Made by a program: the position numbers and the translations under genes. Positions 1 through 64,000 of a DNA stretch of 64,000 bases are shown one piece after another. The number at the start of each line of letters is the position of its first letter. Positions within the stretch are counted from its first letter, which is position 1. The stretch is from Acrocarpospora macrocephala. Its GTDB lineage: Bacteria > Actinomycetota > Actinomycetes > Streptosporangiales > Streptosporangiaceae. The notes below the pieces were generated by a model. The model saw nothing but the letters and a program-made list of their open reading frames with translations. It searched no databases and was not told the DNA's origin. The stretch lies in NCBI RefSeq assembly GCF_009687865.1, contig NZ_BLAE01000011.1:208774-272773 (forward strand), given 5' to 3'.

Positions 1-1331
1 TTCCCTTCCTGCTCCCCGCCGCCGCCCACCTGACGCTGCGACGGCCCCCGATCGCGGCCTACACGATCACCGCACTGCTGGCGGTGGGCCGCACGCTCGT
101 ATACGACCCGTTCTACGACCCCGATTGCTGGCGGCTCTGCGACAACATCCTCCCGGCGTTCCCGAACCAGGCGGCGGCCGAGTGGCTGAGCACCTCCTGG
201 GCCGCCTTCGCGGTGGTGTTCGGCGTCGCGGCGACCACCCGCGCCATCCAGGACCACCGGCGGATGACCCCCGTCGCCCGCCGCGTGCGCGGGCTCCCCC
301 TGCCGCCCGGCGCTGTGGCGACGGCGACGTTCGCCTGCTACGGCACGGCGCTGCTCCTCGGCCCGGCCGAACGCCCGGACAACCCCCTCTACCTCGCGAT
401 CTTCTTCGCCCAAGCCGCCGCGCTCTGCTGCCTCGCCGCGGCCGTCATCTGGACGACCGTCGCGGGATGGCTCAGGCGGGCCGCGGTGGGACGCCTGGCC
501 GACGACCTCGGCTCCGCGTCCCTACAGGCGGCCCTCGGCCGGGTGACCGGCGATCCGTCCCTGACCGTCGCCTACTGGCTGCCCAGTTACGGACGCTACG
601 TGGACAGCCGGGGCGCCGAAGTCCCCGCCGAACCGGAGCAGGGGCAGGCGGTGACCTCCATCGTCAGGGAGGGCCAGCCCGTGGCGCTGATCGCGCACGA
701 CCCCGGCAGCCGGGAACTCACCGAGCGCATCGGCCCGGCGGCCCGGCTCGCCATCGACAACGAGCGGCTGCGCGCGGAGGTGCTGGCCCAGATCGCGGAC
801 CTGCGTGCCTCCCGGACCCGCGTCGTGGCGGCGGGCGACGACGCGCGCCGCAGACTCGAACGCGACCTGCACGACGGCGCGCAACAGCGCCTGCTCGCGG
901 TGGCCTTCGAGCTCAGGCTCGCCGGGGATCCCGCGGTCGACACGGTGCTCCAGGCGCTGGGGGAACTCCGGGAGCTGGCCCACGGCATCTTCCCCGTCAT
1001 CCTCGAGGAGACCGGAATCGAGGGCGCGTTGTGGTCGCTCGCCGACCGGGCGCCGTTCCCGGTCGAGATCTCCGAACTCCCCGGCGTACGCTTCCCGCCC
1101 GCCGTCGAGCGGGCCGTCTACCTGATCGCGGACCACTTGGCGAAAGCGGCCACGGGACCGCTGAACCTGCGCGTGGAAGCCCGGGAAGACGTGCTCACCC
1201 TGGAGGCGACGGGAGCCGTCCCCCGCCTGCCCGGCCACCTCGGCGACCGCGCGGGCGCCCTCAGCGGCCGGGTGACGGCGACCGCCGATCACATCCGCGT
1301 GGAGATTCCCCTCGCCGGGGCTACGATGTGA
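1..1331 (+). CDS. Sensor histidine kinase (NarL/LiaS-type), 5' end cut by the window edge
   Basis: The frame is open from the first bases of the window, so the GTG at 84 is probably internal and the N-terminus lies outside. The visible part starts with hydrophobic, membrane-like segments. A HisKA_3 dimerisation region follows, with the phospho-acceptor motif [20 protein letters not shown] near 866-925. The family autophosphorylates this His and passes the phosphate to a NarL/LuxR response regulator, here the next gene, whose start lies within 25 bases of this stop. The C-terminal ATPase region looks degenerate: the N-box reads [10 protein letters not shown] without the usual Asn, and no DDGxG box is visible. 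ATP binding may therefore be altered or lost. It is most likely the sensor of a two-component pair with an unknown signal. Confidence 0.8.
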
Positions 1332-1354
1332 GCCCCCATGTGAGCGGAGATCTC

Positions 1355-2005
1355 ATGCGCGTGGTGGTGGCGGATGACTCGCTGCTGACCCGGGCCGGCG
1401 TGGCGTACCTCCTCAAGCAGTCCGGTTATACCGTGGCCGCGGAGGTGGACGACGCCGGCACGCTCCTGGCGGCCGTGCGCGCGGAGGAACCCGACCTGGT
1501 CGTGGTCGACATCCGGATGCCCCCGACCCACACCGACGAGGGGCTGGTCGCCGCCGAACGCATCAGGGCCGACCATCCGCGCGTCGGCGTGCTCGTGCTC
1601 TCGCAGTACGTCGAGCCCGCCTACGCGATGCGCCTCCTGCGCGACCACCCGGAACGCGTCGGCTACCTCCTCAAGGAACGCGTCTTCGACCAGGCCATCC
1701 TGGTCGACGCGCTCCGCCGCCTCGCCGACGGCGAAACGGTCATCGACCCCACGATCGTCTCCCGGCTCCTGGGCAGGCAGCGCGCGAAGGACCCCCTCGC
1801 GGCCCTGACCGCCCGCGAGCGCGAGGTGCTCGCCCTGCTCGCGGAAGGCCTGTCGAACAAGGCCATCGCCGCCCGCCTCACCATCACGGAACGCACCGTG
1901 GAGGCGCACGTGGCGCAGATCTTCGGCAAGCTGGGCCTGCTCGACGACCCGAGCTCGCATCGCCGGGTCCTCGCCGTCCTCGCCTTCATCCGCTCGGGCG
2001 GCTGA
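1355..2005 (+). CDS. NarL/LuxR-family response regulator
   Basis: This 216-residue protein has a receiver domain (about 1-120) with the acidic pair ADD at 6-8, the phospho-acceptor Asp52 in VVVDIRMPP and the conserved Lys in YLLKE near 105. A LuxR/GerE helix-turn-helix follows (about 150-205, [21 protein letters not shown]). I chose the ATG at 1355 because GGAGA lies at the right distance; GTG codons at 1328 and 1340 are in frame but poorer. It is the cognate partner of the kinase just upstream and would bind DNA when phosphorylated. The target genes are not evident, although the downstream protease is a candidate by position only. Confidence 0.9.
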
Positions 2006-2055
2006 GCTCACCGTCGCGTTCATGTCACACCTTGGCCTCAACTTTCTGGCGGTCT

Positions 2056-2086
2056 TTGACGCGGGGTGTCAATGCCGAAATATGTG
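2056..2086 (+). promoter_or_regulatory. Candidate promoter of the secreted protease
   Basis: A TTGACG -35 box at 2056-2061 is followed after 17-19 bases by an AT-rich GAAATATGTG stretch that could hold the -10. It lies in the 143-base gap before the protease and about 65 bases upstream of its start. The -10 match is weak. Confidence 0.35.
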
Positions 2087-2148
2087 CTGCGCGGCAGATC
2101 CGTACCGATCTGTTTGTTTATGTTCTCCTGCCCACAGGGAGGTGGCAG

Positions 2149-3864
2149 TTGAAACGTCTTCTCGCCCTCACCGCCGTCGTCGCGTTAGGCGCGGCGGCTC
2201 TGACGGCGCCGGCTCAGGCGGCACCCTCGTCAGCCGAGCCCGCGACCAGCAAGGAGTATGTGGTCCTTTACAAGGAGGGAGCCAGCGCGGCCGATGCCCA
2301 AAAGGCGATCCAGGCGGCCGGCGGCACCATTGTGAAGGTCAACACCGCGGTCGGGCTGGCCACGGTCAGCACCACCAACGCCGGCTTCGTCGACGCGATC
2401 AAGAACAACGCGGCCATCGACGGCGTCGCCGGTAACCGCGTCATCGGCGCGGCCCCGGAAACCGCCCGAGTCAAGGCCGACGTCCGCAAGGCCATCGAGG
2501 CCAAGGCCGTCGAGAAGGAAGGCCGGGGCAACGGCAAGTTCCCCAAGTGGAACCGCAAGCCGTCCGCCGAGCCGCTGGACGACCTGCAGTGGGACCTCGA
2601 CCAGATGAAGGCCAACGAGGCGCACAAGTACGAGCAGGGCGACAAGCGCGTGCTCGTCGGCATCCTCGACACCGGCGTCGACGGCACGCACCCCGACATC
2701 GCCCCCAACTTCAGCAACGCGCTCAGCCGCAACTTCACCGTCGACATCCCGACCGACGCCAACGGCGACCGGATCGACGGGCCGTGCGCCGAAGAGCCCG
2801 ACGCCTCCTGCAACGACCCGGCGAACGTGGACGAGGACGGGCACGGCACGCACGTCGCCTCCTCGATCGCCTCGCCGCTGAACAAGCTGGGCGTGGCGGG
2901 CGTGGCCCCCAACGTCACGATCGTCAACATCCGGGCCGGTCAGGACTCGGGCTACTTCTTCCTGCAGCCCTCGGTGGACGCGCTCACCTACGCCGGTGAC
3001 ATCGGCATCGACGTGGTCAACATGAGCTACTACATCGACCCGTGGCTGTTCAACTGCGTCGACAACGCGGCCGACTCGCCGGCCGACCAGCTGGAGCAGG
3101 CCACCATCATCAAGGCCACCCAGCGGGCGCTCAACTACGCGCACCGCAAGGGCGTGACCCTGATCGCGGCGGCCGGGAACGGCGCCAGCGACTACACCAA
3201 GACGCTGGTCGACGCCTCCTCGCCGGACTTCGCCTCCACGCCGGGCGAGGCGCCGCGCAGCAGGACGATCCCGACGAGCTGCATCTCGATGCCGAGCGAG
3301 GGCGACCACGTGGTGCCGGTCTCCTCCACCGGTATCAGCACCCGCAAGTCGTACTACTCCGACCACGGCAACGGGTACATCGCCGTGGCCGCGCCCGGTG
3401 GCGACGTGTACGACACGCCGGGCAACACCCGGGACATCACCAAGGCGACGCTCTCGGCGTACCCCGAATCGCTGGCCCGCGCCAACGGGGAGATCGACGA
3501 GAACGGCGACCCGACGGTCGAGTATGTGGTGAAGGACTGCCGGGGCAGCGTCTGCGCGTACTACCAGTACCTGCAGGGCACCTCGATGGCCTCGCCCCGC
3601 GCGGTCGGCGTGGCGGCCCTGATCGTCAGCAAGTACGGCCGCAACGGCCGGGGCGGCTTCGGCATGGACCCGGACGACGTGGAGCGCGTGCTCAAGGCCA
3701 CCGCCACCGACACCCGGTGCCCGGCCGGCGGCACCTACACCTACACCCGCCACCTGCCGAGCGGCGCCACCGTGACCGCGACGCACACCTGTGAGGGTGG
3801 GAAGAGCAACAACGGCTTCTACGGTCAGGGCATCGTCAACGCCCTGCGCGCCGTGGGCCACTAA
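2149..3864 (+). CDS. Secreted subtilisin-like serine protease (peptidase S8)
   Basis: I place the start at TTG 2149, preceded by a strong GGGAGGTGG ribosome site; the frame is open further upstream, but without a comparable site. The 571-residue product starts with a Sec signal peptide (KRLLALTAVVALGAAALTAP, cleavage near AQA-A). A propeptide of the I9 inhibitor type follows (EYVVLYKEGASAADAQKAIQ). The catalytic triad is visible: Asp174 in ILDTGVDGTHPD, His232 in DGHGTHVAS and Ser479 in GTSMASPRA, with the oxyanion Asn in AAAGNGASD. The enzyme is exported and hydrolyses extracellular protein, with the propeptide removed on maturation. It stands alone, ends in a hairpin terminator and has no extra C-terminal domain. 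The biological substrate is unknown. Confidence 0.93.
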   Translation: MKRLLALTAVVALGAAALTAPAQAAPSSAEPATSKEYVVLYKEGASAADAQKAIQAAGGTIVKVNTAVGLATVSTTNAGFVDAIKNNAAIDGVAGNRVIGAAPETARVKADVRKAIEAKAVEKEGRGNGKFPKWNRKPSAEPLDDLQWDLDQMKANEAHKYEQGDKRVLVGILDTGVDGTHPDIAPNFSNALSRNFTVDIPTDANGDRIDGPCAEEPDASCNDPANVDEDGHGTHVASSIASPLNKLGVAGVAPNVTIVNIRAGQDSGYFFLQPSVDALTYAGDIGIDVVNMSYYIDPWLFNCVDNAADSPADQLEQATIIKATQRALNYAHRKGVTLIAAAGNGASDYTKTLVDASSPDFASTPGEAPRSRTIPTSCISMPSEGDHVVPVSSTGISTRKSYYSDHGNGYIAVAAPGGDVYDTPGNTRDITKATLSAYPESLARANGEIDENGDPTVEYVVKDCRGSVCAYYQYLQGTSMASPRAVGVAALIVSKYGRNGRGGFGMDPDDVERVLKATATDTRCPAGGTYTYTRHLPSGATVTATHTCEGGKSNNGFYGQGIVNALRAVGH

Positions 3865-3870
3865 CCCCCG

Positions 3871-3904
3871 AGAGGCCCGCTCCCCTACCGGGGGGCGGGC
3901 CTCT
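3871..3904. terminator. Bidirectional hairpin terminator between protease and lysS
   Basis: An inverted repeat (AGAGGCCCGCTCCCC against GGGGGGCGGGCCTCT) forms a long GC-rich stem with a tiny loop, directly after the protease stop (3864) and before the end of the convergent lysS (3913). No clean T-run is present, which is common in actinomycete terminators. Confidence 0.8.
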
Positions 3905-3912
3905 TCATGTGC

Positions 3913-5631
3913 TCAGGCGCTGAGCAGCTTGCGGATGCGGGCGGCGCCCACCGCCAGGAGCAGCGTCGGCAGCCGGGGGCCGGTGTCGCGGCCGACCAGC
4001 AGGTGGTAGAGGAGCGCGAAGAACGCCCGCTGGGCCACCTTGATCTCCGGCGTGGGAGGCGCGTCCAGGGTGAGTCCCTGCTGGAGCTTGGGCACGCCGT
4101 ACACCAGGTTGGTGAGGCCCTCCAGGGACCAGTGCGCGTCCAGGCCCTCCAGCAGCAGGCGCAGCATGTTCCGCTCGGTGTCGCCGAGCCCGGCCAGCAG
4201 CGCCGTGTCGGGCTCCTCGCGCACCTGGGTGCGCTGGTCGGCGTCCATCTTCGTCTCCACCCACGCCTGCGCGCGGTCCAGCCGCGGCCGGACCTCCGCC
4301 AGCGAGGAGACCGGGTCGGCAGGGTCGAGGTCGCGCAGGATGCGCAGGATCTGCTCCTCGTGCCCGGTGGTCACGTCGACGATCGAGGCGAGCGTCCGGT
4401 ACGGCACCGGCCGGGGCGTGCGCGGCAGCTCGCCCGTGGCCGTGCGGGCGGCGCGGCCGAAGGGGGCCACGTCGGCGGGGGGCGCCGAGCCGTCCTCGAT
4501 CTTGCGGCCGAGGGTGTCCCACTCGTCGTAGAGCCGGTAGATCTCCTGGTCGAAGGCGATCTTGAAGGACTGGTTGGGGCGGCGGCGCGCGTAGAGCCAG
4601 CGCAGGACCGGCGCCTCCATGATCTCCAGCGCGTCGGCCGGGGTCGGCACCGCGCCTCTGGAGCTGCTCATCTTGGCCATGCCGCTGATGCCGACGAAGG
4701 CGTACATCGGGCCGATGGGCGGGTCCTGGCCGAACACCTCGCGGACGAGCTGGCCGCCGACCACGAACGAGGAGCCGGGCGAGCTGTGGTCGACGCCGGA
4801 CGGCTCGAAGACCACGCCCTCATACGCCCAGCGCATCGGCCAGTCGACCTTCCACACCAGCTTGCCCCGGTTGTGCTCCGACAGCCGCACGGTCTCGGCG
4901 TGCCCATTGGCGCAGACATAGGACATCTCGGTGGTCTCCTCGTCGTAGGAGGTCACCGTGGTCGTGTCCTTGTCGCAGAACGAGCAGTACGGCTTGTAGG
5001 GGAAATATCCCGCCGCGGTGGCGCCGTCGTCCTCGGTGGCAGCGCCGGAGCCCTCGGCCGCGGCCAGCGCCGCCTCCTGGCTCGCCTCGTCCGCGCCCTG
5101 CGGCACGACCGCGCCGGGCTTGGCCTTGGTCCGGTAGCGGCCCAGGACGGCGTCGATGCGCCCGCGCTCCCGCATCGCCAGCAGGATCTGGTCCCGGTAG
5201 GCGCCGGAGGTGTAACGCTCGGTCTGGCTGATGCCGTGCACCTCGATGCCCAGCTCCTTCAGCGCCGCCACCATCGGGGCCTTGAAGTGCTCGGCCCAGG
5301 TCGCGTACGGACTGCCGGTCGGCGCCGGGACGGTGGTCAGCGGCTTGCCGATGTGCTCCGCCCAGGACGGGTCGACACCGGCGGGAACCTTGCGGAACCG
5401 GTCGTAGTCATCCCACGACAGCAGATGCACGCACTCATACCCCCGCCTGCGGATCTCATCGGCCACCAGATGCGGCGTCATCACCTCACGCAGGTTCCCC
5501 AGGTGGATCGGCCCCGACGGGCTGAGACCCGAGGCGCAGACGATGGGTTTGCCGGCACCCCGGCGCTCCGCTTCCGCGATGACCTCGTCCGCGAAGCGAG
5601 AAACCCAGTCGACCTCGTTACGCTCAGCCAC
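3913..5631 (-). CDS. lysS: Class I lysyl-tRNA synthetase
   Basis: This enzyme charges tRNA-Lys with lysine in the cytoplasm. Class I signature motifs are clear: the HIGH-type motif in SGLSPSGPIHLGNLRE near the N-terminus and the KMSKS-type motif KMSSSRG in the middle. Between them lies a Cys-rich, probably zinc-binding insert (YCSFCDKD and YVCANGH). The rest matches the all-helical anticodon-binding end. The GTG at 5631 has GGAAGGA about 10 bases upstream and gives 572 residues starting VAERNEVDWVSRF, close to what I recall for actinobacterial homologues. An in-frame GTG at 5697 would add 22 residues. Many actinomycetes use this class I enzyme, also called LysK, instead of or beside class II. 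It converges on the protease across a shared terminator and lies 79 bases behind the short flavoprotein gene. Confidence 0.93.
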   Translation of the reverse strand: MAERNEVDWVSRFADEVIAEAERRGAGKPIVCASGLSPSGPIHLGNLREVMTPHLVADEIRRRGYECVHLLSWDDYDRFRKVPAGVDPSWAEHIGKPLTTVPAPTGSPYATWAEHFKAPMVAALKELGIEVHGISQTERYTSGAYRDQILLAMRERGRIDAVLGRYRTKAKPGAVVPQGADEASQEAALAAAEGSGAATEDDGATAAGYFPYKPYCSFCDKDTTTVTSYDEETTEMSYVCANGHAETVRLSEHNRGKLVWKVDWPMRWAYEGVVFEPSGVDHSSPGSSFVVGGQLVREVFGQDPPIGPMYAFVGISGMAKMSSSRGAVPTPADALEIMEAPVLRWLYARRRPNQSFKIAFDQEIYRLYDEWDTLGRKIEDGSAPPADVAPFGRAARTATGELPRTPRPVPYRTLASIVDVTTGHEEQILRILRDLDPADPVSSLAEVRPRLDRAQAWVETKMDADQRTQVREEPDTALLAGLGDTERNMLRLLLEGLDAHWSLEGLTNLVYGVPKLQQGLTLDAPPTPEIKVAQRAFFALLYHLLVGRDTGPRLPTLLLAVGAARIRKLLSA

Positions 5632-5710
5632 GATCGAATAGTCCTTCCAGGAACCGTCCCACGATGTACGGCCAAGCCTACCGGGACCGGCCACCACCCC
5701 CCGGCCATGA

Positions 5711-6325
5711 TCAGGACGGCAGCCCTAACTTGATCGTGGTGTTCGTTATGGCGGTATGGGCCTGGGATATCGCCGTGGAGATGGCCGTGACCGGTCGGCC
5801 GTTGTCGATCGTGGAGGCGGCCGTGTCGAGGAGGGCTTCGGCGGTGCGGAGGGCGGTGGTGAGTTCGGTGAGCCGTTCGGGGACGGGCGCGGGAAGCCAG
5901 GGAGCGAGTTCGGACCAGGTTCGGGTGGCCTCGGTCAGGATGCGTTTGGCGATGCCCAGGTCGATCGCGGCGTTGAGGAGCGGGGCGAGGGGGCCCGGGC
6001 GCGTGGGTGGGTGATCGGTGGGCCATCGTCCGGACAGGACGTCGTCGAAGGGGCCGTCGCAGGCGCGGAGGGATTCGACGGTGAGGGTGTGGGCGCGGTA
6101 GCGCTGGGCCAGGGCGGGGTCGGCTGTCGCGAGGGTGAGCAGGACCTTTGTCAGGATGCGTGCGCTCACGTCGGCCCCGCCGGATGAGCGGGGAACCCTG
6201 ATCGCGAGCAGGCCGCTGGCCTGGAGCGTGGCGTCGTTGAAGGTGGCCGTGAGGGCGCGGGCGGCGGCGAGGGCTTCGAAGCCGTCCGCGAGTACGGGGG
6301 CCGCGCGGCGAAGGGACAGGGCCAT
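5711..6325 (-). CDS. Shortened acyl-CoA-dehydrogenase/SfnB-DszC-like protein, probably internally deleted
   Basis: The ATG at 6325 has a near-perfect AGGAGGTG ribosome site and gives 204 residues, about half the usual 380-410 for this flavoprotein fold. The first ~90 residues resemble the N-terminal helical domain (GLLAIRVPRSSGGADVS, then LATADPALAQRY). The last ~90 resemble the C-terminal helical domain (AAIDLGIAKRILTEATRTW). The middle beta-barrel that holds most flavin contacts is missing, so FMN/FAD binding is doubtful. Related full-length proteins (SfnB, DszC) oxidise organosulphur compounds with reduced flavin, which fits the SAM-riboswitch operon that diverges from it. It may be a remnant of an in-frame deletion, or a short protein kept for another role. 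It lies upstream of lysS on the same strand. Confidence 0.55.
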   Translation of the reverse strand: MALSLRRAAPVLADGFEALAAARALTATFNDATLQASGLLAIRVPRSSGGADVSARILTKVLLTLATADPALAQRYRAHTLTVESLRACDGPFDDVLSGRWPTDHPPTRPGPLAPLLNAAIDLGIAKRILTEATRTWSELAPWLPAPVPERLTELTTALRTAEALLDTAASTIDNGRPVTAISTAISQAHTAITNTTIKLGLPS

Positions 6326-6357
6326 GGTCCACCTCCTGAAGGATTTCATGTATATCA

Positions 6358-6425
6358 GGTAGGCAATACTCATAAAAAGCCTGTTGACGGCAAAACCCTT
6401 ATTTCCTACAGTCTAAGTAGGTAAT
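6358..6425 (+). promoter_or_regulatory. Promoter and candidate operator of the SAM-riboswitch operon
   Basis: A TTGACG -35 (6384-6389) and TACAGT -10 (6407-6412) are separated by 17 bases, a good housekeeping-sigma promoter reading into the riboswitch. An imperfect inverted repeat, ATTTCCTAC (6401-6409) and GTAGGTAAT (6417-6425) with seven bases between, overlaps the -10 and likely start site, as a repressor operator would. A further half-site, GGTAGGCAATA, lies at 6358-6368 towards the divergent gene. The same half-site recurs near 56541 and 56633. No regulator that binds it is encoded nearby. Confidence 0.65.
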
Positions 6426-6526
6426 GAGAGCCGACGCCAAGCCCCGGCTGGTCGGCCGGCAACCCCCGCGCTCGCATGGGGTGCCCCGGGGAAACCTGGC
6501 GGCGAGCGACCGCTTCGCCGCAAAGC
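6422..6526 (+). promoter_or_regulatory. SAM-IV-type S-adenosylmethionine riboswitch
   Basis: The leader carries the conserved blocks I associate with the actinobacterial SAM-IV class: CGCCAAGCCCCGGCTGG, then GGCCGGCAACCC, then ATGGGGTGCCCCGGGG. They fold into a CCGGC/GCCGG hairpin and an ACCCC/GGGGT hairpin, followed by the CAAAGCGCGGGCC tail. The promoter's -10 lies just upstream and the lipoprotein gene starts about 65 bases downstream. High S-adenosylmethionine should switch the operon off, which ties the transporter and monooxygenases to sulphur or methionine supply. The exact 3' boundary and the SAM-IV versus SAM-I/IV subclass need a covariance-model search. An open frame runs through this RNA but is not a real N-terminal extension. 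Confidence 0.85.
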
Positions 6527-6560
6527 GCGGGCCTCCGGGCTCATGGTCGTGGAGGCCCGC
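6527..6560 (+). promoter_or_regulatory. Hairpin after the riboswitch (likely expression platform)
   Basis: GCGGGCCTCC (6527-6536) pairs perfectly with GGAGGCCCGC (6551-6560) around a 14-base loop. The first arm overlaps the 3' tail of the SAM-IV-like aptamer, so ligand binding could decide whether this stem forms. No T-run follows, so it may act as a U-poor terminator or by controlling access to the ribosome site at about 6576-6585. Confidence 0.6.
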
Positions 6561-6591
6561 TCCGGCGTGCCTCCCGGAGAAGGTGATCTCC

Positions 6592-8232
6592 TTGTCCCTC
6601 AACCGCCGCCTCGCCATCCCGGTGCTGACAGTCCTGTTAGCGCTCACCGCCTGTGGCACCTCGGCCACCCCGGCAGCCCAGGCCCCGGCTGGAGCGCCCG
6701 CCAAGGGCGGAACGCTCGTCTTCGGCGTCAACACCGAGCCGATCAACCTGGACCCGCACGCCAGCCCGCAGGACGTGACCGGCCTGTTCACCCGTCCCGT
6801 GCTCGACTCGCTGGTGGCGCTCGACGACAAGGGCGGCATTCACCCCTGGCTGGCCACCTCGTGGGAGATCTCCGCGGACGGGAAGACCTACACCTTCAAG
6901 CTGCGCGAGGGAGTGAAGTTCAGCGACGGAGGCGTCTTCGACGGGGCGGCGGTCAAGGCCAACCTGGACCACATCGTCGATCCGAAGACCAAGTCGCAGC
7001 TGGCCGCCGCCGCCTTCGGGCCGTACGAGGGCACGAAGGTGATCGACGCGCAGACCGTGGAGGTGTCGTTCAGCAAGCCGTACTCGCCGTTCCTGGCGGC
7101 GCTGGCCACCGCGTACTTCGGGATCCAGTCGCCGACGGCGCTGGCCGAAGGGCCGGAGGCGCTGGCGAAGAAGGTGGTGGGGACGGGGCCGTTCGTCATC
7201 GACGCCTTCGTGCCCCACCAGGGCATCACCTATCACCGCAACCCGGACTACAACTGGGCTCCGGAGGGCGCCAAGCACACCGGTCCGGCGTACCTGGAGA
7301 AGCTGGAGATCAAGGTTCTCACCGAGGACGCGGTCCGGCTGGGCGCGCTCACCAGCGGCCAGATCGACGCGATCGCCAGCGTGCCGCCGGTCAACGTCAA
7401 GCAGGTGGAGGCCGATCCCAAGCTGACCATCGTGCGCAAGCAGGCGCCGGGCGGCAACTACAACTACTACCCGAACACCGCCAAGGGGGTTTTCGCCGAC
7501 CAGAAGGTCCGGCAGGCGTTCCGGGACGGCATCGACTTCGCGACCATCGTCGGCAAGCTCTACTTCGGCACCTTCGACCCGGCGTTCAGCCCGGTCTCCC
7601 CGGCCACCCACGGCTACGACGCGGCGACCGAGTCCCAGTGGCGTTACGACCCCGAGGGCGCGGGCCGGCTGCTGGACGAGGCGGGCTGGACGGCCAAGGA
7701 CGCCGAGGGTTACCGCACCAAGGACGGCGCGCGGCTGACCGTGCGCTGGCCGTTCCTGAAGTCGTTCGCCCGGGAGCAGCGCGGCACGCTGGCCGAGCAG
7801 ATCCAGGCCGAGGCGAAGAAGATCGGCTTCGAGGTGGTCTTCACCGACGTGACGGCCACGGACTTCGCGCCCAAGGCCATCGCCGGTGACTACGACCTGA
7901 TCGACTTCAGCTGGCAGCGCGCGGACGGGGACACGTTGCGCAACCTGTTCGCCATCTCCAACATCCCGAGCGGCACGTTCTTCGGGCAGAACCTGGCCCG
8001 CTACGAGGACGCCGAGGTGGACGGCTGGCTGAGCGACTCGCTGGCCACCACGGACCTGGCCGAGCGGGCCGCCCTGTACGCCAAGATCCAGCAGAAGGTG
8101 AACACCGACGCGGTGGTCTTCCCTGTGTACGTCTTCAACTACCTGCTGGGCGTGTCGAAGAACGTCCGGGACATCGCCTGGGAGCCGCAGGCGTACCCGA
8201 CCTTCTACGACGCCTGGGTGTCCAAGGCATGA
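6592..8232 (+). CDS. ABC transporter substrate-binding lipoprotein (family 5, peptide/nickel type)
   Basis: The TTG at 6592 follows GGAGAAGGTG; a GTG at 6583 is an alternative. The 546-residue product has a lipoprotein signal with lipobox LTAC, so the mature protein is anchored outside the membrane by its Cys. The body is a family 5 solute-binding fold: GGTLVFGVNTEPINLDPH, then HPWLATSWEISADGKTYTFKLREGVKF. It captures the ligand for the two permeases that follow. Family 5 proteins bind peptides, nickel chelates, opines or other small molecules, so the fold alone does not give the substrate. The SAM riboswitch and the monooxygenases in the operon suggest an organosulphur compound (inference). 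It is a clear paralogue of the lipoprotein at 19614-21287. Confidence 0.88.
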   Translation: MSLNRRLAIPVLTVLLALTACGTSATPAAQAPAGAPAKGGTLVFGVNTEPINLDPHASPQDVTGLFTRPVLDSLVALDDKGGIHPWLATSWEISADGKTYTFKLREGVKFSDGGVFDGAAVKANLDHIVDPKTKSQLAAAAFGPYEGTKVIDAQTVEVSFSKPYSPFLAALATAYFGIQSPTALAEGPEALAKKVVGTGPFVIDAFVPHQGITYHRNPDYNWAPEGAKHTGPAYLEKLEIKVLTEDAVRLGALTSGQIDAIASVPPVNVKQVEADPKLTIVRKQAPGGNYNYYPNTAKGVFADQKVRQAFRDGIDFATIVGKLYFGTFDPAFSPVSPATHGYDAATESQWRYDPEGAGRLLDEAGWTAKDAEGYRTKDGARLTVRWPFLKSFAREQRGTLAEQIQAEAKKIGFEVVFTDVTATDFAPKAIAGDYDLIDFSWQRADGDTLRNLFAISNIPSGTFFGQNLARYEDAEVDGWLSDSLATTDLAERAALYAKIQQKVNTDAVVFPVYVFNYLLGVSKNVRDIAWEPQAYPTFYDAWVSKA

Positions 8233-9152
8233 TCCGGAGGATCCTGACCAGGATCGGCACCTCGGTGCTGGTGCTCTGGGGGGCGGTGACGGTCTCCTTC
8301 ACCGCCCTGCACCTCACGCCCGGCAACGTGGTGGACGTCCTGATCGGCAGCTCGATCGTGACGCCCGAGGTGCGGGCGCAGATCATCGCCGACTACGGGC
8401 TCGACGCGCCGCTGCCCGTGCAGTACGCGACCTACCTGGGCCGGGTGCTGCGCGGGGACCTCGGCCAGTCCTACCAGCTGCACGAGTCGGTGGCGACGGC
8501 GATCGGCACCCAGCTGGGTCCGTCGATCCAGCTGGCCGGGGCCGCCCTGCTGGTGGCGGTGGTGGCGGCCACGACGCTGGCGCTGCTCACCGCCCGGCGG
8601 AAACGCTGGATCCGGGGCCTGTCCTCGGGCCTGGAGCTGATCGGCGTCTCGATCCCGACGTTCTGGGCGGCGATCCTGTTGCTGACCGTCTTCTCCTTCC
8701 AGCTCGGCTGGTTCCCCGCGGTCGGCGACGACAGCGGCAGCAGCCTGGTGCTCCCGGTCATCGCGGTGGCCATCCCGATCACCACGATGCTCACCCAGCT
8801 GATGCGGGAGAGCCTGGAGCTGACCCTGGAGGAGCCGTTCGTGCTGACCGCGCGCTCGCGCGGCATGTCCGATCTGGGGGTACGGCTCCGCCACGCGCTC
8901 CGGCACGCCCTGGTCCCGGCGGTGACCCTGCTCGGCTGGGTGATCGGCCTGATGGTGGGCAGCATGGTGGCGGTCGAGCAGATCTTCTCCCGGCAGGGCA
9001 TCGGCCAGCTCACCCTGACCGCCGTGTCCGGTAAGGATCTGCCGGTGGTGATGGGCGTGGTGCTGGTCACGGCCCTGCTGTACGTGGTGGTCAACATCCT
9101 GATCGACCTGCTCTACCTGGTGATCGACCCGCGGCTGCGGAGCGCCGCGTGA
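8229..9152 (+). CDS. ABC transporter permease, DppB type
   Basis: The ATG overlaps the lipoprotein stop by four bases (ATGA), so translation is probably coupled. The 307-residue protein has an N-terminal membrane segment, an extracytoplasmic stretch (LTPGNVVDVLIGSS, then about 100 residues) and five further hydrophobic segments. The ATPase-contact EAA-type loop reads TARSRGMSDLGVRLRHALR. It forms the channel together with the next gene product. Family length and topology are normal. Confidence 0.9.
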   Translation: MIRRILTRIGTSVLVLWGAVTVSFTALHLTPGNVVDVLIGSSIVTPEVRAQIIADYGLDAPLPVQYATYLGRVLRGDLGQSYQLHESVATAIGTQLGPSIQLAGAALLVAVVAATTLALLTARRKRWIRGLSSGLELIGVSIPTFWAAILLLTVFSFQLGWFPAVGDDSGSSLVLPVIAVAIPITTMLTQLMRESLELTLEEPFVLTARSRGMSDLGVRLRHALRHALVPAVTLLGWVIGLMVGSMVAVEQIFSRQGIGQLTLTAVSGKDLPVVMGVVLVTALLYVVVNILIDLLYLVIDPRLRSAA

Positions 9153-9955
9153 AGGCCCGCGTGGGGGTGGGCGCGGCGTCGGTGACGCTGGCCCTGATCA
9201 CGCTGGCCGCGCTCGCTCCCGCCCTGCTGGTGGACGGCACCCCGGACCAGGCGGACGCGCTGGCCGCGCTGGAGGGCCCGAGCGCCGACCACCTGTTCGG
9301 CACGGACGCCAACGGCCGGGACGTGTTCACCCGCATCGTCTACGGCGCCGCGCCGTCGCTGCTGGCCGGGCTCGGCGCGACCGCGCTGGCGGTGGCGGTG
9401 GGCACGGCGCTGGGCCTGCTGGCGGCGCTCGGTGGCCGGGCTTTGGACGAGATCGTGATGCGCCTGGTGGAGGTTGTGCTGGCGCTGCCGACGCTGCTGC
9501 TCGCGCTGCTGGTGATCACCATCACCGGTCCCGGCACGGTCAACGTGATCCTGGCCATCGCCCTGTACACCGCGCCCAGCTACGCCCGCCTGGTCCGGGC
9601 CCAGACGATGGTGATCCGCCGGGCCGGTTTCGTGGAGGCGGCCACCTCGCTGGGCCTGGGCCAGGGCCGGATCATCCTGCGGCACGTGCTGCCGAACGCG
9701 TTCGCGCCGCTGCTGGTGCTGGCCACCATCGAGGTCGGCACCGCCCTGGTGGCCGCCGCCTCGCTCAGCTACCTGGGTCTCGGCCCGCAGCCGCCCGCGC
9801 CGGAGTGGGGCGCGATGCTCTCCGGCGGCCGGGACTACTTCTCCGTCGCGTGGTGGATCGCCATCTTCCCGGGCGTGGCGATCACCCTGACCGTGCTGTC
9901 CATCACGGTGGTCGGGCGGCACCTGCAACGGCTGGTCGAAGGGAGAACGTCATGA
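9149..9955 (+). CDS. ABC transporter permease, DppC type
   Basis: The GTG start overlaps the previous stop by four bases. The 268-residue protein has the DppC hallmarks: an N-terminal membrane segment, HLFGTDANGRDVFTRIVYGA before the core membrane region, and the EAA loop EAATSLGLGQGRIILRHVLP, ending near WWIAIFPGVAI. It pairs with the DppB-type subunit to form the inner-membrane channel. Confidence 0.9.
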   Translation: MKARVGVGAASVTLALITLAALAPALLVDGTPDQADALAALEGPSADHLFGTDANGRDVFTRIVYGAAPSLLAGLGATALAVAVGTALGLLAALGGRALDEIVMRLVEVVLALPTLLLALLVITITGPGTVNVILAIALYTAPSYARLVRAQTMVIRRAGFVEAATSLGLGQGRIILRHVLPNAFAPLLVLATIEVGTALVAAASLSYLGLGPQPPAPEWGAMLSGGRDYFSVAWWIAIFPGVAITLTVLSITVVGRHLQRLVEGRTS

Positions 9956-11565
9956 CCGAACCTGTCGTCGAGGTCACCGATCTGCATGTGTCGTTCGGCA
10001 CGCTGGAGGCCGTGCGGGGGATCTCGTTCGCGGTCCACCCTGGCGAGTGCGTGGCGATCGTGGGCGAGTCGGGGTCGGGCAAGAGCGTCACCGCCCGTAC
10101 CCTGCTCGGCCTGGCCGGCGAGGAGGCCCGGGTCAGGGCGGGGGCGCTGCGGGTGGACGGCGTGGACACGTCGGGCTTCTCCGAGCGGCAGTGGCGGTCG
10201 ATCCGGGGGCGGCGCATCGGGTTCGTGCTCCAGGACGCGCTGGTCTCGCTCGACTCGCTCCGCCCGGTCGGCAAGGAGATCGCCGAGACGCTCCGGCTGC
10301 ACCGCGCGGTCCCCCGCGCGGCCATCCCCGGGCGCGTCCTCGAGCTGCTCGAAGAGGTCGGCGTGCCCGAGCCGGAGCAGCGGGCCCGGCAGTACCCGCA
10401 CGAGCTGTCCGGCGGGCTCCGCCAGCGGGCGCTGATCGCCTCGGCGATCGCCTGCCACCCCCGGCTGCTGATCGCCGACGAGCCGACCACCGCGCTGGAC
10501 GTCACCGTGCAGGCGCAGATCCTGCGGCTGCTGGCCGAGCGCAGGCGCGGCGGCACCGCGCTGCTGCTGATCAGTCACGACCTGGCGGTGGTGGCCGAGC
10601 TGGCCGACCGCATCCTGGTCATGAAGGACGGCGTGGTGGTGGAGAGCGGTCCCGCCGACCAGGTGCTGCGCGAGCCGGAGCATCCGTACACGCGGGGCCT
10701 GCTGGCAGCGATCCCGACCGAGGAGTCCAAGGGCGCCCGCCTGTCGGCCACCACCGCTCCCGAGGTACGGCGTGCGCCCCCGGGCGAGGTGGTGATCGAG
10801 GCGCGCGACCTGGCCAAGTCGTTCAAGGGCCGGGCTGCCGTGGACGGCGTGTCGTTCGAGCTGCGCGCCGGGGAGACGCTGGGCATCGTCGGCGAGTCCG
10901 GCTCGGGCAAGACCACGACCGCCCGGCTGGTGCTCGGCCTGCTCGCCCCCGACCGGGGGTCCGTCGAGATCGACGGGCAGCCGTGGGCGGGGCTCACCGC
11001 CCGGCGGAAGCGGGAGCTGCGGCGGCACATCCAGGTCATCTACCAGGATCCGCTCAGCTCCTTCGACCCCCGGTTCAGCGTGCGCCGCATCCTGGACGAG
11101 GCCCTCGACGTCGGCGGCGAACCCCGGGCCACCCGCCGCGACCGCGCGGTGGAGCTGCTCGAACAGGTCGGTCTGGACGCGAGCGTGCTGGAGCGGCGGC
11201 CGTTACGGCTGTCCGGCGGGCAGCGGCAGCGGGTGGCGATCGCCCGCGCGCTGGCCCCGCGCCCGCGCGTGATCGTCTGCGACGAGCCGGTGTCGGCCCT
11301 GGACGTGTCCATCCAGGCCCAGGTGCTGGACCTGCTCACCGACCTGCAGGCCGAGCTGGGCGTCGCCTACCTGTTCATCTCCCACCACCTCGGGGTGGTG
11401 CACCACGTCAGCGACCGGGTGCTGGTGATGAAGGACGGGCGGGTGGTCGAGTCCGGCGACGTCCGCCAGGTCCTCACCGCGCCCGCCGCCGGCTACACCC
11501 GCGAACTGCTGGCCGCCGTTCCCCGGCTCGACACCACCGCACCTCTGGTCAGGAGGGCTTCATGA
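9952..11565 (+). CDS. Double ABC ATPase (DppD-DppF fusion) of the importer
   Basis: This 537-residue protein starts at an ATG overlapping the permease stop by four bases. It has two complete ATP-binding cassettes. The N-terminal one has Walker A GESGSGKS near residue 40, signature LSGGLRQRALIA and Walker B LLIADEPTTALD. The C-terminal one has Walker A GESGSGKTTT near 320, LSGGQRQRVAIARAL and VIVCDEPVSALD. Peptide importers usually use two separate ATPases (DppD and DppF); here both are fused, as is common in actinobacteria. It powers uptake through the two permeases just upstream. The C-terminal half lacks the Cys-rich Fe-S motif seen in some DppD/OppD proteins. Confidence 0.9.
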   Translation: MTEPVVEVTDLHVSFGTLEAVRGISFAVHPGECVAIVGESGSGKSVTARTLLGLAGEEARVRAGALRVDGVDTSGFSERQWRSIRGRRIGFVLQDALVSLDSLRPVGKEIAETLRLHRAVPRAAIPGRVLELLEEVGVPEPEQRARQYPHELSGGLRQRALIASAIACHPRLLIADEPTTALDVTVQAQILRLLAERRRGGTALLLISHDLAVVAELADRILVMKDGVVVESGPADQVLREPEHPYTRGLLAAIPTEESKGARLSATTAPEVRRAPPGEVVIEARDLAKSFKGRAAVDGVSFELRAGETLGIVGESGSGKTTTARLVLGLLAPDRGSVEIDGQPWAGLTARRKRELRRHIQVIYQDPLSSFDPRFSVRRILDEALDVGGEPRATRRDRAVELLEQVGLDASVLERRPLRLSGGQRQRVAIARALAPRPRVIVCDEPVSALDVSIQAQVLDLLTDLQAELGVAYLFISHHLGVVHHVSDRVLVMKDGRVVESGDVRQVLTAPAAGYTRELLAAVPRLDTTAPLVRRAS

Positions 11566-12887
11566 CCAAGCAGATCCATCTCGCCGCGCATTTTCCCGGC
11601 GTTAACAACACCACCGTCTGGTCCGACCCGCGGTCGGGCAGCCAGATCGACTTCGACTCCTTCCGGCATCTGGCCCAGACCGCCGAGCGCGGGAAGTTCG
11701 ACTTCTTCTTCCTGGCCGAAGGGCTGCGGTTGCGGGAGATGAAGGGCCGCATCCACGACCTGGACGTGGTCGGCCGCCCGGAGTCGCTGACCGTGCTGGC
11801 CGCCCTGTCGGCCGTCACCACCCATCTCGGGCTGGCGGCGACGGTCAACTCGACCTTCAACGAGCCGTACGAGGTGGCCCGGAGGCTGGCCTCGCTCGAT
11901 CATCTGAGCGGCGGCCGGGCCGCCTGGAACGTCGTGACCAGCTGGGACGCCTTCACCGGCGAGAACTTCCGGCGCGGCGGCTACCTGGCCGAGGCCGACC
12001 GGTACACCCGGGCCACCGAGTTCCTGCAGACCGCCAGGGAACTGTGGGACTCCTGGGCGCCCGACGCGGTGACCGCCGCGGACGGGCAGTTCATCCGCCC
12101 GGGAGGCATCAGCACCTTCCACCACGAAGGCAAACATTTCACCATCACCGGCCAGTTCAACGTGCCCCGCCCGCCGCAGGGGCATCCGGTGATCATCCAG
12201 GCCGGGGATTCGGACGAGGGCCGCAACTTCGCCGCCTCCTCCGCCGACGTCATCTTCAGCCGCCACAGCAAACTGGAGGAGGGCCGCGCCTTCTACCGCG
12301 ACGTCAAAAGCCGCCTCCCCCGGTACGGCCGAAGCCCCGACGACTTGAAGATCCTCCCCGCCGTCACCTACGTCCTGGGCGACACCCAGGAGGACGCCGC
12401 CGAGCGCGCCGCCGAGATCCGCAAGGCCCAGGTCAGCCCGCAGACCGCGATCTCCTTCGTGGAGGGGGTGTGGGGGCGGGACCTGTCCGCGTACGACCCG
12501 GACGGGCCGCTGCCCGACCTGGAACCTGACCTCGGGCCGGGCGTGTCCGAGGGCCGGGCGCAGTTCCGCGGCGACCGGGGCGCGGTGGCGGCCAAGTGGC
12601 GGGCGCTGGCCGAGGAGAAGAACCTGTCCATCCGGGAGCTGGTCATCGAGACGGCCGCCCCGCAGACCTTCGTCGGCACGGCGGCCTCGGTGGCCGAGGA
12701 GATCAACCTGTTCGTGCAGACCGACGCCGCCGACGGTTTCATCTTCGTCCCGCACCTGACCCCGGGCGGCCTGGACGACCTGGTCGACCAGGTCGTTCCG
12801 CTGCTGCAGGAGAAGGGCGTCTTCCGCGCCGACTACACCGGTCCCACCCTCCGCGACCATCTGGGCCTCACGAAGGAGCCGTCATGA
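11562..12887 (+). CDS. Luciferase-like FMN monooxygenase, NtaA/SnaA/DszA family
   Basis: The ATG at 11562 overlaps the ATPase stop and has AGGAGGG upstream. The 441 residues match the NtaA/SnaA/DszA length and pattern: QIHLAAHFPGVNNTTVWSDP at the start, [31 protein letters not shown], and RPPQGHPVIIQAGDSDEGRNFAA. Members use FMNH2 supplied by a separate reductase plus O2 to oxidise substrates; DszA and relatives split C-S bonds of sulphones. Its place behind an importer under a SAM riboswitch suggests that it releases sulphur from an imported organosulphur compound. The substrate is inferred from context. No flavin reductase gene lies in this window. Confidence 0.88.
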   Translation: MTKQIHLAAHFPGVNNTTVWSDPRSGSQIDFDSFRHLAQTAERGKFDFFFLAEGLRLREMKGRIHDLDVVGRPESLTVLAALSAVTTHLGLAATVNSTFNEPYEVARRLASLDHLSGGRAAWNVVTSWDAFTGENFRRGGYLAEADRYTRATEFLQTARELWDSWAPDAVTAADGQFIRPGGISTFHHEGKHFTITGQFNVPRPPQGHPVIIQAGDSDEGRNFAASSADVIFSRHSKLEEGRAFYRDVKSRLPRYGRSPDDLKILPAVTYVLGDTQEDAAERAAEIRKAQVSPQTAISFVEGVWGRDLSAYDPDGPLPDLEPDLGPGVSEGRAQFRGDRGAVAAKWRALAEEKNLSIRELVIETAAPQTFVGTAASVAEEINLFVQTDAADGFIFVPHLTPGGLDDLVDQVVPLLQEKGVFRADYTGPTLRDHLGLTKEPS

Positions 12888-14038
12888 CTCTGCACCTCGC
12901 CGTCGCGCTGGACGGCGCCGGCTGGCATCCCGCGGCCTGGCGTGCCGAGGGCGCCCGCCCCGACCGGCTGTTCACCGCCGGATACTGGGCCGAGCTGGTC
13001 GTGGAGGCCGAGCGCGGCCTGCTCGACTGGGTCACCTTCGAGGATTCGCTCGGCCTGCAGTCGTCCCGGTTCGACGCTCCCGACGACCGGCTCGACCAGG
13101 TGCGCGGGCGGCTGGACGCGGTGCTGCTGGCCGCCGCGCTGGCGCCGCTGACGTCCAGGATCGGGCTGATCCCGACCACCATCGTCACCCACACCGAGCC
13201 GTTCCACGTGGCCATCGGCATCGCCTCGCTGGATCACGCCAGCCGGGGCCGGGCGGGCTGGCGGCCGCGGCTGTCGGCCCGGCCGGACGAGGCCGCGCAT
13301 TTCGGGCGGCGGGAGTTCCCGCCGCTGGACGTGGCCGACGTGGCGCGGATCCGGCGGCTGTTCGGGGAGGCGGCCGACGCGGTGGAGGTGGTGCGGCGGC
13401 TGTGGGACAGCTGGGAGGACGACGCCGAGATCCGCGACGCCGCGACCGGGCGGTTCATCGACCGGGACCGGCTGCATTACATCGACTTCCAGGGCGAGTG
13501 GTTCGACGTCAAGGGTCCGTCGATCACTCCACGGTCGCCGCAGGGGCAGCCGCTGGTGACTTCGCTGGGGCATGACGTCGTGCCGTACGAGTTCGCGGCG
13601 CGCGGCAGCGATGTCGTTTACGTGACGCCGCAGGACAAGGACGACGCGCGGCGGATCGTCGGGCAGGTCAGGGAGGCGGAGGCGACCGTTGGCCGGACCG
13701 GGCCCGAGCTGAAAATTTTCGCCGATCTGGTGGTGTTCCTGGGAGGTGACAAGGCCCGCCTGGACGATCTCGACGGCGCGGCGCTGGTCTCGGACGCGCA
13801 CATCTTCGAGGGCACGCCGGAAGGGCTCGCCGACCTGCTGGTGGGCTGGCGGGACGCGGGCCTGGACGGGTATCGCCTGCGTCCCGGGGTGCTCCCGGGC
13901 GATCTGTCCGCGATCACCCAGGGCCTGGTGCCGGAGCTCCAGGCCAGGGGTTTGTTCCGGAAGGCGTACGAGACGGCGGATCTGCGCGGGCGGCTGGGGC
14001 TGGCGCGGCCGGTCAGCCGGTATGCGAGGGCGTCGTGA
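12884..14038 (+). CDS. Luciferase-like flavin-dependent oxidoreductase (second of the operon)
   Basis: A four-base overlap joins it to the previous monooxygenase. The 384-residue sequence keeps the TIM-barrel luciferase-like pattern: LDWVTFEDSLGLQSSRF, RIGLIPTTIVTHTEPFHVAI, SLDHASRGRAGWRP and TPRSPQGQPLVTS. It looks like a divergent, shorter relative of the NtaA/DszA group; the SLDHASRGRAGW block parallels the [12 protein letters not shown] of its neighbour. It probably needs reduced FMN. It may act on a later intermediate or a related substrate of the same pathway. The specific reaction cannot be read from sequence. Confidence 0.82.
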   Translation: MTLHLAVALDGAGWHPAAWRAEGARPDRLFTAGYWAELVVEAERGLLDWVTFEDSLGLQSSRFDAPDDRLDQVRGRLDAVLLAAALAPLTSRIGLIPTTIVTHTEPFHVAIGIASLDHASRGRAGWRPRLSARPDEAAHFGRREFPPLDVADVARIRRLFGEAADAVEVVRRLWDSWEDDAEIRDAATGRFIDRDRLHYIDFQGEWFDVKGPSITPRSPQGQPLVTSLGHDVVPYEFAARGSDVVYVTPQDKDDARRIVGQVREAEATVGRTGPELKIFADLVVFLGGDKARLDDLDGAALVSDAHIFEGTPEGLADLLVGWRDAGLDGYRLRPGVLPGDLSAITQGLVPELQARGLFRKAYETADLRGRLGLARPVSRYARAS

Positions 14039-15108
14039 AGTTCCTCGCGATGACCCTCGCCTTCCACACGCCGCATCCGATCACCGGTGAGCTGAAATCC
14101 ACCAACCAGCGGTTCCGCGAGGTGGTCGCGAGCGCGGTGCAGGCCGAGGAGCTGGGGTTCGACGGGTTCGGGTTCGGGGAGCGGCACGAGCGGCCTTTCC
14201 TGTCCTCCTCGCCGCCGGTGGTGCTCAGCCACATCGCGGCGCGCACGTCCAGGATCCGGCTGTTCACGGCCGTGACGACGCTCAGCCTGCTGGATCCGGT
14301 GCGGGCCTTCGAGGACTACTCGACGCTCGACCACCTGTCCGGCGGGCGGCTGGACCTGATGATCGGCAAGGGCAACGGCACCGCCCAGGCGGAGCTGTTC
14401 CACGTGACCGAGCAGGATCAGTGGGACCGCAATCGGGAGGGCTACGAGCTGTTCCGGCGGCTCTGGCGCGAGGACAAGGTGACCTGGTCGGGACAGTTCC
14501 GGCCGTCGCTGGAGAACGCCGAGGCGCTGCCCCGGCCGTTCCAGCAGCCGATCAGGGTCTGGCACGGCAGCGCGACCAGCAAGGAGTCGGTCGACCTGGC
14601 CGCCTATTACGGCGACCCGTTGTTCTCGGCCAACGTCACCAACCCGGTCGAACCGTACGCCGAGCTGGTCCGGTATTACCGGGAGCGGTGGGAGCACTAC
14701 GGGCACGACCCGGCCGATCTGCTGGTGGGCGCGGGAAGCGCCGGCTACTACAGCACGCCTAAATCCCAGGACGCGATCGAGACCTACCGGCCGATCTTCG
14801 ACGCGCGGCTGAAGTTCTTCGCCGCGCGCGGCCTCGACCCGGTTTTCACCAGCCTGGAGGACGCCATCGAGCGTAGCTCCATCCTGATCGGCAGCCCGCA
14901 GCAGATCATCGACAAGGTCCTCTGGTACCACCAGCGGCTCGGCCACGAGGTCATGCACCTGTCCGCCGAGGCCGACGGGCTGACCGAGGCCCAGCACCGG
15001 GACTCGCTCGAACTGTTCCAGGCCGAGATCGCCCCCGTGCTCCGCAAGGAGATCCCCAGCAGACCTTTGACCAGAAACCCGTCCCATAGACAGCCGCATA
15101 GCCGCTGA
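14035..15108 (+). CDS. Luciferase-like flavin-dependent oxidoreductase (third of the operon)
   Basis: The GTG start overlaps the previous stop (GTGA). The 357 residues show a different luciferase-like branch: [77 protein letters not shown], and [20 protein letters not shown] near the end. It is probably FMN-dependent and appears to be the last gene of the riboswitch-led operon; 67 bases separate it from the next gene. The C-terminal tail after KEIPSR is basic and low in complexity. The substrate is unknown. Confidence 0.82.
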
Positions 15109-15175
15109 CCAGGCTAATCACCGCTGCGGCAGTCCAGATCACGACTTTCTAATCAATATCCCCGGGAGGGCTCGC

Positions 15176-16297
15176 ATGACCCGGCTGTCCATTCTCGACC
15201 TGGCCCCCATCGTCTCCGGCGGGAGCGCCAGGCAGGCGATCAGGAACACCATCGACCTGGCCCGGCGGGCGGAGGCGGCGGGCTATCACCGCTACTGGCT
15301 GGCCGAGCACCATCTCACCCCCGGGGTGGCCAGCTCGGCTCCGGCTGTGCTGATCGGCCTGGTCGCCGCCGCCACCGAGCGGATCCGGGTGGGTTCCGGG
15401 GCGGTGCAGCTCGGCCACCAGACGGCGCTCGCCGTGGTCGAGCAGTTCGGCACCCTGGACGCCCTGCACCCGGGGCGCATCGACCTCGGGCTCGGGCGGT
15501 CCGGCCAGCGGGCCAAGGAGCTGGCCGCGCAGCCGCCTCCCCCGCCGCCCACCGAGTCGCGGATCGTGAACGGGCTGCTCATCCCGCCGCCGTTCTCGTT
15601 CGCGTCGATCGCCAAGTCGCCGATCATCCGGCTGTGGGCGACGCTGCTGCAGCAGCCCGGCGCGGAGTCGCCCGACTTCGCGGATCAGGTGGCGGACATC
15701 CAGGCGTTCATCGACGGGACGTACCGGTCGGAGGAAGGGTTCGAGGCGCACGCCCAGCCTGGGGAAGGGGCGGAGCTGGAGTTGTGGATCCTGGGCAGCA
15801 GCGCCGGGCAGAGCGCCCAGGTGGCCGGGGAGCGTGGGCTGCCGTTCGCGGCCAACTACCACGTGAGCCCGGCCAGCGTGCTGGAGGCGGTGGAGGCCTA
15901 CCGGGACGCGTTCAAACCCTCGGAGGTGCTGGCCGCGCCGCATGTCATGGTCTCCGCCGACGTGGTGGTGGCCGAGAGCGACGCGGAGGCACGGCGGATC
16001 GCGGAGCCGTACGGGCTGTGGGTGCGCAGCATCCGCACCGGCGCGGGCGCGATGGCGTTCCCGTCGCCGGAGGAGGCGGCGGCGTTCGAGTGGAGCGAGG
16101 AGGACCGGGCGCTGGTGGCCGACCGGCTGGACACCCAGTTCGTCGGCTCGCCGGACTCCGTGGTCGAGCGGCTGCGGGTGCTGCGGGAGGCGACCGGCGC
16201 CGACGAGTTGCTGGTCACCACGATCACGCACGACCACGGCGACCGGGTCCGCTCGCACGAGCTGCTCGCCGCCGCGTGGGGTGAGGGTCTCAGGTAA
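15176..16297 (+). CDS. Luciferase-like monooxygenase, MsnO8-type
   Basis: This 373-residue protein starts at an ATG with GGGAGGG upstream. It matches the luciferase-family group with the N-terminus [19 protein letters not shown], then [38 protein letters not shown] and [18 protein letters not shown]. The fold is a TIM barrel that uses reduced flavin. It could have its own promoter in the 67-base gap or be cotranscribed with the operon upstream. It converges tail-to-tail with the second importer operon, with only one base between the stop codons. Four such oxidoreductases in a row suggest a degradation route rather than a single reaction. Confidence 0.85.
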
Positions 16298-16298
16298 T

Positions 16299-17861
16299 TC
16301 ACGCGCTCCGTTCCGGTGTGAGGGTGGGGACGGCGGCGAGCAGTTCCTTCGTGTACGGGTGCGCGGGCGACTCGAACACCTCGGCGGCGTCGCCGCTCTC
16401 CACGATCCGGCCGTCCTTCATGACCGCGATCCGGTCGCTGACGTGGCGGATGACGCCGAGGTCGTGGGAGATGAACAGCATGGCCACGCCCAGGTCCCGC
16501 TGGAGCGCGGCGAGCAGGTCGAGGATCTGGGCCTGGATGGAGACGTCGAGGGCGGACACCGGCTCGTCGCAGACGATCACGTCCGGCCTGGCGGCGAGGG
16601 CGCGCGCGATGGCGACCCGCTGGCGCTGGCCGCCGGACATCTCCAGCGGACGCCGTCCCAGCAGGGTGGCGGACAGGCCGACCTGGTCCAGGAGTTCGGC
16701 CACCCGGGCCGGGCGCGCGCGGCGCGGCAGGCCGGTCAGGGCCACCGCCTGGCCGAGGATGCGGCCCACCGTGTGCCGGGGGTCGAAGGAGCCGAGCGGG
16801 TCCTGGTAGACGGCCTGGATCCGGCGCCGCCTGGCCCGGCGGTCCCGCTCCGGGACGCCGCTCCACGGTTCGCCGCCCAGCAGGACCCGGCCCGCGTCCG
16901 GTTCCAGCAGGCCGAGCGCGATCCTGGCCACGGTGGTCTTGCCGGACCCGGACTCGCCGACCAGGCCGAGGGTCTCCCCCTCCCTGAGCTCGAACGAGAC
17001 GTCGTCGACCGCCTGCTGGTGGCCGTCGGGGGTGCGGAACCGCCGGGACACGCCCGCCACCGAGAGCAGCACGGGACCTCGCTCGCCCGGCGCCTTCGCG
17101 CGGGCGCCCGGCACGGCGGCCAGCAGCGCCCGCGTGTACGGGTGCCGGGGGCCCGCGAGGAGCTCGGCCGCCGGGCCCTCCTCGACGATCCGCCCCTCGT
17201 GCATGACCGCGATCCTGTCCGCCAGGCGGGCCACGGCGGCGAGGTCGTGGCTGATCAGCAGCAGCCCGGAGCCGGAATCCCTGAGGCGGCCGAGCAGGTC
17301 GAGGATCTGCGCCTGAATGGTGGCGTCGAGCGCGGTGGTGGGCTCGTCCGCGACCAGCAGGGACGGTCCCGCGGCGAGCACGGAGGCGATCAGGGCCCGC
17401 TGCCGGAGGCCGCCGGAGAGCTCGTGCGGGTGTTGCCTGGCGCGCCGCTCCGGATCGGGGATGCCCACCTCGGACAGCAGCGACAACACCCGGTCGGGAC
17501 GTGCTGCCCGGTCCGCGATCCGATGCACGCGGAGGGTTTCGGCCACCTCGGCGCCGACGGTCCTGAGCGGGTCGAGCGAGACCAGCGCGTCCTGCAGGAT
17601 GAGCCCGATCCGCCGCCCGCGCACGGCCCGCCAGCCGGTCTCGGTCAGCGCCGTCAGATCCTCGCCCTCGAAGGTGAACGCCCTGGCCCGGACCGCCGCC
17701 CGGTCCCCGGCCAGGCCGACCAGGGCGCGCGCGGTGACGCTCTTGCCCGAGCCGGACTCGCCCACGATGGCCAGGCACTCGCCCGGCGCGACCCGGAACG
17801 AGACGTCGCGCACGGCGGGCACGGCGCCGAAGGACACCTCCAGACCGTCGACCTGGATCAT
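16299..17861 (-). CDS. Double ABC ATPase of the second peptide-type importer
   Basis: The ATG at 17861 overlaps the upstream permease stop by four bases; the open frame beyond it is a shadow. The 520-residue protein has two cassettes: GESGSGKS, LSGGLRQRALIAS and LLVADEPTTALD in the first half, GESGSGKTTVARI, MSGGQRQRVAIARAL and VIVCDEPVSALD in the second. It is closely similar to the ATPase at 9952-11565. It energises the permeases encoded at 17858-19617. Confidence 0.9.
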   Translation of the reverse strand: MIQVDGLEVSFGAVPAVRDVSFRVAPGECLAIVGESGSGKSVTARALVGLAGDRAAVRARAFTFEGEDLTALTETGWRAVRGRRIGLILQDALVSLDPLRTVGAEVAETLRVHRIADRAARPDRVLSLLSEVGIPDPERRARQHPHELSGGLRQRALIASVLAAGPSLLVADEPTTALDATIQAQILDLLGRLRDSGSGLLLISHDLAAVARLADRIAVMHEGRIVEEGPAAELLAGPRHPYTRALLAAVPGARAKAPGERGPVLLSVAGVSRRFRTPDGHQQAVDDVSFELREGETLGLVGESGSGKTTVARIALGLLEPDAGRVLLGGEPWSGVPERDRRARRRRIQAVYQDPLGSFDPRHTVGRILGQAVALTGLPRRARPARVAELLDQVGLSATLLGRRPLEMSGGQRQRVAIARALAARPDVIVCDEPVSALDVSIQAQILDLLAALQRDLGVAMLFISHDLGVIRHVSDRIAVMKDGRIVESGDAAEVFESPAHPYTKELLAAVPTLTPERSA

Positions 17862-18691
17862 GACGTCCTCCGGGTGAAACGCCGCTGCGCGGCACGGCCG
17901 AGCACGTTGACGGCGATCACCGTGGCGGTGATCGCGGCGCCTGGGAACAGCCCGATCCACCAGGCGGTCGCCAGGAAGTCGCGGCCCTCCGCCAGCATCG
18001 CGCCCCATTCGGGGTCGGGCGGCTGCACCCCGAAGCCGAGGAAGCTCAGCCCGGACCCGGCGATGAGGGCGGTGCCGAAGCCGACGGTGGCGAGCACCAG
18101 CAGCGGGCCGACGGCGTTGGGCAGGATGTGGCGCGCGATCAGCGCCGGACGGCCGAGCCCGAGGCCTTTGGCCGCCTCGACGTAGCCGGACCGCCGGACC
18201 ACCAGGGCCTCCGCGCGGACGATTCGCGCATACCCGGGGGTGAAGGCGACGGCGATGGCCAGCACCACGTTGGCCACGCCCCCGCCGAGCACGGTGATCA
18301 CCAGGAGGGCGAGCAGCAGCTGGGGCAGCGAGAGCAGGATGTCCAGGACCCGGGTGACGACCTGGTCGGCCGCCCGGCCGCCGAGCGCCGCCGCCAGGCC
18401 GAGCAGCGCGCCGGCGGCGACGGCCAGCACGGTGGCGCCGAGGCCGAGCAGCAGGGACGGCCGGGCGCCGTGCACGACGCGGGTGAACAGGTCACGGCCG
18501 AGCTGGTCGGTGCCGAACCAGTGCCCCGCGCCGGGCGGCAGCAGCGCGTTCACGGGGTCGGTGGCGATCGGCGAGACGGCGGCGAGCAGTTCGGGAGCGG
18601 CGGCGGCGACCAGGATCGGGGCCAGGACCGCCCAGGCGAGCGGCAGCGACCAGCGCCGCCCGGGGGCCCGGGTGAGGGTGAGCGCCGTCAT
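17858..18691 (-). CDS. ABC transporter permease, DppC type (second importer)
   Basis: This 277-residue membrane protein has the DppC pattern: one N-terminal segment (LPLAWAVLAPILVAAAAPEL), GHWFGTDQLGRDLFTRVVHG, and the EAA loop EAAKGLGLGRPALIARHILP near the C-terminus. It overlaps the permease gene upstream and the ATPase gene downstream by four bases each, so the operon is translationally coupled. It is a paralogue of the permease at 9149-9955. Confidence 0.9.
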   Translation of the reverse strand: MTALTLTRAPGRRWSLPLAWAVLAPILVAAAAPELLAAVSPIATDPVNALLPPGAGHWFGTDQLGRDLFTRVVHGARPSLLLGLGATVLAVAAGALLGLAAALGGRAADQVVTRVLDILLSLPQLLLALLVITVLGGGVANVVLAIAVAFTPGYARIVRAEALVVRRSGYVEAAKGLGLGRPALIARHILPNAVGPLLVLATVGFGTALIAGSGLSFLGFGVQPPDPEWGAMLAEGRDFLATAWWIGLFPGAAITATVIAVNVLGRAAQRRFTRRTS

Positions 18692-19617
18692 GCCCGCACC
18701 CGGGGGTCGATGACCCGGTACAGAAGATCGACGAGGTTGGAGATGACCACGAACACCAGCGCCGACAGCAGCACCACGCCCATCACCACCGGCATGTCCT
18801 TGTTGTCCACCGCCTGCAGCGTGAGCGCGCCGATGCCCGACCGGCCGAAGACCGTCTCCACCAGCACCGCCCCGCCGAGCAGGGTGCCCACCAGCCAGCC
18901 GGTGAGGGTGGCCAGCGACGACGCGGCGTGCCGGAGCGCATGGCGCAGCCGTACCGCCGTCTGGCTCAGGCCCCGCGCCCGGGCCGTGACGGCGAACGGC
19001 TGCGCCAGCGCGGCCTCCAGGCCCTCGCGCAGCACCTGGGCGAGGACCCCGGCGATCGGCAGCCCCAGCGTGAGCGCGGGCAGCACCAGCGCCGGGAGGT
19101 CCTGGGCGCCGATCACCGGGAAGATCGGGAGCTGGAAGGAGAACGCGGTCAGCAGCAGGATGCCCAGCCAGTAGGAGGGCAGCGAGACCGCCACCAGCTC
19201 CCAGGCGGTGGCCGCGGCCCGGACCTGGCGGCGCCGTCCCGCCGTCGCCACCGCGGAGACCAGGGCGATCAGCACGGCCGCCGCCATCGCGGCCGCGGCC
19301 AGCTGGACGGTCGGGCCGAGCTGGTCGCCGATCAGCTGCCAGACGGGCCGCTGCAGCTGGTAGGACGAGCCGAGGTCGCCGGTGACGACCCGGCCCAGGT
19401 AGGCGAGGTAGCGGGTCAGGGGCGGCTGGTCGAGGCCGAGCTCGGCGCTGATCTGGGCGCGCACCTCGGCCGAGGCGGTGGTGGCCGGGCCCAGCAGGGT
19501 CGAGACGGTGTCGCCGGGGATGAGCTGGAGGGAGACGAAGGCGAGGGTCGCGGCGCCGTACAGCACCGCGAGCCCCGCGCCGACGCGTTTCGCCAGGGTT
19601 CGCACCGTTGGTCTCAC
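18688..19617 (-). CDS. ABC transporter permease, DppB type (second importer)
   Basis: I start it at GTG 19617, which overlaps the lipoprotein stop (GTGA); the frame reads open for about 97 codons further but is non-homologous there. The 309-residue protein has an N-terminal membrane segment (VGAGLAVLYGAATLAFVSLQ), the LIPGDTVSTLLGP stretch, further membrane segments and the EAA-type loop TARARGLSQTAVRLRHALR. It is the channel partner of the DppC-type protein. Confidence 0.9.
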   Translation of the reverse strand: MRPTVRTLAKRVGAGLAVLYGAATLAFVSLQLIPGDTVSTLLGPATTASAEVRAQISAELGLDQPPLTRYLAYLGRVVTGDLGSSYQLQRPVWQLIGDQLGPTVQLAAAAMAAAVLIALVSAVATAGRRRQVRAAATAWELVAVSLPSYWLGILLLTAFSFQLPIFPVIGAQDLPALVLPALTLGLPIAGVLAQVLREGLEAALAQPFAVTARARGLSQTAVRLRHALRHAASSLATLTGWLVGTLLGGAVLVETVFGRSGIGALTLQAVDNKDMPVVMGVVLLSALVFVVISNLVDLLYRVIDPRVRA

Positions 19618-21287
19618 TGGGTGGTCTTGCCGAGCCAGACGTCGTAGAAGAGCGGCCAGGCGTTGGCGTCCAGGGTGAGCCCCCGGACCTGCTTGCCCAG
19701 GCCGAGCACCTGCGACTGGGTGTAGACGGGGATCACCAGGGCGAGGTCGACGGCGCGCTGCTGGGTGCGGCCGTAGACGTCCGCGCGGACGGCCTCGTCG
19801 AGGGTGGCCCTGCCCTGGTCGGTCCACTTGGTCAGGTCGGGGTCGTTGAGGAAGGTGGCGTTCTGGCCGCCCTCCTGCGGGCGGCTGGCGCCGTTGAACA
19901 GCAGCCACAGCACGTCCGGCTCGAACCGGGACCAGCTGTAGTCGGCCATGTCGGCCTTGCCGCCGTAGACGCGTTCCAGGTAGGTGCCGATGTCGGCCTG
20001 CGGGCGTTTGACCTCCACGCCGATCTTCTTCAGGTCGGCCTGGAACGCCTGGCCGAGGATGTCCCGCTGGTCGCGGACGTACTGGGCGGGGAGCAGCGGC
20101 CAGTCGACGACCAGGCGCTTGCCGTCCTTGACGCGGTAGCCGTCGGCGTCCCTGGCGGTCCAGCCGGCCTCGTCGAGCAGCTGGTTGGCCAGCGCCGGAT
20201 CGTACGGCCAGCTGTTCTCCAGCGCCGTGTTGTAGCCGGGCGTGGTCGGGGCCAGCGGGCTCCAGGCGCGCTTGAAGTGGCCGAAGTAGAGCGCCTTGAC
20301 GTTGGTGTCGATGTCGAGGCCGCGCTGGAGCGCCTTGCGGACCTTCTCGTCGTTGAGCGGGGCCTTGGAGGCGTTCAGGTAGATGCTGTAGTTGCCGCCG
20401 GGATAGTCGGCGTTGAGCAGGGTCAGGGCGGCGTTGCCGTCGATGGTCCCGGCGTTGGCCGGGGGGATCGCGGCGGCGACGTCGATCTGCCGGCTGGTCA
20501 GCGAGCCGACCCGGACCGAGGCCTCGGGCAGGAACCGCACGGTCAGCTTGTCCAGGTAGGCGGGCCCGGTGTGCACGGCCGTCTTCGGCGGCCAGGCGTA
20601 GGCGGGGTTGCGGGTGAAGACGGCCTGCTGGCCTTTGGCGTACTCGGTGAAGACGAAAGGACCGGTGCCCACCCCGACGGACCCGCCGGAGCCGAGTGTC
20701 GCGGCGTTGGCCGCGATCGTCTTGGGCGAGTAGAAGCCGAGGTAGGCGGTGCTGGCCGCCTGCAGGAAGGGCGCGAACGGCGCGGAGAACTCCACCGTCA
20801 CCGTGTGCGGGTCGACGATCTTCGTTCCGGTGTACGGCCCGAGCAGGCTGGCGGCCAGCTGCGACTTGGTGGCCGGGTCGGCGATCCGGTCGAAATTGAT
20901 CTTCACGGCTTCGGCGTCGAACGGCGTGCCGTCGTGGAACTTCACGTCTTTACGCAGGTGGAAGGTGTAGCTCTTCAGGTCGGGGGCGACCTCCCAGGAT
21001 TCGGCCAGCCACGGGTGGAACTTCCCGGCGGCGTCCTCCGCGATCAGGGAGTCGAAGACGTTGCGCAGGATCGCTCCCGTGATGTCCTGGGAGCTGACGT
21101 GGACGTCGAAGGAGACCGGCTCGGTGTCGGCCGCGAACGTGAGGGCGCCGCCCTTGACCGGCGCGGCCGACGTGTTCCCCGCGCCGGAGGGTTCCGCCGG
21201 AGCGCCGCCGCAGGCGACGGCCAGGAAGACGGCCAGGCTCGCGATGGCGGCCTGCCGTGACAATCGAAATGTTCTGGGCACGTGCAT
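19614..21287 (-). CDS. ABC transporter substrate-binding lipoprotein (second importer, family 5)
   Basis: The ATG at 21287 has GGAG at a good distance. The 557-residue product has a lipoprotein signal ending in lipobox AVAC, so it is an exported, Cys-anchored receptor. The fold is family 5: GGALTFAADTEPVSFDVH, then HPWLAESWEVAPDLKSYTFH. It aligns by eye along its length with the lipoprotein at 6592-8232, including the shared block DPATKSQLAASLLGPYTGTK. The two importers therefore look like duplicates that may carry related compounds. It lies about 105 bases after the last PKS-operon gene on the same strand. The gap holds paired TAGGGG repeats like those before the PKS, so it may respond to the PKS regulator. 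Confidence 0.88.
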   Translation of the reverse strand: MHVPRTFRLSRQAAIASLAVFLAVACGGAPAEPSGAGNTSAAPVKGGALTFAADTEPVSFDVHVSSQDITGAILRNVFDSLIAEDAAGKFHPWLAESWEVAPDLKSYTFHLRKDVKFHDGTPFDAEAVKINFDRIADPATKSQLAASLLGPYTGTKIVDPHTVTVEFSAPFAPFLQAASTAYLGFYSPKTIAANAATLGSGGSVGVGTGPFVFTEYAKGQQAVFTRNPAYAWPPKTAVHTGPAYLDKLTVRFLPEASVRVGSLTSRQIDVAAAIPPANAGTIDGNAALTLLNADYPGGNYSIYLNASKAPLNDEKVRKALQRGLDIDTNVKALYFGHFKRAWSPLAPTTPGYNTALENSWPYDPALANQLLDEAGWTARDADGYRVKDGKRLVVDWPLLPAQYVRDQRDILGQAFQADLKKIGVEVKRPQADIGTYLERVYGGKADMADYSWSRFEPDVLWLLFNGASRPQEGGQNATFLNDPDLTKWTDQGRATLDEAVRADVYGRTQQRAVDLALVIPVYTQSQVLGLGKQVRGLTLDANAWPLFYDVWLGKTTQ

Positions 21288-21379
21288 TTCACCGCTCCGG
21301 CGGGGTCGGAAATAGTAATAAAAGGAAAACTGAATTCGACTTTCGCCGGAAGGCTATTGCGGGCCGACCGGAGTGGATA

Positions 21380-21400
21380 CCCCTAGAAGCCCCTAACCGG
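21380..21400 (-). promoter_or_regulatory. Candidate LuxR-type operator before the second importer operon
   Basis: On the minus strand two near-identical blocks lie 10 bases apart, TTAGGGG and CTAGGGG, reading TTAGGGGCTTCTAGGGGTAT. They lie about 95 bases before the lipoprotein start and overlap the stop codon of the preceding gene. The arrangement nearly repeats the one before the first PKS gene at 54871-54897. Confidence 0.45.
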
Positions 21401-21803
21401 TATTCTCGGCGGCCCGTGGATATCGCGGCACGGAAACGCGCCGCCCGATTCGCCAGCCGCCCGGCGTGCGTTCGAGGACGTCCAGGTAGTCGCCGTTGTG
21501 CACGCTGCCGTCGGGGAGGATGGCGAGATAGCGGCTGCGTGCCCGGACGGTCCCGTCGGCGTCCACGGACACGTGCGTGTCGAGAGTATGGTGGTCAGGG
21601 GCGTCCGCGCCGAGGCCGACCGCGAGCTCGCCGATGGCGGCCAGCCCTTCGATGGTGCGGCCCGCTCCCCGGGTCAGCTCGATCACCGCGTCCTCGGTGA
21701 AGACCAGGCCCAGATCGGCGACCTCCTTGTTGTCGAAGACGTGCGCGAACAGGGCGAGGGTCTGGCGAATGTTCCCGACATCCTCGGGCGACAATTCATC
21801 CAT
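21393..21803 (-). CDS. NTF2/SnoaL-like protein (second of two)
   Basis: The ATG at 21803 overlaps the previous stop by eight bases and gives 136 residues; an in-frame ATG at 21833 lacks a ribosome site. The pattern is the NTF2-like cone fold: DVGNIRQTLALFAHVFDNKE, FTEDAVIELTRGAG, a DHHTLDTHV strand and a WRIGRRV ending strand. SnoaL-like members in polyketide pathways act as cyclases, epoxide hydrolases or isomerases; others dehydrate or only bind ligands. As the last gene of the PKS operon it is a candidate tailoring or cyclisation enzyme. The pair of His residues in DHHTLDTH could face the pocket. Confidence 0.75.
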   Translation of the reverse strand: MDELSPEDVGNIRQTLALFAHVFDNKEVADLGLVFTEDAVIELTRGAGRTIEGLAAIGELAVGLGADAPDHHTLDTHVSVDADGTVRARSRYLAILPDGSVHNGDYLDVLERTPGGWRIGRRVSVPRYPRAAENTG

Positions 21804-22209
21804 TTGCCGGGGAAATCTGCTGGAGAATGCCAAGCCGGTCCGGCAGCACGTTGTAGCGCACGATCTTCTCGGCCCGGAACGTGAGCCAGCTGATGCTGCT
21901 GCCGATGAAATGGCGGCCGCTCGGCGGGGCGCCGAAGAGCGGCTGGCGCTGGACGCCCTCGATCCGCCAGAAGACCACCACCCGGTCGCCCTCCGCGACC
22001 AGATCGGTGACGGTCGCCTTGACGCCCTCGACCGTGTCCCAGACGCCCTGGACGTGGTCGCGGAAGTCGTCCCGGCCGCCCCTGCCGCCCTGGACCGTCT
22101 CGTCGACCGCGTCCTCGGCGACCAGTTCGTCCAGCAGTTCCGGGCGGCGGAGCGTGATCAGCTCCTCGTACAGCCGCCGGGCGGTTTCCTTGTTCTGTTC
22201 GACGCTCAT
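21796..22209 (-). CDS. SnoaL-like polyketide cyclase-family protein
   Basis: This 137-residue protein has AGGAG just before the ATG and lies eight bases after the dehydrogenase stop. It shows the SnoaL-like pattern: NKETARRLYEELITLRRPEL, then FRDHVQGVWDTVEG, then DRVVVFWRIEGVQ and PPSGRHFIGSSISWLTF. The family includes ester-enolate cyclases of polyketide pathways and many small hydrolases and isomerases of uncharacterised function. Encoded directly after the PKS and a reductase, it probably acts on the released or still-bound chain. It could promote a ring closure (pyrone or cyclopentenone type) or a double-bond shift; the reaction is not decided by sequence. It is distinct from, but perhaps partner to, the next NTF2-like protein. 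Confidence 0.8.
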   Translation of the reverse strand: MSVEQNKETARRLYEELITLRRPELLDELVAEDAVDETVQGGRGGRDDFRDHVQGVWDTVEGVKATVTDLVAEGDRVVVFWRIEGVQRQPLFGAPPSGRHFIGSSISWLTFRAEKIVRYNVLPDRLGILQQISPANG

Positions 22210-22217
22210 GAACGCTC

Positions 22218-22991
22218 CTATCGGGGTGAGTCGCCCGGGTACGCGGGCGGGAGGAGGATGCCGTTGTTGGCGCTGAGGCCGCCGTCGACGGGGATGGTGA
22301 CGCCGGTCACGTACGAGGCCGCGGGGGAGGTCAGGAACCAGACGACCTCGGCCTGCTCGCGCGGCTGCGCCCAGCGCCGCTGCGGGATGCGCTCGGTCAC
22401 GGCAGGGCCGAGCGTGGGATGGGCGAGCACTCCGGCGGTGAGCGCGGTCACCGTCCCGCCGGGGGCGATGGCGTTGATCCGGATGTTCTCCACCGCGTAG
22501 TCGATCGCCAGCCCGCGCACCAGATTGACCAGGGCCGCCTTGGACGCGTTGTACGCCCAGGTGACCGGATCGCCGCCGAGCCCGGAGATCGAGGAGGTGA
22601 CCACGACGGAGCCGCCCCCGGACGCGCGGAGCGCGGGCAGCGCGGCCCGCACGCCCAGGACCGCGCCGCGCACGTTGACGGCGAGGATCCGGTCGAACCG
22701 CTCGATCGCGCCCGGCGACTCCAGCGGGCCTGCGCCGCTGACGCCCGCGTTCAGGACGACCGCGTCCAGCCGCCCGAACCGGTCGAGCGCGAGGTCGACC
22801 AGGGCGGCGTTGGTCTCCTCGGTGGACACGTCCCCGGCCAGCGTGGCGATACCGTCGCCGGCCAGTTCGTCCAGGCCCGCCTTGTCGACGTCGACGGCCA
22901 CCACCCGCGCGCCCCGCTCGGCGAACAGCTCCACGGTGGCTCTGCCGATCCCGGCGGCGGCGCCGGTGACGGCCACGACCTGTACGCTCAT
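22218..22991 (-). CDS. Short-chain dehydrogenase/reductase of the PKS operon
   Basis: The ATG overlaps the stop of the last PKS gene (ATGA). The 257-residue protein is a classical SDR: cofactor motif [10 protein letters not shown] near residue 9, VDVD after the second strand (an Asp there favours NAD(H)), NAG in [11 protein letters not shown], catalytic Ser in TSSISGLGG and the YNASK active-site motif. The C-terminus [14 protein letters not shown] is typical. It would oxidise or reduce an alcohol/ketone on the polyketide after release. The C5 ketone or the C9 hydroxyl predicted from the modules are possible sites (inference). Confidence 0.9.
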
Positions 22992-25900
22992 GTGCTCCTC
23001 TTCTCGATGGATTCGATCCAGTCGCGTACGGCCGCGACGGTGGTGTCCGAGTGCTCTTCCAGCACGGTGAAGTGGTCGCCCGGCACGTCGGCGGTCTCGT
23101 GCGGCAGCGGCCAGAAGGCCCGCCAGTCGAGCCGGCCGGTGGGGTCGACGATGGTGCCGCGCAGCGGCTGTTCGGCGCGGACGACCAGGGTGGGGGCGTC
23201 GATCGGCTTGGGCTCCCACCCGGCCAGGATCCGGCCGTAGCCGCCCATGGTGGTGAGGCTGGCGTCGCTCCACACCATGCGGTAGCGCTCGATGCGCTCC
23301 AGCATTCCGGTGAGCATCGCCTTCAGCCACCAGTCCCGCATGCCCTCCAGCGACGCGCTCTCGATCGGGTAGGAGTCGATCAGCACCAGGCCCGAGGCGG
23401 GCACTCCCCGGTTCTCCAGCTCGGCCGCCACCGAGTGCGCCACGCAGCCGCCCATCGACCGGCCCACGATCGTGTACGGGCGGTCGCCGACCAGCCGGGC
23501 CACCGTGTCGGCGTGCATCCGGATGAACGTCTCCTCGCTGTCCGGGAGCAGGTCGTCCTGGTCATAGCCGGGGGACGGAAGGACGTGGACGTCGCGCTCG
23601 CCGGTGAAGGCGTGGCCGAAGCGGGCGTACTCGTGCGGGCCGGAGATAGCGCTGACGGCTGGGAAGCAGATGAGCGCGATCGGCGCGGGGCCCTCGGCGA
23701 GACGGATCGGGTCCAGCGTGTGGTCCTTGGCCTGCCCGGCGGTGAAGCTCGACCTCAGGTGCGAGGCCACGCCGATCAGCTCGGCCGCCGCCGCGTACTC
23801 GCCCTTGGCGCACAGCCGCCGGTAGAGGTCGGCGAGCGGGCCCTGCGGTGCCGTCTCGGCGGGTTCCGGCTCGGGCGCGGTGGCCAGTCTCGTCAGCAGG
23901 TACGCGGTGAGGGCGCCGGTGGTGCCGTGGTCGAAGGTGACCGTGGCGGGGAGCCGCAGGCCGGTCACCGTGTCGAGCCGGTTGCGCAGTTCGACGGCGG
24001 TGAGGGAGTCGAGGCCGAGGTCGTTGAACGGGCGGTCCGGCGCGATCGTGGCGGCGTTCGCGCCGAGCACTGCGGCCACCTCGACCGTGACCGCCTCTAA
24101 GGCGGCCTCCGCGCGGCGTTCTCCCGGGAGTCTGGCCAGGCGGTGGGCGAGCACCGGGCCTGTCTCTGCGCGGGTGCGGGCAGAGCGCCGTACCGGGCGG
24201 ATCAGGGCGCGCAGCAGCGCGGGCGGCGGTTCGTCGCGTGGTCGCAGGTCGAGGCGGGCCGGGACGAGGACCGGCTGGTCCAACCGGAGCGCCGCGTCGA
24301 ACAGGGTCAGCCCTTCTTCGGTGGTCAGCGCGCCAAGACCGGCGCGGGCCGCGCGGGCCCGGTCGGCGTCGGTGAGGTGGGCGGTGACGCCGGTCGGCCG
24401 CTCCCACAGGCCCCAGGCCAGCGAGACTCCCGGCAAGCCGAGCGCGCGGCGGTGTGCGGCCAGCGCGTCCAGGAAGGCGTTGGCGGCGGCGTATCCCCCT
24501 TGGCCGGGGCCGCCGAGCAGGCTCGCCCCCGACGAGTAGAGGACGAAATCGGCTAAATCGTGGTCGCGGGTCAGCTCGTGCAGCGCCCACGCGGCGTCCA
24601 TCTTGGGGCGCAGTACCCGGCTCACCTGTTCCGGGGTCAGCGACTCGATCAGGCCGTCGTCCACCACGGCGGAGGCGTGCACGACCGCCGTCAGCGGGTG
24701 CCTCGCCGGGATCGCGGCCAGCACGGCGGCCAGTGCCGCACGGTCGGCGGCGTCGGCCGCGGCCATGGTCACCTGGGTGCCGAGCGCGGTCAGTTCGGCC
24801 GTGAGCTCGGGGGCCAGCCGGCCTCGCCTGCCGAGCAGCACGAGGTGGCGGATGCCGCGCGTGGTCGCCAGGTGGCGGGCGAGCTCCCCCGCCAGGGCGC
24901 CGGTGCCGCCGGTGATCAGCACGGTCCCCTCAGGGTTCCAGTCCCGGCCGCCGTCCCCGGCGGAGGCCCGGGTGAGGCGTGGCGCGAGCACCTTCCCGTT
25001 TCGTACGGCGAGCTGGGGTTCGCCGGAGCCGAGCGCGGCGGCCACCGCCCAGCGGATGGCGTCGGGCCCGGAGGCGGCGACGTCGACCAGGGCGATCCGG
25101 CCGGGGTGCTCGGCCTGGGCGGACCTGATCAGGCCCCAGATGGGCGCGATCACCAGGTTCGGGCTCTCCTCGGTGGTGGTGGCGACGGCGTACCTGGTCA
25201 CCACCACGAGGCGGGACGAGCCGTCGCGCTCGGCGGCCAGCCATTCGCGCACGCGGTCGAGGACCCGGTTGATGTGGGCGCGCACGGCCGCCTCGGGTTC
25301 GAGGTCGCGGAATTCCGCGCCGGTGACCTGGACCACGTAGGCGGGTTCTTCCGCGGTCGTGGCTTCGACTTCCGTCCAGACCGGTTGGAACAGGGCGTCG
25401 TGCGCGGCGGGCCGCAGGCGCTCGGCGGCGACCAGCCTGGCCCTGAGCGACGCCACGCTCACGACCGGGGCTCCGGACGCGTCGGCGGCGTGGAGGGACA
25501 GTTCCTCGGTGCCGCGCGGGGTGAGCCGGACCCGGAGGGCGGCCGCGCCGGAGGCGTGCAACCGCACCCCGCCGTAGGCGAAGGGCAGGCGGTTCTGGCC
25601 TGGCGGGCTGTCCCGCAGCCCGTGATGGGCCACGATGTGCAGGGCGGCGTCGAGCAGGGCGGGGTGAATGCCGAAGCGTGCGGCGTCGGCGTGCTCCGGC
25701 TCGGCCAGCTCCACCTCGGCCAGGAACTCGTCCCCGGCACGCCAGGCGGCGCGCAGTCCCTGGAAGGCGGGTCCGTAGGTGAGACCAGCGCTCGCCAGCG
25801 TCTGGTAGACGTCATCAACCTCGACCGGGATCGCCCCTTCCGGCGGCCATACCTCGAACTGGCCGCGAAGCGTGGCTACTCCCTGGGACCAGACCTCCGA

Positions 25901-28900
25901 ATGCACCTCGGTACCAGGCTCAGGTACTCCCTGTGCCTGGGCGTCCGGCTCAGGTACCCTCCGCGTTTCGGCATCAGGCCCAGGTACTCCCCGCATTCGG
26001 GCATCAGGCCCAGGTACTCCCCGCGTTCCGGCATCAGGCCCAGGTACTCCCCGCGTTCCGGCATCAGGCCCAGGTACTCCCCGCGTTCCGGCATCAGGCC
26101 CAGGTATTTCCTGTGCCCCGGCATCAGGCTGCGGGCCTCCTTGCGGAAGGATCTCCAGCTGGGCGGGGCGGACGCCTTCCGGCGGTCTCGCCTCCGGGTG
26201 GGTGCCGGTCAGGAATCCGGCGGCGTTCCGGGTCCAGGCGGTGGTTCCTTCCTGGCGGGAGTGGATGGTGACCGGGCGGCGGCCGGAGTCGTCCGGGGTT
26301 CCGGTCGCGACCTGGACGTCTACCGAGCCCTGGTCGGGGAGCACCAATGGGGTCTCGATCACGAGTTCGTCGAGGGTGTCGAGGCCTGTCTCGTCGCCTG
26401 CTCGGACGGCGAGTTCCAGCAGGGCGGTGCCGGGCACGATGACGGTGCCCATGACGGCGTGGTCGGCCAGCCATGGGTGGGTGCGCAGTGAGATCCTGCC
26501 CGATAGCAGGACGCCGTCGGCGTCGGCGAGCACGGCGGCGGCGCCCAGCAGCGGGTGGCCTGCGGCGGTCAGACCGAGGGCTGCTGGGTCGGCCAGGTGT
26601 TGCGCGGGGGGTTCCAGCCAGTAGCGGCTGTGCTGGAAGGCGTAGGTCGGGAGGTCGACTTTTCGTGCTTGGGGGAAGACGGCGTTCCAGTCGATCGTGC
26701 GGCCGTGGATGTGCGCGTGGCCGAGCGCGAGCAGGGCGGTGACGTCTTCAGGCCGATCCTTGCGCAGCACCGGGGCCAGGACCCGGCCCTCGGGAAGCGA
26801 CTCGCGAGCCATCCCGGACAGGACCCCATCCGGTCCCAATTCCAGAAATGTCGTGACTCCGGCGGCGTCCAGGGCAGTTATGGCGTCGGCGAAGCGGACG
26901 GGCTCGCGTACCTGCCGTACCCAATAATCCGGGTGAGTGACGGTTGTGATCCGGCCGGTCAGTGTCGACACCAGCGGGATCGAAGGCTCGCTGAAGGTCA
27001 CCGATTCCAGGATTTGCCGGAATTCGCCGAGCATGGGTTCCATCCGGGCCGAATGGAACGCATGGCTGACCGCCAACCGCCGAGTCCGCCGCTTCCACGA
27101 AGCAACCACGGCCTCGACCGCGTCCTCATCACCCGTGATCACCAGCGAGCCAGGCCCGTTGATCGCCGCGATCTCGACGCCCGCGGGAACTTCGTCCTCG
27201 CTTGCCTCGATCGCGGCCATCGCCCCACCGGACGGCAGCGCCTGCATCAACCGGCCCCGCGCGGCCACCACCTTCGCCGCATCGGTCAGCGACCACACCC
27301 CGGCCACATGCGCCGCCGCCAACTCCCCAATCGAATGACCCACCAGAAAATCCGGAAATATCCCCCACGACTCCAACAGCCGGAACAGCCCGACCTGCAA
27401 CGCGAACAAGCCCGACTGCGTATAGACGGTCTGATCCAGCAGCCCAGCCGAACCGAACACCACGTCCCGAACCGAAAGCCCGCCCAGCTCACCGACTGCG
27501 CCGCCCGGCACGTCAGCGGACGCCACGCCTGGCGCACCCCCGACCAGAACCCCGGCCAGATGGGCGTCCAACTCCTTGACCGCCGCGTCGAAAGCCTCGG
27601 CGAACACCGGGAAACGCTCGTAAAGCTCCCGGCCCATCCCCTCCCGCTGACTTCCCTGACCGGTGAACAGATACGCCAACGCCCGACCAGGACGACCGCT
27701 GACCACCTGACCCGAGGGCTCACCCGCCGCCAACGACCGCAACCCCGCCAGCAACTCCCCACGGTCACCGGCAACCACCACCGCACGCTCATCCAGAACC
27801 GCACGACCACGCGCCAGCGAATAACCCACATCCGCCGGATCAAGATCAGCTACCACGAACTCGGCCAACCGCGCCGCCTGCCCACGCAAACCCGCGAGAC
27901 CACGCCCCGAGACCACCCAAGGCACCAGACCGCCCGCCGACCACCGCGAAGCCAACTCCGGCAATGCCGCATCGACACCGGGACGGCCGATGCCTTTCAA
28001 CACGGACCCGGGCTCGGACCCTGCCACAGACGCGGCCTTGGGCCCCGCCACAGACGCGGCCTTGGGCCCCGCCACGGACCCCGCCGACAACCCTGACCCG
28101 GACGCGACCTCGGGCGACGACAACGGCGACAGCGGCTCCGACGGCGGCTCTTCGATGATTACGTGGGCGTTGGTGCCGCTCACGCCGAACGCGGACACCC
28201 CGGCCCGGCGGGTTGCGCCGGAACGCCATTCGCGCGCCTCCGTCAGCAGCTGCACCGATCCGGCCGACCAGTCGACATACGGCGACGGCTCATCCACATG
28301 CAACGTCCGCGGCAGCAACCCATGCCGGATCGCCTGCACCACCTTGATCACACCACCGACCCCCGCCGCCGCCTGCGCGTGACCGATGTTCGACTTCAGT
28401 GAACCGAGCCACAACGGATGGCCAGGATCACGGCCCTGGCCGTACGTCGCGATGATGGCCTGGGCTTCGATCGGGTCGCCGAGGCTGGTTCCGGTGCCGT
28501 GTGCCTCCACCAGGTCCACGTCCGAAGCCGACAGCCGGGCGGCGGCCAGTGCCTGCTGGATCACCCGCTGCTGGGACGGGCCGTTCGGCGCGGTCAGCCC
28601 GTTGGAGGTGCCGTCCTGGTTCACCGCCGTCCCACGTACGACCGCCAGCACCTCGTGGCCCAGCCGGAGAGCGTCCGAAAGCCGCTCCACCAGCAGGAAC
28701 CCGACCCCTTCCGCCCAGCCGGTGCCGTCCGCCGCACGCGCGAACGCCTTGCAGCGGCCGTCGGCCGACAGCCCCCGCTGGCGGGAGAACTCCACGAACC
28801 CCTGCGGGGTCGCCATCACCGACACGCCCCCGGCCAGCGCGAGATCCGACTCCCCCGACCGCAGCGACTGCACCGCCAGATGCAACGCGACCAGCGACGA

Positions 28901-29518
28901 CGAGCAGGCCGTGTCCACCGTCACCGCCGGACCCTCGAACCCGAACGAGTACGCGATCCGCCCCGACGCCACGCTGCGCAGGGTCCCGATGCCCAGCTGT
29001 CCCTCCAGCTCCACCGGCAGGCCCGGCCCGACACCGTAGTCACCCCCGGCGAGCCCGGCGAACACGGCGGTACGGCTCCCGCGCAGCGCCCCCGGATCGA
29101 TCCCCGCCCGCTCGAACGCCTCCCACGCGGTCTCCAGCAGCAACCGGTGCTGCGGGTCGGTGGCCAGTGCCTCCCGGGGCGAGATCCCGAAGAACTCCGC
29201 GTCGAACCCCGCCGCATCCGCCAGGAAGCCCCCGTGCCGGGTGTAGGAGGTGCCGGGATTGTCGGGGTCAGGGTCGTACAGGGCGTCGAGATCCCAGCCC
29301 CGGTCGGCGGGGAACGCGGTCACCGCGTCGCGCCCGGTCGCGACCAGATCCCACAGGTCCTCGGGCGAGGCCACGCCGCCGGGGAACCGGCAGGACATGC
29401 CCACGATCGCGACCGGCTCCCGGCGCGCGGACTCCACCTCGTGGAGCCGGGCCCGCAGGCTCTGCACATCGGCGATGGCGCGCTTCAGATAGTCGCGAAG
29501 CTTGTCGTCGTCGGCCAT
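22988..29518 (-). CDS. Type I PKS, module 5 with thioesterase: KS-AT(malonyl)-DH-KR-ACP-TE
   Basis: This 2176-residue protein starts (GGAGC ribosome site) with a coiled-coil docking helix (1-32). Approximate domains: KS 33-460 (Cys near 204 in TVDTACSSS), AT 615-920 (GHSIGE near 730, HAFHS near 820: malonyl), DH 985-1350 ([10 protein letters not shown] and [12 protein letters not shown]), KR 1520-1700 ([12 protein letters not shown] motif near 1620: B-type, YAAAN), ACP near 1840 ([11 protein letters not shown]) and TE 1940-2160 (Ser in GRSMGG near 2021, His in GDHFTVL). It adds the last unit, reduces and dehydrates it, then releases the chain by hydrolysis or lactonisation. A 10-residue repeat ([10 protein letters not shown] type) fills a loop between the two halves of DH. 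The AT and its flanks are nearly identical at DNA level to those of module 2. Confidence 0.93.
25921..26130 (-). repeat. 30-bp minisatellite inside the module 5 DH
   Basis: Seven 30-base units run head to tail; the three from 26011 to 26100 are identical and the outer ones degenerate. On the minus strand they encode a Pro/Gly/Asp-rich decapeptide, read as [10 protein letters not shown]. The array keeps the reading frame. Confidence 0.95.
26990..27910 (-). repeat. Homogenised AT tract (module 5 copy)
   Basis: About 0.9 kb covering the AT domain and its N-terminal linker is nearly identical to 41060-42010 in module 2, including synonymous positions; shorter parts also match module 3 (about 36405-36900). 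This suggests recent gene conversion or duplication. Confidence 0.75.
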
Positions 29519-29530
29519 GGAAAGCGCTCC

Positions 29531-32500
29531 TCAAAGCGAATCGTGGTCGAGAAGCTGGAAGAGCTCCTCGTCGGTGGCGGAGTCGAGGTCGACTGCGGTG
29601 CCCGGAGCGGCGGCGGTTCCCCACTGATCAAGCAGCCGCCGCATCCTGGCCAGCAGCTCTGGCTCGGCCCCGGCGGCGAGCACGGTCTCCAGGTAGTCGA
29701 GGGAGGCGTTCGCGGACGGGAACCTGACGGCCGCGCCGGACAGCTCGTCCCTGAGGTAGCCCGCGATCGCGGCCGGGGTCGGATAGTCGAAGACCAGCGT
29801 GGGCGGCAGCTGGAGGCCGGTGGCCGCGTTCAGCCGGTTGCGCAGGTCGACGGCGGTGAGCGAGTCGAGGCCCAGGTCGCGGAAGGGCCTGCCGAGTTCG
29901 ACGGCGCTCCCCCCGTCGTGGCCGAGGACGACGGCGGACTCGGCGCGTACCAGGTCCAGGACCGCCTCGTCGAGTTCGGGCCCGCTCAGCGCGGTGATGG
30001 ACCGGGGCGCCGGTTCCGGCGCGACCTCGGCGGCCCTGGTTCCGGGGGGCGCGGCATCCAGCCAGAACCGGCGCCGGTGGAAGGCGTAGGTCGGCAGTGG
30101 CACCCGGCGGCCTCCCGGGAACAGCGGCAGCCAGTCCACAGGGACACCTCGGACGTGCAGTTCGGCCAGCGAGGTGAGGAAACGGCCGAGGCCGCCCTGG
30201 TCGCGGCGGAGCGATCCGGCCACCACCGCGGGCGTGCCCGCGAGGGTCTCCTGGATCCCGGCGGTCAGCACGGGATGCGGGCTGACCTCGACGAACACGC
30301 CGTATCCCTGCTCGGCCAGGCCGCGCACGGCCGCGTCGAAACGCACCCGCTCGCGCAGGTTGGCATACCAGTAGCCGGCGTCCATCGGGGTATCGCCGAG
30401 CCAGTCCGCGGTAACCGTCGAGTAGAGCGGCACCCGGCCCGGACGCGGCCGGACCGGCGCGAGCGCCTCGCGCAACTCGGCCTCGATCCGCTCCACGTGC
30501 GCGGAATGCGAGGCGTAGTCCACGGGGATGAGCCGCGCCCTGACCTCCTCGTTCTTGTACGTCTCGACCAGCCCCGCCACCGCGTCCGCGTCCCCGGATA
30601 TCACCACCTGCGCCGGACTGTTGACGGCCGCGATCGAGACGAGATCCCCCAGCCGGGGTTCCACGTCCTCCGGCGGCAGCGCGATCGACGCCATCGCCCC
30701 ACTCCCGGCCAGCGCCAGAATGGCCCGGCTGCGCAACGCCACCACCCGCGCCGCGTCATCGAGGCTGAGAATGCCCGCAACGCAAGCCGCCGCGATCTCC
30801 CCCTGGCTGTGCCCCGCCACCGCATCCGGCCGCACCCCGTAGGACTCCCAGAGCGCGGCCAGCGACACCATCACCGCCCACAGCAGCGGCTGCACCACAT
30901 CCACCCGCTCCGGCTCCGGCGCCCCAGGCGCGCCCCGCAACACCTCTTCAGGCGTCCAGTCCAGGTACGCCGAGAGTGCCCTCCCGCACTCCCCCAGCCG
31001 CCCGGCGAACACCGGGGCCTCGTCAAGCAACTCGACCGCCATCCCCGCCCACTGCGACCCCTGACCAGGGAAGACAAACACCACCTTGCCCTCGGCGTCG
31101 GCCACCCCCCGGACCACCCGCGACGACGACACACCCCCCGCCAGCGCCCGCAACCCGGCCCCGAACCCATCCGCACCACCGAGCACGACCGCCCGATGCT
31201 CCATTCCGGCCCGCGTCGTCACCAACGAGAACCCGACATCCACCGCGTCAACCGACTCGGCCAACTCCGCCAGCCGCGCAGCCTGCCCACCAAGCGCCTC
31301 AGCCGTCCTAGCCGAAATCGGCCAGGCCAAGACCCCGGCGACACCCGTCTCCGGCCCGCGAGCGACAGACGCCGACGTCGGATCAGGTTCCAAGGCAGCC
31401 GTCATTCCCTGGGACGTGGCCGAGACAGAAGCCGAGTCGGCAACCGTGACCGGGACCGAACCCGGGACCGAAGCCGGATTCGTGGCCGGAGCCGAACCCG
31501 TGACCGAAGCCGGATTCGTGACCGAAGCCGGATTCGTGACCGGAGCCGGATTCGTGACCGGAGCCGGATTCGTGACCGGAGCCGGATTCGTGACCGGAGC
31601 CGGATTCGTGACCGGAGCCGGATTCGTGACCGGAGCCGGATTCGTGGCCGGAGCCGGATTCGAAATAAAGGCAGAGGTCGGTGCCGGAACGGGGGCGGAG
31701 GTCGAGGCCAGGCCAGGGGCCGATTCCTGGGGCGGTGCCGGGGTGTGTTTCGGGGAGAAGGTGAGGTCTGGTGGGGCCTGCTCGATGATGACGTGGGCGT
31801 TGGTGCCGCTGACGCCGAAAGCTGAGATGCCCGCGCGGCGTGGGCCGCTGGAGTGCCACTCCCGGGGTTTGGTGAGCAGTTCGACCGCGCCGGCCGACCA
31901 GTCGACGTGCGGGGTGGGCTCGTCCACGTGCAGCGTCCTGGGGAGCACTCCGTGCCGGATGGCCTGGACCATCTTGATGACCCCGGCCGCTCCGGCCGCC
32001 GCCTGGGTGTGCCCGATGTTCGATTTGAGCGAGCCGAGCCAGAGCGGATCCCCGGGACGGTCCTGGCCGTACACCGCGATCAGCGCCTGCGCCTCGATCG
32101 GGTCGCCGAGCGTGGTGCCGGTGCCGTGGCCTTCCACGGCGTCCACCTGGCCGGGGGCGAGCCCGGCGTTGTTGAGCGCTTGGCGGATCACCCGCTGCTG
32201 CGATGGCCCGTTCGGCGCGGTGAGACCGTTGGAGGCGCCGTCCTGGTTGACCGCCGTGCCGCGCACCACGGCCAGCACCTGGTGGCCCAGCCGCCGGGCG
32301 TCGGCCAGCCGCTCGACCAGCAGCAGGGTCACCCCTTCCGCCCACCCGGTCCCGTCGGCGGCGCCCGCGTACGCCTTGCACCGCCCGTCGGCGGCCAGCC
32401 CGCGCTGGCGGGAGAACTCCACGAACACCGAAGGGGAGGCCATGACCGCGACCCCGCCCGCCAGCGCCAGATCCGACTCCCCCGACCGCAGCGACTGCAC

Positions 32501-35500
32501 CGCCAGATGCAACGCGACCAGCGACGACGAGCAGGCCGTGTCCACCGTCACCGCCGGACCCTCGAACCCGAACGAGTACGCGATCCGCCCCGACGCCACG
32601 CTCCCCGCGTTGCCGTTGGCCAGATAGCCCTCCAGCGGCACGGGCGCCTCCCCCAGCCTGGGCGCGTAATCGTGGTACATCACTCCGGCGAAGACCCCGG
32701 TCCGGCTCCCGCGAAGGCTGTCCGGGTCGATCCCGGCGTGCTCGAACGCCTCCCAGGCGGTCTCCAGCAACAGCCGCTGCTGCGGGTCGGTGGCCAGCGC
32801 CTCCCGGGGCGAGATCCCGAAGAAGGCGGCGTCGAACTCGGCCGCGTCATGCAGGAACCCCCCAGACCGGGTGTACGAGGTGCCCGGATTGGCCGGGTCC
32901 GGATGGTAGAGAGCCTCCAGATCCCACCCTCGATCGACCGGAAAGTCCGTAATCGCGTCCCCACCCGATTCGACCAGCCGCCACAGGTCATCGGGACTGG
33001 CGATCCCCCCGGGAAGCCGACACGCCATCCCAACGATGGCGATCACATCCTCAGAAGCATCCACCCGCCCGCCGCCGCCACGGCCCTCCATCCGACCGCC
33101 GATACGCCCGCCAGCTTCCCCACCGCTCCGCCGACCAGCTTCTCCGCCGCTCCCCCAGCCAGCTTCTCCACCGGTCGGCCCGTCGGCTCCGCCGCCGGTT
33201 TGATTGCCAGCGTCCCTGCCAACTTCGCCGCCAAATTCCCCGCCAGCCCGTCCAGCACTCTGTCCAGCGCTTTCTCCTCCGTCCCGTCCAGCGGTCTGCC
33301 CGCCGGTTTGTACGACTTCGAGTTGGGCGCGCAGGTGATCCACGACCGCGGCCGGGGTCGGATGGTCGAAAGTCAAGGTGGCGGGGAGTCTCAGACCGGT
33401 GGCCGTGTTGAGGCGGTTGCGCAGTTCGACCGCCATCAGCGAATCGAGTCCCAGGTCGTTGAACGCGCGCTGGGCGGGCACCGACTTGGTGCCGAGGACC
33501 GCCCCGGCCTCGGCCCGGACCAGGGCCAGCAGGGCCTCCGCACGGGCGGTCTCGTCGAGCGCAGCCAGCCGCCGTACCAGCGGGAGTTCAGGCGCGGCGG
33601 CCCGGCGGGGGGCGCGGACGAGCCCGCGGAGCAGGGGCGCCTCGCCACCGGATCGCGGGTCGAGCGCGGCCGCGACCACGACGGGGTGCCCGAGCGAGAG
33701 CGCGGCGTCGAACAGCTCCAGGCCAGTCGCCGTCGGAAGCGCCCGCACGCCGCCCCGGGCCGCCCGGGCCCGGTCGGCCTCGCTGAGATGCGCGGTGACG
33801 CCGGTGCTCTCCGCCCAGAGCCCCCAAGCCAGCGACACGGCGGGCAGGCCAAGCGTGCGCCGATGCTCCGCCAGGGCGTCCAGGTAGGCGTTGGCCGCCG
33901 CGTAGCTCGCCTGCCCGGCGCTGCCGAGGATTCCGGCGACCGAGGAGTAGAGCACGAACCAGGCCAGGTCGAGATCCTTGGTCAGCTCGTGCAGGTGCCA
34001 GGCGGCGTCCGCCTTGGGACGCAGCACGGCCGCGACTCGGTCGGGGGTGAGCGAGGTCAGCACCCCGTCGTCGACGATTCCGGCGGTGTGCGCGACGGCG
34101 GTCAGCGGATGCTCGGGCGGAATGGCGGCGAGCACAGTTTCAAGGAAGCCGCGGTCGGCCGCGTCTCCCGCGAGAATATCGACGCGAGCGCCCAGCGCGG
34201 CCAACTCATCTCTCAGATCACTCGCGCCGGGGGCGTGCGCGCCACGACGACTGGTCAGCACCAGATGCCGTACGCCGTGCCGCACCACCAGATGCCTGGC
34301 AAGCAGGCGACCGAGCCCACCCGTGCCACCAGTGATCAACACCGTCCCATCCGGGTCGAACGGCTTGGCGCTGATGGCCAACTCCCCACCCGGATCAAGC
34401 AGCTTGCCGTGCCTCGCCAGCTCCTCACCGGGATCGACCCGCTCGGCGCGGCTTCCCGATTCCCCTCCCGGACCGGCCGGCTTGCCGTGGCTCCCCACTC
34501 CCCCATCCCCGTCGAGGGGCTTGACCCGACTCGCCGTGTCCGCCGCCCGCACCAATCGGGGCACCAGGATCCGCTCCCCGCGTACGGCGAGTTGAGGCTC
34601 GTCGGCGGGGATCGCGGGCACGTCACCGTCGATCAGGACGATTCGTCCTGGATGCTCCGTTTGGGCCGAACGGACCAGCCCCCAGACCGCCGCCGCTCGC
34701 GGATCGACGGCATCACCGGGGAGAGCGGAGACGGCGTTCCTGGTCCGCACGACCACCACGGATTCCGACGAATCACCGAGACGGCGGCTCAGCTCGGCCA
34801 GCACCCGGTTGACCAGGTCGTGTACGTCCCCGCTAAGCGGCTCGTCGATCACATCGACGGGGTCAGTGGCGGAGGTGGTGGTGGAAACGTCGACCCAGTC
34901 CACCCGGTAGAGATCCTGCCGTGGAGCCGACCGGAGCGTGTCCGGGTCGATCGGCCTGGACCGGAGCACGTCAACTGAGACCACAGGCGCGCCAGTGACG
35001 TCGGCGACCTCCACGGCCCACGCGTCGGATCCCGCCGGGGTCAGCCTGACCCGTGCGGTGGTGGCCCCGGAGGAGTACGCGCGGACACCCTGCCAGGCGA
35101 AGGGCAGCAGGACCCGGCTCTGGTCGGCGGCGACATGAAGGGCAGCGTCGAACAGCGCGGGATGAACACCAAAACGAGCGGCATCGGAGTGCTCACCCTC
35201 CCGAAGAACCACCTCAGCGAAGATCGTCTCACCACGCCGCCATGCGCCCGTCACACCCTGGAACGCAGGACCGTAATCGAGCCCGGCAACGGCCAACCCG
35301 TCGTAGAGCCCCCGGACATCGACTGCTTCGGCATCCGCGGGCGGCCATTCAACCAGGCCGAAGCCCCCACGACCGGAGCCCTCGGCGCCAAAGTCCTCAC
35401 GCGCGCCCCCCTGACCACCGGAAACACCACTCGCATTCCCCGTGCCGCCGGAAGCCCTACGCGTAACCTCGTGACCACCGGAGCCCTCAGGTGCAATCTC

Positions 35501-38500
35501 GTGACCGCCGGAAACGCCATGTGCGACCCCCTCACCGCCGGAACCCTCACGCGCAACCTCGTGACCGCCGGAACCCTCACGAGCGACCCTTTTACCGCCG
35601 GAGTCCCGAGTGGTGGAATCCCGACGGGCGGTGTGCTGGTGAGGGGGCTGGTGGTCGGTGGTGGTGATGCGGCCGGTGGCGTGTCTGAGCCATTCGCCGC
35701 CGTCGAGCCGGGAGTGGATGGCGACGTCGAGATGCTCGACGGAGACCTGGATTTCCGCTGTGTCGTGATCCGGGAGCACTAGCGGGGTCTCGATCACCAG
35801 CTCGTCCAGGGTGCTGCCGCCCGCTTCGTTCAGTGCCCGGAGGGCGAGTTCCACCAGGGCGGTGCCAGGAAAGACCGGTGTTCCGGCGATGGCGTGGTCG
35901 GCGAGCCAGGGGTGTGAGCGGGTGGAGATCCTGCCGGTGAGCAGCACGCCGCCGCCGGCCAGGTGCACGACGCCGTCCAGCAGCGGGTGATCGGATGCAC
36001 CGTTGGGCGGCGCTTGCGGAACGTCGAGCCAGTAGCGCTGCCGTTGGAACGGATAGGTGGGCAGATCGGCCTTTCTCGCTCCCGGGAATACGGCGTTCCA
36101 GTCGATCCGGCGGCCGTGGATGTGGGCGTGGCCGAGCGCGAGCAGGGCGGATTCGTCCTCGGGACGACCCTTGCGCAGCACGGAAGCGATCACGCGCTCA
36201 TCCGGAAGCGACTCCCGCGCCATCCCGGCCAGAACCCCATCAGGTCCCAATTCCAGAAATGTCGTGACACCTGCGGCATCCAGAGTGTTCACGGCATCGG
36301 CGAACCGGACCGGCTCCCGCACCTGCCGCACCCAATAATCCGGGTGAGTGACGGTTGTGATCTGACCGGTCAACGTCGACACCAGCGGGATCGAAGGCTC
36401 GCTGAAGGTCACCGATTCCAGGATTTGCCGGAATTCGCCGAGCATCGGTTCCACCCGGGCCGAATGGAACGCATGGCTGACCGTCAAACGCCGAGTCCGC
36501 CGCCCCCGAGCGGCGAACTCGGACACCGCTGCCGCGACCGCGTCCTCATCACCGGTGACCACCACCGACGAAGGACCATTAATCGCCGCGATCTCGACCC
36601 CCTCGGGAACCTCCTCCTCGACCGCCTCAATCGCCGCCATCGCCCCACCAGGCGGCAACCCCTGCATCAACCACCCCCGCGCAGCTACCACCTTCGCCGC
36701 GTCCGCCAGCGACCACACCCCGGCCACATGCGCCGCCGCCAACTCCCCGATCGAATGACCCGCCAAATAATCCGGAAATATCCCCCACGACTCCAACAGC
36801 CGGAACAACCCGACCTGCAACGCAAACAGACCCGACTGCGTATAAACCGTCTGATCCAGTAACTCAGCCGAACCGAACACCACATCCCGAACCGAGACGC
36901 CGCTCAGATGAGCGTCCAGCTCTGCGACCGCCGCGTCGAAAGCCTCGGCGAACACCGGGAAACGCTCATACAGCTCCCGGCCCATTCCCTCTCGCTGGCT
37001 TCCCTGGCCAGTGAACAGATATGCCAGCTCGCCGCCCGTACCGCCGTGAATCACGCTGGCGGATGGTTCGTCGTTCGCCAGAGATCGCAGCCCGGCGATC
37101 AGGTCGTCGTGGTCGGTGGCGACCACGACCGCGCGCTCGTCGAGAACCGCGCGGCGGGTGGCCAGTGAGTGCCCCGCGTCCGTCTTATTCGGTTCTGTCG
37201 TGAGATATCCGGCCAGTTGAGCGGCTTGAGCGCGAAGGCCTGCGTGAGTTCGCCCAGAGAGCACCCATGGCACCGCACCTGTCACGGCAGCCGGCGCGGC
37301 TTCTTCCGTGATCGTCCCGATAGGCGATCGAGGGGACGACGACGAAGATGACACCACCGGAGCCGCTTCGATGATCACATGGGCGTTGGTGCCGCTCACC
37401 CCGAAGGCCGACACCCCGGCCCGCCGGGGCACGTCCGATAGCCATTCCTGGGCGCGAGTCAGCAGCCTTACCTGCCCGGCCGACCAGTCGACGTGCGGTG
37501 TCGGCTCGTCCACGTGCAGGGTCCGGGGCAGCAGGCCGCGCCGGATCGCCTCGATCGCCTTGATGACCCCGGCCACGCCCGCCGCCGCCTGGGTGTGCCC
37601 GATGTTCGACTTCACCGAGCCGAGCCAGAGCGGTCGGCTCGGATCACGCCCCTGGCCGTACGTGGCGAGCAGCGCGTGCGCCTCGATCGGGTCGCCCAGG
37701 GTGGTGCCGGTGCCGTGCGCCTCCACCAGGTCGACCTCGCCCGCCGACAGCCCGGCGGAGGCGAGCGCGCGCCGGATGACCCGCCGCTGTGCGGGCCCGT
37801 TCGGCGCGGTCAGGCCGTTGGAGGCGCCGTCCTGGTTCACGGCGGAGCCGCGTACCACGGCCAGCACCTCGTGGCCCAGCCTGAGCGCGTCCGACAGGCG
37901 TTCCACCAGCAGGAACCCGGCGCCTTCGGCCCAGCCGGTGCCGTCCGCGGCGCGGGCGAACGCCTTCACGCGGCCGTCGGGGGCCAGGCCGCGCTGCCGG
38001 GAGAACTCCACGAAACCGACCGGCGAGGTCATCACCGTCACCCCGCCCGCGAGTGCCAGGTCGGACTCTCCCGATCGCAGCGACTGGACGGCCAGGTGCA
38101 GGGCCACCAGCGAGGACGAGCAGGCGGTGTCCACCGTCACCGCCGGGCCCTCGAACCCGAACGTGTACGCGATGCGTCCCGACGCCACGCTCGCCGCCGT
38201 ACCGATGCTCAGGTAGCCGTCGACGGCGGCGGGGACATAGGGAAGGCGCGCCGCGTAGTCCTGGCCGTTCATCCCGGCGAAGACGCCGGTGCGGCCGCCG
38301 CGCAGGGCGGACACGTCGAGGCCGGCCCGCTCGAACGCCTCCCAGGCGGTCTCCAGCAGCAGCCGCTGCTGCGGGTCGGTGGCCAGCGCCTCCCGCGGCG
38401 AGATCCCGAAGAACTCCGCGTCGAACTCCGCCACATCCGCCAGGAACCCGCCGTGCCGGGTGTAGGTGGTGCCGGGGCGGTCAGGGTTGGGGTCGTACAG

Positions 38501-38734
38501 GCGGTCCAGATCCCAGCCCCGGTCGTCCGGGAACTCGGAGACCGCGTCGACCTCGTCGGCCACCAGCCGCCAGAGGTCCTCGGGGGATCGCACCCCGCCC
38601 GGGAACCGGCAGGCCATCCCGATCACCGCGATCGGTTCGCTCTGGTCGTCCCGTACGCGCTGGAGCCGTTGCCGGGTTTCGTGCAACTCGGCGGAGACCC
38701 GCTTGAGCAGATGCCGGATCTGGTCGTCAGTCAT
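29531..38734 (-). CDS. Type I PKS, modules 3 and 4: KS-AT(mal)-DH-KR-ACP / KS-AT(mmal)-ACP
   Basis: This 3067-residue protein starts 15 bases after the previous stop, with a GAGG ribosome site. Approximate domains for module 3: docking helix 1-32, KS 33-460 (Cys near 203), AT 570-880 (GHSIGE, HAFHS: malonyl), DH 910-1260 ([22 protein letters not shown]), KR 1460-1640 (VDD, B-type), ACP near 1768. Module 4: KS 1895-2320 (Cys near 2065), AT 2550-2850 (GHSQGE near 2645, YASHS near 2740: methylmalonyl), ACP near 2955 ([11 protein letters not shown]), C-terminal docking region. Module 4 has no reductive domain: the AT passes through about 60 residues straight into the ACP, so a beta-ketone with an alpha-methyl remains. 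Repeats swell the DH of module 3, the ACP-KS linker (about 1815-1890, Gly-rich) and the KS-AT linker of module 4. Confidence 0.93.
31482..31661 (-). repeat. 18-bp minisatellite in the module 4 KS-AT linker
   Basis: Ten tandem 18-base units (plus-strand unit GTGACCGGAGCCGGATTC), the six from 31536 to 31643 identical. On the minus strand they encode the hexapeptide NPAPVT, giving a long Pro-rich spacer between KS and AT. Confidence 0.95.
35401..35610 (-). repeat. Degenerate 30-bp repeat inside the module 3 DH
   Basis: About seven diverged 30-base units encode a decapeptide of the form [10 protein letters not shown]. It sits in the same DH loop as the 30-bp array of module 5 but has an unrelated sequence. 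Confidence 0.85.
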
Positions 38735-38749
38735 CGTTGCCTCACCGGT

Positions 38750-41700
38750 TCAGGAGATGCCGAGGGTTCTGGTGATGAACTCGACGAGCTCGTCGTCGCC
38801 CGCCGACTCGAGCTCGTCGGCCGCGGAGGGGACGCCGTCCCCCCAGGTGGCCAGCCGCCGCAGCCGGGCCCCCGCGGCCTCGCGGTCCTGACCGGTCAGG
38901 GTGGCCAGCGCGCCTTCGAGCGCGTCGATCCGTTCCAGGACCGAGGCCACGGCGTCCGGCCCGGAACCGGGGGCGATCTCAATGCGCAGGTGGGCGGCCA
39001 GGGCGTCGGGGGTGGGGTGGTCGTAGACGAGGGACGGGGGCAGCCGCAGGCCGGTGGCGGCGGCGAGCCGGTTGCGCAGTTCGACCCCGGCCAGCGAGTC
39101 GAATCCCTGGTCGCGGAAGCGCACGCCGGGGTCCACGGCTTCGGGTGAGGGGCGGCCCTGCACGGCGGCGACCTGGGTCCGTACCAGCCGGAGCAGGAGC
39201 CGGTGCTGTTCGGTCTCGGTCAGCCCGGCGAGCCGTCCGGCCAGGTCTTCCTCGGCGGGGGGCGCCGTCGTGGTCTCCTGGTGGGCTTCCGGCAGCTCGC
39301 TCACCAGGGTGTGCGGGCGGTTCCCGAACAGGGCCGCCCAGTCGACGTCGGCGATCACCACGTGGGTCTCGTCACGGTCGAGGGCCTTTCCCAGGGCGGT
39401 GACGGCCAGGTCTGGGGGCATGGCGCGCAGGCCGTACCTGGCGAGGGTGCGCCCGGCCGCCGGGTCGGCCAGGCCCGCGCCCGCCCAGCGACCCCAGGCG
39501 ATCGAGGTGGCGGGCAGTCCCTCCGCCCGGCGGCGCGCGGCCATGGCGTCCAGGTAGGCGTTGCCTGGCGCGTAGTTGGCCTGCCCGGCCACGCCGCAGA
39601 CGCCGGCCACCGACGAGAACAGCACGAAGGCGGACAGGTCGAGGTCGCGGGTGAGTTCGTGCAGATGCCGGGCCCCGCCCGCCTTGACCCGCAGGACGCG
39701 CTCGACCCGCTCCGGTGTCAGCGCGGTGATGAGGCCGTCGTCCAGGTCGGCCGCCGCGTGCACGACGGCGGTGAGCGGGCGTTCCGGCGGGATCGACGCG
39801 AGCACGCGGGCCAGCGCGTCCCGATCGCCGACGTCGGCGGCGGCGTAGGTCGCCTCCGCCCCGAGCGCCGCGAGCCGCTCGCTCAGCTCGGCCGTGCCCG
39901 GCGCGGCCGCCCCTCTCCTGCCGACCAGGAGAAGATGCCGTACGCCCCGGCCCGCCAGCCAGGCCGCGACGTGACCGCCGAGCGCGCCGGTGCCGCCGGT
40001 GACCAGGACGGTGCCGTCTGTCGTCCAGGACCGGGTCTCGTCGGGCGGGGGTGTGCGGGCCAGGCGCCGGGCGTACACGCCGGACGAGCGGATGGCGACC
40101 TCACGTTCCGCGCCCCCGAGAAGCGCGGCGAGCCGCTCCCAGTTCTCTTCGTTGTACGGCTCTGGCAGATCGACGAGGCCACCCCAGTGGGCGGGACTCT
40201 CCACGGATGCGATCGCACCCAGGCCCCAGAGCAGCGCCTGCGCGGGATCGGGGGCGGCGTCGCCGGAGCCAGTCGAGACGGCGTTCCCGGTCACATACCA
40301 GAGGGGGGCGGTCAGGAGGGTGTCGTGCGCGGCCTGGAGCAGGGCCAGATTCCCCGCGTACGCCCATGGGACGGCCTCCGCACGATCGCGGGTGGTGACC
40401 GAAAGGAGCGAGAGCACGCCCGCGACCTGGCCCGCTGACGCCAGCTCGGCGGCGAGTTTGGCCCGGTCGGCGGACGGGACGAGGACCCGGACGACCTGCG
40501 CGCCGCGACGGCTCAGCGCCCGCTCGGCGAGGTCGGCCGCCTGTTCTGCCCCCGCGCCTTCTGGGACAAGGACGAGCCACCGCCCCTGGAGACTCCCACC
40601 GGAGGGCTCGGGCATGCGGCGCCACGCCACCTGGTGCCGCCAGGCGTCAACGCCCTGGGCCAGCGCGCCGCCCGGCTTGCTCGCGTCCAGCCAGAAGCGT
40701 TCCCGCTGAAAGGCGTAGGTGGGCAGGTCGACCCTGGTCGCGCCGGGGATGACGGCCTCCCAGTCGATCGGGCGGCCGTGGATGTGGGCGTGGCCGAGCG
40801 CGAACAGGGCGGTTTCCTCCTCGGGACGGCCCTTGCGCAGCACGGAGGCGACCACCCGGCCGTCCGGAAGCGACTCACGCGCCATCCCCGCCAGCACCGC
40901 GTCCGGCCCGATTTCCAGAAATGTCGTGACCTCGGCGGCGTCCAGCGTTCTTATCGCGTCGGCGAAACGAACCGGCTCGCGAACCTGCCGCACCCAGTAG
41001 CCCGGATCGGTGATGTCGCTCACCCGCCCGGTCAACGTCGACACCACCGGAATCACCGGCTCACTGAAGGTCACCGATTCCAGGATTTGCCGGAATTCGC
41101 CGAGCATCGGTTCCATCCGGGCCGAATGGAACGCATGGCTAACCGTCAACCGCCGAGTCCGCCGCTTCCATGAGGCGACAACGGCCTCGACCGCGTCCTC
41201 ATCACCCGTGATCACCACCGAATTGGGCCCGTTGATCGCCGCGATCTCAACGCCCTCGGGAACCTCCTCCTCGCTCGCCTCGATCGCAGCCATCGCCCCA
41301 CCCGACGGCAACGCCTGCATCAACCGGCCCCGCGCGGCCACCACCCTCGCCGCATCGGTCAGCGACCACACCCCGGCCACATGCGCCGCCGCCAACTCCC
41401 CAATCGAATGACCCACCAGAAAATCCGGAAATATCCCCCACGACTCCAACAGCCGGAACAGCCCGACCTGCAACGCGAACAAGCCCGACTGCGTATAGAC
41501 GGTCTGATCCAGCAACCCAGCCGAACCGAACACCACATCCCGAACCGAAAGCCCGCCCAGCTCACCGACCGCGCCGCCCGGCACGTCAGCGGGCACCACG
41601 CCTAGCCCACCCCCGACCGCCTCGCCTGGCGCACCCCCGACCAGAGCCCCGGCCAGATGGGCGTCCAACTCCTTGACGGCCGCGTCAAAAGCCTCAGCGA

Positions 41701-43687
41701 ACACCGGGAAACGCTCATACAGCTCCCGGCCCATCCCCTCCCGCTGACTCCCCTGACCAGAAAACAGATACGCCAACGCCCGACCCGCACGACCACCGAC
41801 CACCTGACCCGAGGGCTCACCCGCCGCCAACGACCACAACCCCGCCAGCAACTCCCCACGGTCACCGGCAACCACCACCGCACGCTCATCCAGAACCGCA
41901 CGACCACGCGCCAGCGAATAACCCACATCCGCCGGATCAAGATCAGCTGCCGCAAGCTCTGCCAACCGCGTCGCCTGCCCTCGCAGACCCGCGAGACTAC
42001 GCCCAGAGACCACCCAAAATGCCGGAGCCCCCAGCGACGACGGCGAAGCCGACACCGGCAACGACGCATCGACAGTGGGAGCACCGGCCACCCGCCGAGA
42101 GCGAGCGGCCAGGCGCGCCGACTCGCCGATTCCTCCCACCACGGACGCGGCCAAAGACGCAGCCTCGGATCCCGCCGCGGACGCGACCGTGGACCCTTGC
42201 TCGGACGCGGCTGCGGATGCGGCTTTGGACCCCGCCACGGCCCCTGCCAGTGACCCTGACCCGGACGCGACCTCGGGCGACGACAACGGCGACAGCGGCT
42301 CCGACGGCGGCTCTTCGATGATCACGTGGGCGTTGGTGCCACTCACGCCGAACGCCGACACGCCCGCACGGCGCGTCACGCCCGACGGCCACTCCCGGGT
42401 CTCGGTCAGCAACTCCACCGATCCCGCCGACCAGTCCACATACGGCGACGGCTCATCCACATGCAACGTCCGCGGCAGCAACCCATGCCGGATCGCCTGC
42501 ACCACCTTGATCACACCACCGACCCCCGCCGCCGCCTGCGCGTGACCGATGTTCGACTTCAGCGAACCCAGCCACAACGGACGGCCGGCGTCGCGGCTCT
42601 GCCCGTACGTGGCGAGCAGCGCGTGCGCCTCGATCGGGTCACCCAGTGTCGTGCCGGTGCCGTGCGCCTCCACCAAGTCGATCTGGTTGGGGGCCAGCTC
42701 GGCCGAGGACAGCGCCCGCCGGATCACCCGCTGCTGGGACGGGCCGTTCGGCGCCGTGAGCTGGCTGCTGCGGCCGTCCTGGTTGACGGCGCTGCCCCGC
42801 AGCAGAGCCAGGACCCGGCGCCCGTTCCGGCGCGCGTCCGAGAGCCGTTCGAGCGCCAGCAGCCCGACGCCCTCCGCCCACGCGGTGCCGTCCGCCGCAC
42901 CCGCGAACGCCTTGACCCGGCCGTCGGGGGCCAGCCCGCGCTGCCGCGCGAACTCGATGAACATGCCGGGCGCGGCCAGCACGGTGGCGCCACCGGCGAG
43001 CGCGAAGGAGCACTCGCCCAGCCGCAGCGACTGCGCCGCCAGATGCAACGCGACCAGCGACGACGAACAGGCCGTGTCCACCGTCACCGCCGGACCCTCG
43101 AACCCGAACGAGTACGCGATCCGCCCCGACGCGACGCTGGTCGTGTTCCCGGTCAGCACGTAGCCGTCGGTGTTGCGGGCCGGGCGGTGGTGCAGGCTGG
43201 GGCCGTACTCCTGGGCGATCACGCCCGCGAAGACGCCCGCGTCGGAGCCGCGCAGCGCGGACGGGTCCACGGCGGCGTCCTCCAGCGCCTCCCAGGCGGT
43301 CTCCAGCAGCAGCCGCTGCTGCGGATCGGTGGCCAGCGCCTCCCGGGGCGAGATCCCGAAGAACCCCGCGTCGAAGCCGGCGGCGTCGTAGAGGAAACCG
43401 CCCTCCCGGACGTAGGTGGCACCGCTGCGGTCCGGATCGGGATGGTAGAGCGCGTCGAGGTCCCAGCCGCGGTCGGCGGGGAAGGGCCCGATCGCGTCCC
43501 GCCCGTCGGTCACCAGCCGCCACAGATCCGCGGGTGAAGCCACCCCGCCGGGGAACCGGCAGGCCATGCCCACGATGGCGATCGGTTCCCGGCTCGCCGA
43601 CTCCACCTCTTGGAGGCGCTGCCGGGTCCGCCGGAGCTGGTGCGTCACCTGGTTGAGGTAGGAGCGGAGCTTCTCTTCTTCGGTCAT
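38750..43687 (-). CDS. Type I PKS, module 2: KS-AT(malonyl)-KR-ACP
   Basis: The ATG at 43687 starts a standard docking helix ([20 protein letters not shown]); an in-frame GTG at 43705, overlapping the previous stop, would add six residues. Approximate domains over 1645 residues: KS 33-460 (Cys near 205), AT 635-930 (GHSIGE near 761, HAFHS near 852: malonyl), the structural half of the KR 1010-1220, KR 1225-1400 ([12 protein letters not shown] near 1318: B-type, YAPGN), ACP near 1530 ([11 protein letters not shown]), C-terminal docking helices. No DH is present, so the module should leave a hydroxyl. The KS-AT linker is Ala/Ser-rich and longer than usual. The AT DNA is nearly the same as in module 5. 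Confidence 0.93.
41060..42010 (-). repeat. Homogenised AT tract (module 2 copy)
   Basis: This is the partner of 26990-27910. It differs from it mainly by a 27-30 base insertion near 41600-41630 and scattered substitutions. A second matching pair covers the end of the KS (about 42430-42560 against 28266-28400). Confidence 0.75.
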
Positions 43688-43701
43688 GGACGCGATGCCC
43701 T

Positions 43702-46700
43702 TCACGAAAGACGCAGTTCGGTGTCGATGAGCTCGAAGAGCTCCTCATTGGTGGCCAGGTCGATCTCGGCGTCCACCACCGTCCCGAGCTCGGCGCCGCT
43801 CTCCGGCTCCGCCGGGACGAGCCGTTCCCGCAGGTACGCGGCGAGCGCGAGCGGAGTCGGATGATCGAACACGAGGGTGGACGGCAACCTCAGACCGGTG
43901 ACCTGACCGAGCCGGTTACGCAACTCGACGCTGCTGAGCGAGTCGAACTCGCCTTCCAGGAAGCCCCGGTCGGGCGGGACTGCGTCGGTGTCCACATGTC
44001 CGAGCACCGCCGCCGCGGCGGTCCGTACGAGGTCGAGCAGGCGGCTCGACTGTTCGGCCTCGGAGCGGAGCGCGAGCTCCCCGGCCAATGACGCGGAACT
44101 GTTCGGGTGGCCGTCCGCGTGACCGTTTGGGTAACCGGCCGAATGGCCGCTCGCATAGCCAGGCGCATGACCGTTCGCGTGTCCGGGCGAATGGCCGTTC
44201 GCGAGGGCCCGGTTCCGGCGAAGGTGGGCGAATAGCGGGGAACCGCTCGCCTCGTGGTCCAGGTGGGCGGTCACCGCCACCGGATCCGGCCCGGCCAGCG
44301 CGGCGTCGAGCAGGGCGAGTGCCTGCGCGGTACCCATCGGCGGGAGCCCGGCGCGGGCCAGCCGGGCGCGGTCCGCCGGGGTGAGGTGGCGGGTCATGCC
44401 GCTCGGCTCGGCCCACTGTCCCCAGGCCAGCGCGGTGGCGGGCAGGCCGTTCGCCCGCCGGTGCCGTGCCAGCGCGTCGAGGAAGGAGTTGGCGGCGGCG
44501 TACCCGGCCTGGCCCGCGGTGCCGAGGAGACCGGCCGCCGACGAGAACAGCACGAAGGCCGACAGGTCCCGGTCCCGGGTGAGCTCGTGCAGGTGCCAGG
44601 CGGCGTCGGCCTTGGGCCGCAGGACGCCCGTGATCCGCTCCGGGGTGAGCGACCCGAGCACGCCGTCGTCGAGGACGCCCGCCGCGTGCACCACGGCGGT
44701 CAGCGGATGCGCGGCCGGCACGGCGTCGATCAGCGCGGACAGCGAGATCGGGTCGGCGACGTCCACGGCGGCGATCCGCACGTCGGCGCCGAGTTCGGCC
44801 AGTTCGGCCCGGAGCTCGGGGGCGCCCGGCGCGCTCAGACCGGCTCGGCTGGCGAGAAGCAGGTGCCGTACCCCGTGCTTGGTGACCAGATGGCGTACGG
44901 TGAGCGCGCCGAGGGCACCGGTCCCGCCGGTCACCAGGACGGTCCCGTCCGGGTCCAGCCGTCCGGCCGGCAGGGTGAGGACCAGCTTGCCGGTGTGCCG
45001 CGCCTGGCTGAGGCGGCGGAGCGCCCGCCGGGCGTGGCGTACGTCCCAGGCGGTGACCGGCAGGGGAGCCAGCGCGCCGCTGCCGAACAGGCCGGTCAGC
45101 TCGCCGAGCATTACGGCGATCCGGTCGGGGTCCACCTCGAACAAGTCGAACGCCTGGTAGCTGACGCCCGGATGGGCGGCCGCGACCGCGCCGGGGTCGC
45201 GCGGGTCGGTCTTGCCCAGCTCGACGAACCTGCCGCCGTCGCCGAGCAGGCGCAGCGAGGCGTCGGTGAACTCGTGGGCGAGGGTGTTGAGGACGATGTC
45301 GACGGGCGGGAAGGCGGTCGCGAAGTCGAGTGTGCGGGTGGAGGCGATGTGGGCGTCGTCCAGCCCCTGTTCCCGCAGGGTCGGCCATTTGGCGGGCGAG
45401 GCGGTGCCGTAAACCTCGGCTCCCCAGTGGCGGGCGAGCTGGACGGCGGCCATGCCGACGCCACCCGTGGCGGCGTGCACCAGCACACGCTCTCCCGGCT
45501 GAAGTGCCGCCAGTCCGGCGAGCCCGTGGTAGGCGGTCAGGAAGGCGACCGGCGCGGCGGCGGCCTGCGCGAACGTCCATCCAGCGGGGATCGGCACCAG
45601 GTAACGCCGATCGGTGATCGCGACCGGCCCGATAGTCCCCGGTACAAGTCCCATGACGCGGTCGCCCGGGACGAGGTCCGCCACGCCGGGTCCGGCCTCG
45701 ATCACAACGCCCGCGGCCTCGGCGCCGATCCTGGCCTCGCCGGGGTAGAGGCCGAGCGCGATGAGCACGTCGCGGAAGTTCAGCCCCGCCGCCCGGATCG
45801 CGACCCTGACCTCGCCGGGGGCGAGCGGGCGCGACAGATCCGCGGCCGGGAGCGCGGCGATCCCGTCGGCGACGCCCCGCGTGGAGACGTCCAGCCGCCA
45901 CTCCTCGCCGGGCAACGCCAGGACGTCCTCCGGCGTGGGACGGGCCAGCCGAGGAACCAGGATCTCGCCCTGGCGCACCGCCGACTGGCTCTCCCCGCTC
46001 GCCACCGCACTCGCCAGCACGGCCAGCGACTCCGGCAGGCCATCGTGGTCGATCAGCGTGAGTCGTCCAGGAAACTCCGTTTGCGCGGTCCGGCCCAGGC
46101 CCCAGAGCCCGGCATCCCCGAGCCCCGCCACGTCCTCCCCGTCACGCGTGCCGATCGCGCCGCGAGTGACCAGAACCACCCGGGCCGCCGCAAGCCGGGC
46201 ATCTTCCAGCGCGCTCTGGAGCAGCCCGAGCCCAGCCGCCGTCCCCTCGTGCAGCGCCCCCGGCAACGCCTCCCCACCGGACGCCACCGCGACCACCAGC
46301 ACCTCCGGCCGGCCCGCCACCGCCGACCCCAGATCATCGAAACGCGGCACACCGGGCACGCCAACCCCCACCGCCGCCCACCGCGCCGTATCCACCGCCG
46401 ACGGCGTCGGCACCCCCACCCAATCCAGCCGGTACGGCACCGCCACCGCAAACCCACCCCTTGGGGCAGACCGGAACGTCAGCGACTCAACCACGATCAC
46501 CGCCGCCCCCGAGCCATCCACCGCCACCAACCGAACCGTGTCCACCCCAATCGGCGTCACCCGCACCCGCAACGCCGTCGCTCCAGCCCCAGCCGTCACC
46601 ACCCCCTGCCACGCAAACGGAATCCGAACACCCCGCCCGTGCCCACCCTGACTACCGCGACCGCCGTGAGCGTCCGGGCCGCTCTGACTGTCCGACCCGT

Positions 46701-49700
46701 CCGGGCCCACGTGACCGCCGTGACCGTTCTGAGCGTCCGGGCCGCTCTGACCGTCCAAGCCGTGCGGGCCCACGTGACCGCCGTGCCTGCTCTGACCGCC
46801 GTGACCGTTCTGAGCATCCGGGCCGTCCGAGCCGTCTGGGCTGGTTCGATCGTGGTTCGCCTGATCGCCGTCCGGGAGCACGATCCCCACTGCGGCGTGC
46901 AGGGCGGCGTCGAGCAATGCCGGGTGGATGCCGTATCCGCTTGCGGTGGGTAGTTGATCCGCCGGAAGGCTCACCTCGGCGAGGACCTCTTCGCCCAACC
47001 GCCAGGCGGCGGTCAGCCCTTGGAAGGCGGGGCCGTAGGTGTAGCCCTGGTCGTGGAGTCGCTCGTACCAGCCGGTCAGGTCGACGGGCCGGGCATTCGG
47101 CGGCGGCCATGCCCCGGCTAAGGCCAGGACGGAAGCCGCGGGCTCCGCCTCGGCGGGAGCGCGCACGTCTGCCGCCACGGAAGTCACGGGTCCGGCCTCG
47201 GCGGGGGCGTACACGTCTGCCGCCGTGGGAATCATGGGCCCCGCCTCGAGAGAGGCCCGCGCATCTGTCGCCGTGGGAGTCACGAGTCCGGCCTCGACGG
47301 GGGCGAGTATGCCCGTTGCGTGCCTGGTCCATGGTTCGGTGGTCGCGGTGCGGGAGTGGACGGTGAGCAGGCGGCGGCCGGAACCGTCGGCGGCGGTGGT
47401 GCGGACTTGGAGTTGGACGTCGCCGTGTGGGGGCAGGGCCAGTGGTGCCTCCAGGGTCAGTTCCGCTAGTTGGAGCCCGCCGGAGCGCTTGGCGGCGTGG
47501 GTGGCCAGTTCTACGAAGGCCGTGCCTGGCAGGAGCGCGGTGCCGCCGATGGCGTGGTCGGCCAGCCAGGGCTGGGCGCTGGTGGAGAGGCGAGCAGTCA
47601 GCAGGATGCCTTGGCCGTCCGCCAGGTCGATGGCGGCGCCGAGAAGGGGATGATCTGCCGCGTCGAGTCCAGCGGCGGCGGGACTGGCGACGGGGACAGG
47701 CGGGGCGAGCCAGAAGCGTCGGCGCTGGAAGGCGTAGGTGGGCAGGTCTACCAGGCGGGCCCCGCGCCCAGCCAGGCCACCATGCCGATCCCCGTGCCGA
47801 TCAGTGGGCCGATCAGCGGGCCGATCACCATGCCAATCACTGTGCCGATCGGCATGCCAGTCGGCGTGCCAGTCGACGTAGACGCCGTTGACGTGGAGGG
47901 TGGCCAGGGCCGTACGGAATGCGAGCGGTTCGGGGTGGCCGGGACGGGACGCGGTGACGAGCGTGTGCGGGGGCGTGTCCGCGAGGCAGTCGTGGGCGAG
48001 CGAGGTGAGCGTGCCGCCTGGGCCGAGTTCGAGGTAGTCGGTCACGCCGAGCTCCCGGAGGGCGGCGATGCCGTCGCTGAACCGGACCGGCCGCCGGATG
48101 TGGTCCGCCCAGTAACCCGGGTCACGTAACTGCTCGGCGGTGGCCGGTCGGCCGGTGACGTTGGAGATCAGTGGAATACGTGGCGGCGCGAAGGCCACCC
48201 CTTCCGCGACCGCGCGGAACACGGCTGGCACCTCGTCCATGTGCGGCGAGTGGAAAGCGTGGCTGACCTGGAGCAGCTTGGCCTGGCGACCCCGCGAACG
48301 CCAGCGCTCCGCTATCTCGCCGACCACGTCCCGGTCCCCGGAGATCACCACCGAGTCGGGTCCGTTGATCGCCGCCAGATCCACCGCGCCGGGATGCTCC
48401 GCCAGCAGTTTGGCGATCTCCGCCTCGCCGCCCCGCAACGCGGCCATCGCACCGACAGCGGGCACGGCCTGCATGAGCCGCCCCCGCGCGGCGACCAGCG
48501 CGGCGGCGTCCGGCAGTGAGAACACGCCCGCCACGTGCGCGGCGGCCAGTTCACCGACCGAATGGCCGATCAACTGGTCGGGCTGCGGGAGGAAGGACTC
48601 CGCCAGCCGGTAGAGGGCGACCCCGAAGGCGAACAGCGCGGGCTGGGTGTACGCGGTGGTGTCCAGCCTGGCCGCGTTCTCCGTGCCCGGCTCGGCGAAC
48701 ATGACCTCCCGGATGGGATGGTCAAGATGCGTGTCCAGGTGCCGGGTCACCTCGGCGAGCGCGTCGGCGAAGACGGGAAACTCCTCGGCCAGCCGCCGCC
48801 CCATCCCGGCGCGCTGGCTGCCCTGACCGGGAAACAGGAAGGCGAGCCCGCCCGTCCTAGCGGCGACACCCCGCACGAGCCCGGCGCCAGCCTCACCTCC
48901 GGCGAGCGCCTGCAAGGCGGCCAGCACCTCGGCACGGCCGCCACCCAGCACCACAGCCCGGCGCTCGAAGGTGGCCCGCCCGGTGACCAGCGTGTACGCC
49001 ACATCTGGCAGAGCAAGCCCATCGTCCTCAGCCAGCCGCCCCCGAAGCCGGGCCGCCTGCTCGCGAAGCGCATCCTCAGACCTGGCCGAGAGAACCAACG
49101 GCAGAGCAAGCCCATCGTCCTCAGCCAGCCCCGCCCGAAGCCGAGGCACCTGCTCGCGAAGCGCATCCTCAGACCTGGCCGAGGAAATCAACGGCAGAGC
49201 AAGCCCATCGTCCTCAGCCACCCCCGCCCGAAACCGGGACACCTGCTCGCGAAGCGCATCCTCAGACCTGGCCGAGGAATCCAAGGGCATGGCATCCGGC
49301 CCCGACGCACGCCGCGTCTCCTCAGTGCCAGACTCCACCCCGAGCTCACGATCGGACACCGAAGGAAGCGTGGGATCCGGCTCCGCAGAGGGCTCACGAC
49401 CGGACACCGAACGGAACGCGAGATCCGACTCCGCAGAAAGTTCACGATCGGACACCGAACGGAACGCGGCATCCGACTCCGCAGAAAGTTCACGATCCAA
49501 CCCCGAACGGAACGCGGCATCTGACTCCGCAGAGAGCTCACGATCGAGCCCCGAATGGGACGCGAGGGCCGACTCTGTGGGGAGTTCGGAGTTGGAATCA
49601 GTTGGGGTGTGTTCCGGGAGTTCGGTGGGGGCCTGTTCCAGGATGAGGTGGGCGTTGGTGCCGCTGATGCCGAAGGAGGATATGGCCGCTCGGCGGGGGC

Positions 49701-52700
49701 GTCCGGTGGTCGGCCAAGGGGTGGGTTCGGTGAGGAGGGCGAGTGTGCCTGAGGTCCAGTCGATGTGGGGGGATGGGTGGTCGACGTGCAAAGTGGCGGG
49801 GAGGGTTCCGTGCCTGATGGCCTGGACCATGGCGACGAGGCTGGTGACGCCGGCGGCGGCTTGGGTGTGGCCTAGGTGGGATTTGCAGGAGCCGAGGAGG
49901 AGGGGAGTTGCGGGGTCGCGGTCCTGGCCGTAGGTGGCCAGGAGGGCTCCGGCCTCGATCGGGTCGCCGAGGGTGGTGCCGGTGCCGTGCGCCTCTACCG
50001 CGTCGATCTCGGTGGGTGACAGGTCGGCGGCGGCCAGGGCGGCGCGGATGACGCGCTCCTGGGCTGGACCGCTGGGGGCGGTGAGGCCGTTGCTCGCGCC
50101 GTCCTGGTTGATCGCGCTGCCTCGGACGACGGCGAGGACGGGATGTCCGTGGCGGCGGGCCTGTGACAGCGGTTCCAGCAGGACGAGGCCGACAGCCTCT
50201 GACCAGGCGGTGCCGTTCGCGGCGGCGGCGAACGGTTTGCACCTGCCGTCGGGGGCGAGGCCGCCCTGGCGGCTGAACTCGGTGAACATGCCGGGGGTCG
50301 ACATCACGGCGGCGCCGCCCGCGACGGCCCGCTCGCATTCGCCCCGGCGGAGCGCCTGAACGGCCAGGTGGATGGCGACCAGCGAGGACGAACAGGCGGT
50401 GTCGACGGTGAGCGCGGGACCTTCCAGCCCCAGCGTGTACGCGATCCTGCCAGAAGCCACACTGGGCAGGGTCCCGGTGAGGGCGTGGCCCTGGTAACCG
50501 TCCGGGGTCTCGTGCAGACGTGGGCCATACTCCTGCGGTGTGACCCCGACGAATACGCCGGTACGACTGCCGCGTTGACCGGCCGGATCCAGGCCGGCCC
50601 GCTCATAGAGTTCCCACGCCGATTCCAGCAGCAGCCGCTGCTGCGGGTCCATGGTGGCGGCTTCACGCGGGCTCAACCCGAAGAAGGCCGCGTCAAAAAG
50701 GTCGGCGTCGCGCAGAAAACCGCCAGAGCCGGTGACGGAGGTCCCGACGGCCGAAGTCCCGGAGAGAGAGGTCCCGATGGCCGAGGTCCCGGAGAGAGAG
50801 GTCCCGGAGAGAGAGGTCCCGGAGAGAGAGGTCCCGGAGAGAGAGGTCCCGGAGAGAGAGGTCCCGCTGACAGAGGCCCCGGTGGCACCGGCGCTGGTGT
50901 CAGTCGCGCTGGTGTCAGTCGCGCCGGTGAAGGGCGCGGGAAGCAGTCGGTTCAGGTCCCAGCCGCGATTGTCAGGGAAGTCGCCGATCACGTCGCGGGT
51001 GGAGCCGAGCACACGCCACAGGTCCTCGGGCGAGGTGGCGTCGCCGGGCCACCGGCCGCTCATGGCGACGATCGCGATCGGCTCGTCGGCACCTGCCGCG
51101 GGAACGTCGACTGGTGGTGGCGGCGCGTCGGGCGAGATCGTGGCGGTCAGGTATCCGGTGACCGCCCGGGGAGTCGGATGGTCGTAGATCAGCGAGGCGG
51201 GCAGGTTCAGCCCGGTGGCTGTGCCGAGCCGGTCCCGGAACTCGACCGCCGCCGCCGAGTCGAACCCCAGATCCTTGAAGGTCGCCTCGTCGTCGACAGC
51301 GTCGCCGGAGGGGTACCCGAGCACCAGCGCCGCGCTCTGCGCCACTGCCACCCGAACAGCCCGCTCCCGCTCGATCCGGTCGAGCGCGCCGAGCCCGCCG
51401 GAGCCGCCGATCCCATTGGGCTCCCTTGAGCCGCCGACGCCCGGCCCGCTGGACTTCCCTGAGCCGCCCAGCCCGCCGAACACACCGGACTCACCTGATT
51501 CGCTAGCCTCGGCGAATACACGTAGCCCGTCGAATCCGCTGGCTTCGGTGGATACACCCAGCCCGTCAGATCCGCTCGCCTCGGCGAATACACCCAGCCC
51601 GTCAGATCCGCTCGCCTCGGCGAATACACCCAGCCCGTCAGATCCGCTCGCCTCGGCGAATACACCCAGCCCGTCAGATCCGCTCGCCTCGGCGGATACA
51701 CCTGGTCCATCGGGTCCGCCAAGCGTGTCGGATCCCCGGGCGGGTGCGGATTCCTGTCCGGCGGCCAGGGTCGAGGCGGATTCACGCCGGGCGGCCAGGG
51801 TGGGGGCGGGATCGTGTCTGAGCCAGAGGGGGCGGCGTTGGAAGGGGTAGGTGGGTAGGTCCACCAGCTGGGCTTGGTCGCCGATCACGTCCGGCCAGGC
51901 CACTGTGCCGCCTCCGGTGTGCACCCGGGCGAGGGAGAGCAGGAACTGGCGTAGGTCGCCGTGGTCGCGGCGGAGGGTGCCGGTGGCGAGCACGTCGCCG
52001 GCGGTCTCCCGGATGCCCTCGGTGAGGATCGGGTGGGGGCTGCTCTCCACGAACACGCCGTGCCCGTCAGCGACGGCGGTGCGGACGGCCAGGGCGAGTT
52101 CCACGGTCTGGCGGAGGTTGCGGTACCAGTACGCGGCGGTGAGTTCCGTGGTGTCGAGACGGCCGCCGGTGACGGTGGAGTAGAACGCCACCTCCGCCGG
52201 GCGGGGCCGGATGTCGCCCAGCTCGTCGAGGAGGCGTCGCCGCAGTGGTTCGACCTGGGGCGAGTGGGACGCGTAGTCGACGGGGACGGTGCGCACCCGT
52301 ACGCCCTCCGCACGGTAGGCGGTGAGGAGTTCGGCCAGGGCCTCGGCATCGCCGGAGACCACGGTGGCGCGGGGACCGTTGACCGCGGCCACGCCGAGCT
52401 GGTCGCCCCACCGGGACACCCGCGCGCGCACCCGGTCGGCGGGCAGGGCCACCGAGGCCATTCCACCCCGGCCCGCGACGGCGGCGATGGCCCTGCTTCG
52501 GAGCGCCACCACCCTGGCGGCGTCGTCCAAGGACAGCGCCCCGGCGATGTGCGCGGCGGCGATCTCACCTTGCGAGTGGCCGATGACCGCGTCGGGGCGT
52601 ACACCGGCGGCTTCCCACAACCGGGCAAGCGACACCATGACCGCGAAGAGCGCAGGCTGCACGACGTCGACGCGGTCCAGCGAAGGCGCGCCGGGGCGCC

Positions 52701-54804
52701 CGGCCAGCAGTTCGGTCAGCGACCAGCCGGTGTGCCTGTCCAACGCCCGGGCGCAGGCCTCGATCTCCTGAGCGAACACCGGCGACTCGCGAATCAGTCC
52801 GGCGGCCATCCCCGCCCACTGGGACCCCTGCCCGGGAAACACGAACACGGTGCTGCCCCGCTGCCGGGCCACCCCCTGGACCAGAGCGACCGCCTGCTCC
52901 CCCCGAGCGAGCGCCAGCAGGCCGTCCCGAACCTCAGCACGGTCACCCACCAGCACGGCCCGATGCTTGAAAACGGTCCGCGTCACGGCCAGCGAGAGCG
53001 CCACATCCGGATCCCCCGCCGCCCCCGGCCGATCGAGAAAGCCATAAAGCCGGGCACCCTGCTCACGCAAAGCCCCCTCACTCGCAGCGGATACAACCCA
53101 CGGCAAAACCGCCCCGGCCGCCTGCGCACCCAGCGCCGCGACAACCGGTTCCGCACGCACCGCGCCAGCCGCCTCCGCACGCAGCACCGCCACGACCGCC
53201 TGTGCCCCGTCCGCACGCAAGACCTCGCCAGCAGCTTCCCCACGAGGTGCCGCCACGACCGCTTGCGCCCCGGCACGCAACATCTCACCGGCTGCCTCCG
53301 CGCGCAGCGCCGCCACCACCGACTCCGCGCGCACCGCGCCAACCGCCTCCGCACGCGGCGTGCCGGGCGCGTCCGCGCGAAGTGCCACGGCGATCGCCCG
53401 CGCGCCGGCTGCGTCCGCACGCAGCACCTCGTCTGCCGCTTCCGCGCGGAGTGCCGCGACAACCGCCTCTGCGCGCGGCGGCGCTGCAGGGGACGGCGCT
53501 TCAGTTACCGCCGGGGCGGAGTGTGGGGGTTCGGTGAGGATGATGTGGCAGTTTGTGCCGCCCATGCCGAAGGAGCTGACGCCTGCGGCGCGGAGGTGGT
53601 CGGGTTGGGGCCAGGGGGTTGTGGTGGTTTGTACGCGTAGGCGTAGGTCGGTGAGCGGGATGTCGGGGTTGGGGGTTTGGAAGTTGAGGCTGGGTGGGAG
53701 TTCGCCGTGGGTGATGCTGAGGGCCGTTTTGAGCAGGCCGACGATGCCGGAGGCGCCTTCCAGGTGGCCGACGTTGGTTTTGGCCGAGCCGACGAGGAGG
53801 GGCGTGTCGGCGGGTCGGGTGGCGCTGAGGGCTAGGCCGAGGGCGGCGGCTTCGATGGGGTCGCCTAGGCGGGTGCCGGTGCCGTGGAGTTCGACGTACT
53901 GGATGTCGGCGGGAGTGAGGCCGGAGCGGGCGGTGGCGCGCTGGATGACCTCGGCCTGGGCGCCGGGGTCCGGGACGGTGAGGCCGTCGGTGTGGCCGTC
54001 GTTGTTGACGGCGGTGCCGCGGATGACGCAGTGCACGCGGTCGCCGTCGGCGAGCGCCTGGGTGAGGGTCTTGAGCACGACGGCGCCGCCGCCCTCGCCG
54101 CGGACGTAGCCGTTGGCGCGGGCGTCGAAGGTGTGGCAGCGGCCGTCCGGGGAGAGCGCGCCGAAGCGGTCGGCCGCGACGGTCGTGTCGGGGGCGATGT
54201 TGAGGTTGACCCCGGCCGCGATCGCGACCGTGGACTCGCCGGAGCGCAGGCTCTCCGCGGCCAGGTGGACGGCCACCAGCGAGGACGACTGGGCCGAGTC
54301 GACGGTCAGGCTCGGCCCGCGCAGGCTCAGCGCGTGCGAGACGCGGTTGGCGATGAGGCCGCGGTTGAGGCCGGTCAGGGTGTGGCGGGTGACGGCGGCG
54401 GGGCCGCCGCGGTGGACCAGCGCCGCGTAGTCGGACGCGATGGCGCCGACGAAGACCCCGGCCGGGGTGGCGGCGAGGCGCCCGGGCGGGATCCTGGCGT
54501 CTTCGAGCGCCTCCCAGGCGAGTTCCAGCACCAGGCGCTGCTGCGGGTCCATCTCGGCCGCCTCGCGCGGGGAGATCCCGAAGAATTCGGGGTCGAAGCG
54601 GTCGACGTCGGCGAGGAACCCGCCGAACCGGGGGGCGTCCTCGGCGCCTTCCCAGCGCCCGGCGGGCGGTTCCGTGATCGCGGAGCGGCCACCGCGCAGC
54701 AGCTCCCAGAAGGCCGCCGGGTCGGGCGCCTGCGGGAGCCGGCAGGCCATTCCGATGACGGCGACGGCCTCGACCGATCCGGATTCCGCACGGCCGACAT
54801 TCAT
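43702..54804 (-). CDS. Type I PKS, loading module and module 1: KSQ-AT(mmal)-ACP / KS-AT(mal)-DH-ER-KR-ACP
   Basis: This 3700-residue protein is the first gene of the PKS operon (GGAG before the ATG). Approximate loading domains: KSQ 12-422 with Gln172 in place of the catalytic Cys (VDSAQSSS), AT 650-945 (GHSQGE, YASHS near 845: methylmalonyl), ACP near 1181 ([11 protein letters not shown]). KSQ decarboxylates the loaded unit, giving a propionyl starter. Module 1: KS 1243-1720 (Cys near 1471), AT 1985-2290 (GHSVGE, HAFHS: malonyl), DH 2375-2790 ([22 protein letters not shown]), ER 2960-3280 ([17 protein letters not shown]), KR 3285-3465 (LDD, B-type), ACP near 3622, docking tail. All reductive domains look intact, so this unit becomes saturated. 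At least seven repeat arrays enlarge the linkers, the DH and a KS loop; an Asn-Gly-His-rich linker (44095-44205) separates KR and ACP. Confidence 0.93.
46640..46860 (-). repeat. Degenerate Gly/His/Asp-rich repeat inside the module 1 DH
   Basis: The minus strand encodes an insert of about 75 residues with recurring blocks such as [17 protein letters not shown]. It lies directly after the second catalytic DH motif ([12 protein letters not shown]), a second insertion point in this domain. Confidence 0.85.
47146..47304 (-). repeat. 48-bp repeat in the inter-hotdog loop of the module 1 DH
   Basis: Three or more diverged 48-base units, with matching CACGTCTGCCGCC-type cores at 47165, 47213 and 47261, encode 16 residues each of the form [16 protein letters not shown]. 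The position matches the repeats in the DH domains of modules 3 and 5. Confidence 0.85.
47782..47877 (-). repeat. 12-bp repeat at the AT-DH junction of module 1
   Basis: Eight 12-base units (consensus about GTGCCGATCAGC on the plus strand) encode a chain of Asp, His, Arg and Trp residues ([12 protein letters not shown] type) after the AT. Confidence 0.85.
49005..49283 (-). repeat. Triplicated 93-bp unit in the module 1 KS-AT linker
   Basis: Three copies spaced exactly 93 bases (anchor GAGCAAGCCC at 49011, 49104 and 49197) encode 31 residues each with the core [11 protein letters not shown]. This core is the normal first helix of the AT-associated linker, so a structural helix itself has been copied. 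Confidence 0.9.
49347..49586 (-). repeat. 48-bp minisatellite in the module 1 KS-AT linker
   Basis: Five units spaced 48 bases (CACGA anchors at 49347, 49395, 49443, 49491 and 49539) encode 16 residues each, read as [16 protein letters not shown]. It lies next to the 93-bp triplication. Confidence 0.9.
50731..50880 (-). repeat. 15-bp minisatellite inside the module 1 ketosynthase
   Basis: Ten tandem 15-base units; six are identical (GGAGAGAGAGGTCCC at 50761, 50791, 50806, 50821, 50836 and 50851). They encode the pentapeptide SGTSL on the minus strand. The array replaces the short loop that other KS domains here have between RGWDL and GGFL. Confidence 0.95.
51506..51721 (-). repeat. 36-bp minisatellite between loading AT and ACP
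   Basis: Six 36-base units, the three from 51578 to 51685 identical, encode the 12-residue unit [12 protein letters not shown]. It forms a flexible spacer between the loading AT and its ACP. Confidence 0.95.
53090..53500 (-). repeat. Degenerate Ala-rich repeat in the KSQ-AT linker
   Basis: The minus strand encodes about 135 residues of recurring [19 protein letters not shown]-type blocks between KSQ and the loading AT. The unit length varies, so the array is older or more scrambled than the other repeats. Confidence 0.8.
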
Positions 54805-54870
54805 CTTCGCTCCATATCCTGAACCGGCGAGAAATGCTGTTTCCAGCCTCGCTATTCGGTCCCGAATGGA

Positions 54871-54897
54871 GAAACCCCTAACGACCCCTAAGGGGTC
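54871..54897 (-). promoter_or_regulatory. Candidate LuxR-type operator of the PKS operon
   Basis: On the minus strand the region reads CCTTAGGGGTCGTTAGGGG followed by TTTC: two TTAGGGG blocks 10 bases apart. The first block also forms the perfect palindrome GACCCCTAAGGGGTC (54883-54897). It lies 67-93 bases before the first PKS start and right behind the regulator stop. Known LuxR-type polyketide regulators bind CTAGGG-like half-sites, so this is a reasonable target of the neighbouring regulator (inference). Confidence 0.55.
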
Positions 54898-56385
54898 CTA
54901 GTCCAAAAACACGGGGAGATCGGCCCGGCGGGTTACGCCGAGCTTTCGATAAATGCGGGTGAGATGCTGCTCGACCGTGCTCACGGTCACGTAGAGCTTT
55001 CCGGAGATCTGCCGGTTGGTGTGCCCCTGCGCGGCCAGGGTGGCGACCCTCCGCTCAGCCTCACTGAGATCCTCACCGAGATCCGGGGCAGGAGCCGCGG
55101 GGGGCGGCCGGAGCGCGAGGGTGTCGGCGGCGGGCTCCGCGCCGGAGGACCGCGCGAGGTGGCGGGAGCGGCGCCCGGCGGACCTGGCGCGATGGCCGTC
55201 ACCCAGGCGCGCGTACGCCGAACCGGCGTCGGCCAGCGCGTACGCGAGCTCCAGCCGGTCCTGCGCCGACTGCAGCAACTCCACCGCCTGCTCCAGCTCG
55301 GCCGGGCGCTGCTCAAGCGGCAGGGTCGCCGCGCGCAGCCGGGTGGCGATGCCGCGAACCCGGGCGGATCCGGCGCCGGGCGCCGCGAGTTGCTCGTCGG
55401 TGAAGGCCCTGGCGTCGGCCGTACGGCCCAGGTCGAGGCAGGCGCGGGCGGCGCCGAGCCGCCAGGCGGCGAGTCCGGCCAGGTCGGCGTCCCAGCTTTT
55501 CATCAGGTCGCCGCAGGCCAGGAAGTCGGCGAGGGCTTCCTCCGGGGCGCCGGTGGAGAGCCGGTAGCCGCCGCGCGCGGCCAGGTAGTGCGGCCCGACC
55601 GGGGTCTGGAACATCGCCTCCGGCACGGGCACGGCCAGGTAGCGTACGGCGTCCTCGGGTTTGCCCAGGAGGGTCTTGGCGGTCACCATGCTGGCCAGCG
55701 GCAGCCCGAGCGCCACCCCCCAGGCGGCCATCGGCAGGTGGGCGAGCGCGTCGCGGGCGCACCGCTCGGCGTCCCTGAGCCGTCCCTGGCGGATCGCGGT
55801 CTCGGCCCGGATCGCCGCGAACATGCCCTGCCAGTGCGGATCGCAGTGGGTGGTGGTCTGTTCCAGCAGCGGCGCGCACCAGCGTCCGGCCAGGTCGGCG
55901 CGGTCGGCGTAGACGAGGGTGGCGAGCGCGGCGATGAGCGACTCCAGGGCCGGCTCCCCCATCGGGCAGAGCCGCAGGACGGTCTCGGCGCGGCACACCG
56001 CCGCGTCGGCGTCGTGGTCGGCCAGGAAGGCGGCGAGCACGCGCACCCCTTCGAGCCCGGTGGTCACCTCGATGGGCCCGGCTTCCACCGGGAGCTCGCC
56101 ACGCAGGCCCGGATACCAGCAGCGGGCCAGCTCCCGGAACGCTCCAACGGTCCCGTCCGATTCCCGGATGGCCCGCAATGCCTCACCGGTACGGCCGGCC
56201 AGCAGCAGTCGCCGTACCGACCCGGTGGCGGCCGGACCACGGCCGAGCCATTCATCGACGAGATTGGCGACTTTCGCCGAGATCTGTTCGTCCGAGGACG
56301 CGTCCGCGAAAAGTCTGCGGAGTAATTCCAGTGAGGATTCCGCGCGCACCCGATCAATTCTGGCCCGATGGCCCATCAATTCCAT
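54898..56385 (-). CDS. LuxR-family transcriptional regulator of the PKS cluster
   Basis: This 495-residue protein starts at an ATG with GGAG six bases upstream. The C-terminus holds a GerE/LuxR helix-turn-helix (LSEAERRVATLAAQGHTNRQ, then VTVSTVEQHLTRIYRKLGV). The rest is helical and Ala/Leu-rich, like the repeat region of large LAL regulators. The N-terminal AAA+ ATPase with its Walker A, usual in LAL proteins of about 900 residues, is absent, so it resembles the C-terminal half of one. It lies just upstream of the PKS operon on the same strand and is probably its activator. It may act at the TTAGGGG repeats before the PKS and before the second importer. Confidence 0.85.
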   Translation of the reverse strand: MELMGHRARIDRVRAESSLELLRRLFADASSDEQISAKVANLVDEWLGRGPAATGSVRRLLLAGRTGEALRAIRESDGTVGAFRELARCWYPGLRGELPVEAGPIEVTTGLEGVRVLAAFLADHDADAAVCRAETVLRLCPMGEPALESLIAALATLVYADRADLAGRWCAPLLEQTTTHCDPHWQGMFAAIRAETAIRQGRLRDAERCARDALAHLPMAAWGVALGLPLASMVTAKTLLGKPEDAVRYLAVPVPEAMFQTPVGPHYLAARGGYRLSTGAPEEALADFLACGDLMKSWDADLAGLAAWRLGAARACLDLGRTADARAFTDEQLAAPGAGSARVRGIATRLRAATLPLEQRPAELEQAVELLQSAQDRLELAYALADAGSAYARLGDGHRARSAGRRSRHLARSSGAEPAADTLALRPPPAAPAPDLGEDLSEAERRVATLAAQGHTNRQISGKLYVTVSTVEQHLTRIYRKLGVTRRADLPVFLD

Positions 56386-56692
56386 ACGACGCTCCGCCGG
56401 AAGAAACAGCAGTGGTCATCGGCGCGCTATTCGCGCCCGCACCCGGCCGCAAAGAATCAACGCCCTTTCTCCGGCTCTGCCGCCGCCGTCGCCCGCGGGC
56501 CGGGATCCGCACCAGCCCCCCGCCGATGCCTATTACCTATATTTCCTACTAAGTAACCATACAATAGGCAGGGCGTCAAGGCGGCGGCCCGTCCCGCCAT
56601 CCTGGGTGATCAAGGCATTACAGGTTGTTCTGGTAGGAAATATGTGGATATGCTCGCTGACGCACCATTCGAGCACCTCAGAACCAGGACCC
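56386..56692. promoter_or_regulatory. Divergent control region between the PKS regulator and the salvage operon
   Basis: This 307-base gap has no gene. Rightwards, TTGTTC and TATGCT 18 bases apart (about 56626-56655) could drive the importer operon. Leftwards, TTGACG (complement of 56574-56579) could be the -35 for the regulator. Direct half-sites ATTACCTAT and ATTTCCTAC lie at 56532-56549, and an inverted GTAGGAAAT lies at 56633-56641. These match the operator before the SAM-riboswitch operon. I see no riboswitch here. Confidence 0.5.
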
Positions 56693-57715
56693 ATGAGAAT
56701 CACCCCAGCCCTCGCGGGGATCGCCGCGCTCCTCGCCCTCGCCGCGTGCGGCGGCGGCGAGACCGGCGCCGCCCCCGCGGCCCCGGAGAAATCGATCATC
56801 CTGATCACCCCGAACCCCGTCGGCTCCAACAGCTTCCTGCAGCTCGGCGTCAAGGGCGCGGAGGCCGCCGCGAAGGAGCTCGGCGCCTCCTTCAAGCTGT
56901 ACGAGAGCAAGGACCCCACGAGCATCGCGCAGAACGTCGACGCGGCGGTGCGGGCCAAGCCGACCGTCATCGTGGGCATCAGCTTCTCCTTCGACGACGT
57001 GTTCAACACCGTCCCCAAGCAGCACCCCGACCAGCAGTTCCTGCAGGTCGACTCGTGCGCGAAGGAGCAGGCCGCCAACCTGGCCTGCGTGTCGTTCAAG
57101 GAGCATGAGGCGGCCTACCTGGCCGGGGTCGAGGCGGGCCTGCTGACCAAGAGCGGCCAGATCGGGGTGGTCGCGGCGCTGGACACGCCGTTCGTGCACC
57201 GCTGGATCGAGCCGTTCTTCGCCGGGGCCACCTCGGTCCGGGCGGACGTCACCGGCACGCCCCTCTACGTGGGCGGCGCGAACCCGTTCAGCGACCCGGC
57301 CAGGGCCAAGTCCCAGGCGCAGACGCTCACCGGGCGCGGCGCGGACATCGTCGCCGCGGCGGCGTCCGCGGGCAACCAGGGCGTGTTCGAGGCGGCCGCG
57401 TCCTCGGGGGCGAAGGCGTTCGGCGTGGACATCAACCAGTGCGGCCAGAGCGCGGGCAACGTCATCGACAACGTGCTCAAGCACGTGGACGTGGCGGAGA
57501 GCGCGGCGATCAAGGAGATAGCGGCGGGGAAGACCGGCGGCGTCAAGATCTACGGTCTGGCCGAGGGCGGTGTGGGCGTGAACGCCCTCGACGCCGAGGT
57601 GGCCTCGTCCGGCTGCACGGTGGCCGCCAGCCCCGACGTGATCGCCAAGGTGAAGCAGGTCCGCGACGACATCGTGGCCGGGAAGATCACCGTCGCGGAT
57701 CCGCTGCAGGGCTGA
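56693..57715 (+). CDS. BMP-family (nucleoside-type) ABC importer lipoprotein
   Basis: The ATG at 56693 starts a 340-residue exported lipoprotein with lipobox LAAC. The body follows the Bmp/PnrA/Med family: SIILITPNPVGSNSFLQLG, VGISFSFDDVFNTVPKQHP, CVSFKEHEAAYLAGVEAGL and GLAEGGVGVNALD. Characterised members bind purine nucleosides for uptake. It leads an operon with an ATPase, two permeases, a nucleoside hydrolase and methylthioribose-salvage enzymes, so the ligand may be 5'-methylthioadenosine or a similar nucleoside (inference). The open frame extends far upstream, but the lipoprotein signal fixes this start. Confidence 0.9.
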   Translation: MRITPALAGIAALLALAACGGGETGAAPAAPEKSIILITPNPVGSNSFLQLGVKGAEAAAKELGASFKLYESKDPTSIAQNVDAAVRAKPTVIVGISFSFDDVFNTVPKQHPDQQFLQVDSCAKEQAANLACVSFKEHEAAYLAGVEAGLLTKSGQIGVVAALDTPFVHRWIEPFFAGATSVRADVTGTPLYVGGANPFSDPARAKSQAQTLTGRGADIVAAAASAGNQGVFEAAASSGAKAFGVDINQCGQSAGNVIDNVLKHVDVAESAAIKEIAAGKTGGVKIYGLAEGGVGVNALDAEVASSGCTVAASPDVIAKVKQVRDDIVAGKITVADPLQG

Positions 57716-57717
57716 CG

Positions 57718-59211
57718 GTGTCCGTACCGGCCGCCGAACTGGTCGGCGTGAGCAAGCGGTTCGGGCCCGTGCTCGCCAACGACGGCATCGACCTGGCGGT
57801 CGCCAGGGGCGAGGTGCACGCCGTCGTCGGCGAGAACGGGGCCGGCAAGTCCACCCTGATGTCCATCCTGTACGGCCTGCACCGCCCCGACTCCGGTCAC
57901 GTGCTGCGCGCGGGCGAGCGGATCAGGCTGCGCTCCCCCGCCGACGGGATCCGGCACGGCCTCGGCATGGTCCACCAGCGTTTCCGCCTCTTCCCCGGCC
58001 TGACGGTGGCGGAGAACATCGTGATCGGCGCGGAACCCGTCGCCCGCGGCCGCGTCGACCAGGAGACCGCGCACCGCGCCGTGGCGGACCTCTCCGCGAA
58101 GTACGGCCTGCGCGCCGACCCCGCGGCCCAGGTCGGCGGCCTCCCGGTCGGGGTACGTCAGCGCGTGGAGATCCTCCGGGCCCTCTACCGCCAGGCCGAG
58201 GTGCTGATCCTGGACGAGCCGACCGCCGTGCTCACCCCGGCCGAGGCCGGCCGCCTCTTCGAGGTACTCCGCACGGTGGCGGCCACCGGCGTCGCCATCC
58301 TGCTGGTCACGCACAAGCTCACCGAGGTCCTCGCCGCCTCCGACCGGGTCACCGTACTCCGCCAGGGCCGCGTGACCGGCCGCTTCGCGACGGCGGACAC
58401 CAGCGCCGACGAGCTGGTCCACGCCATGATCGGCCGCTCCCTGGCCGCGCCGGAACCCCGCCGCCGGTCCAAGCCTGACGGCGATCCCGCGCTCGCCGTC
58501 CGCGACCTCACCGTCCACGACGCGGACGGCGTGCCCCGCCTGTCCGGCGTCTCGTTCGCGGTCCGGCCAGGGGAGATCGTCGGCATCGCGGGCGTGGCGG
58601 GCAGCGGCCAGCGCGAACTCCTCGACACCGTCACCGGCCTGCGCTCCCCCGGCCGGACCGGGCAGGTCCTGCTGGACGGCGCGCCGGTCGTCCAGGGCCG
58701 CGACCCGCGCGTCGCCTACGTGCCCGAGGACCGCCACGGCCGCGCCACCGCGCCGGAGATGTCGCTCGCGGAGAACCTCCTGATGGGCGAGCAGCACCGG
58801 CTGGCGACCAGGTTCGGCCTGCCCAGAAAGACCGTCCGCGCGAGGGCCGAGCAGTTGACCGAGCGGTTCGCCATCAGCGCGGCCTCGGTGGACGTCCCGA
58901 TCACCGCCCTGTCCGGCGGCAACGCGCAGAAGGCGGTGCTCGCCCGCGAGCTGACCCGGCAGTCCCGGGTGATCGTGGTCGAGGAGCCGACTCAGGGCGT
59001 GGACGTGGGCGTGCGCGAACGGGTCCACGCGCTCCTGGTCGCGGCCCGCGACCAGGGTGGCGCGATCCTCCTGCAGTCCAGCGAACTGTCCGAGCTGCGC
59101 GAATTGTCCGACCGGGTCCTCGTGCTGTTCGAGGGCCGCCTGGTCGCCGAATTCGACGCCGACGCCACCGAGGAGCGCCTGGGGCAGGCCATGACCGGGG
59201 TCCTCCCATGA
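57718..59211 (+). CDS. Nucleoside-type ABC importer ATPase (two cassettes)
   Basis: The GTG lies two bases after the lipoprotein stop. The 497-residue protein has two cassettes of the RbsA/NupA type. The first has Walker A GENGAGKST, a weakened signature (VGVRQRVEILRAL) and Walker B VLILDEPTAVLTP. The second has the usual degenerate Walker A (GVAGSGQRELL), signature LSGGNAQKAVLAREL and EEPTQGVDVG. Such asymmetry is normal in this family. It drives uptake through the two permeases that follow. Confidence 0.92.
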   Translation: MSVPAAELVGVSKRFGPVLANDGIDLAVARGEVHAVVGENGAGKSTLMSILYGLHRPDSGHVLRAGERIRLRSPADGIRHGLGMVHQRFRLFPGLTVAENIVIGAEPVARGRVDQETAHRAVADLSAKYGLRADPAAQVGGLPVGVRQRVEILRALYRQAEVLILDEPTAVLTPAEAGRLFEVLRTVAATGVAILLVTHKLTEVLAASDRVTVLRQGRVTGRFATADTSADELVHAMIGRSLAAPEPRRRSKPDGDPALAVRDLTVHDADGVPRLSGVSFAVRPGEIVGIAGVAGSGQRELLDTVTGLRSPGRTGQVLLDGAPVVQGRDPRVAYVPEDRHGRATAPEMSLAENLLMGEQHRLATRFGLPRKTVRARAEQLTERFAISAASVDVPITALSGGNAQKAVLARELTRQSRVIVVEEPTQGVDVGVRERVHALLVAARDQGGAILLQSSELSELRELSDRVLVLFEGRLVAEFDADATEERLGQAMTGVLP

Positions 59212-60260
59212 CGCGCTCGCTGAACGAACCGCGCGTCCTGGATCTGGCCCGGCGTGCGGCCCTGTCCGCGGCCGTTCCCGCGATCGGCGGCGCGCTCGCG
59301 CTGACCACGCTGGTGATGCTCGCGGTCGGCGTCAACCCGGCGGACGCCTATCCGGCGCTCATCCGGGGGGCCGTCGCGGACGGCAACCTGGAGTACACGA
59401 TCGCCGCGTTCGTGCCGACCCTCGGCATGGCGCTGGCGTTCGCGCTCCCCCTGCGGGCAGGCGAGTTCAACCTGGGCGGCGACGGCCAGATGGCCGCCGG
59501 AGGCATCGCGGCGGCAGCACTCGCGCTGGCGGTGCCGCTGCCGCCGGTGCTGGCGGTAGTCCTGCCGCTGCTGGTGGCGGCGCTGGCGGGCGGCCTGGTG
59601 GCGGCGCTGGCCGCGCCGCTGAGCACCAGGCTGCGCGTGCCCGCCATCGTCGGCACGCTGCTGATCAGCGCCCCGGCGGTCTCGCTGGCCTCCTACCTGG
59701 TCCGCTTCCCGCTGGCCGAGCAGGGCTCCGGGATCGCGCAGACCCCCGTGCTGCCCGACGCCGCCCACCTGCCCGCGCTGGGCGGCAGCGGCTACGTCAC
59801 GCTGGGCCTGCCGCTGGTGGTGGCGCTGACCGGGATCTGGTTGTACGCCGACGGCCGCACCGTCCTCGGCTACGAGATGCGGGCCAGAGGCCACAACCCC
59901 GAGTTCGCCCGGTACGGCGGCGTCCACGTCGACCGCCTCGCCGGATACGCGCTGGCCGGGGGCGGGGCGTTCGCCGGGCTGGTGGGCGGGCTGATCGTGC
60001 TGGGCCCGCCGTACCGGTTCGTGGACGGCGCGCTCACCGCGCCCGGATACACCTTCACCGCGGTCGCGGCCGTCCTGCTGGCGGCCTCGCGGCCGCTCGC
60101 GGTGCCGGTCGCGGTGGCGCTGCTGACCGTGCTGCAGGTCGGCGGCCAGGGCATGGAACGCGAGGCCGGGGTGCCCAGCCAGCTCACCCAGATCGTGCAG
60201 GGCCTGATCATCGTGATCGTCGCCGTGCTGGCGACCGTCCGGCGGCGGGCGGCGGAATGA
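59208..60260 (+). CDS. Nucleoside-type ABC importer permease 1
   Basis: This 350-residue inner-membrane protein overlaps the ATPase stop by four bases. It has about eight to ten hydrophobic segments and the family signature around LPLRAGEFNLGGDGQMAAGG, with YEMRARGHNPEFARYGGVHV in a cytoplasmic loop. It belongs to the BPD_transp_2 group, as in YufP/NupB-like importers, and forms a heteromeric channel with the next gene product. Confidence 0.9.
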   Translation: MTRSLNEPRVLDLARRAALSAAVPAIGGALALTTLVMLAVGVNPADAYPALIRGAVADGNLEYTIAAFVPTLGMALAFALPLRAGEFNLGGDGQMAAGGIAAAALALAVPLPPVLAVVLPLLVAALAGGLVAALAAPLSTRLRVPAIVGTLLISAPAVSLASYLVRFPLAEQGSGIAQTPVLPDAAHLPALGGSGYVTLGLPLVVALTGIWLYADGRTVLGYEMRARGHNPEFARYGGVHVDRLAGYALAGGGAFAGLVGGLIVLGPPYRFVDGALTAPGYTFTAVAAVLLAASRPLAVPVAVALLTVLQVGGQGMEREAGVPSQLTQIVQGLIIVIVAVLATVRRRAAE

Positions 60261-61147
60261 ACATTTTCGAGCTCTCCTTCCTGTCCGGCGTGCTCACCGC
60301 GACCGCGCCGGTGCTGCTGGCCGCGCTCGGCGGGTTGATCTGCCAGGTCGCCGGGGTGTTCAACATCGCTCTCGAAGGCCAGCTGCTGTGGGGCGCGTTC
60401 ACCGCCGTAGTGGTCAGCGACGTGACCGGCAGCGCCTGGACGGGTGTCGCGGGTGCGATCGCCGCCACCGTGCTCTTCTCGGGGATGTTGTCGGCCGCCT
60501 CGGTGGGCCTGCGCGCCGACCCGATCGTGGTGGCGGTGGGGCTGAACCTGCTGGCGCTGGGGCTGACCGGGTTCCTGATGCGGCGGATCTTCGGCAGTGG
60601 CGGCACCTACAGCTCGCCGGAGCTGGCCGGGCTGCCGACGCTGGCCGAGCTCGGGCTGGACGTGCCCGTGCTGGGGCCGCAGTCGCCGCTGGTGCCGCTC
60701 GCGCTGGCGCTGGTCGTCGCGGCTGCCTGGTGGCTGGGCCGCACCAGGTCGGGGCTGCGGGTGCGCGCCGTGGGCCAGCACCGGGAGGCGGCGGAGGCGG
60801 CCGGGCTGCGCGTCGGGGCGTACCGGCATGGGGTGGTGCTGGTGGCGGGCGCGCTGTGCGGGCTGGCCGGGGCGCAGCTGGCGCTGGGCAACGTGACGCT
60901 GTTCAGCGAGGGCATGAGCGCGGGCCGGGGCTGGATCGCGGTGGTGGCGGTCATGTTGAGCGGCGTGCTGCCGTACCGGCTGCTGCTGGCCTGCCTGCTG
61001 TTCGGCTTCGCGGAAGCGGTCGGCTTCCGGCTTCAGGGGGCGAGGCTGCCGCAGCAGGCGGCCGACGCCGCGCCGTATGTGATCACGCTGTTCGCGCTGG
61101 TCCTGGCCGCGGTGGCGGCCAGGCGGCGCCCGAAGGAGGCCTCATGA
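60257..61147 (+). CDS. Nucleoside-type ABC importer permease 2
   Basis: This 296-residue protein overlaps the previous gene by four bases. It is the shorter partner permease (YufQ/NupC-like), with CQVAGVFNIALEGQLLWGAF near the N-terminus and RVRAVGQHREAAEAAGLRVG in a cytoplasmic loop. Its hydrophobic segments span most of the length. It completes the four-gene importer. Confidence 0.9.
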   Translation: MNIFELSFLSGVLTATAPVLLAALGGLICQVAGVFNIALEGQLLWGAFTAVVVSDVTGSAWTGVAGAIAATVLFSGMLSAASVGLRADPIVVAVGLNLLALGLTGFLMRRIFGSGGTYSSPELAGLPTLAELGLDVPVLGPQSPLVPLALALVVAAAWWLGRTRSGLRVRAVGQHREAAEAAGLRVGAYRHGVVLVAGALCGLAGAQLALGNVTLFSEGMSAGRGWIAVVAVMLSGVLPYRLLLACLLFGFAEAVGFRLQGARLPQQAADAAPYVITLFALVLAAVAARRRPKEAS

Positions 61148-62088
61148 CACGGCGGATCGTCGTGGACACCGACACGGGCATCGACGACGCCCACACCCTG
61201 CTTTACCTGGCGGGCCGCCCGGACGCCGAGATCGTCGCGGTCACCTCGGTGTTCGGCAACTGCGAGGAGCCGGACGCGGCGCGCAACATCGGCTACGTCA
61301 ACCGCCTCCTCGGCCTGGACGTGCCGATCGCGCGCGGCGCCGCGCAACCGCTGGCGGGGGTGGCGAGCATCGCCGGGCACGTGCACGGCAAGGACGGCCT
61401 CGGCGACCTCGGCTACCTCCGGCCGATGCCCGAGACGGCCCCGGAGACCGCCGCCGAACTGCTGGTACGGCTGGCCGCCGAACACCCGGGCGAGCTCGAC
61501 CTGCTGGCCCTTGGCCCGCTGACCAACCTGGCGGCGGCGCTCCGGCTCGACCCTGACCTGTTCACCCGCTACCGGTCGGTGGTGCTGATGGGCGGGTCGG
61601 GTCCGTACGCGCCGCCGGGCACGCTGCTGATGATCGACGCGAACATCAACAACGACCCGGAGGCGGCGCGGGCGGTGTTCGCCGCGCCGCGCCGCAGGCT
61701 GGTGATGGTGGGCGTCAACGTGACCGGGACCACGATCCTGGACGAGCGCGCCATCGGGGCACTGCGGGCCTCGCCCAAGGCCACATTCGCCACCGAGATC
61801 CTGGACGCGTACCTGGACTTCTACCAGAACGAGTGGGGACGCCGGATCATCCCGCTGCACGACCCGCTGGCGGCGGGGATCCTGCTGGACCCGGGGTTCG
61901 CGACCGGATGGATCGACGGCCCGGTCAACGTCAGGACCGACGGCTTCCTGTCGCGGGCCCGGCTGATGCGCACCCACGACGGCCTGCCCCCGGCCTTCCC
62001 GTACGAGGCGGCGCCGGACACCCGGGTGATCACCTCAGTGGACGCGCCGCGTTTCGTCGCGGATTTCGTGGCGGTGCTCACGCGATGA
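61144..62088 (+). CDS. Inosine-uridine-type nucleoside hydrolase
   Basis: This 314-residue protein has the Asp-rich calcium/ribose-binding motif DTDTGIDDAHTLLYLAG at the N-terminus, VVLMGGSG, DANINNDPEAARAVF and HDPLAAG, which mark the IU-nucleoside hydrolase fold. These enzymes split the N-glycosidic bond of ribonucleosides. Encoded between a nucleoside-type importer and mtnC/mtnB, it may release methylthioribose and adenine from methylthioadenosine, standing in for the usual MtnN or MtnP. That role is inferred from context. It overlaps both neighbours by four bases, so coupling is tight. Confidence 0.9.
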   Translation: MTRRIVVDTDTGIDDAHTLLYLAGRPDAEIVAVTSVFGNCEEPDAARNIGYVNRLLGLDVPIARGAAQPLAGVASIAGHVHGKDGLGDLGYLRPMPETAPETAAELLVRLAAEHPGELDLLALGPLTNLAAALRLDPDLFTRYRSVVLMGGSGPYAPPGTLLMIDANINNDPEAARAVFAAPRRRLVMVGVNVTGTTILDERAIGALRASPKATFATEILDAYLDFYQNEWGRRIIPLHDPLAAGILLDPGFATGWIDGPVNVRTDGFLSRARLMRTHDGLPPAFPYEAAPDTRVITSVDAPRFVADFVAVLTR

Positions 62089-62750
62089 GCTGGATCGTGC
62101 TGGACATCGAGGGCACCACGAGCTCGACCGAGTCGGTGCACAAAGGCCTCTACTCTTATGCCCGCCCCCGGCTCGGCCCCTGGATCGACGCGCACCGCGA
62201 CGACCCCGAGGTGGCCGCCGCCGTCCGGGAGGTCGGCGGCGCAACCTCCGAGGAGACCGTGGCGATCCTGCACGCCTGGATGGACGGCGACGTCAAAGCC
62301 ACCCCGCTGAAGACGCTGCAAGGGCAGATCTGGGCGGCGGGCTTCGCCGGTGGAGAGCTGACCGCGCACTTCTTCGCCGACGTGCCGCCCGCGCTGCGCG
62401 GCTGGCGGGAGCGGGGGCGGCGGCTGGCGGTCTTCTCCTCCGGGGCGGTGTCCAGCCAGCGGCCGTGGTTCGCGCACAGCGTGGCGGGCGACCTGTCGGT
62501 GCTGGTCGAGCGGTATTTTGACACGGTCAACGCCGGACCCAAGCGGGAGCCCGCGTCCTACGAGCGCATCGCGGAGACCCTGGACGCGCCGCCGGGCGAG
62601 TTGCTGTTCCTGTCGGACGTACCCGCCGAACTGGACGCCGCGGCGGCGGCCGGGTGGCGCGTGATCGGCGTGCGCCGCCCGGGCGAGCCCAGCGAGCACG
62701 CCCCCTTCGGCGCGCACTTCGTGGTCGCGAGTTTCGAGGAGATCGCATGA
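62085..62750 (+). CDS. mtnC: Enolase-phosphatase E1 (acireductone synthase)
   Basis: This 221-residue HAD-superfamily protein has the nucleophile motif DIEGTTSS at residues 7-14, SSGAVSSQR in the middle, Lys in GPKREPASYERIAE, and the acidic motif FLSDVPAELDAA. MtnC enolises and dephosphorylates 2,3-diketo-5-methylthiopentyl-1-phosphate to acireductone in methionine salvage. It overlaps the nucleoside hydrolase and mtnB genes by four bases each. Length and motifs are normal. Confidence 0.93.
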   Translation: MSWIVLDIEGTTSSTESVHKGLYSYARPRLGPWIDAHRDDPEVAAAVREVGGATSEETVAILHAWMDGDVKATPLKTLQGQIWAAGFAGGELTAHFFADVPPALRGWRERGRRLAVFSSGAVSSQRPWFAHSVAGDLSVLVERYFDTVNAGPKREPASYERIAETLDAPPGELLFLSDVPAELDAAAAAGWRVIGVRRPGEPSEHAPFGAHFVVASFEEIA

Positions 62751-63364
62751 GTCCCACCGCCGCCGACGTGCTGGCCGCGGGCGCGCGGCTCGCGGCCGAG
62801 GCCGCCAGGTTCACCGCGCTCGGCTGGATGCGCGGCACCTCGGGCAACCTCTCCGAGGTGGTGGCCCGCGACCCGCTCCGCCTCGCGGTGACCGCCAGCG
62901 GCCTGGACAAGGGCGAGCTGACGGCAGCCGACATGGCCGTCGTCGGGCCGCACGGCGACCAGGTCGACATCGACGGGATCGCGCCGCTGAAACCCTCCGC
63001 CGAAGCCGGGCTGCACGCCAGAGTGGCCTCCCTGACCGGCGCGGACGCCGTGGTGCACGTGCACACGCTGAGCGCCGTCGTGGCCGGTCAGCACTGGCCA
63101 GGCGGGGTACGGCTCCGCGACCTCGAAACCCTCAAGGGCATCGGCCGCCAGGCCCACGACGACGAGGTGGTCATCCCGGTGATCGCCAACAGCCAGGACA
63201 TGGCCGAGCTCGGCGACCGCTTCGAGGCCGCGTACGACCCGGCGACGCCGGCGGTGATCGTCGCCTCGCACGGCCTCTACGCCTGGGGGCCGACCCTGCT
63301 GCGGGCCCGGCATGTGACCGAGTGCGTGGAGTGGCTGCTGGCGTACAAGATCGCTACTCGCTGA
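62747..63364 (+). CDS. mtnB: Methylthioribulose-1-phosphate dehydratase
   Basis: This 205-residue class II aldolase-like protein has MRGTSGNLSEV, VTASGLDKGEL, KPSAEAGLHARVA and the zinc-binding VVHVHT, with SHGLYAWGPTLLRARHVTEC near the end. MtnB dehydrates methylthioribulose-1-phosphate to the diketo compound that MtnC uses. In the pathway it acts before MtnC although the gene follows. Its last 11 bases overlap the end of the convergent mtnK. No mtnA or mtnD is visible in the window. Confidence 0.93.
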   Translation: MSPTAADVLAAGARLAAEAARFTALGWMRGTSGNLSEVVARDPLRLAVTASGLDKGELTAADMAVVGPHGDQVDIDGIAPLKPSAEAGLHARVASLTGADAVVHVHTLSAVVAGQHWPGGVRLRDLETLKGIGRQAHDDEVVIPVIANSQDMAELGDRFEAAYDPATPAVIVASHGLYAWGPTLLRARHVTECVEWLLAYKIATR

Positions 63365-64000
63365 CCAGCAGGTCGCCCACCCGGTCGAACACGACCGGGC
63401 CGGTGGTGAGGAGGTAACGCGCGGCGCGCAGCACCCCACGGATTGCGGTCACCCGCGCCTCCTCCGGCAGGGTCTCGATGTCGGTGACCCGGGAGAAGCC
63501 GATCACCCGTCGCGCCGCCTTCGCCGCCCCGAAGGCCGCCGCGTCAGCGCGCGTCTTGGCCAGATAGGCGGCCAGCACGCCGTCGCCGTACACGCGGGGA
63601 TCGGCGCGGTCCGGCCAGAGCGCGGTGAACTCCGCCTGGAAGGCGTCCCAGGTCTGCTCGGCCAGCCCGAGCGCCCACCCGGCGTGCCCGGCGTCGCCGA
63701 GCGCGAAACCGCGCGCCGCCGCCAGCACGTAGTTGCCCCACAGCGCGCCGATGTCGAAGCCGACCGGGCCGTAGAAGGCGAACTCGACGTCGAACGCGCG
63801 CGTCGACCCCGGCCGGACCAGCACGGAGCCGGTGTGCAGGTCGCCGTGGATGAGCGCCTCGGCGTGCGTCATGAACGCCAGCTTGGCCAGGCCGATCGCG
63901 GTACGCACGGCGGGATCGCCGATGTAGGCGGCCACGTCCGCCTTGTTGGCCGGGAGGATCTTGTTGTGCTCGTGCTCGATGTACGGCTCCGTGAAGACCA
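63354..64000 (-). CDS. mtnK: Methylthioribose kinase, C-terminal part (start beyond right edge)
   Basis: The frame stays open to the window edge on the minus strand, so only the last ~215 residues are seen. They include EPYIEHEHN, then ALIHGDLHTGSVLV (the kinase catalytic-loop motif HGDLHTGS) and FDVEFAFYGPVGFDIG (metal-binding DxE), all characteristic of methylthioribose kinase. The enzyme phosphorylates methylthioribose to methylthioribose-1-phosphate, an early step of the same salvage route. It converges on mtnB and overlaps it by 11 bases at the 3' ends. Confidence 0.9.
   Translation of the reverse strand, partial: VFTEPYIEHEHNKILPANKADVAAYIGDPAVRTAIGLAKLAFMTHAEALIHGDLHTGSVLVRPGSTRAFDVEFAFYGPVGFDIGALWGNYVLAAARGFALGDAGHAGWALGLAEQTWDAFQAEFTALWPDRADPRVYGDGVLAAYLAKTRADAAAFGAAKAARRVIGFSRVTDIETLPEEARVTAIRGVLRAARYLLTTGPVVFDRVGDLLVSE

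Follow-up and report, generated by a model that had tools for sequence, protein, structure and literature searches.

The PKS genes and their setting

The window analysed here, a 64-kb stretch (G000:C11:208774-272773) of the 12.1-Mb draft genome of Acrocarpospora macrocephala (Streptosporangiaceae; 166 contigs), carries a regulator gene with a LuxR-type domain at 54898-56385 and, below it on the minus strand, four PKS genes, named A to D:

PKS gene A, 43702..54804, minus strand, 3700 aa: KSQ-AT-ACP, KS-AT-DH-ER-KR-ACP; seven arrays scoring at least 100 (Pfam, SAQSSS motif)
PKS gene B, 38750..43705, minus strand, 1651 aa: KS-AT-KR-ACP; no array scoring at least 100, long KS-AT linker with 190 aa between motifs (Pfam, motif spacing)
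PKS gene C, 29531..38734, minus strand, 3067 aa: KS-AT-DH-KR-ACP, KS-AT-ACP; three arrays scoring at least 100 (Pfam)
PKS gene D, 22988..29518, minus strand, 2176 aa: KS-AT-DH-KR-ACP-TE; two arrays scoring at least 100 (Pfam)

Each module has KS, AT and ACP domains on large multidomain proteins, which makes these genes members of the modular cis-AT type I PKSs. The sister species Acrocarpospora pleiomorpha NBRC 16267 (G001) has the same cluster on contig NZ_BLAF01000017.1, the best segment of which is 91% identical to gene B, and catalytic motifs are present in both species (KS TACSSS or KSQ SAQSSS, and HGTGT; AT GHSxG; ACP serine; TE GxSxG; KR GGTGxL; DH HxxxGxxxxP and HPAL[LF]D). The ER search pattern matched in neither species, and the ER of gene A is called by Pfam. 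In a further genome, G002, C40:32405-33286 matches window positions 55133-56004, part of the LuxR-type gene region, and there is also a match to the right flank of the window. The window PKS genes were not found in the 60 kb fetched from that contig, and no KS match was found on it; either loss from G002 or gain in the other lineage could have produced this difference.

Tandem arrays in three of the four genes

TRF reported 44 rows at a score of at least 50 in the window, which merged into 15 arrays at a score of at least 70 and 12 at a score of at least 100. The first-pass annotation had described repeats in three of the four PKS genes, and the twelve arrays are indeed confined to genes A, C and D. 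The main periods are 18, 24, 30 (twice 15), 36, 48, 63, 90 and 93 bp; 12-bp arrays exist too, with TRF scores of just 58-76. The twelve arrays, followed by three weaker ones, are:

25915..26129, minus strand: 30 bp x 7.2; gene D, between the two DH hot-dog folds; absent in A. pleiomorpha
28001..28079, minus strand: 24 bp x 3.3; gene D, KS-AT linker; in A. pleiomorpha a shorter stretch that is no array
31466..31662, minus strand: 18 bp x 10.9 (PVTNPA); gene C module 2, KS-AT linker; absent in A. pleiomorpha (66-aa indel)
33091..33197, minus strand: 24/48-bp array; gene C, linker joining the module 1 ACP to the module 2 KS; A. pleiomorpha shorter by 29 and 9 aa
35395..35602, minus strand: 30/90-bp array; gene C, between the two DH hot-dog folds; 60-bp unit in A. 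pleiomorpha
46632..46833, minus strand: 63 bp x 2.6; gene A, inside the second DH hot-dog fold, HPALLD to IPFAW; 54-bp unit in A. pleiomorpha
47129..47305, minus strand: 48 bp x 3.5; gene A, between the two DH hot-dog folds; equal length in A. pleiomorpha, no TRF row of at least 70
49007..49289, minus strand: 93 bp x 3.0; gene A module 2, copies the beginning of the structured KS-AT linker; x 2.0 in A. pleiomorpha
49343..49575, minus strand: 48 bp x 4.9; gene A module 2, KS-AT linker; missing from A. pleiomorpha (within a 140-aa indel)
50738..50882, minus strand: 15-bp array, (SGTSL)n; gene A module 2, KS loop before GGFL; 35 aa shorter in A. pleiomorpha
51497..51702, minus strand: 36 bp x 5.7; gene A loading module, AT-ACP linker; x 2.1 in A. 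pleiomorpha
53150..53328, minus strand: 63 bp x 2.9; gene A loading module, KS-AT linker; 47 and 29 aa shorter in A. pleiomorpha
44101..44203, minus strand (weaker): 24 bp x 4.3, score 80; gene A, KR-ACP linker
47778..47870, minus strand (weaker): 12/24 bp, score 81; gene A, AT-DH linker
51746..51809, minus strand (weaker): 30 bp x 2.1, score 86; gene A, AT-ACP linker

All four genes are open, and every one of the 47 array rows tallied in PKS genes has a period divisible by three (two of these rows are double counts, as two arrays of genome G004 were counted in two overlapping frames in the tally of periods and genes). The same is true of five further arrays in a PKS gene on contigs C32 and C49 (~18.1-23.5 kb) that the gene-finding motif had missed. 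These results bear out the claim that unit lengths are multiples of three and that frames are kept; units divisible by three within an open gene are also what characterizes coding minisatellites (VNTRs). A phase-variable contingency locus, which needs a unit not divisible by three for copy-number changes to switch the frame, is disfavoured on the same grounds. The statement that many arrays hold several perfect adjacent copies was a little strong, since at least two exact neighbouring copies occur in five of the 15 arrays (18 bp x 6.7, 15 bp x 5.6, 36 bp x 4.0, 30 bp x 3.6 and 24 bp x 2.2).

Density of arrays compared with chance, ordinary genes and other PKSs

Twenty codon shuffles of the four genes produced no array scoring at least 100 (top score 80), and the window PKS genes hold 3.8 arrays per 10 kb, compared with 0.25 per 10 kb (8 arrays) in 16 ordinary stretches of the same genome totalling 320 kb. 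Arrays are thus not equally frequent in ordinary genes of this genome, the outcome that would have spoken against the first-pass annotation, and its central observation of repeat-riddled PKS genes is confirmed. Three of the eight arrays in ordinary stretches have periods not divisible by three. Large arrays outside PKS genes, with periods of 112 and 17 bp (also not divisible by three), were seen at L061:17460-17897 (G000:C9) and L045:4274-4560 (G000:C11).

The density is also unusual for modular PKSs, as had been proposed. Among 77 PKS loci from other genomes (29 arrays in 1.57 Mb), 60 have no array and the highest density is that of the A. pleiomorpha orthologue of the window locus, without which the remaining 76 loci average 0.16 arrays per 10 kb. 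Against that rate the Poisson chance of 12 arrays in 31.8 kb is ~3e-13, a figure that is only rough because arrays cluster. Within the A. macrocephala genome itself, eight PKS frames on contig C20 (32 KS motifs) and two on contig C7 contain no array scoring at least 100, whereas the PKS region on contig C32 contains six. A genome-wide tendency was rejected, given the rarity of arrays in the ordinary stretches and their absence at this score from the eight C20 frames. We also rejected a rule that short proteins of one or two modules are the riddled ones: gene B, C32:7389-12776 and C32:12780-18179 have no array scoring at least 100, and a three-KS gene of G004, with six array rows, is a further counterexample. 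Nor does third-position GC separate the two classes (0.83-0.87 in the window genes, 0.82-0.92 in C20).

Position of the arrays within domains and linkers

The arrays had been described as lying in linkers, and by Pfam edges this holds for most of them: five are in KS-AT linkers, one in an AT-ACP linker and one in an ACP-KS linker between modules. It does not hold for one array that interrupts the KS of gene A module 2 and divides the KS match in two, or for four within DH domains, three of them between the hot-dog folds (one in each of the three DHs of the cluster) and the fourth within the second such fold of the DH in gene A. When aligned with 17 DHs of other genomes, nearly all of the DH arrays fall in columns that are gapped in the others, and the KS loop of gene A module 2 is ~65 residues long versus 7 in a solved erythromycin-synthase KS (11sz).

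Spacer lengths have changed, in agreement with the suggestion that such arrays feed spacer-length evolution. KS-AT motif spacing is 124-274 aa in the window versus 113-162 in the 15 C20 modules measured, and DH motif spacing is 210-265 aa versus 154-186 in the 20 C20 DHs measured. The gap from HPALLD to LPFxW is 101 in one of the three window DHs and 19 and 26 in the others (24-29 in C20).

AlphaFold models were made of two regions, KS to KS-AT (49 sequences) and DH (20 sequences), in which 721 of 1075 and 234 of 436 residues, respectively, reach a pLDDT of at least 90. For the six best chains among solved DHs, the TM-scores of the DH model, taken over the template, are 0.89-0.93. A pLDDT below 50 was assigned in the KS model to the KS loop (59-114) and the KS-AT arrays (496-613 and 621-645), and in the DH model to most of both gene A DH arrays (158-187 and 297-357); nearly every array residue in these two regions falls below this value, and the arrays are predicted to be disordered. 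Counting against a picture of purely disordered spacers is the 93-bp array, as the element it repeats is structured; only its last copy lies within the confidently modelled KS-AT linker fold.

Pentapeptide repeat proteins adopt a quadrilateral beta helix fold, and the (SGTSL)n KS loop at 50738-50882 passes the Pfam threshold for this family (PF00805; 28-29 bits, cut-off 20.2). A true pentapeptide-repeat fold is disfavoured, as the loop (model residues 59-114) has a pLDDT below 50 and no strands in the 49-sequence model, which is not final, and the match is probably a chance likeness of the five-residue unit.

Turnover between sister species

All four A. pleiomorpha orthologues are open and 92.5-93.2% identical to genes A-D at the amino acid level, and 39 in-frame indels separate the two species over the four genes. 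Three of the twelve arrays are absent in A. pleiomorpha (25915, 31466 and 49343). Eight of the other nine differ in length or unit: five have an A. pleiomorpha TRF row in which copy number or unit has changed (35395, 46632, 49007, 50738 and 51497), and three are shorter there with no TRF row (28001, 33091 and 53150). The exception, 47129-47305, is unchanged in length with no A. pleiomorpha TRF row, and counts against turnover. A. pleiomorpha in turn has arrays where A. macrocephala has none scoring at least 100, in the KS-AT linkers of gene B (12 bp x 9) and gene C (72 bp x 2) and before the KR of gene C (39 bp x 2.6); at a fourth site, the AT-ACP linker of gene A, the score is 102 there and 86 in A. 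macrocephala. Copy number thus differs between close relatives, at the level of species, as in VNTRs, and a recent and independent origin of several arrays, which the first-pass annotation had proposed, is supported. With other repeats at the same joints in the sister species, these joints appear to be quickly rewritten while the enzymes stay intact.

For a quantitative comparison we paired genes of the two species, taking in all four window genes, five of eight C20 genes, five of seven C32 genes and one of two C7 genes (the others had no complete partner or lay under a longer antisense frame); of the eight control rows one, C32:34965 (dN/dS 0.84, dS 0.03), was dropped as probably an antisense frame. 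The window genes have an indel mass of 66.9 aa per 1000 aligned residues, compared with 5.7 for the five C20 genes. Synonymous divergence is also higher in the window genes (dS 0.165-0.195 versus 0.081-0.159), so part of the indel contrast may reflect age or mutation rate. Higher dS alone, ~1.5-fold in the mean and 2.4-fold at the extreme, is too small to account for a roughly twelvefold difference in indel mass, and C20:40442 has a dS of 0.148 yet 10 indel residues. The rate of spacer turnover in some PKS genes is about ten times that in others of the same genome. A point against this picture is C20:13266, which has no array yet 15.6 indel aa per 1000, close to the 19.5 of array-free window gene B.

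Selection on domains and arrays

Inside Pfam domains (7222 codons) dN/dS is 0.15 and 91 indel residues occur; outside them (2796 codons) dN/dS is 0.377 and 581 of the 672 indel residues are found. The split follows Pfam edges, hand-set edges having given a dN/dS of 0.132 and 26 indel residues inside. The Pfam domains of the window genes are under purifying selection, and their sequences suggest that the enzymes are still working. Ten of the 39 indels (91 residues) begin inside Pfam domains, which counts against tolerance in linkers and surface loops as the full account. Between copies within arrays, pooled pN/pS is 0.73.

Spacer lengths could instead be tuned by selection, linker length altering carrier-domain reach or module packing such that some lengths are favoured. 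Arrays do recur at equivalent sites (between the hot-dog folds of all three DHs, and in five KS-AT linkers) and persist in genes under purifying selection, but recurrence follows equally from tolerance, lengths at the same site vary widely between species with no visible trend, and dN/dS outside the domains and array pN/pS amount to weaker constraint, with no non-synonymous excess. We regard adaptive tuning as quite unlikely. Much less probable still is a decaying cluster in which unneeded genes collect repeats: although dS is higher and the indel load larger than in C20, the four genes have no stop or frameshift in either species, most tested catalytic motifs are kept, the domains show the low dN/dS given above, and whole-gene dN/dS is 0.20-0.25 versus 0.20-0.38 in the five C20 genes.

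Repeat bursts in other PKS genes of the genus

The scan of other PKSs in the same genome and genus that the first-pass annotation had proposed showed relatives with species-specific arrays of their own. One C32 PKS gene is an open frame of 3388 aa in A. macrocephala, 3235 aa in A. pleiomorpha and 3729 aa in G002. Sorted by eye, with the upstream open frame of G002 left out, four of its eight variable sites are long mainly or exclusively in G002, one exclusively in A. macrocephala and one exclusively in A. pleiomorpha; the other two are an array common to the latter two species and a site that differs in all three. A 5875-aa PKS frame of G004 contains repeats such as (DRGA)n and (GARAGDWAPGT)n, and its A. 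macrocephala orthologue, which ends at a contig end, is 91.4% identical over 4763 residues and has no array scoring at least 100 (the A. pleiomorpha counterpart, only 69-72% identical, was not used as an orthologue). As other PKS genes have species-specific arrays and clean orthologues, repeat bursts are local to gene and lineage and extend beyond one cluster. In the riddled PKS gene at G004:C94:267639-285263, whose A. macrocephala orthologue is free of arrays, two modules have inserted stretches in common, a pattern expected of gene conversion.

In two species the C32 PKS loading gene seems to be split over two contigs (G000:C69:3-1199 and C32:2-7420; G001:C24 and C49), with arrays at the start of C32 (10-227) and of C49, and a single 2819-aa frame covers it at G002:C39:128305-136761; arrays probably break draft assemblies at this gene. 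That the window arrays are themselves an artefact of short-read contigs is hardly credible, since, although this is a draft of 166 contigs and arrays do trouble assembly at the C32 loading gene, the four genes stay open, copies within arrays differ, the arrays are shorter than 300 bp and the assembly of a second species has in-frame length variants at most of these sites. Exact copy numbers may nevertheless carry some assembly error.

Probable gene conversion between modules

In the KS-AT region of genes B and D, within-genome identity exceeds orthologue identity by more than 0.02 in 8 of 37 overlapping 50-codon windows, linker windows included. A. pleiomorpha has three such windows for the B/D pair and one for B/C. 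Windows of this kind are the mark of gene conversion between modules, a process mentioned for assembly lines in PMC9205934.

Discussion

Location, frame, differences between species, purifying selection on domains and conversion-like tracts were observed directly, and we consider it likely that they reflect recent in-frame tandem duplication, tolerated in linkers and loops of intact PKSs and accompanied by conversion, in bursts that are local. Short coding stretches in linkers and surface loops would have been duplicated in tandem recently, by replication slippage or unequal exchange; selection would remove frame-breaking changes and those that reach into the folded core; and the survivors would be mostly disordered spacers, probably near-neutral, whose length turns over between sister species. 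Altered linkers may then have been copied between neighbouring PKS genes by gene conversion. The first-pass annotation, which had proposed slippage tolerated in linkers, was mostly right and is partly supported: tandem duplication stands, but loops of catalytic domains bear arrays too, and duplication does not appear to be the sole process, as B/D gene conversion would move linkers as well. It is conceivable but unlikely that in this genus minisatellite bursts and module conversion together act as a length-generating engine, in which spacers both between and within catalytic domains are rewritten about tenfold faster than elsewhere among the genome's PKS genes and some lengths are selected for domain reach or module traffic.

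Linker length is a practical obstacle in modular PKS engineering. These clusters offer a natural catalogue of places where modules have absorbed tens of extra residues, namely the KS loop before GGFL, the linkers KS-AT, AT-ACP, KR-ACP and ACP-KS, and in the DH both the gap between hot-dog folds and the loop that precedes LPFxW. A testable question also follows from them: what makes coding minisatellites burst in certain genes while sparing close relatives within one genome. Among the literature matches listed, chiefly non-subscription papers, none concerns minisatellites in modular PKS linkers by its title or the start of its abstract.

What stands out is the degree and place of spacer turnover. 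The window genes share domain order, catalytic motifs and KS, AT, DH, KR, ACP and TE matches with modular cis-AT type I PKSs of the erythromycin-synthase type, whose chains are the best solved relatives of the KS; unlike the C20 PKS modules, their linkers and loops are swollen by tandem arrays. The conversion-like B/D tracts resemble concerted evolution in assembly-line genes (PMC9205934), but unlike known conversion in assembly lines they include linker windows with length changes. With intragenic in-frame minisatellites, or coding VNTRs, the arrays share units divisible by three, copy number that differs between relatives and relaxed constraint, a general pattern that PMC5120217 describes for protein repeats; the array pN/pS is in line with the relaxed selection reported there for new protein repeats in general. 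They differ from usual coding VNTRs in that many unrelated units occur in one cluster, in linkers and loops of multidomain enzymes, alongside clean PKS genes in the same genome.
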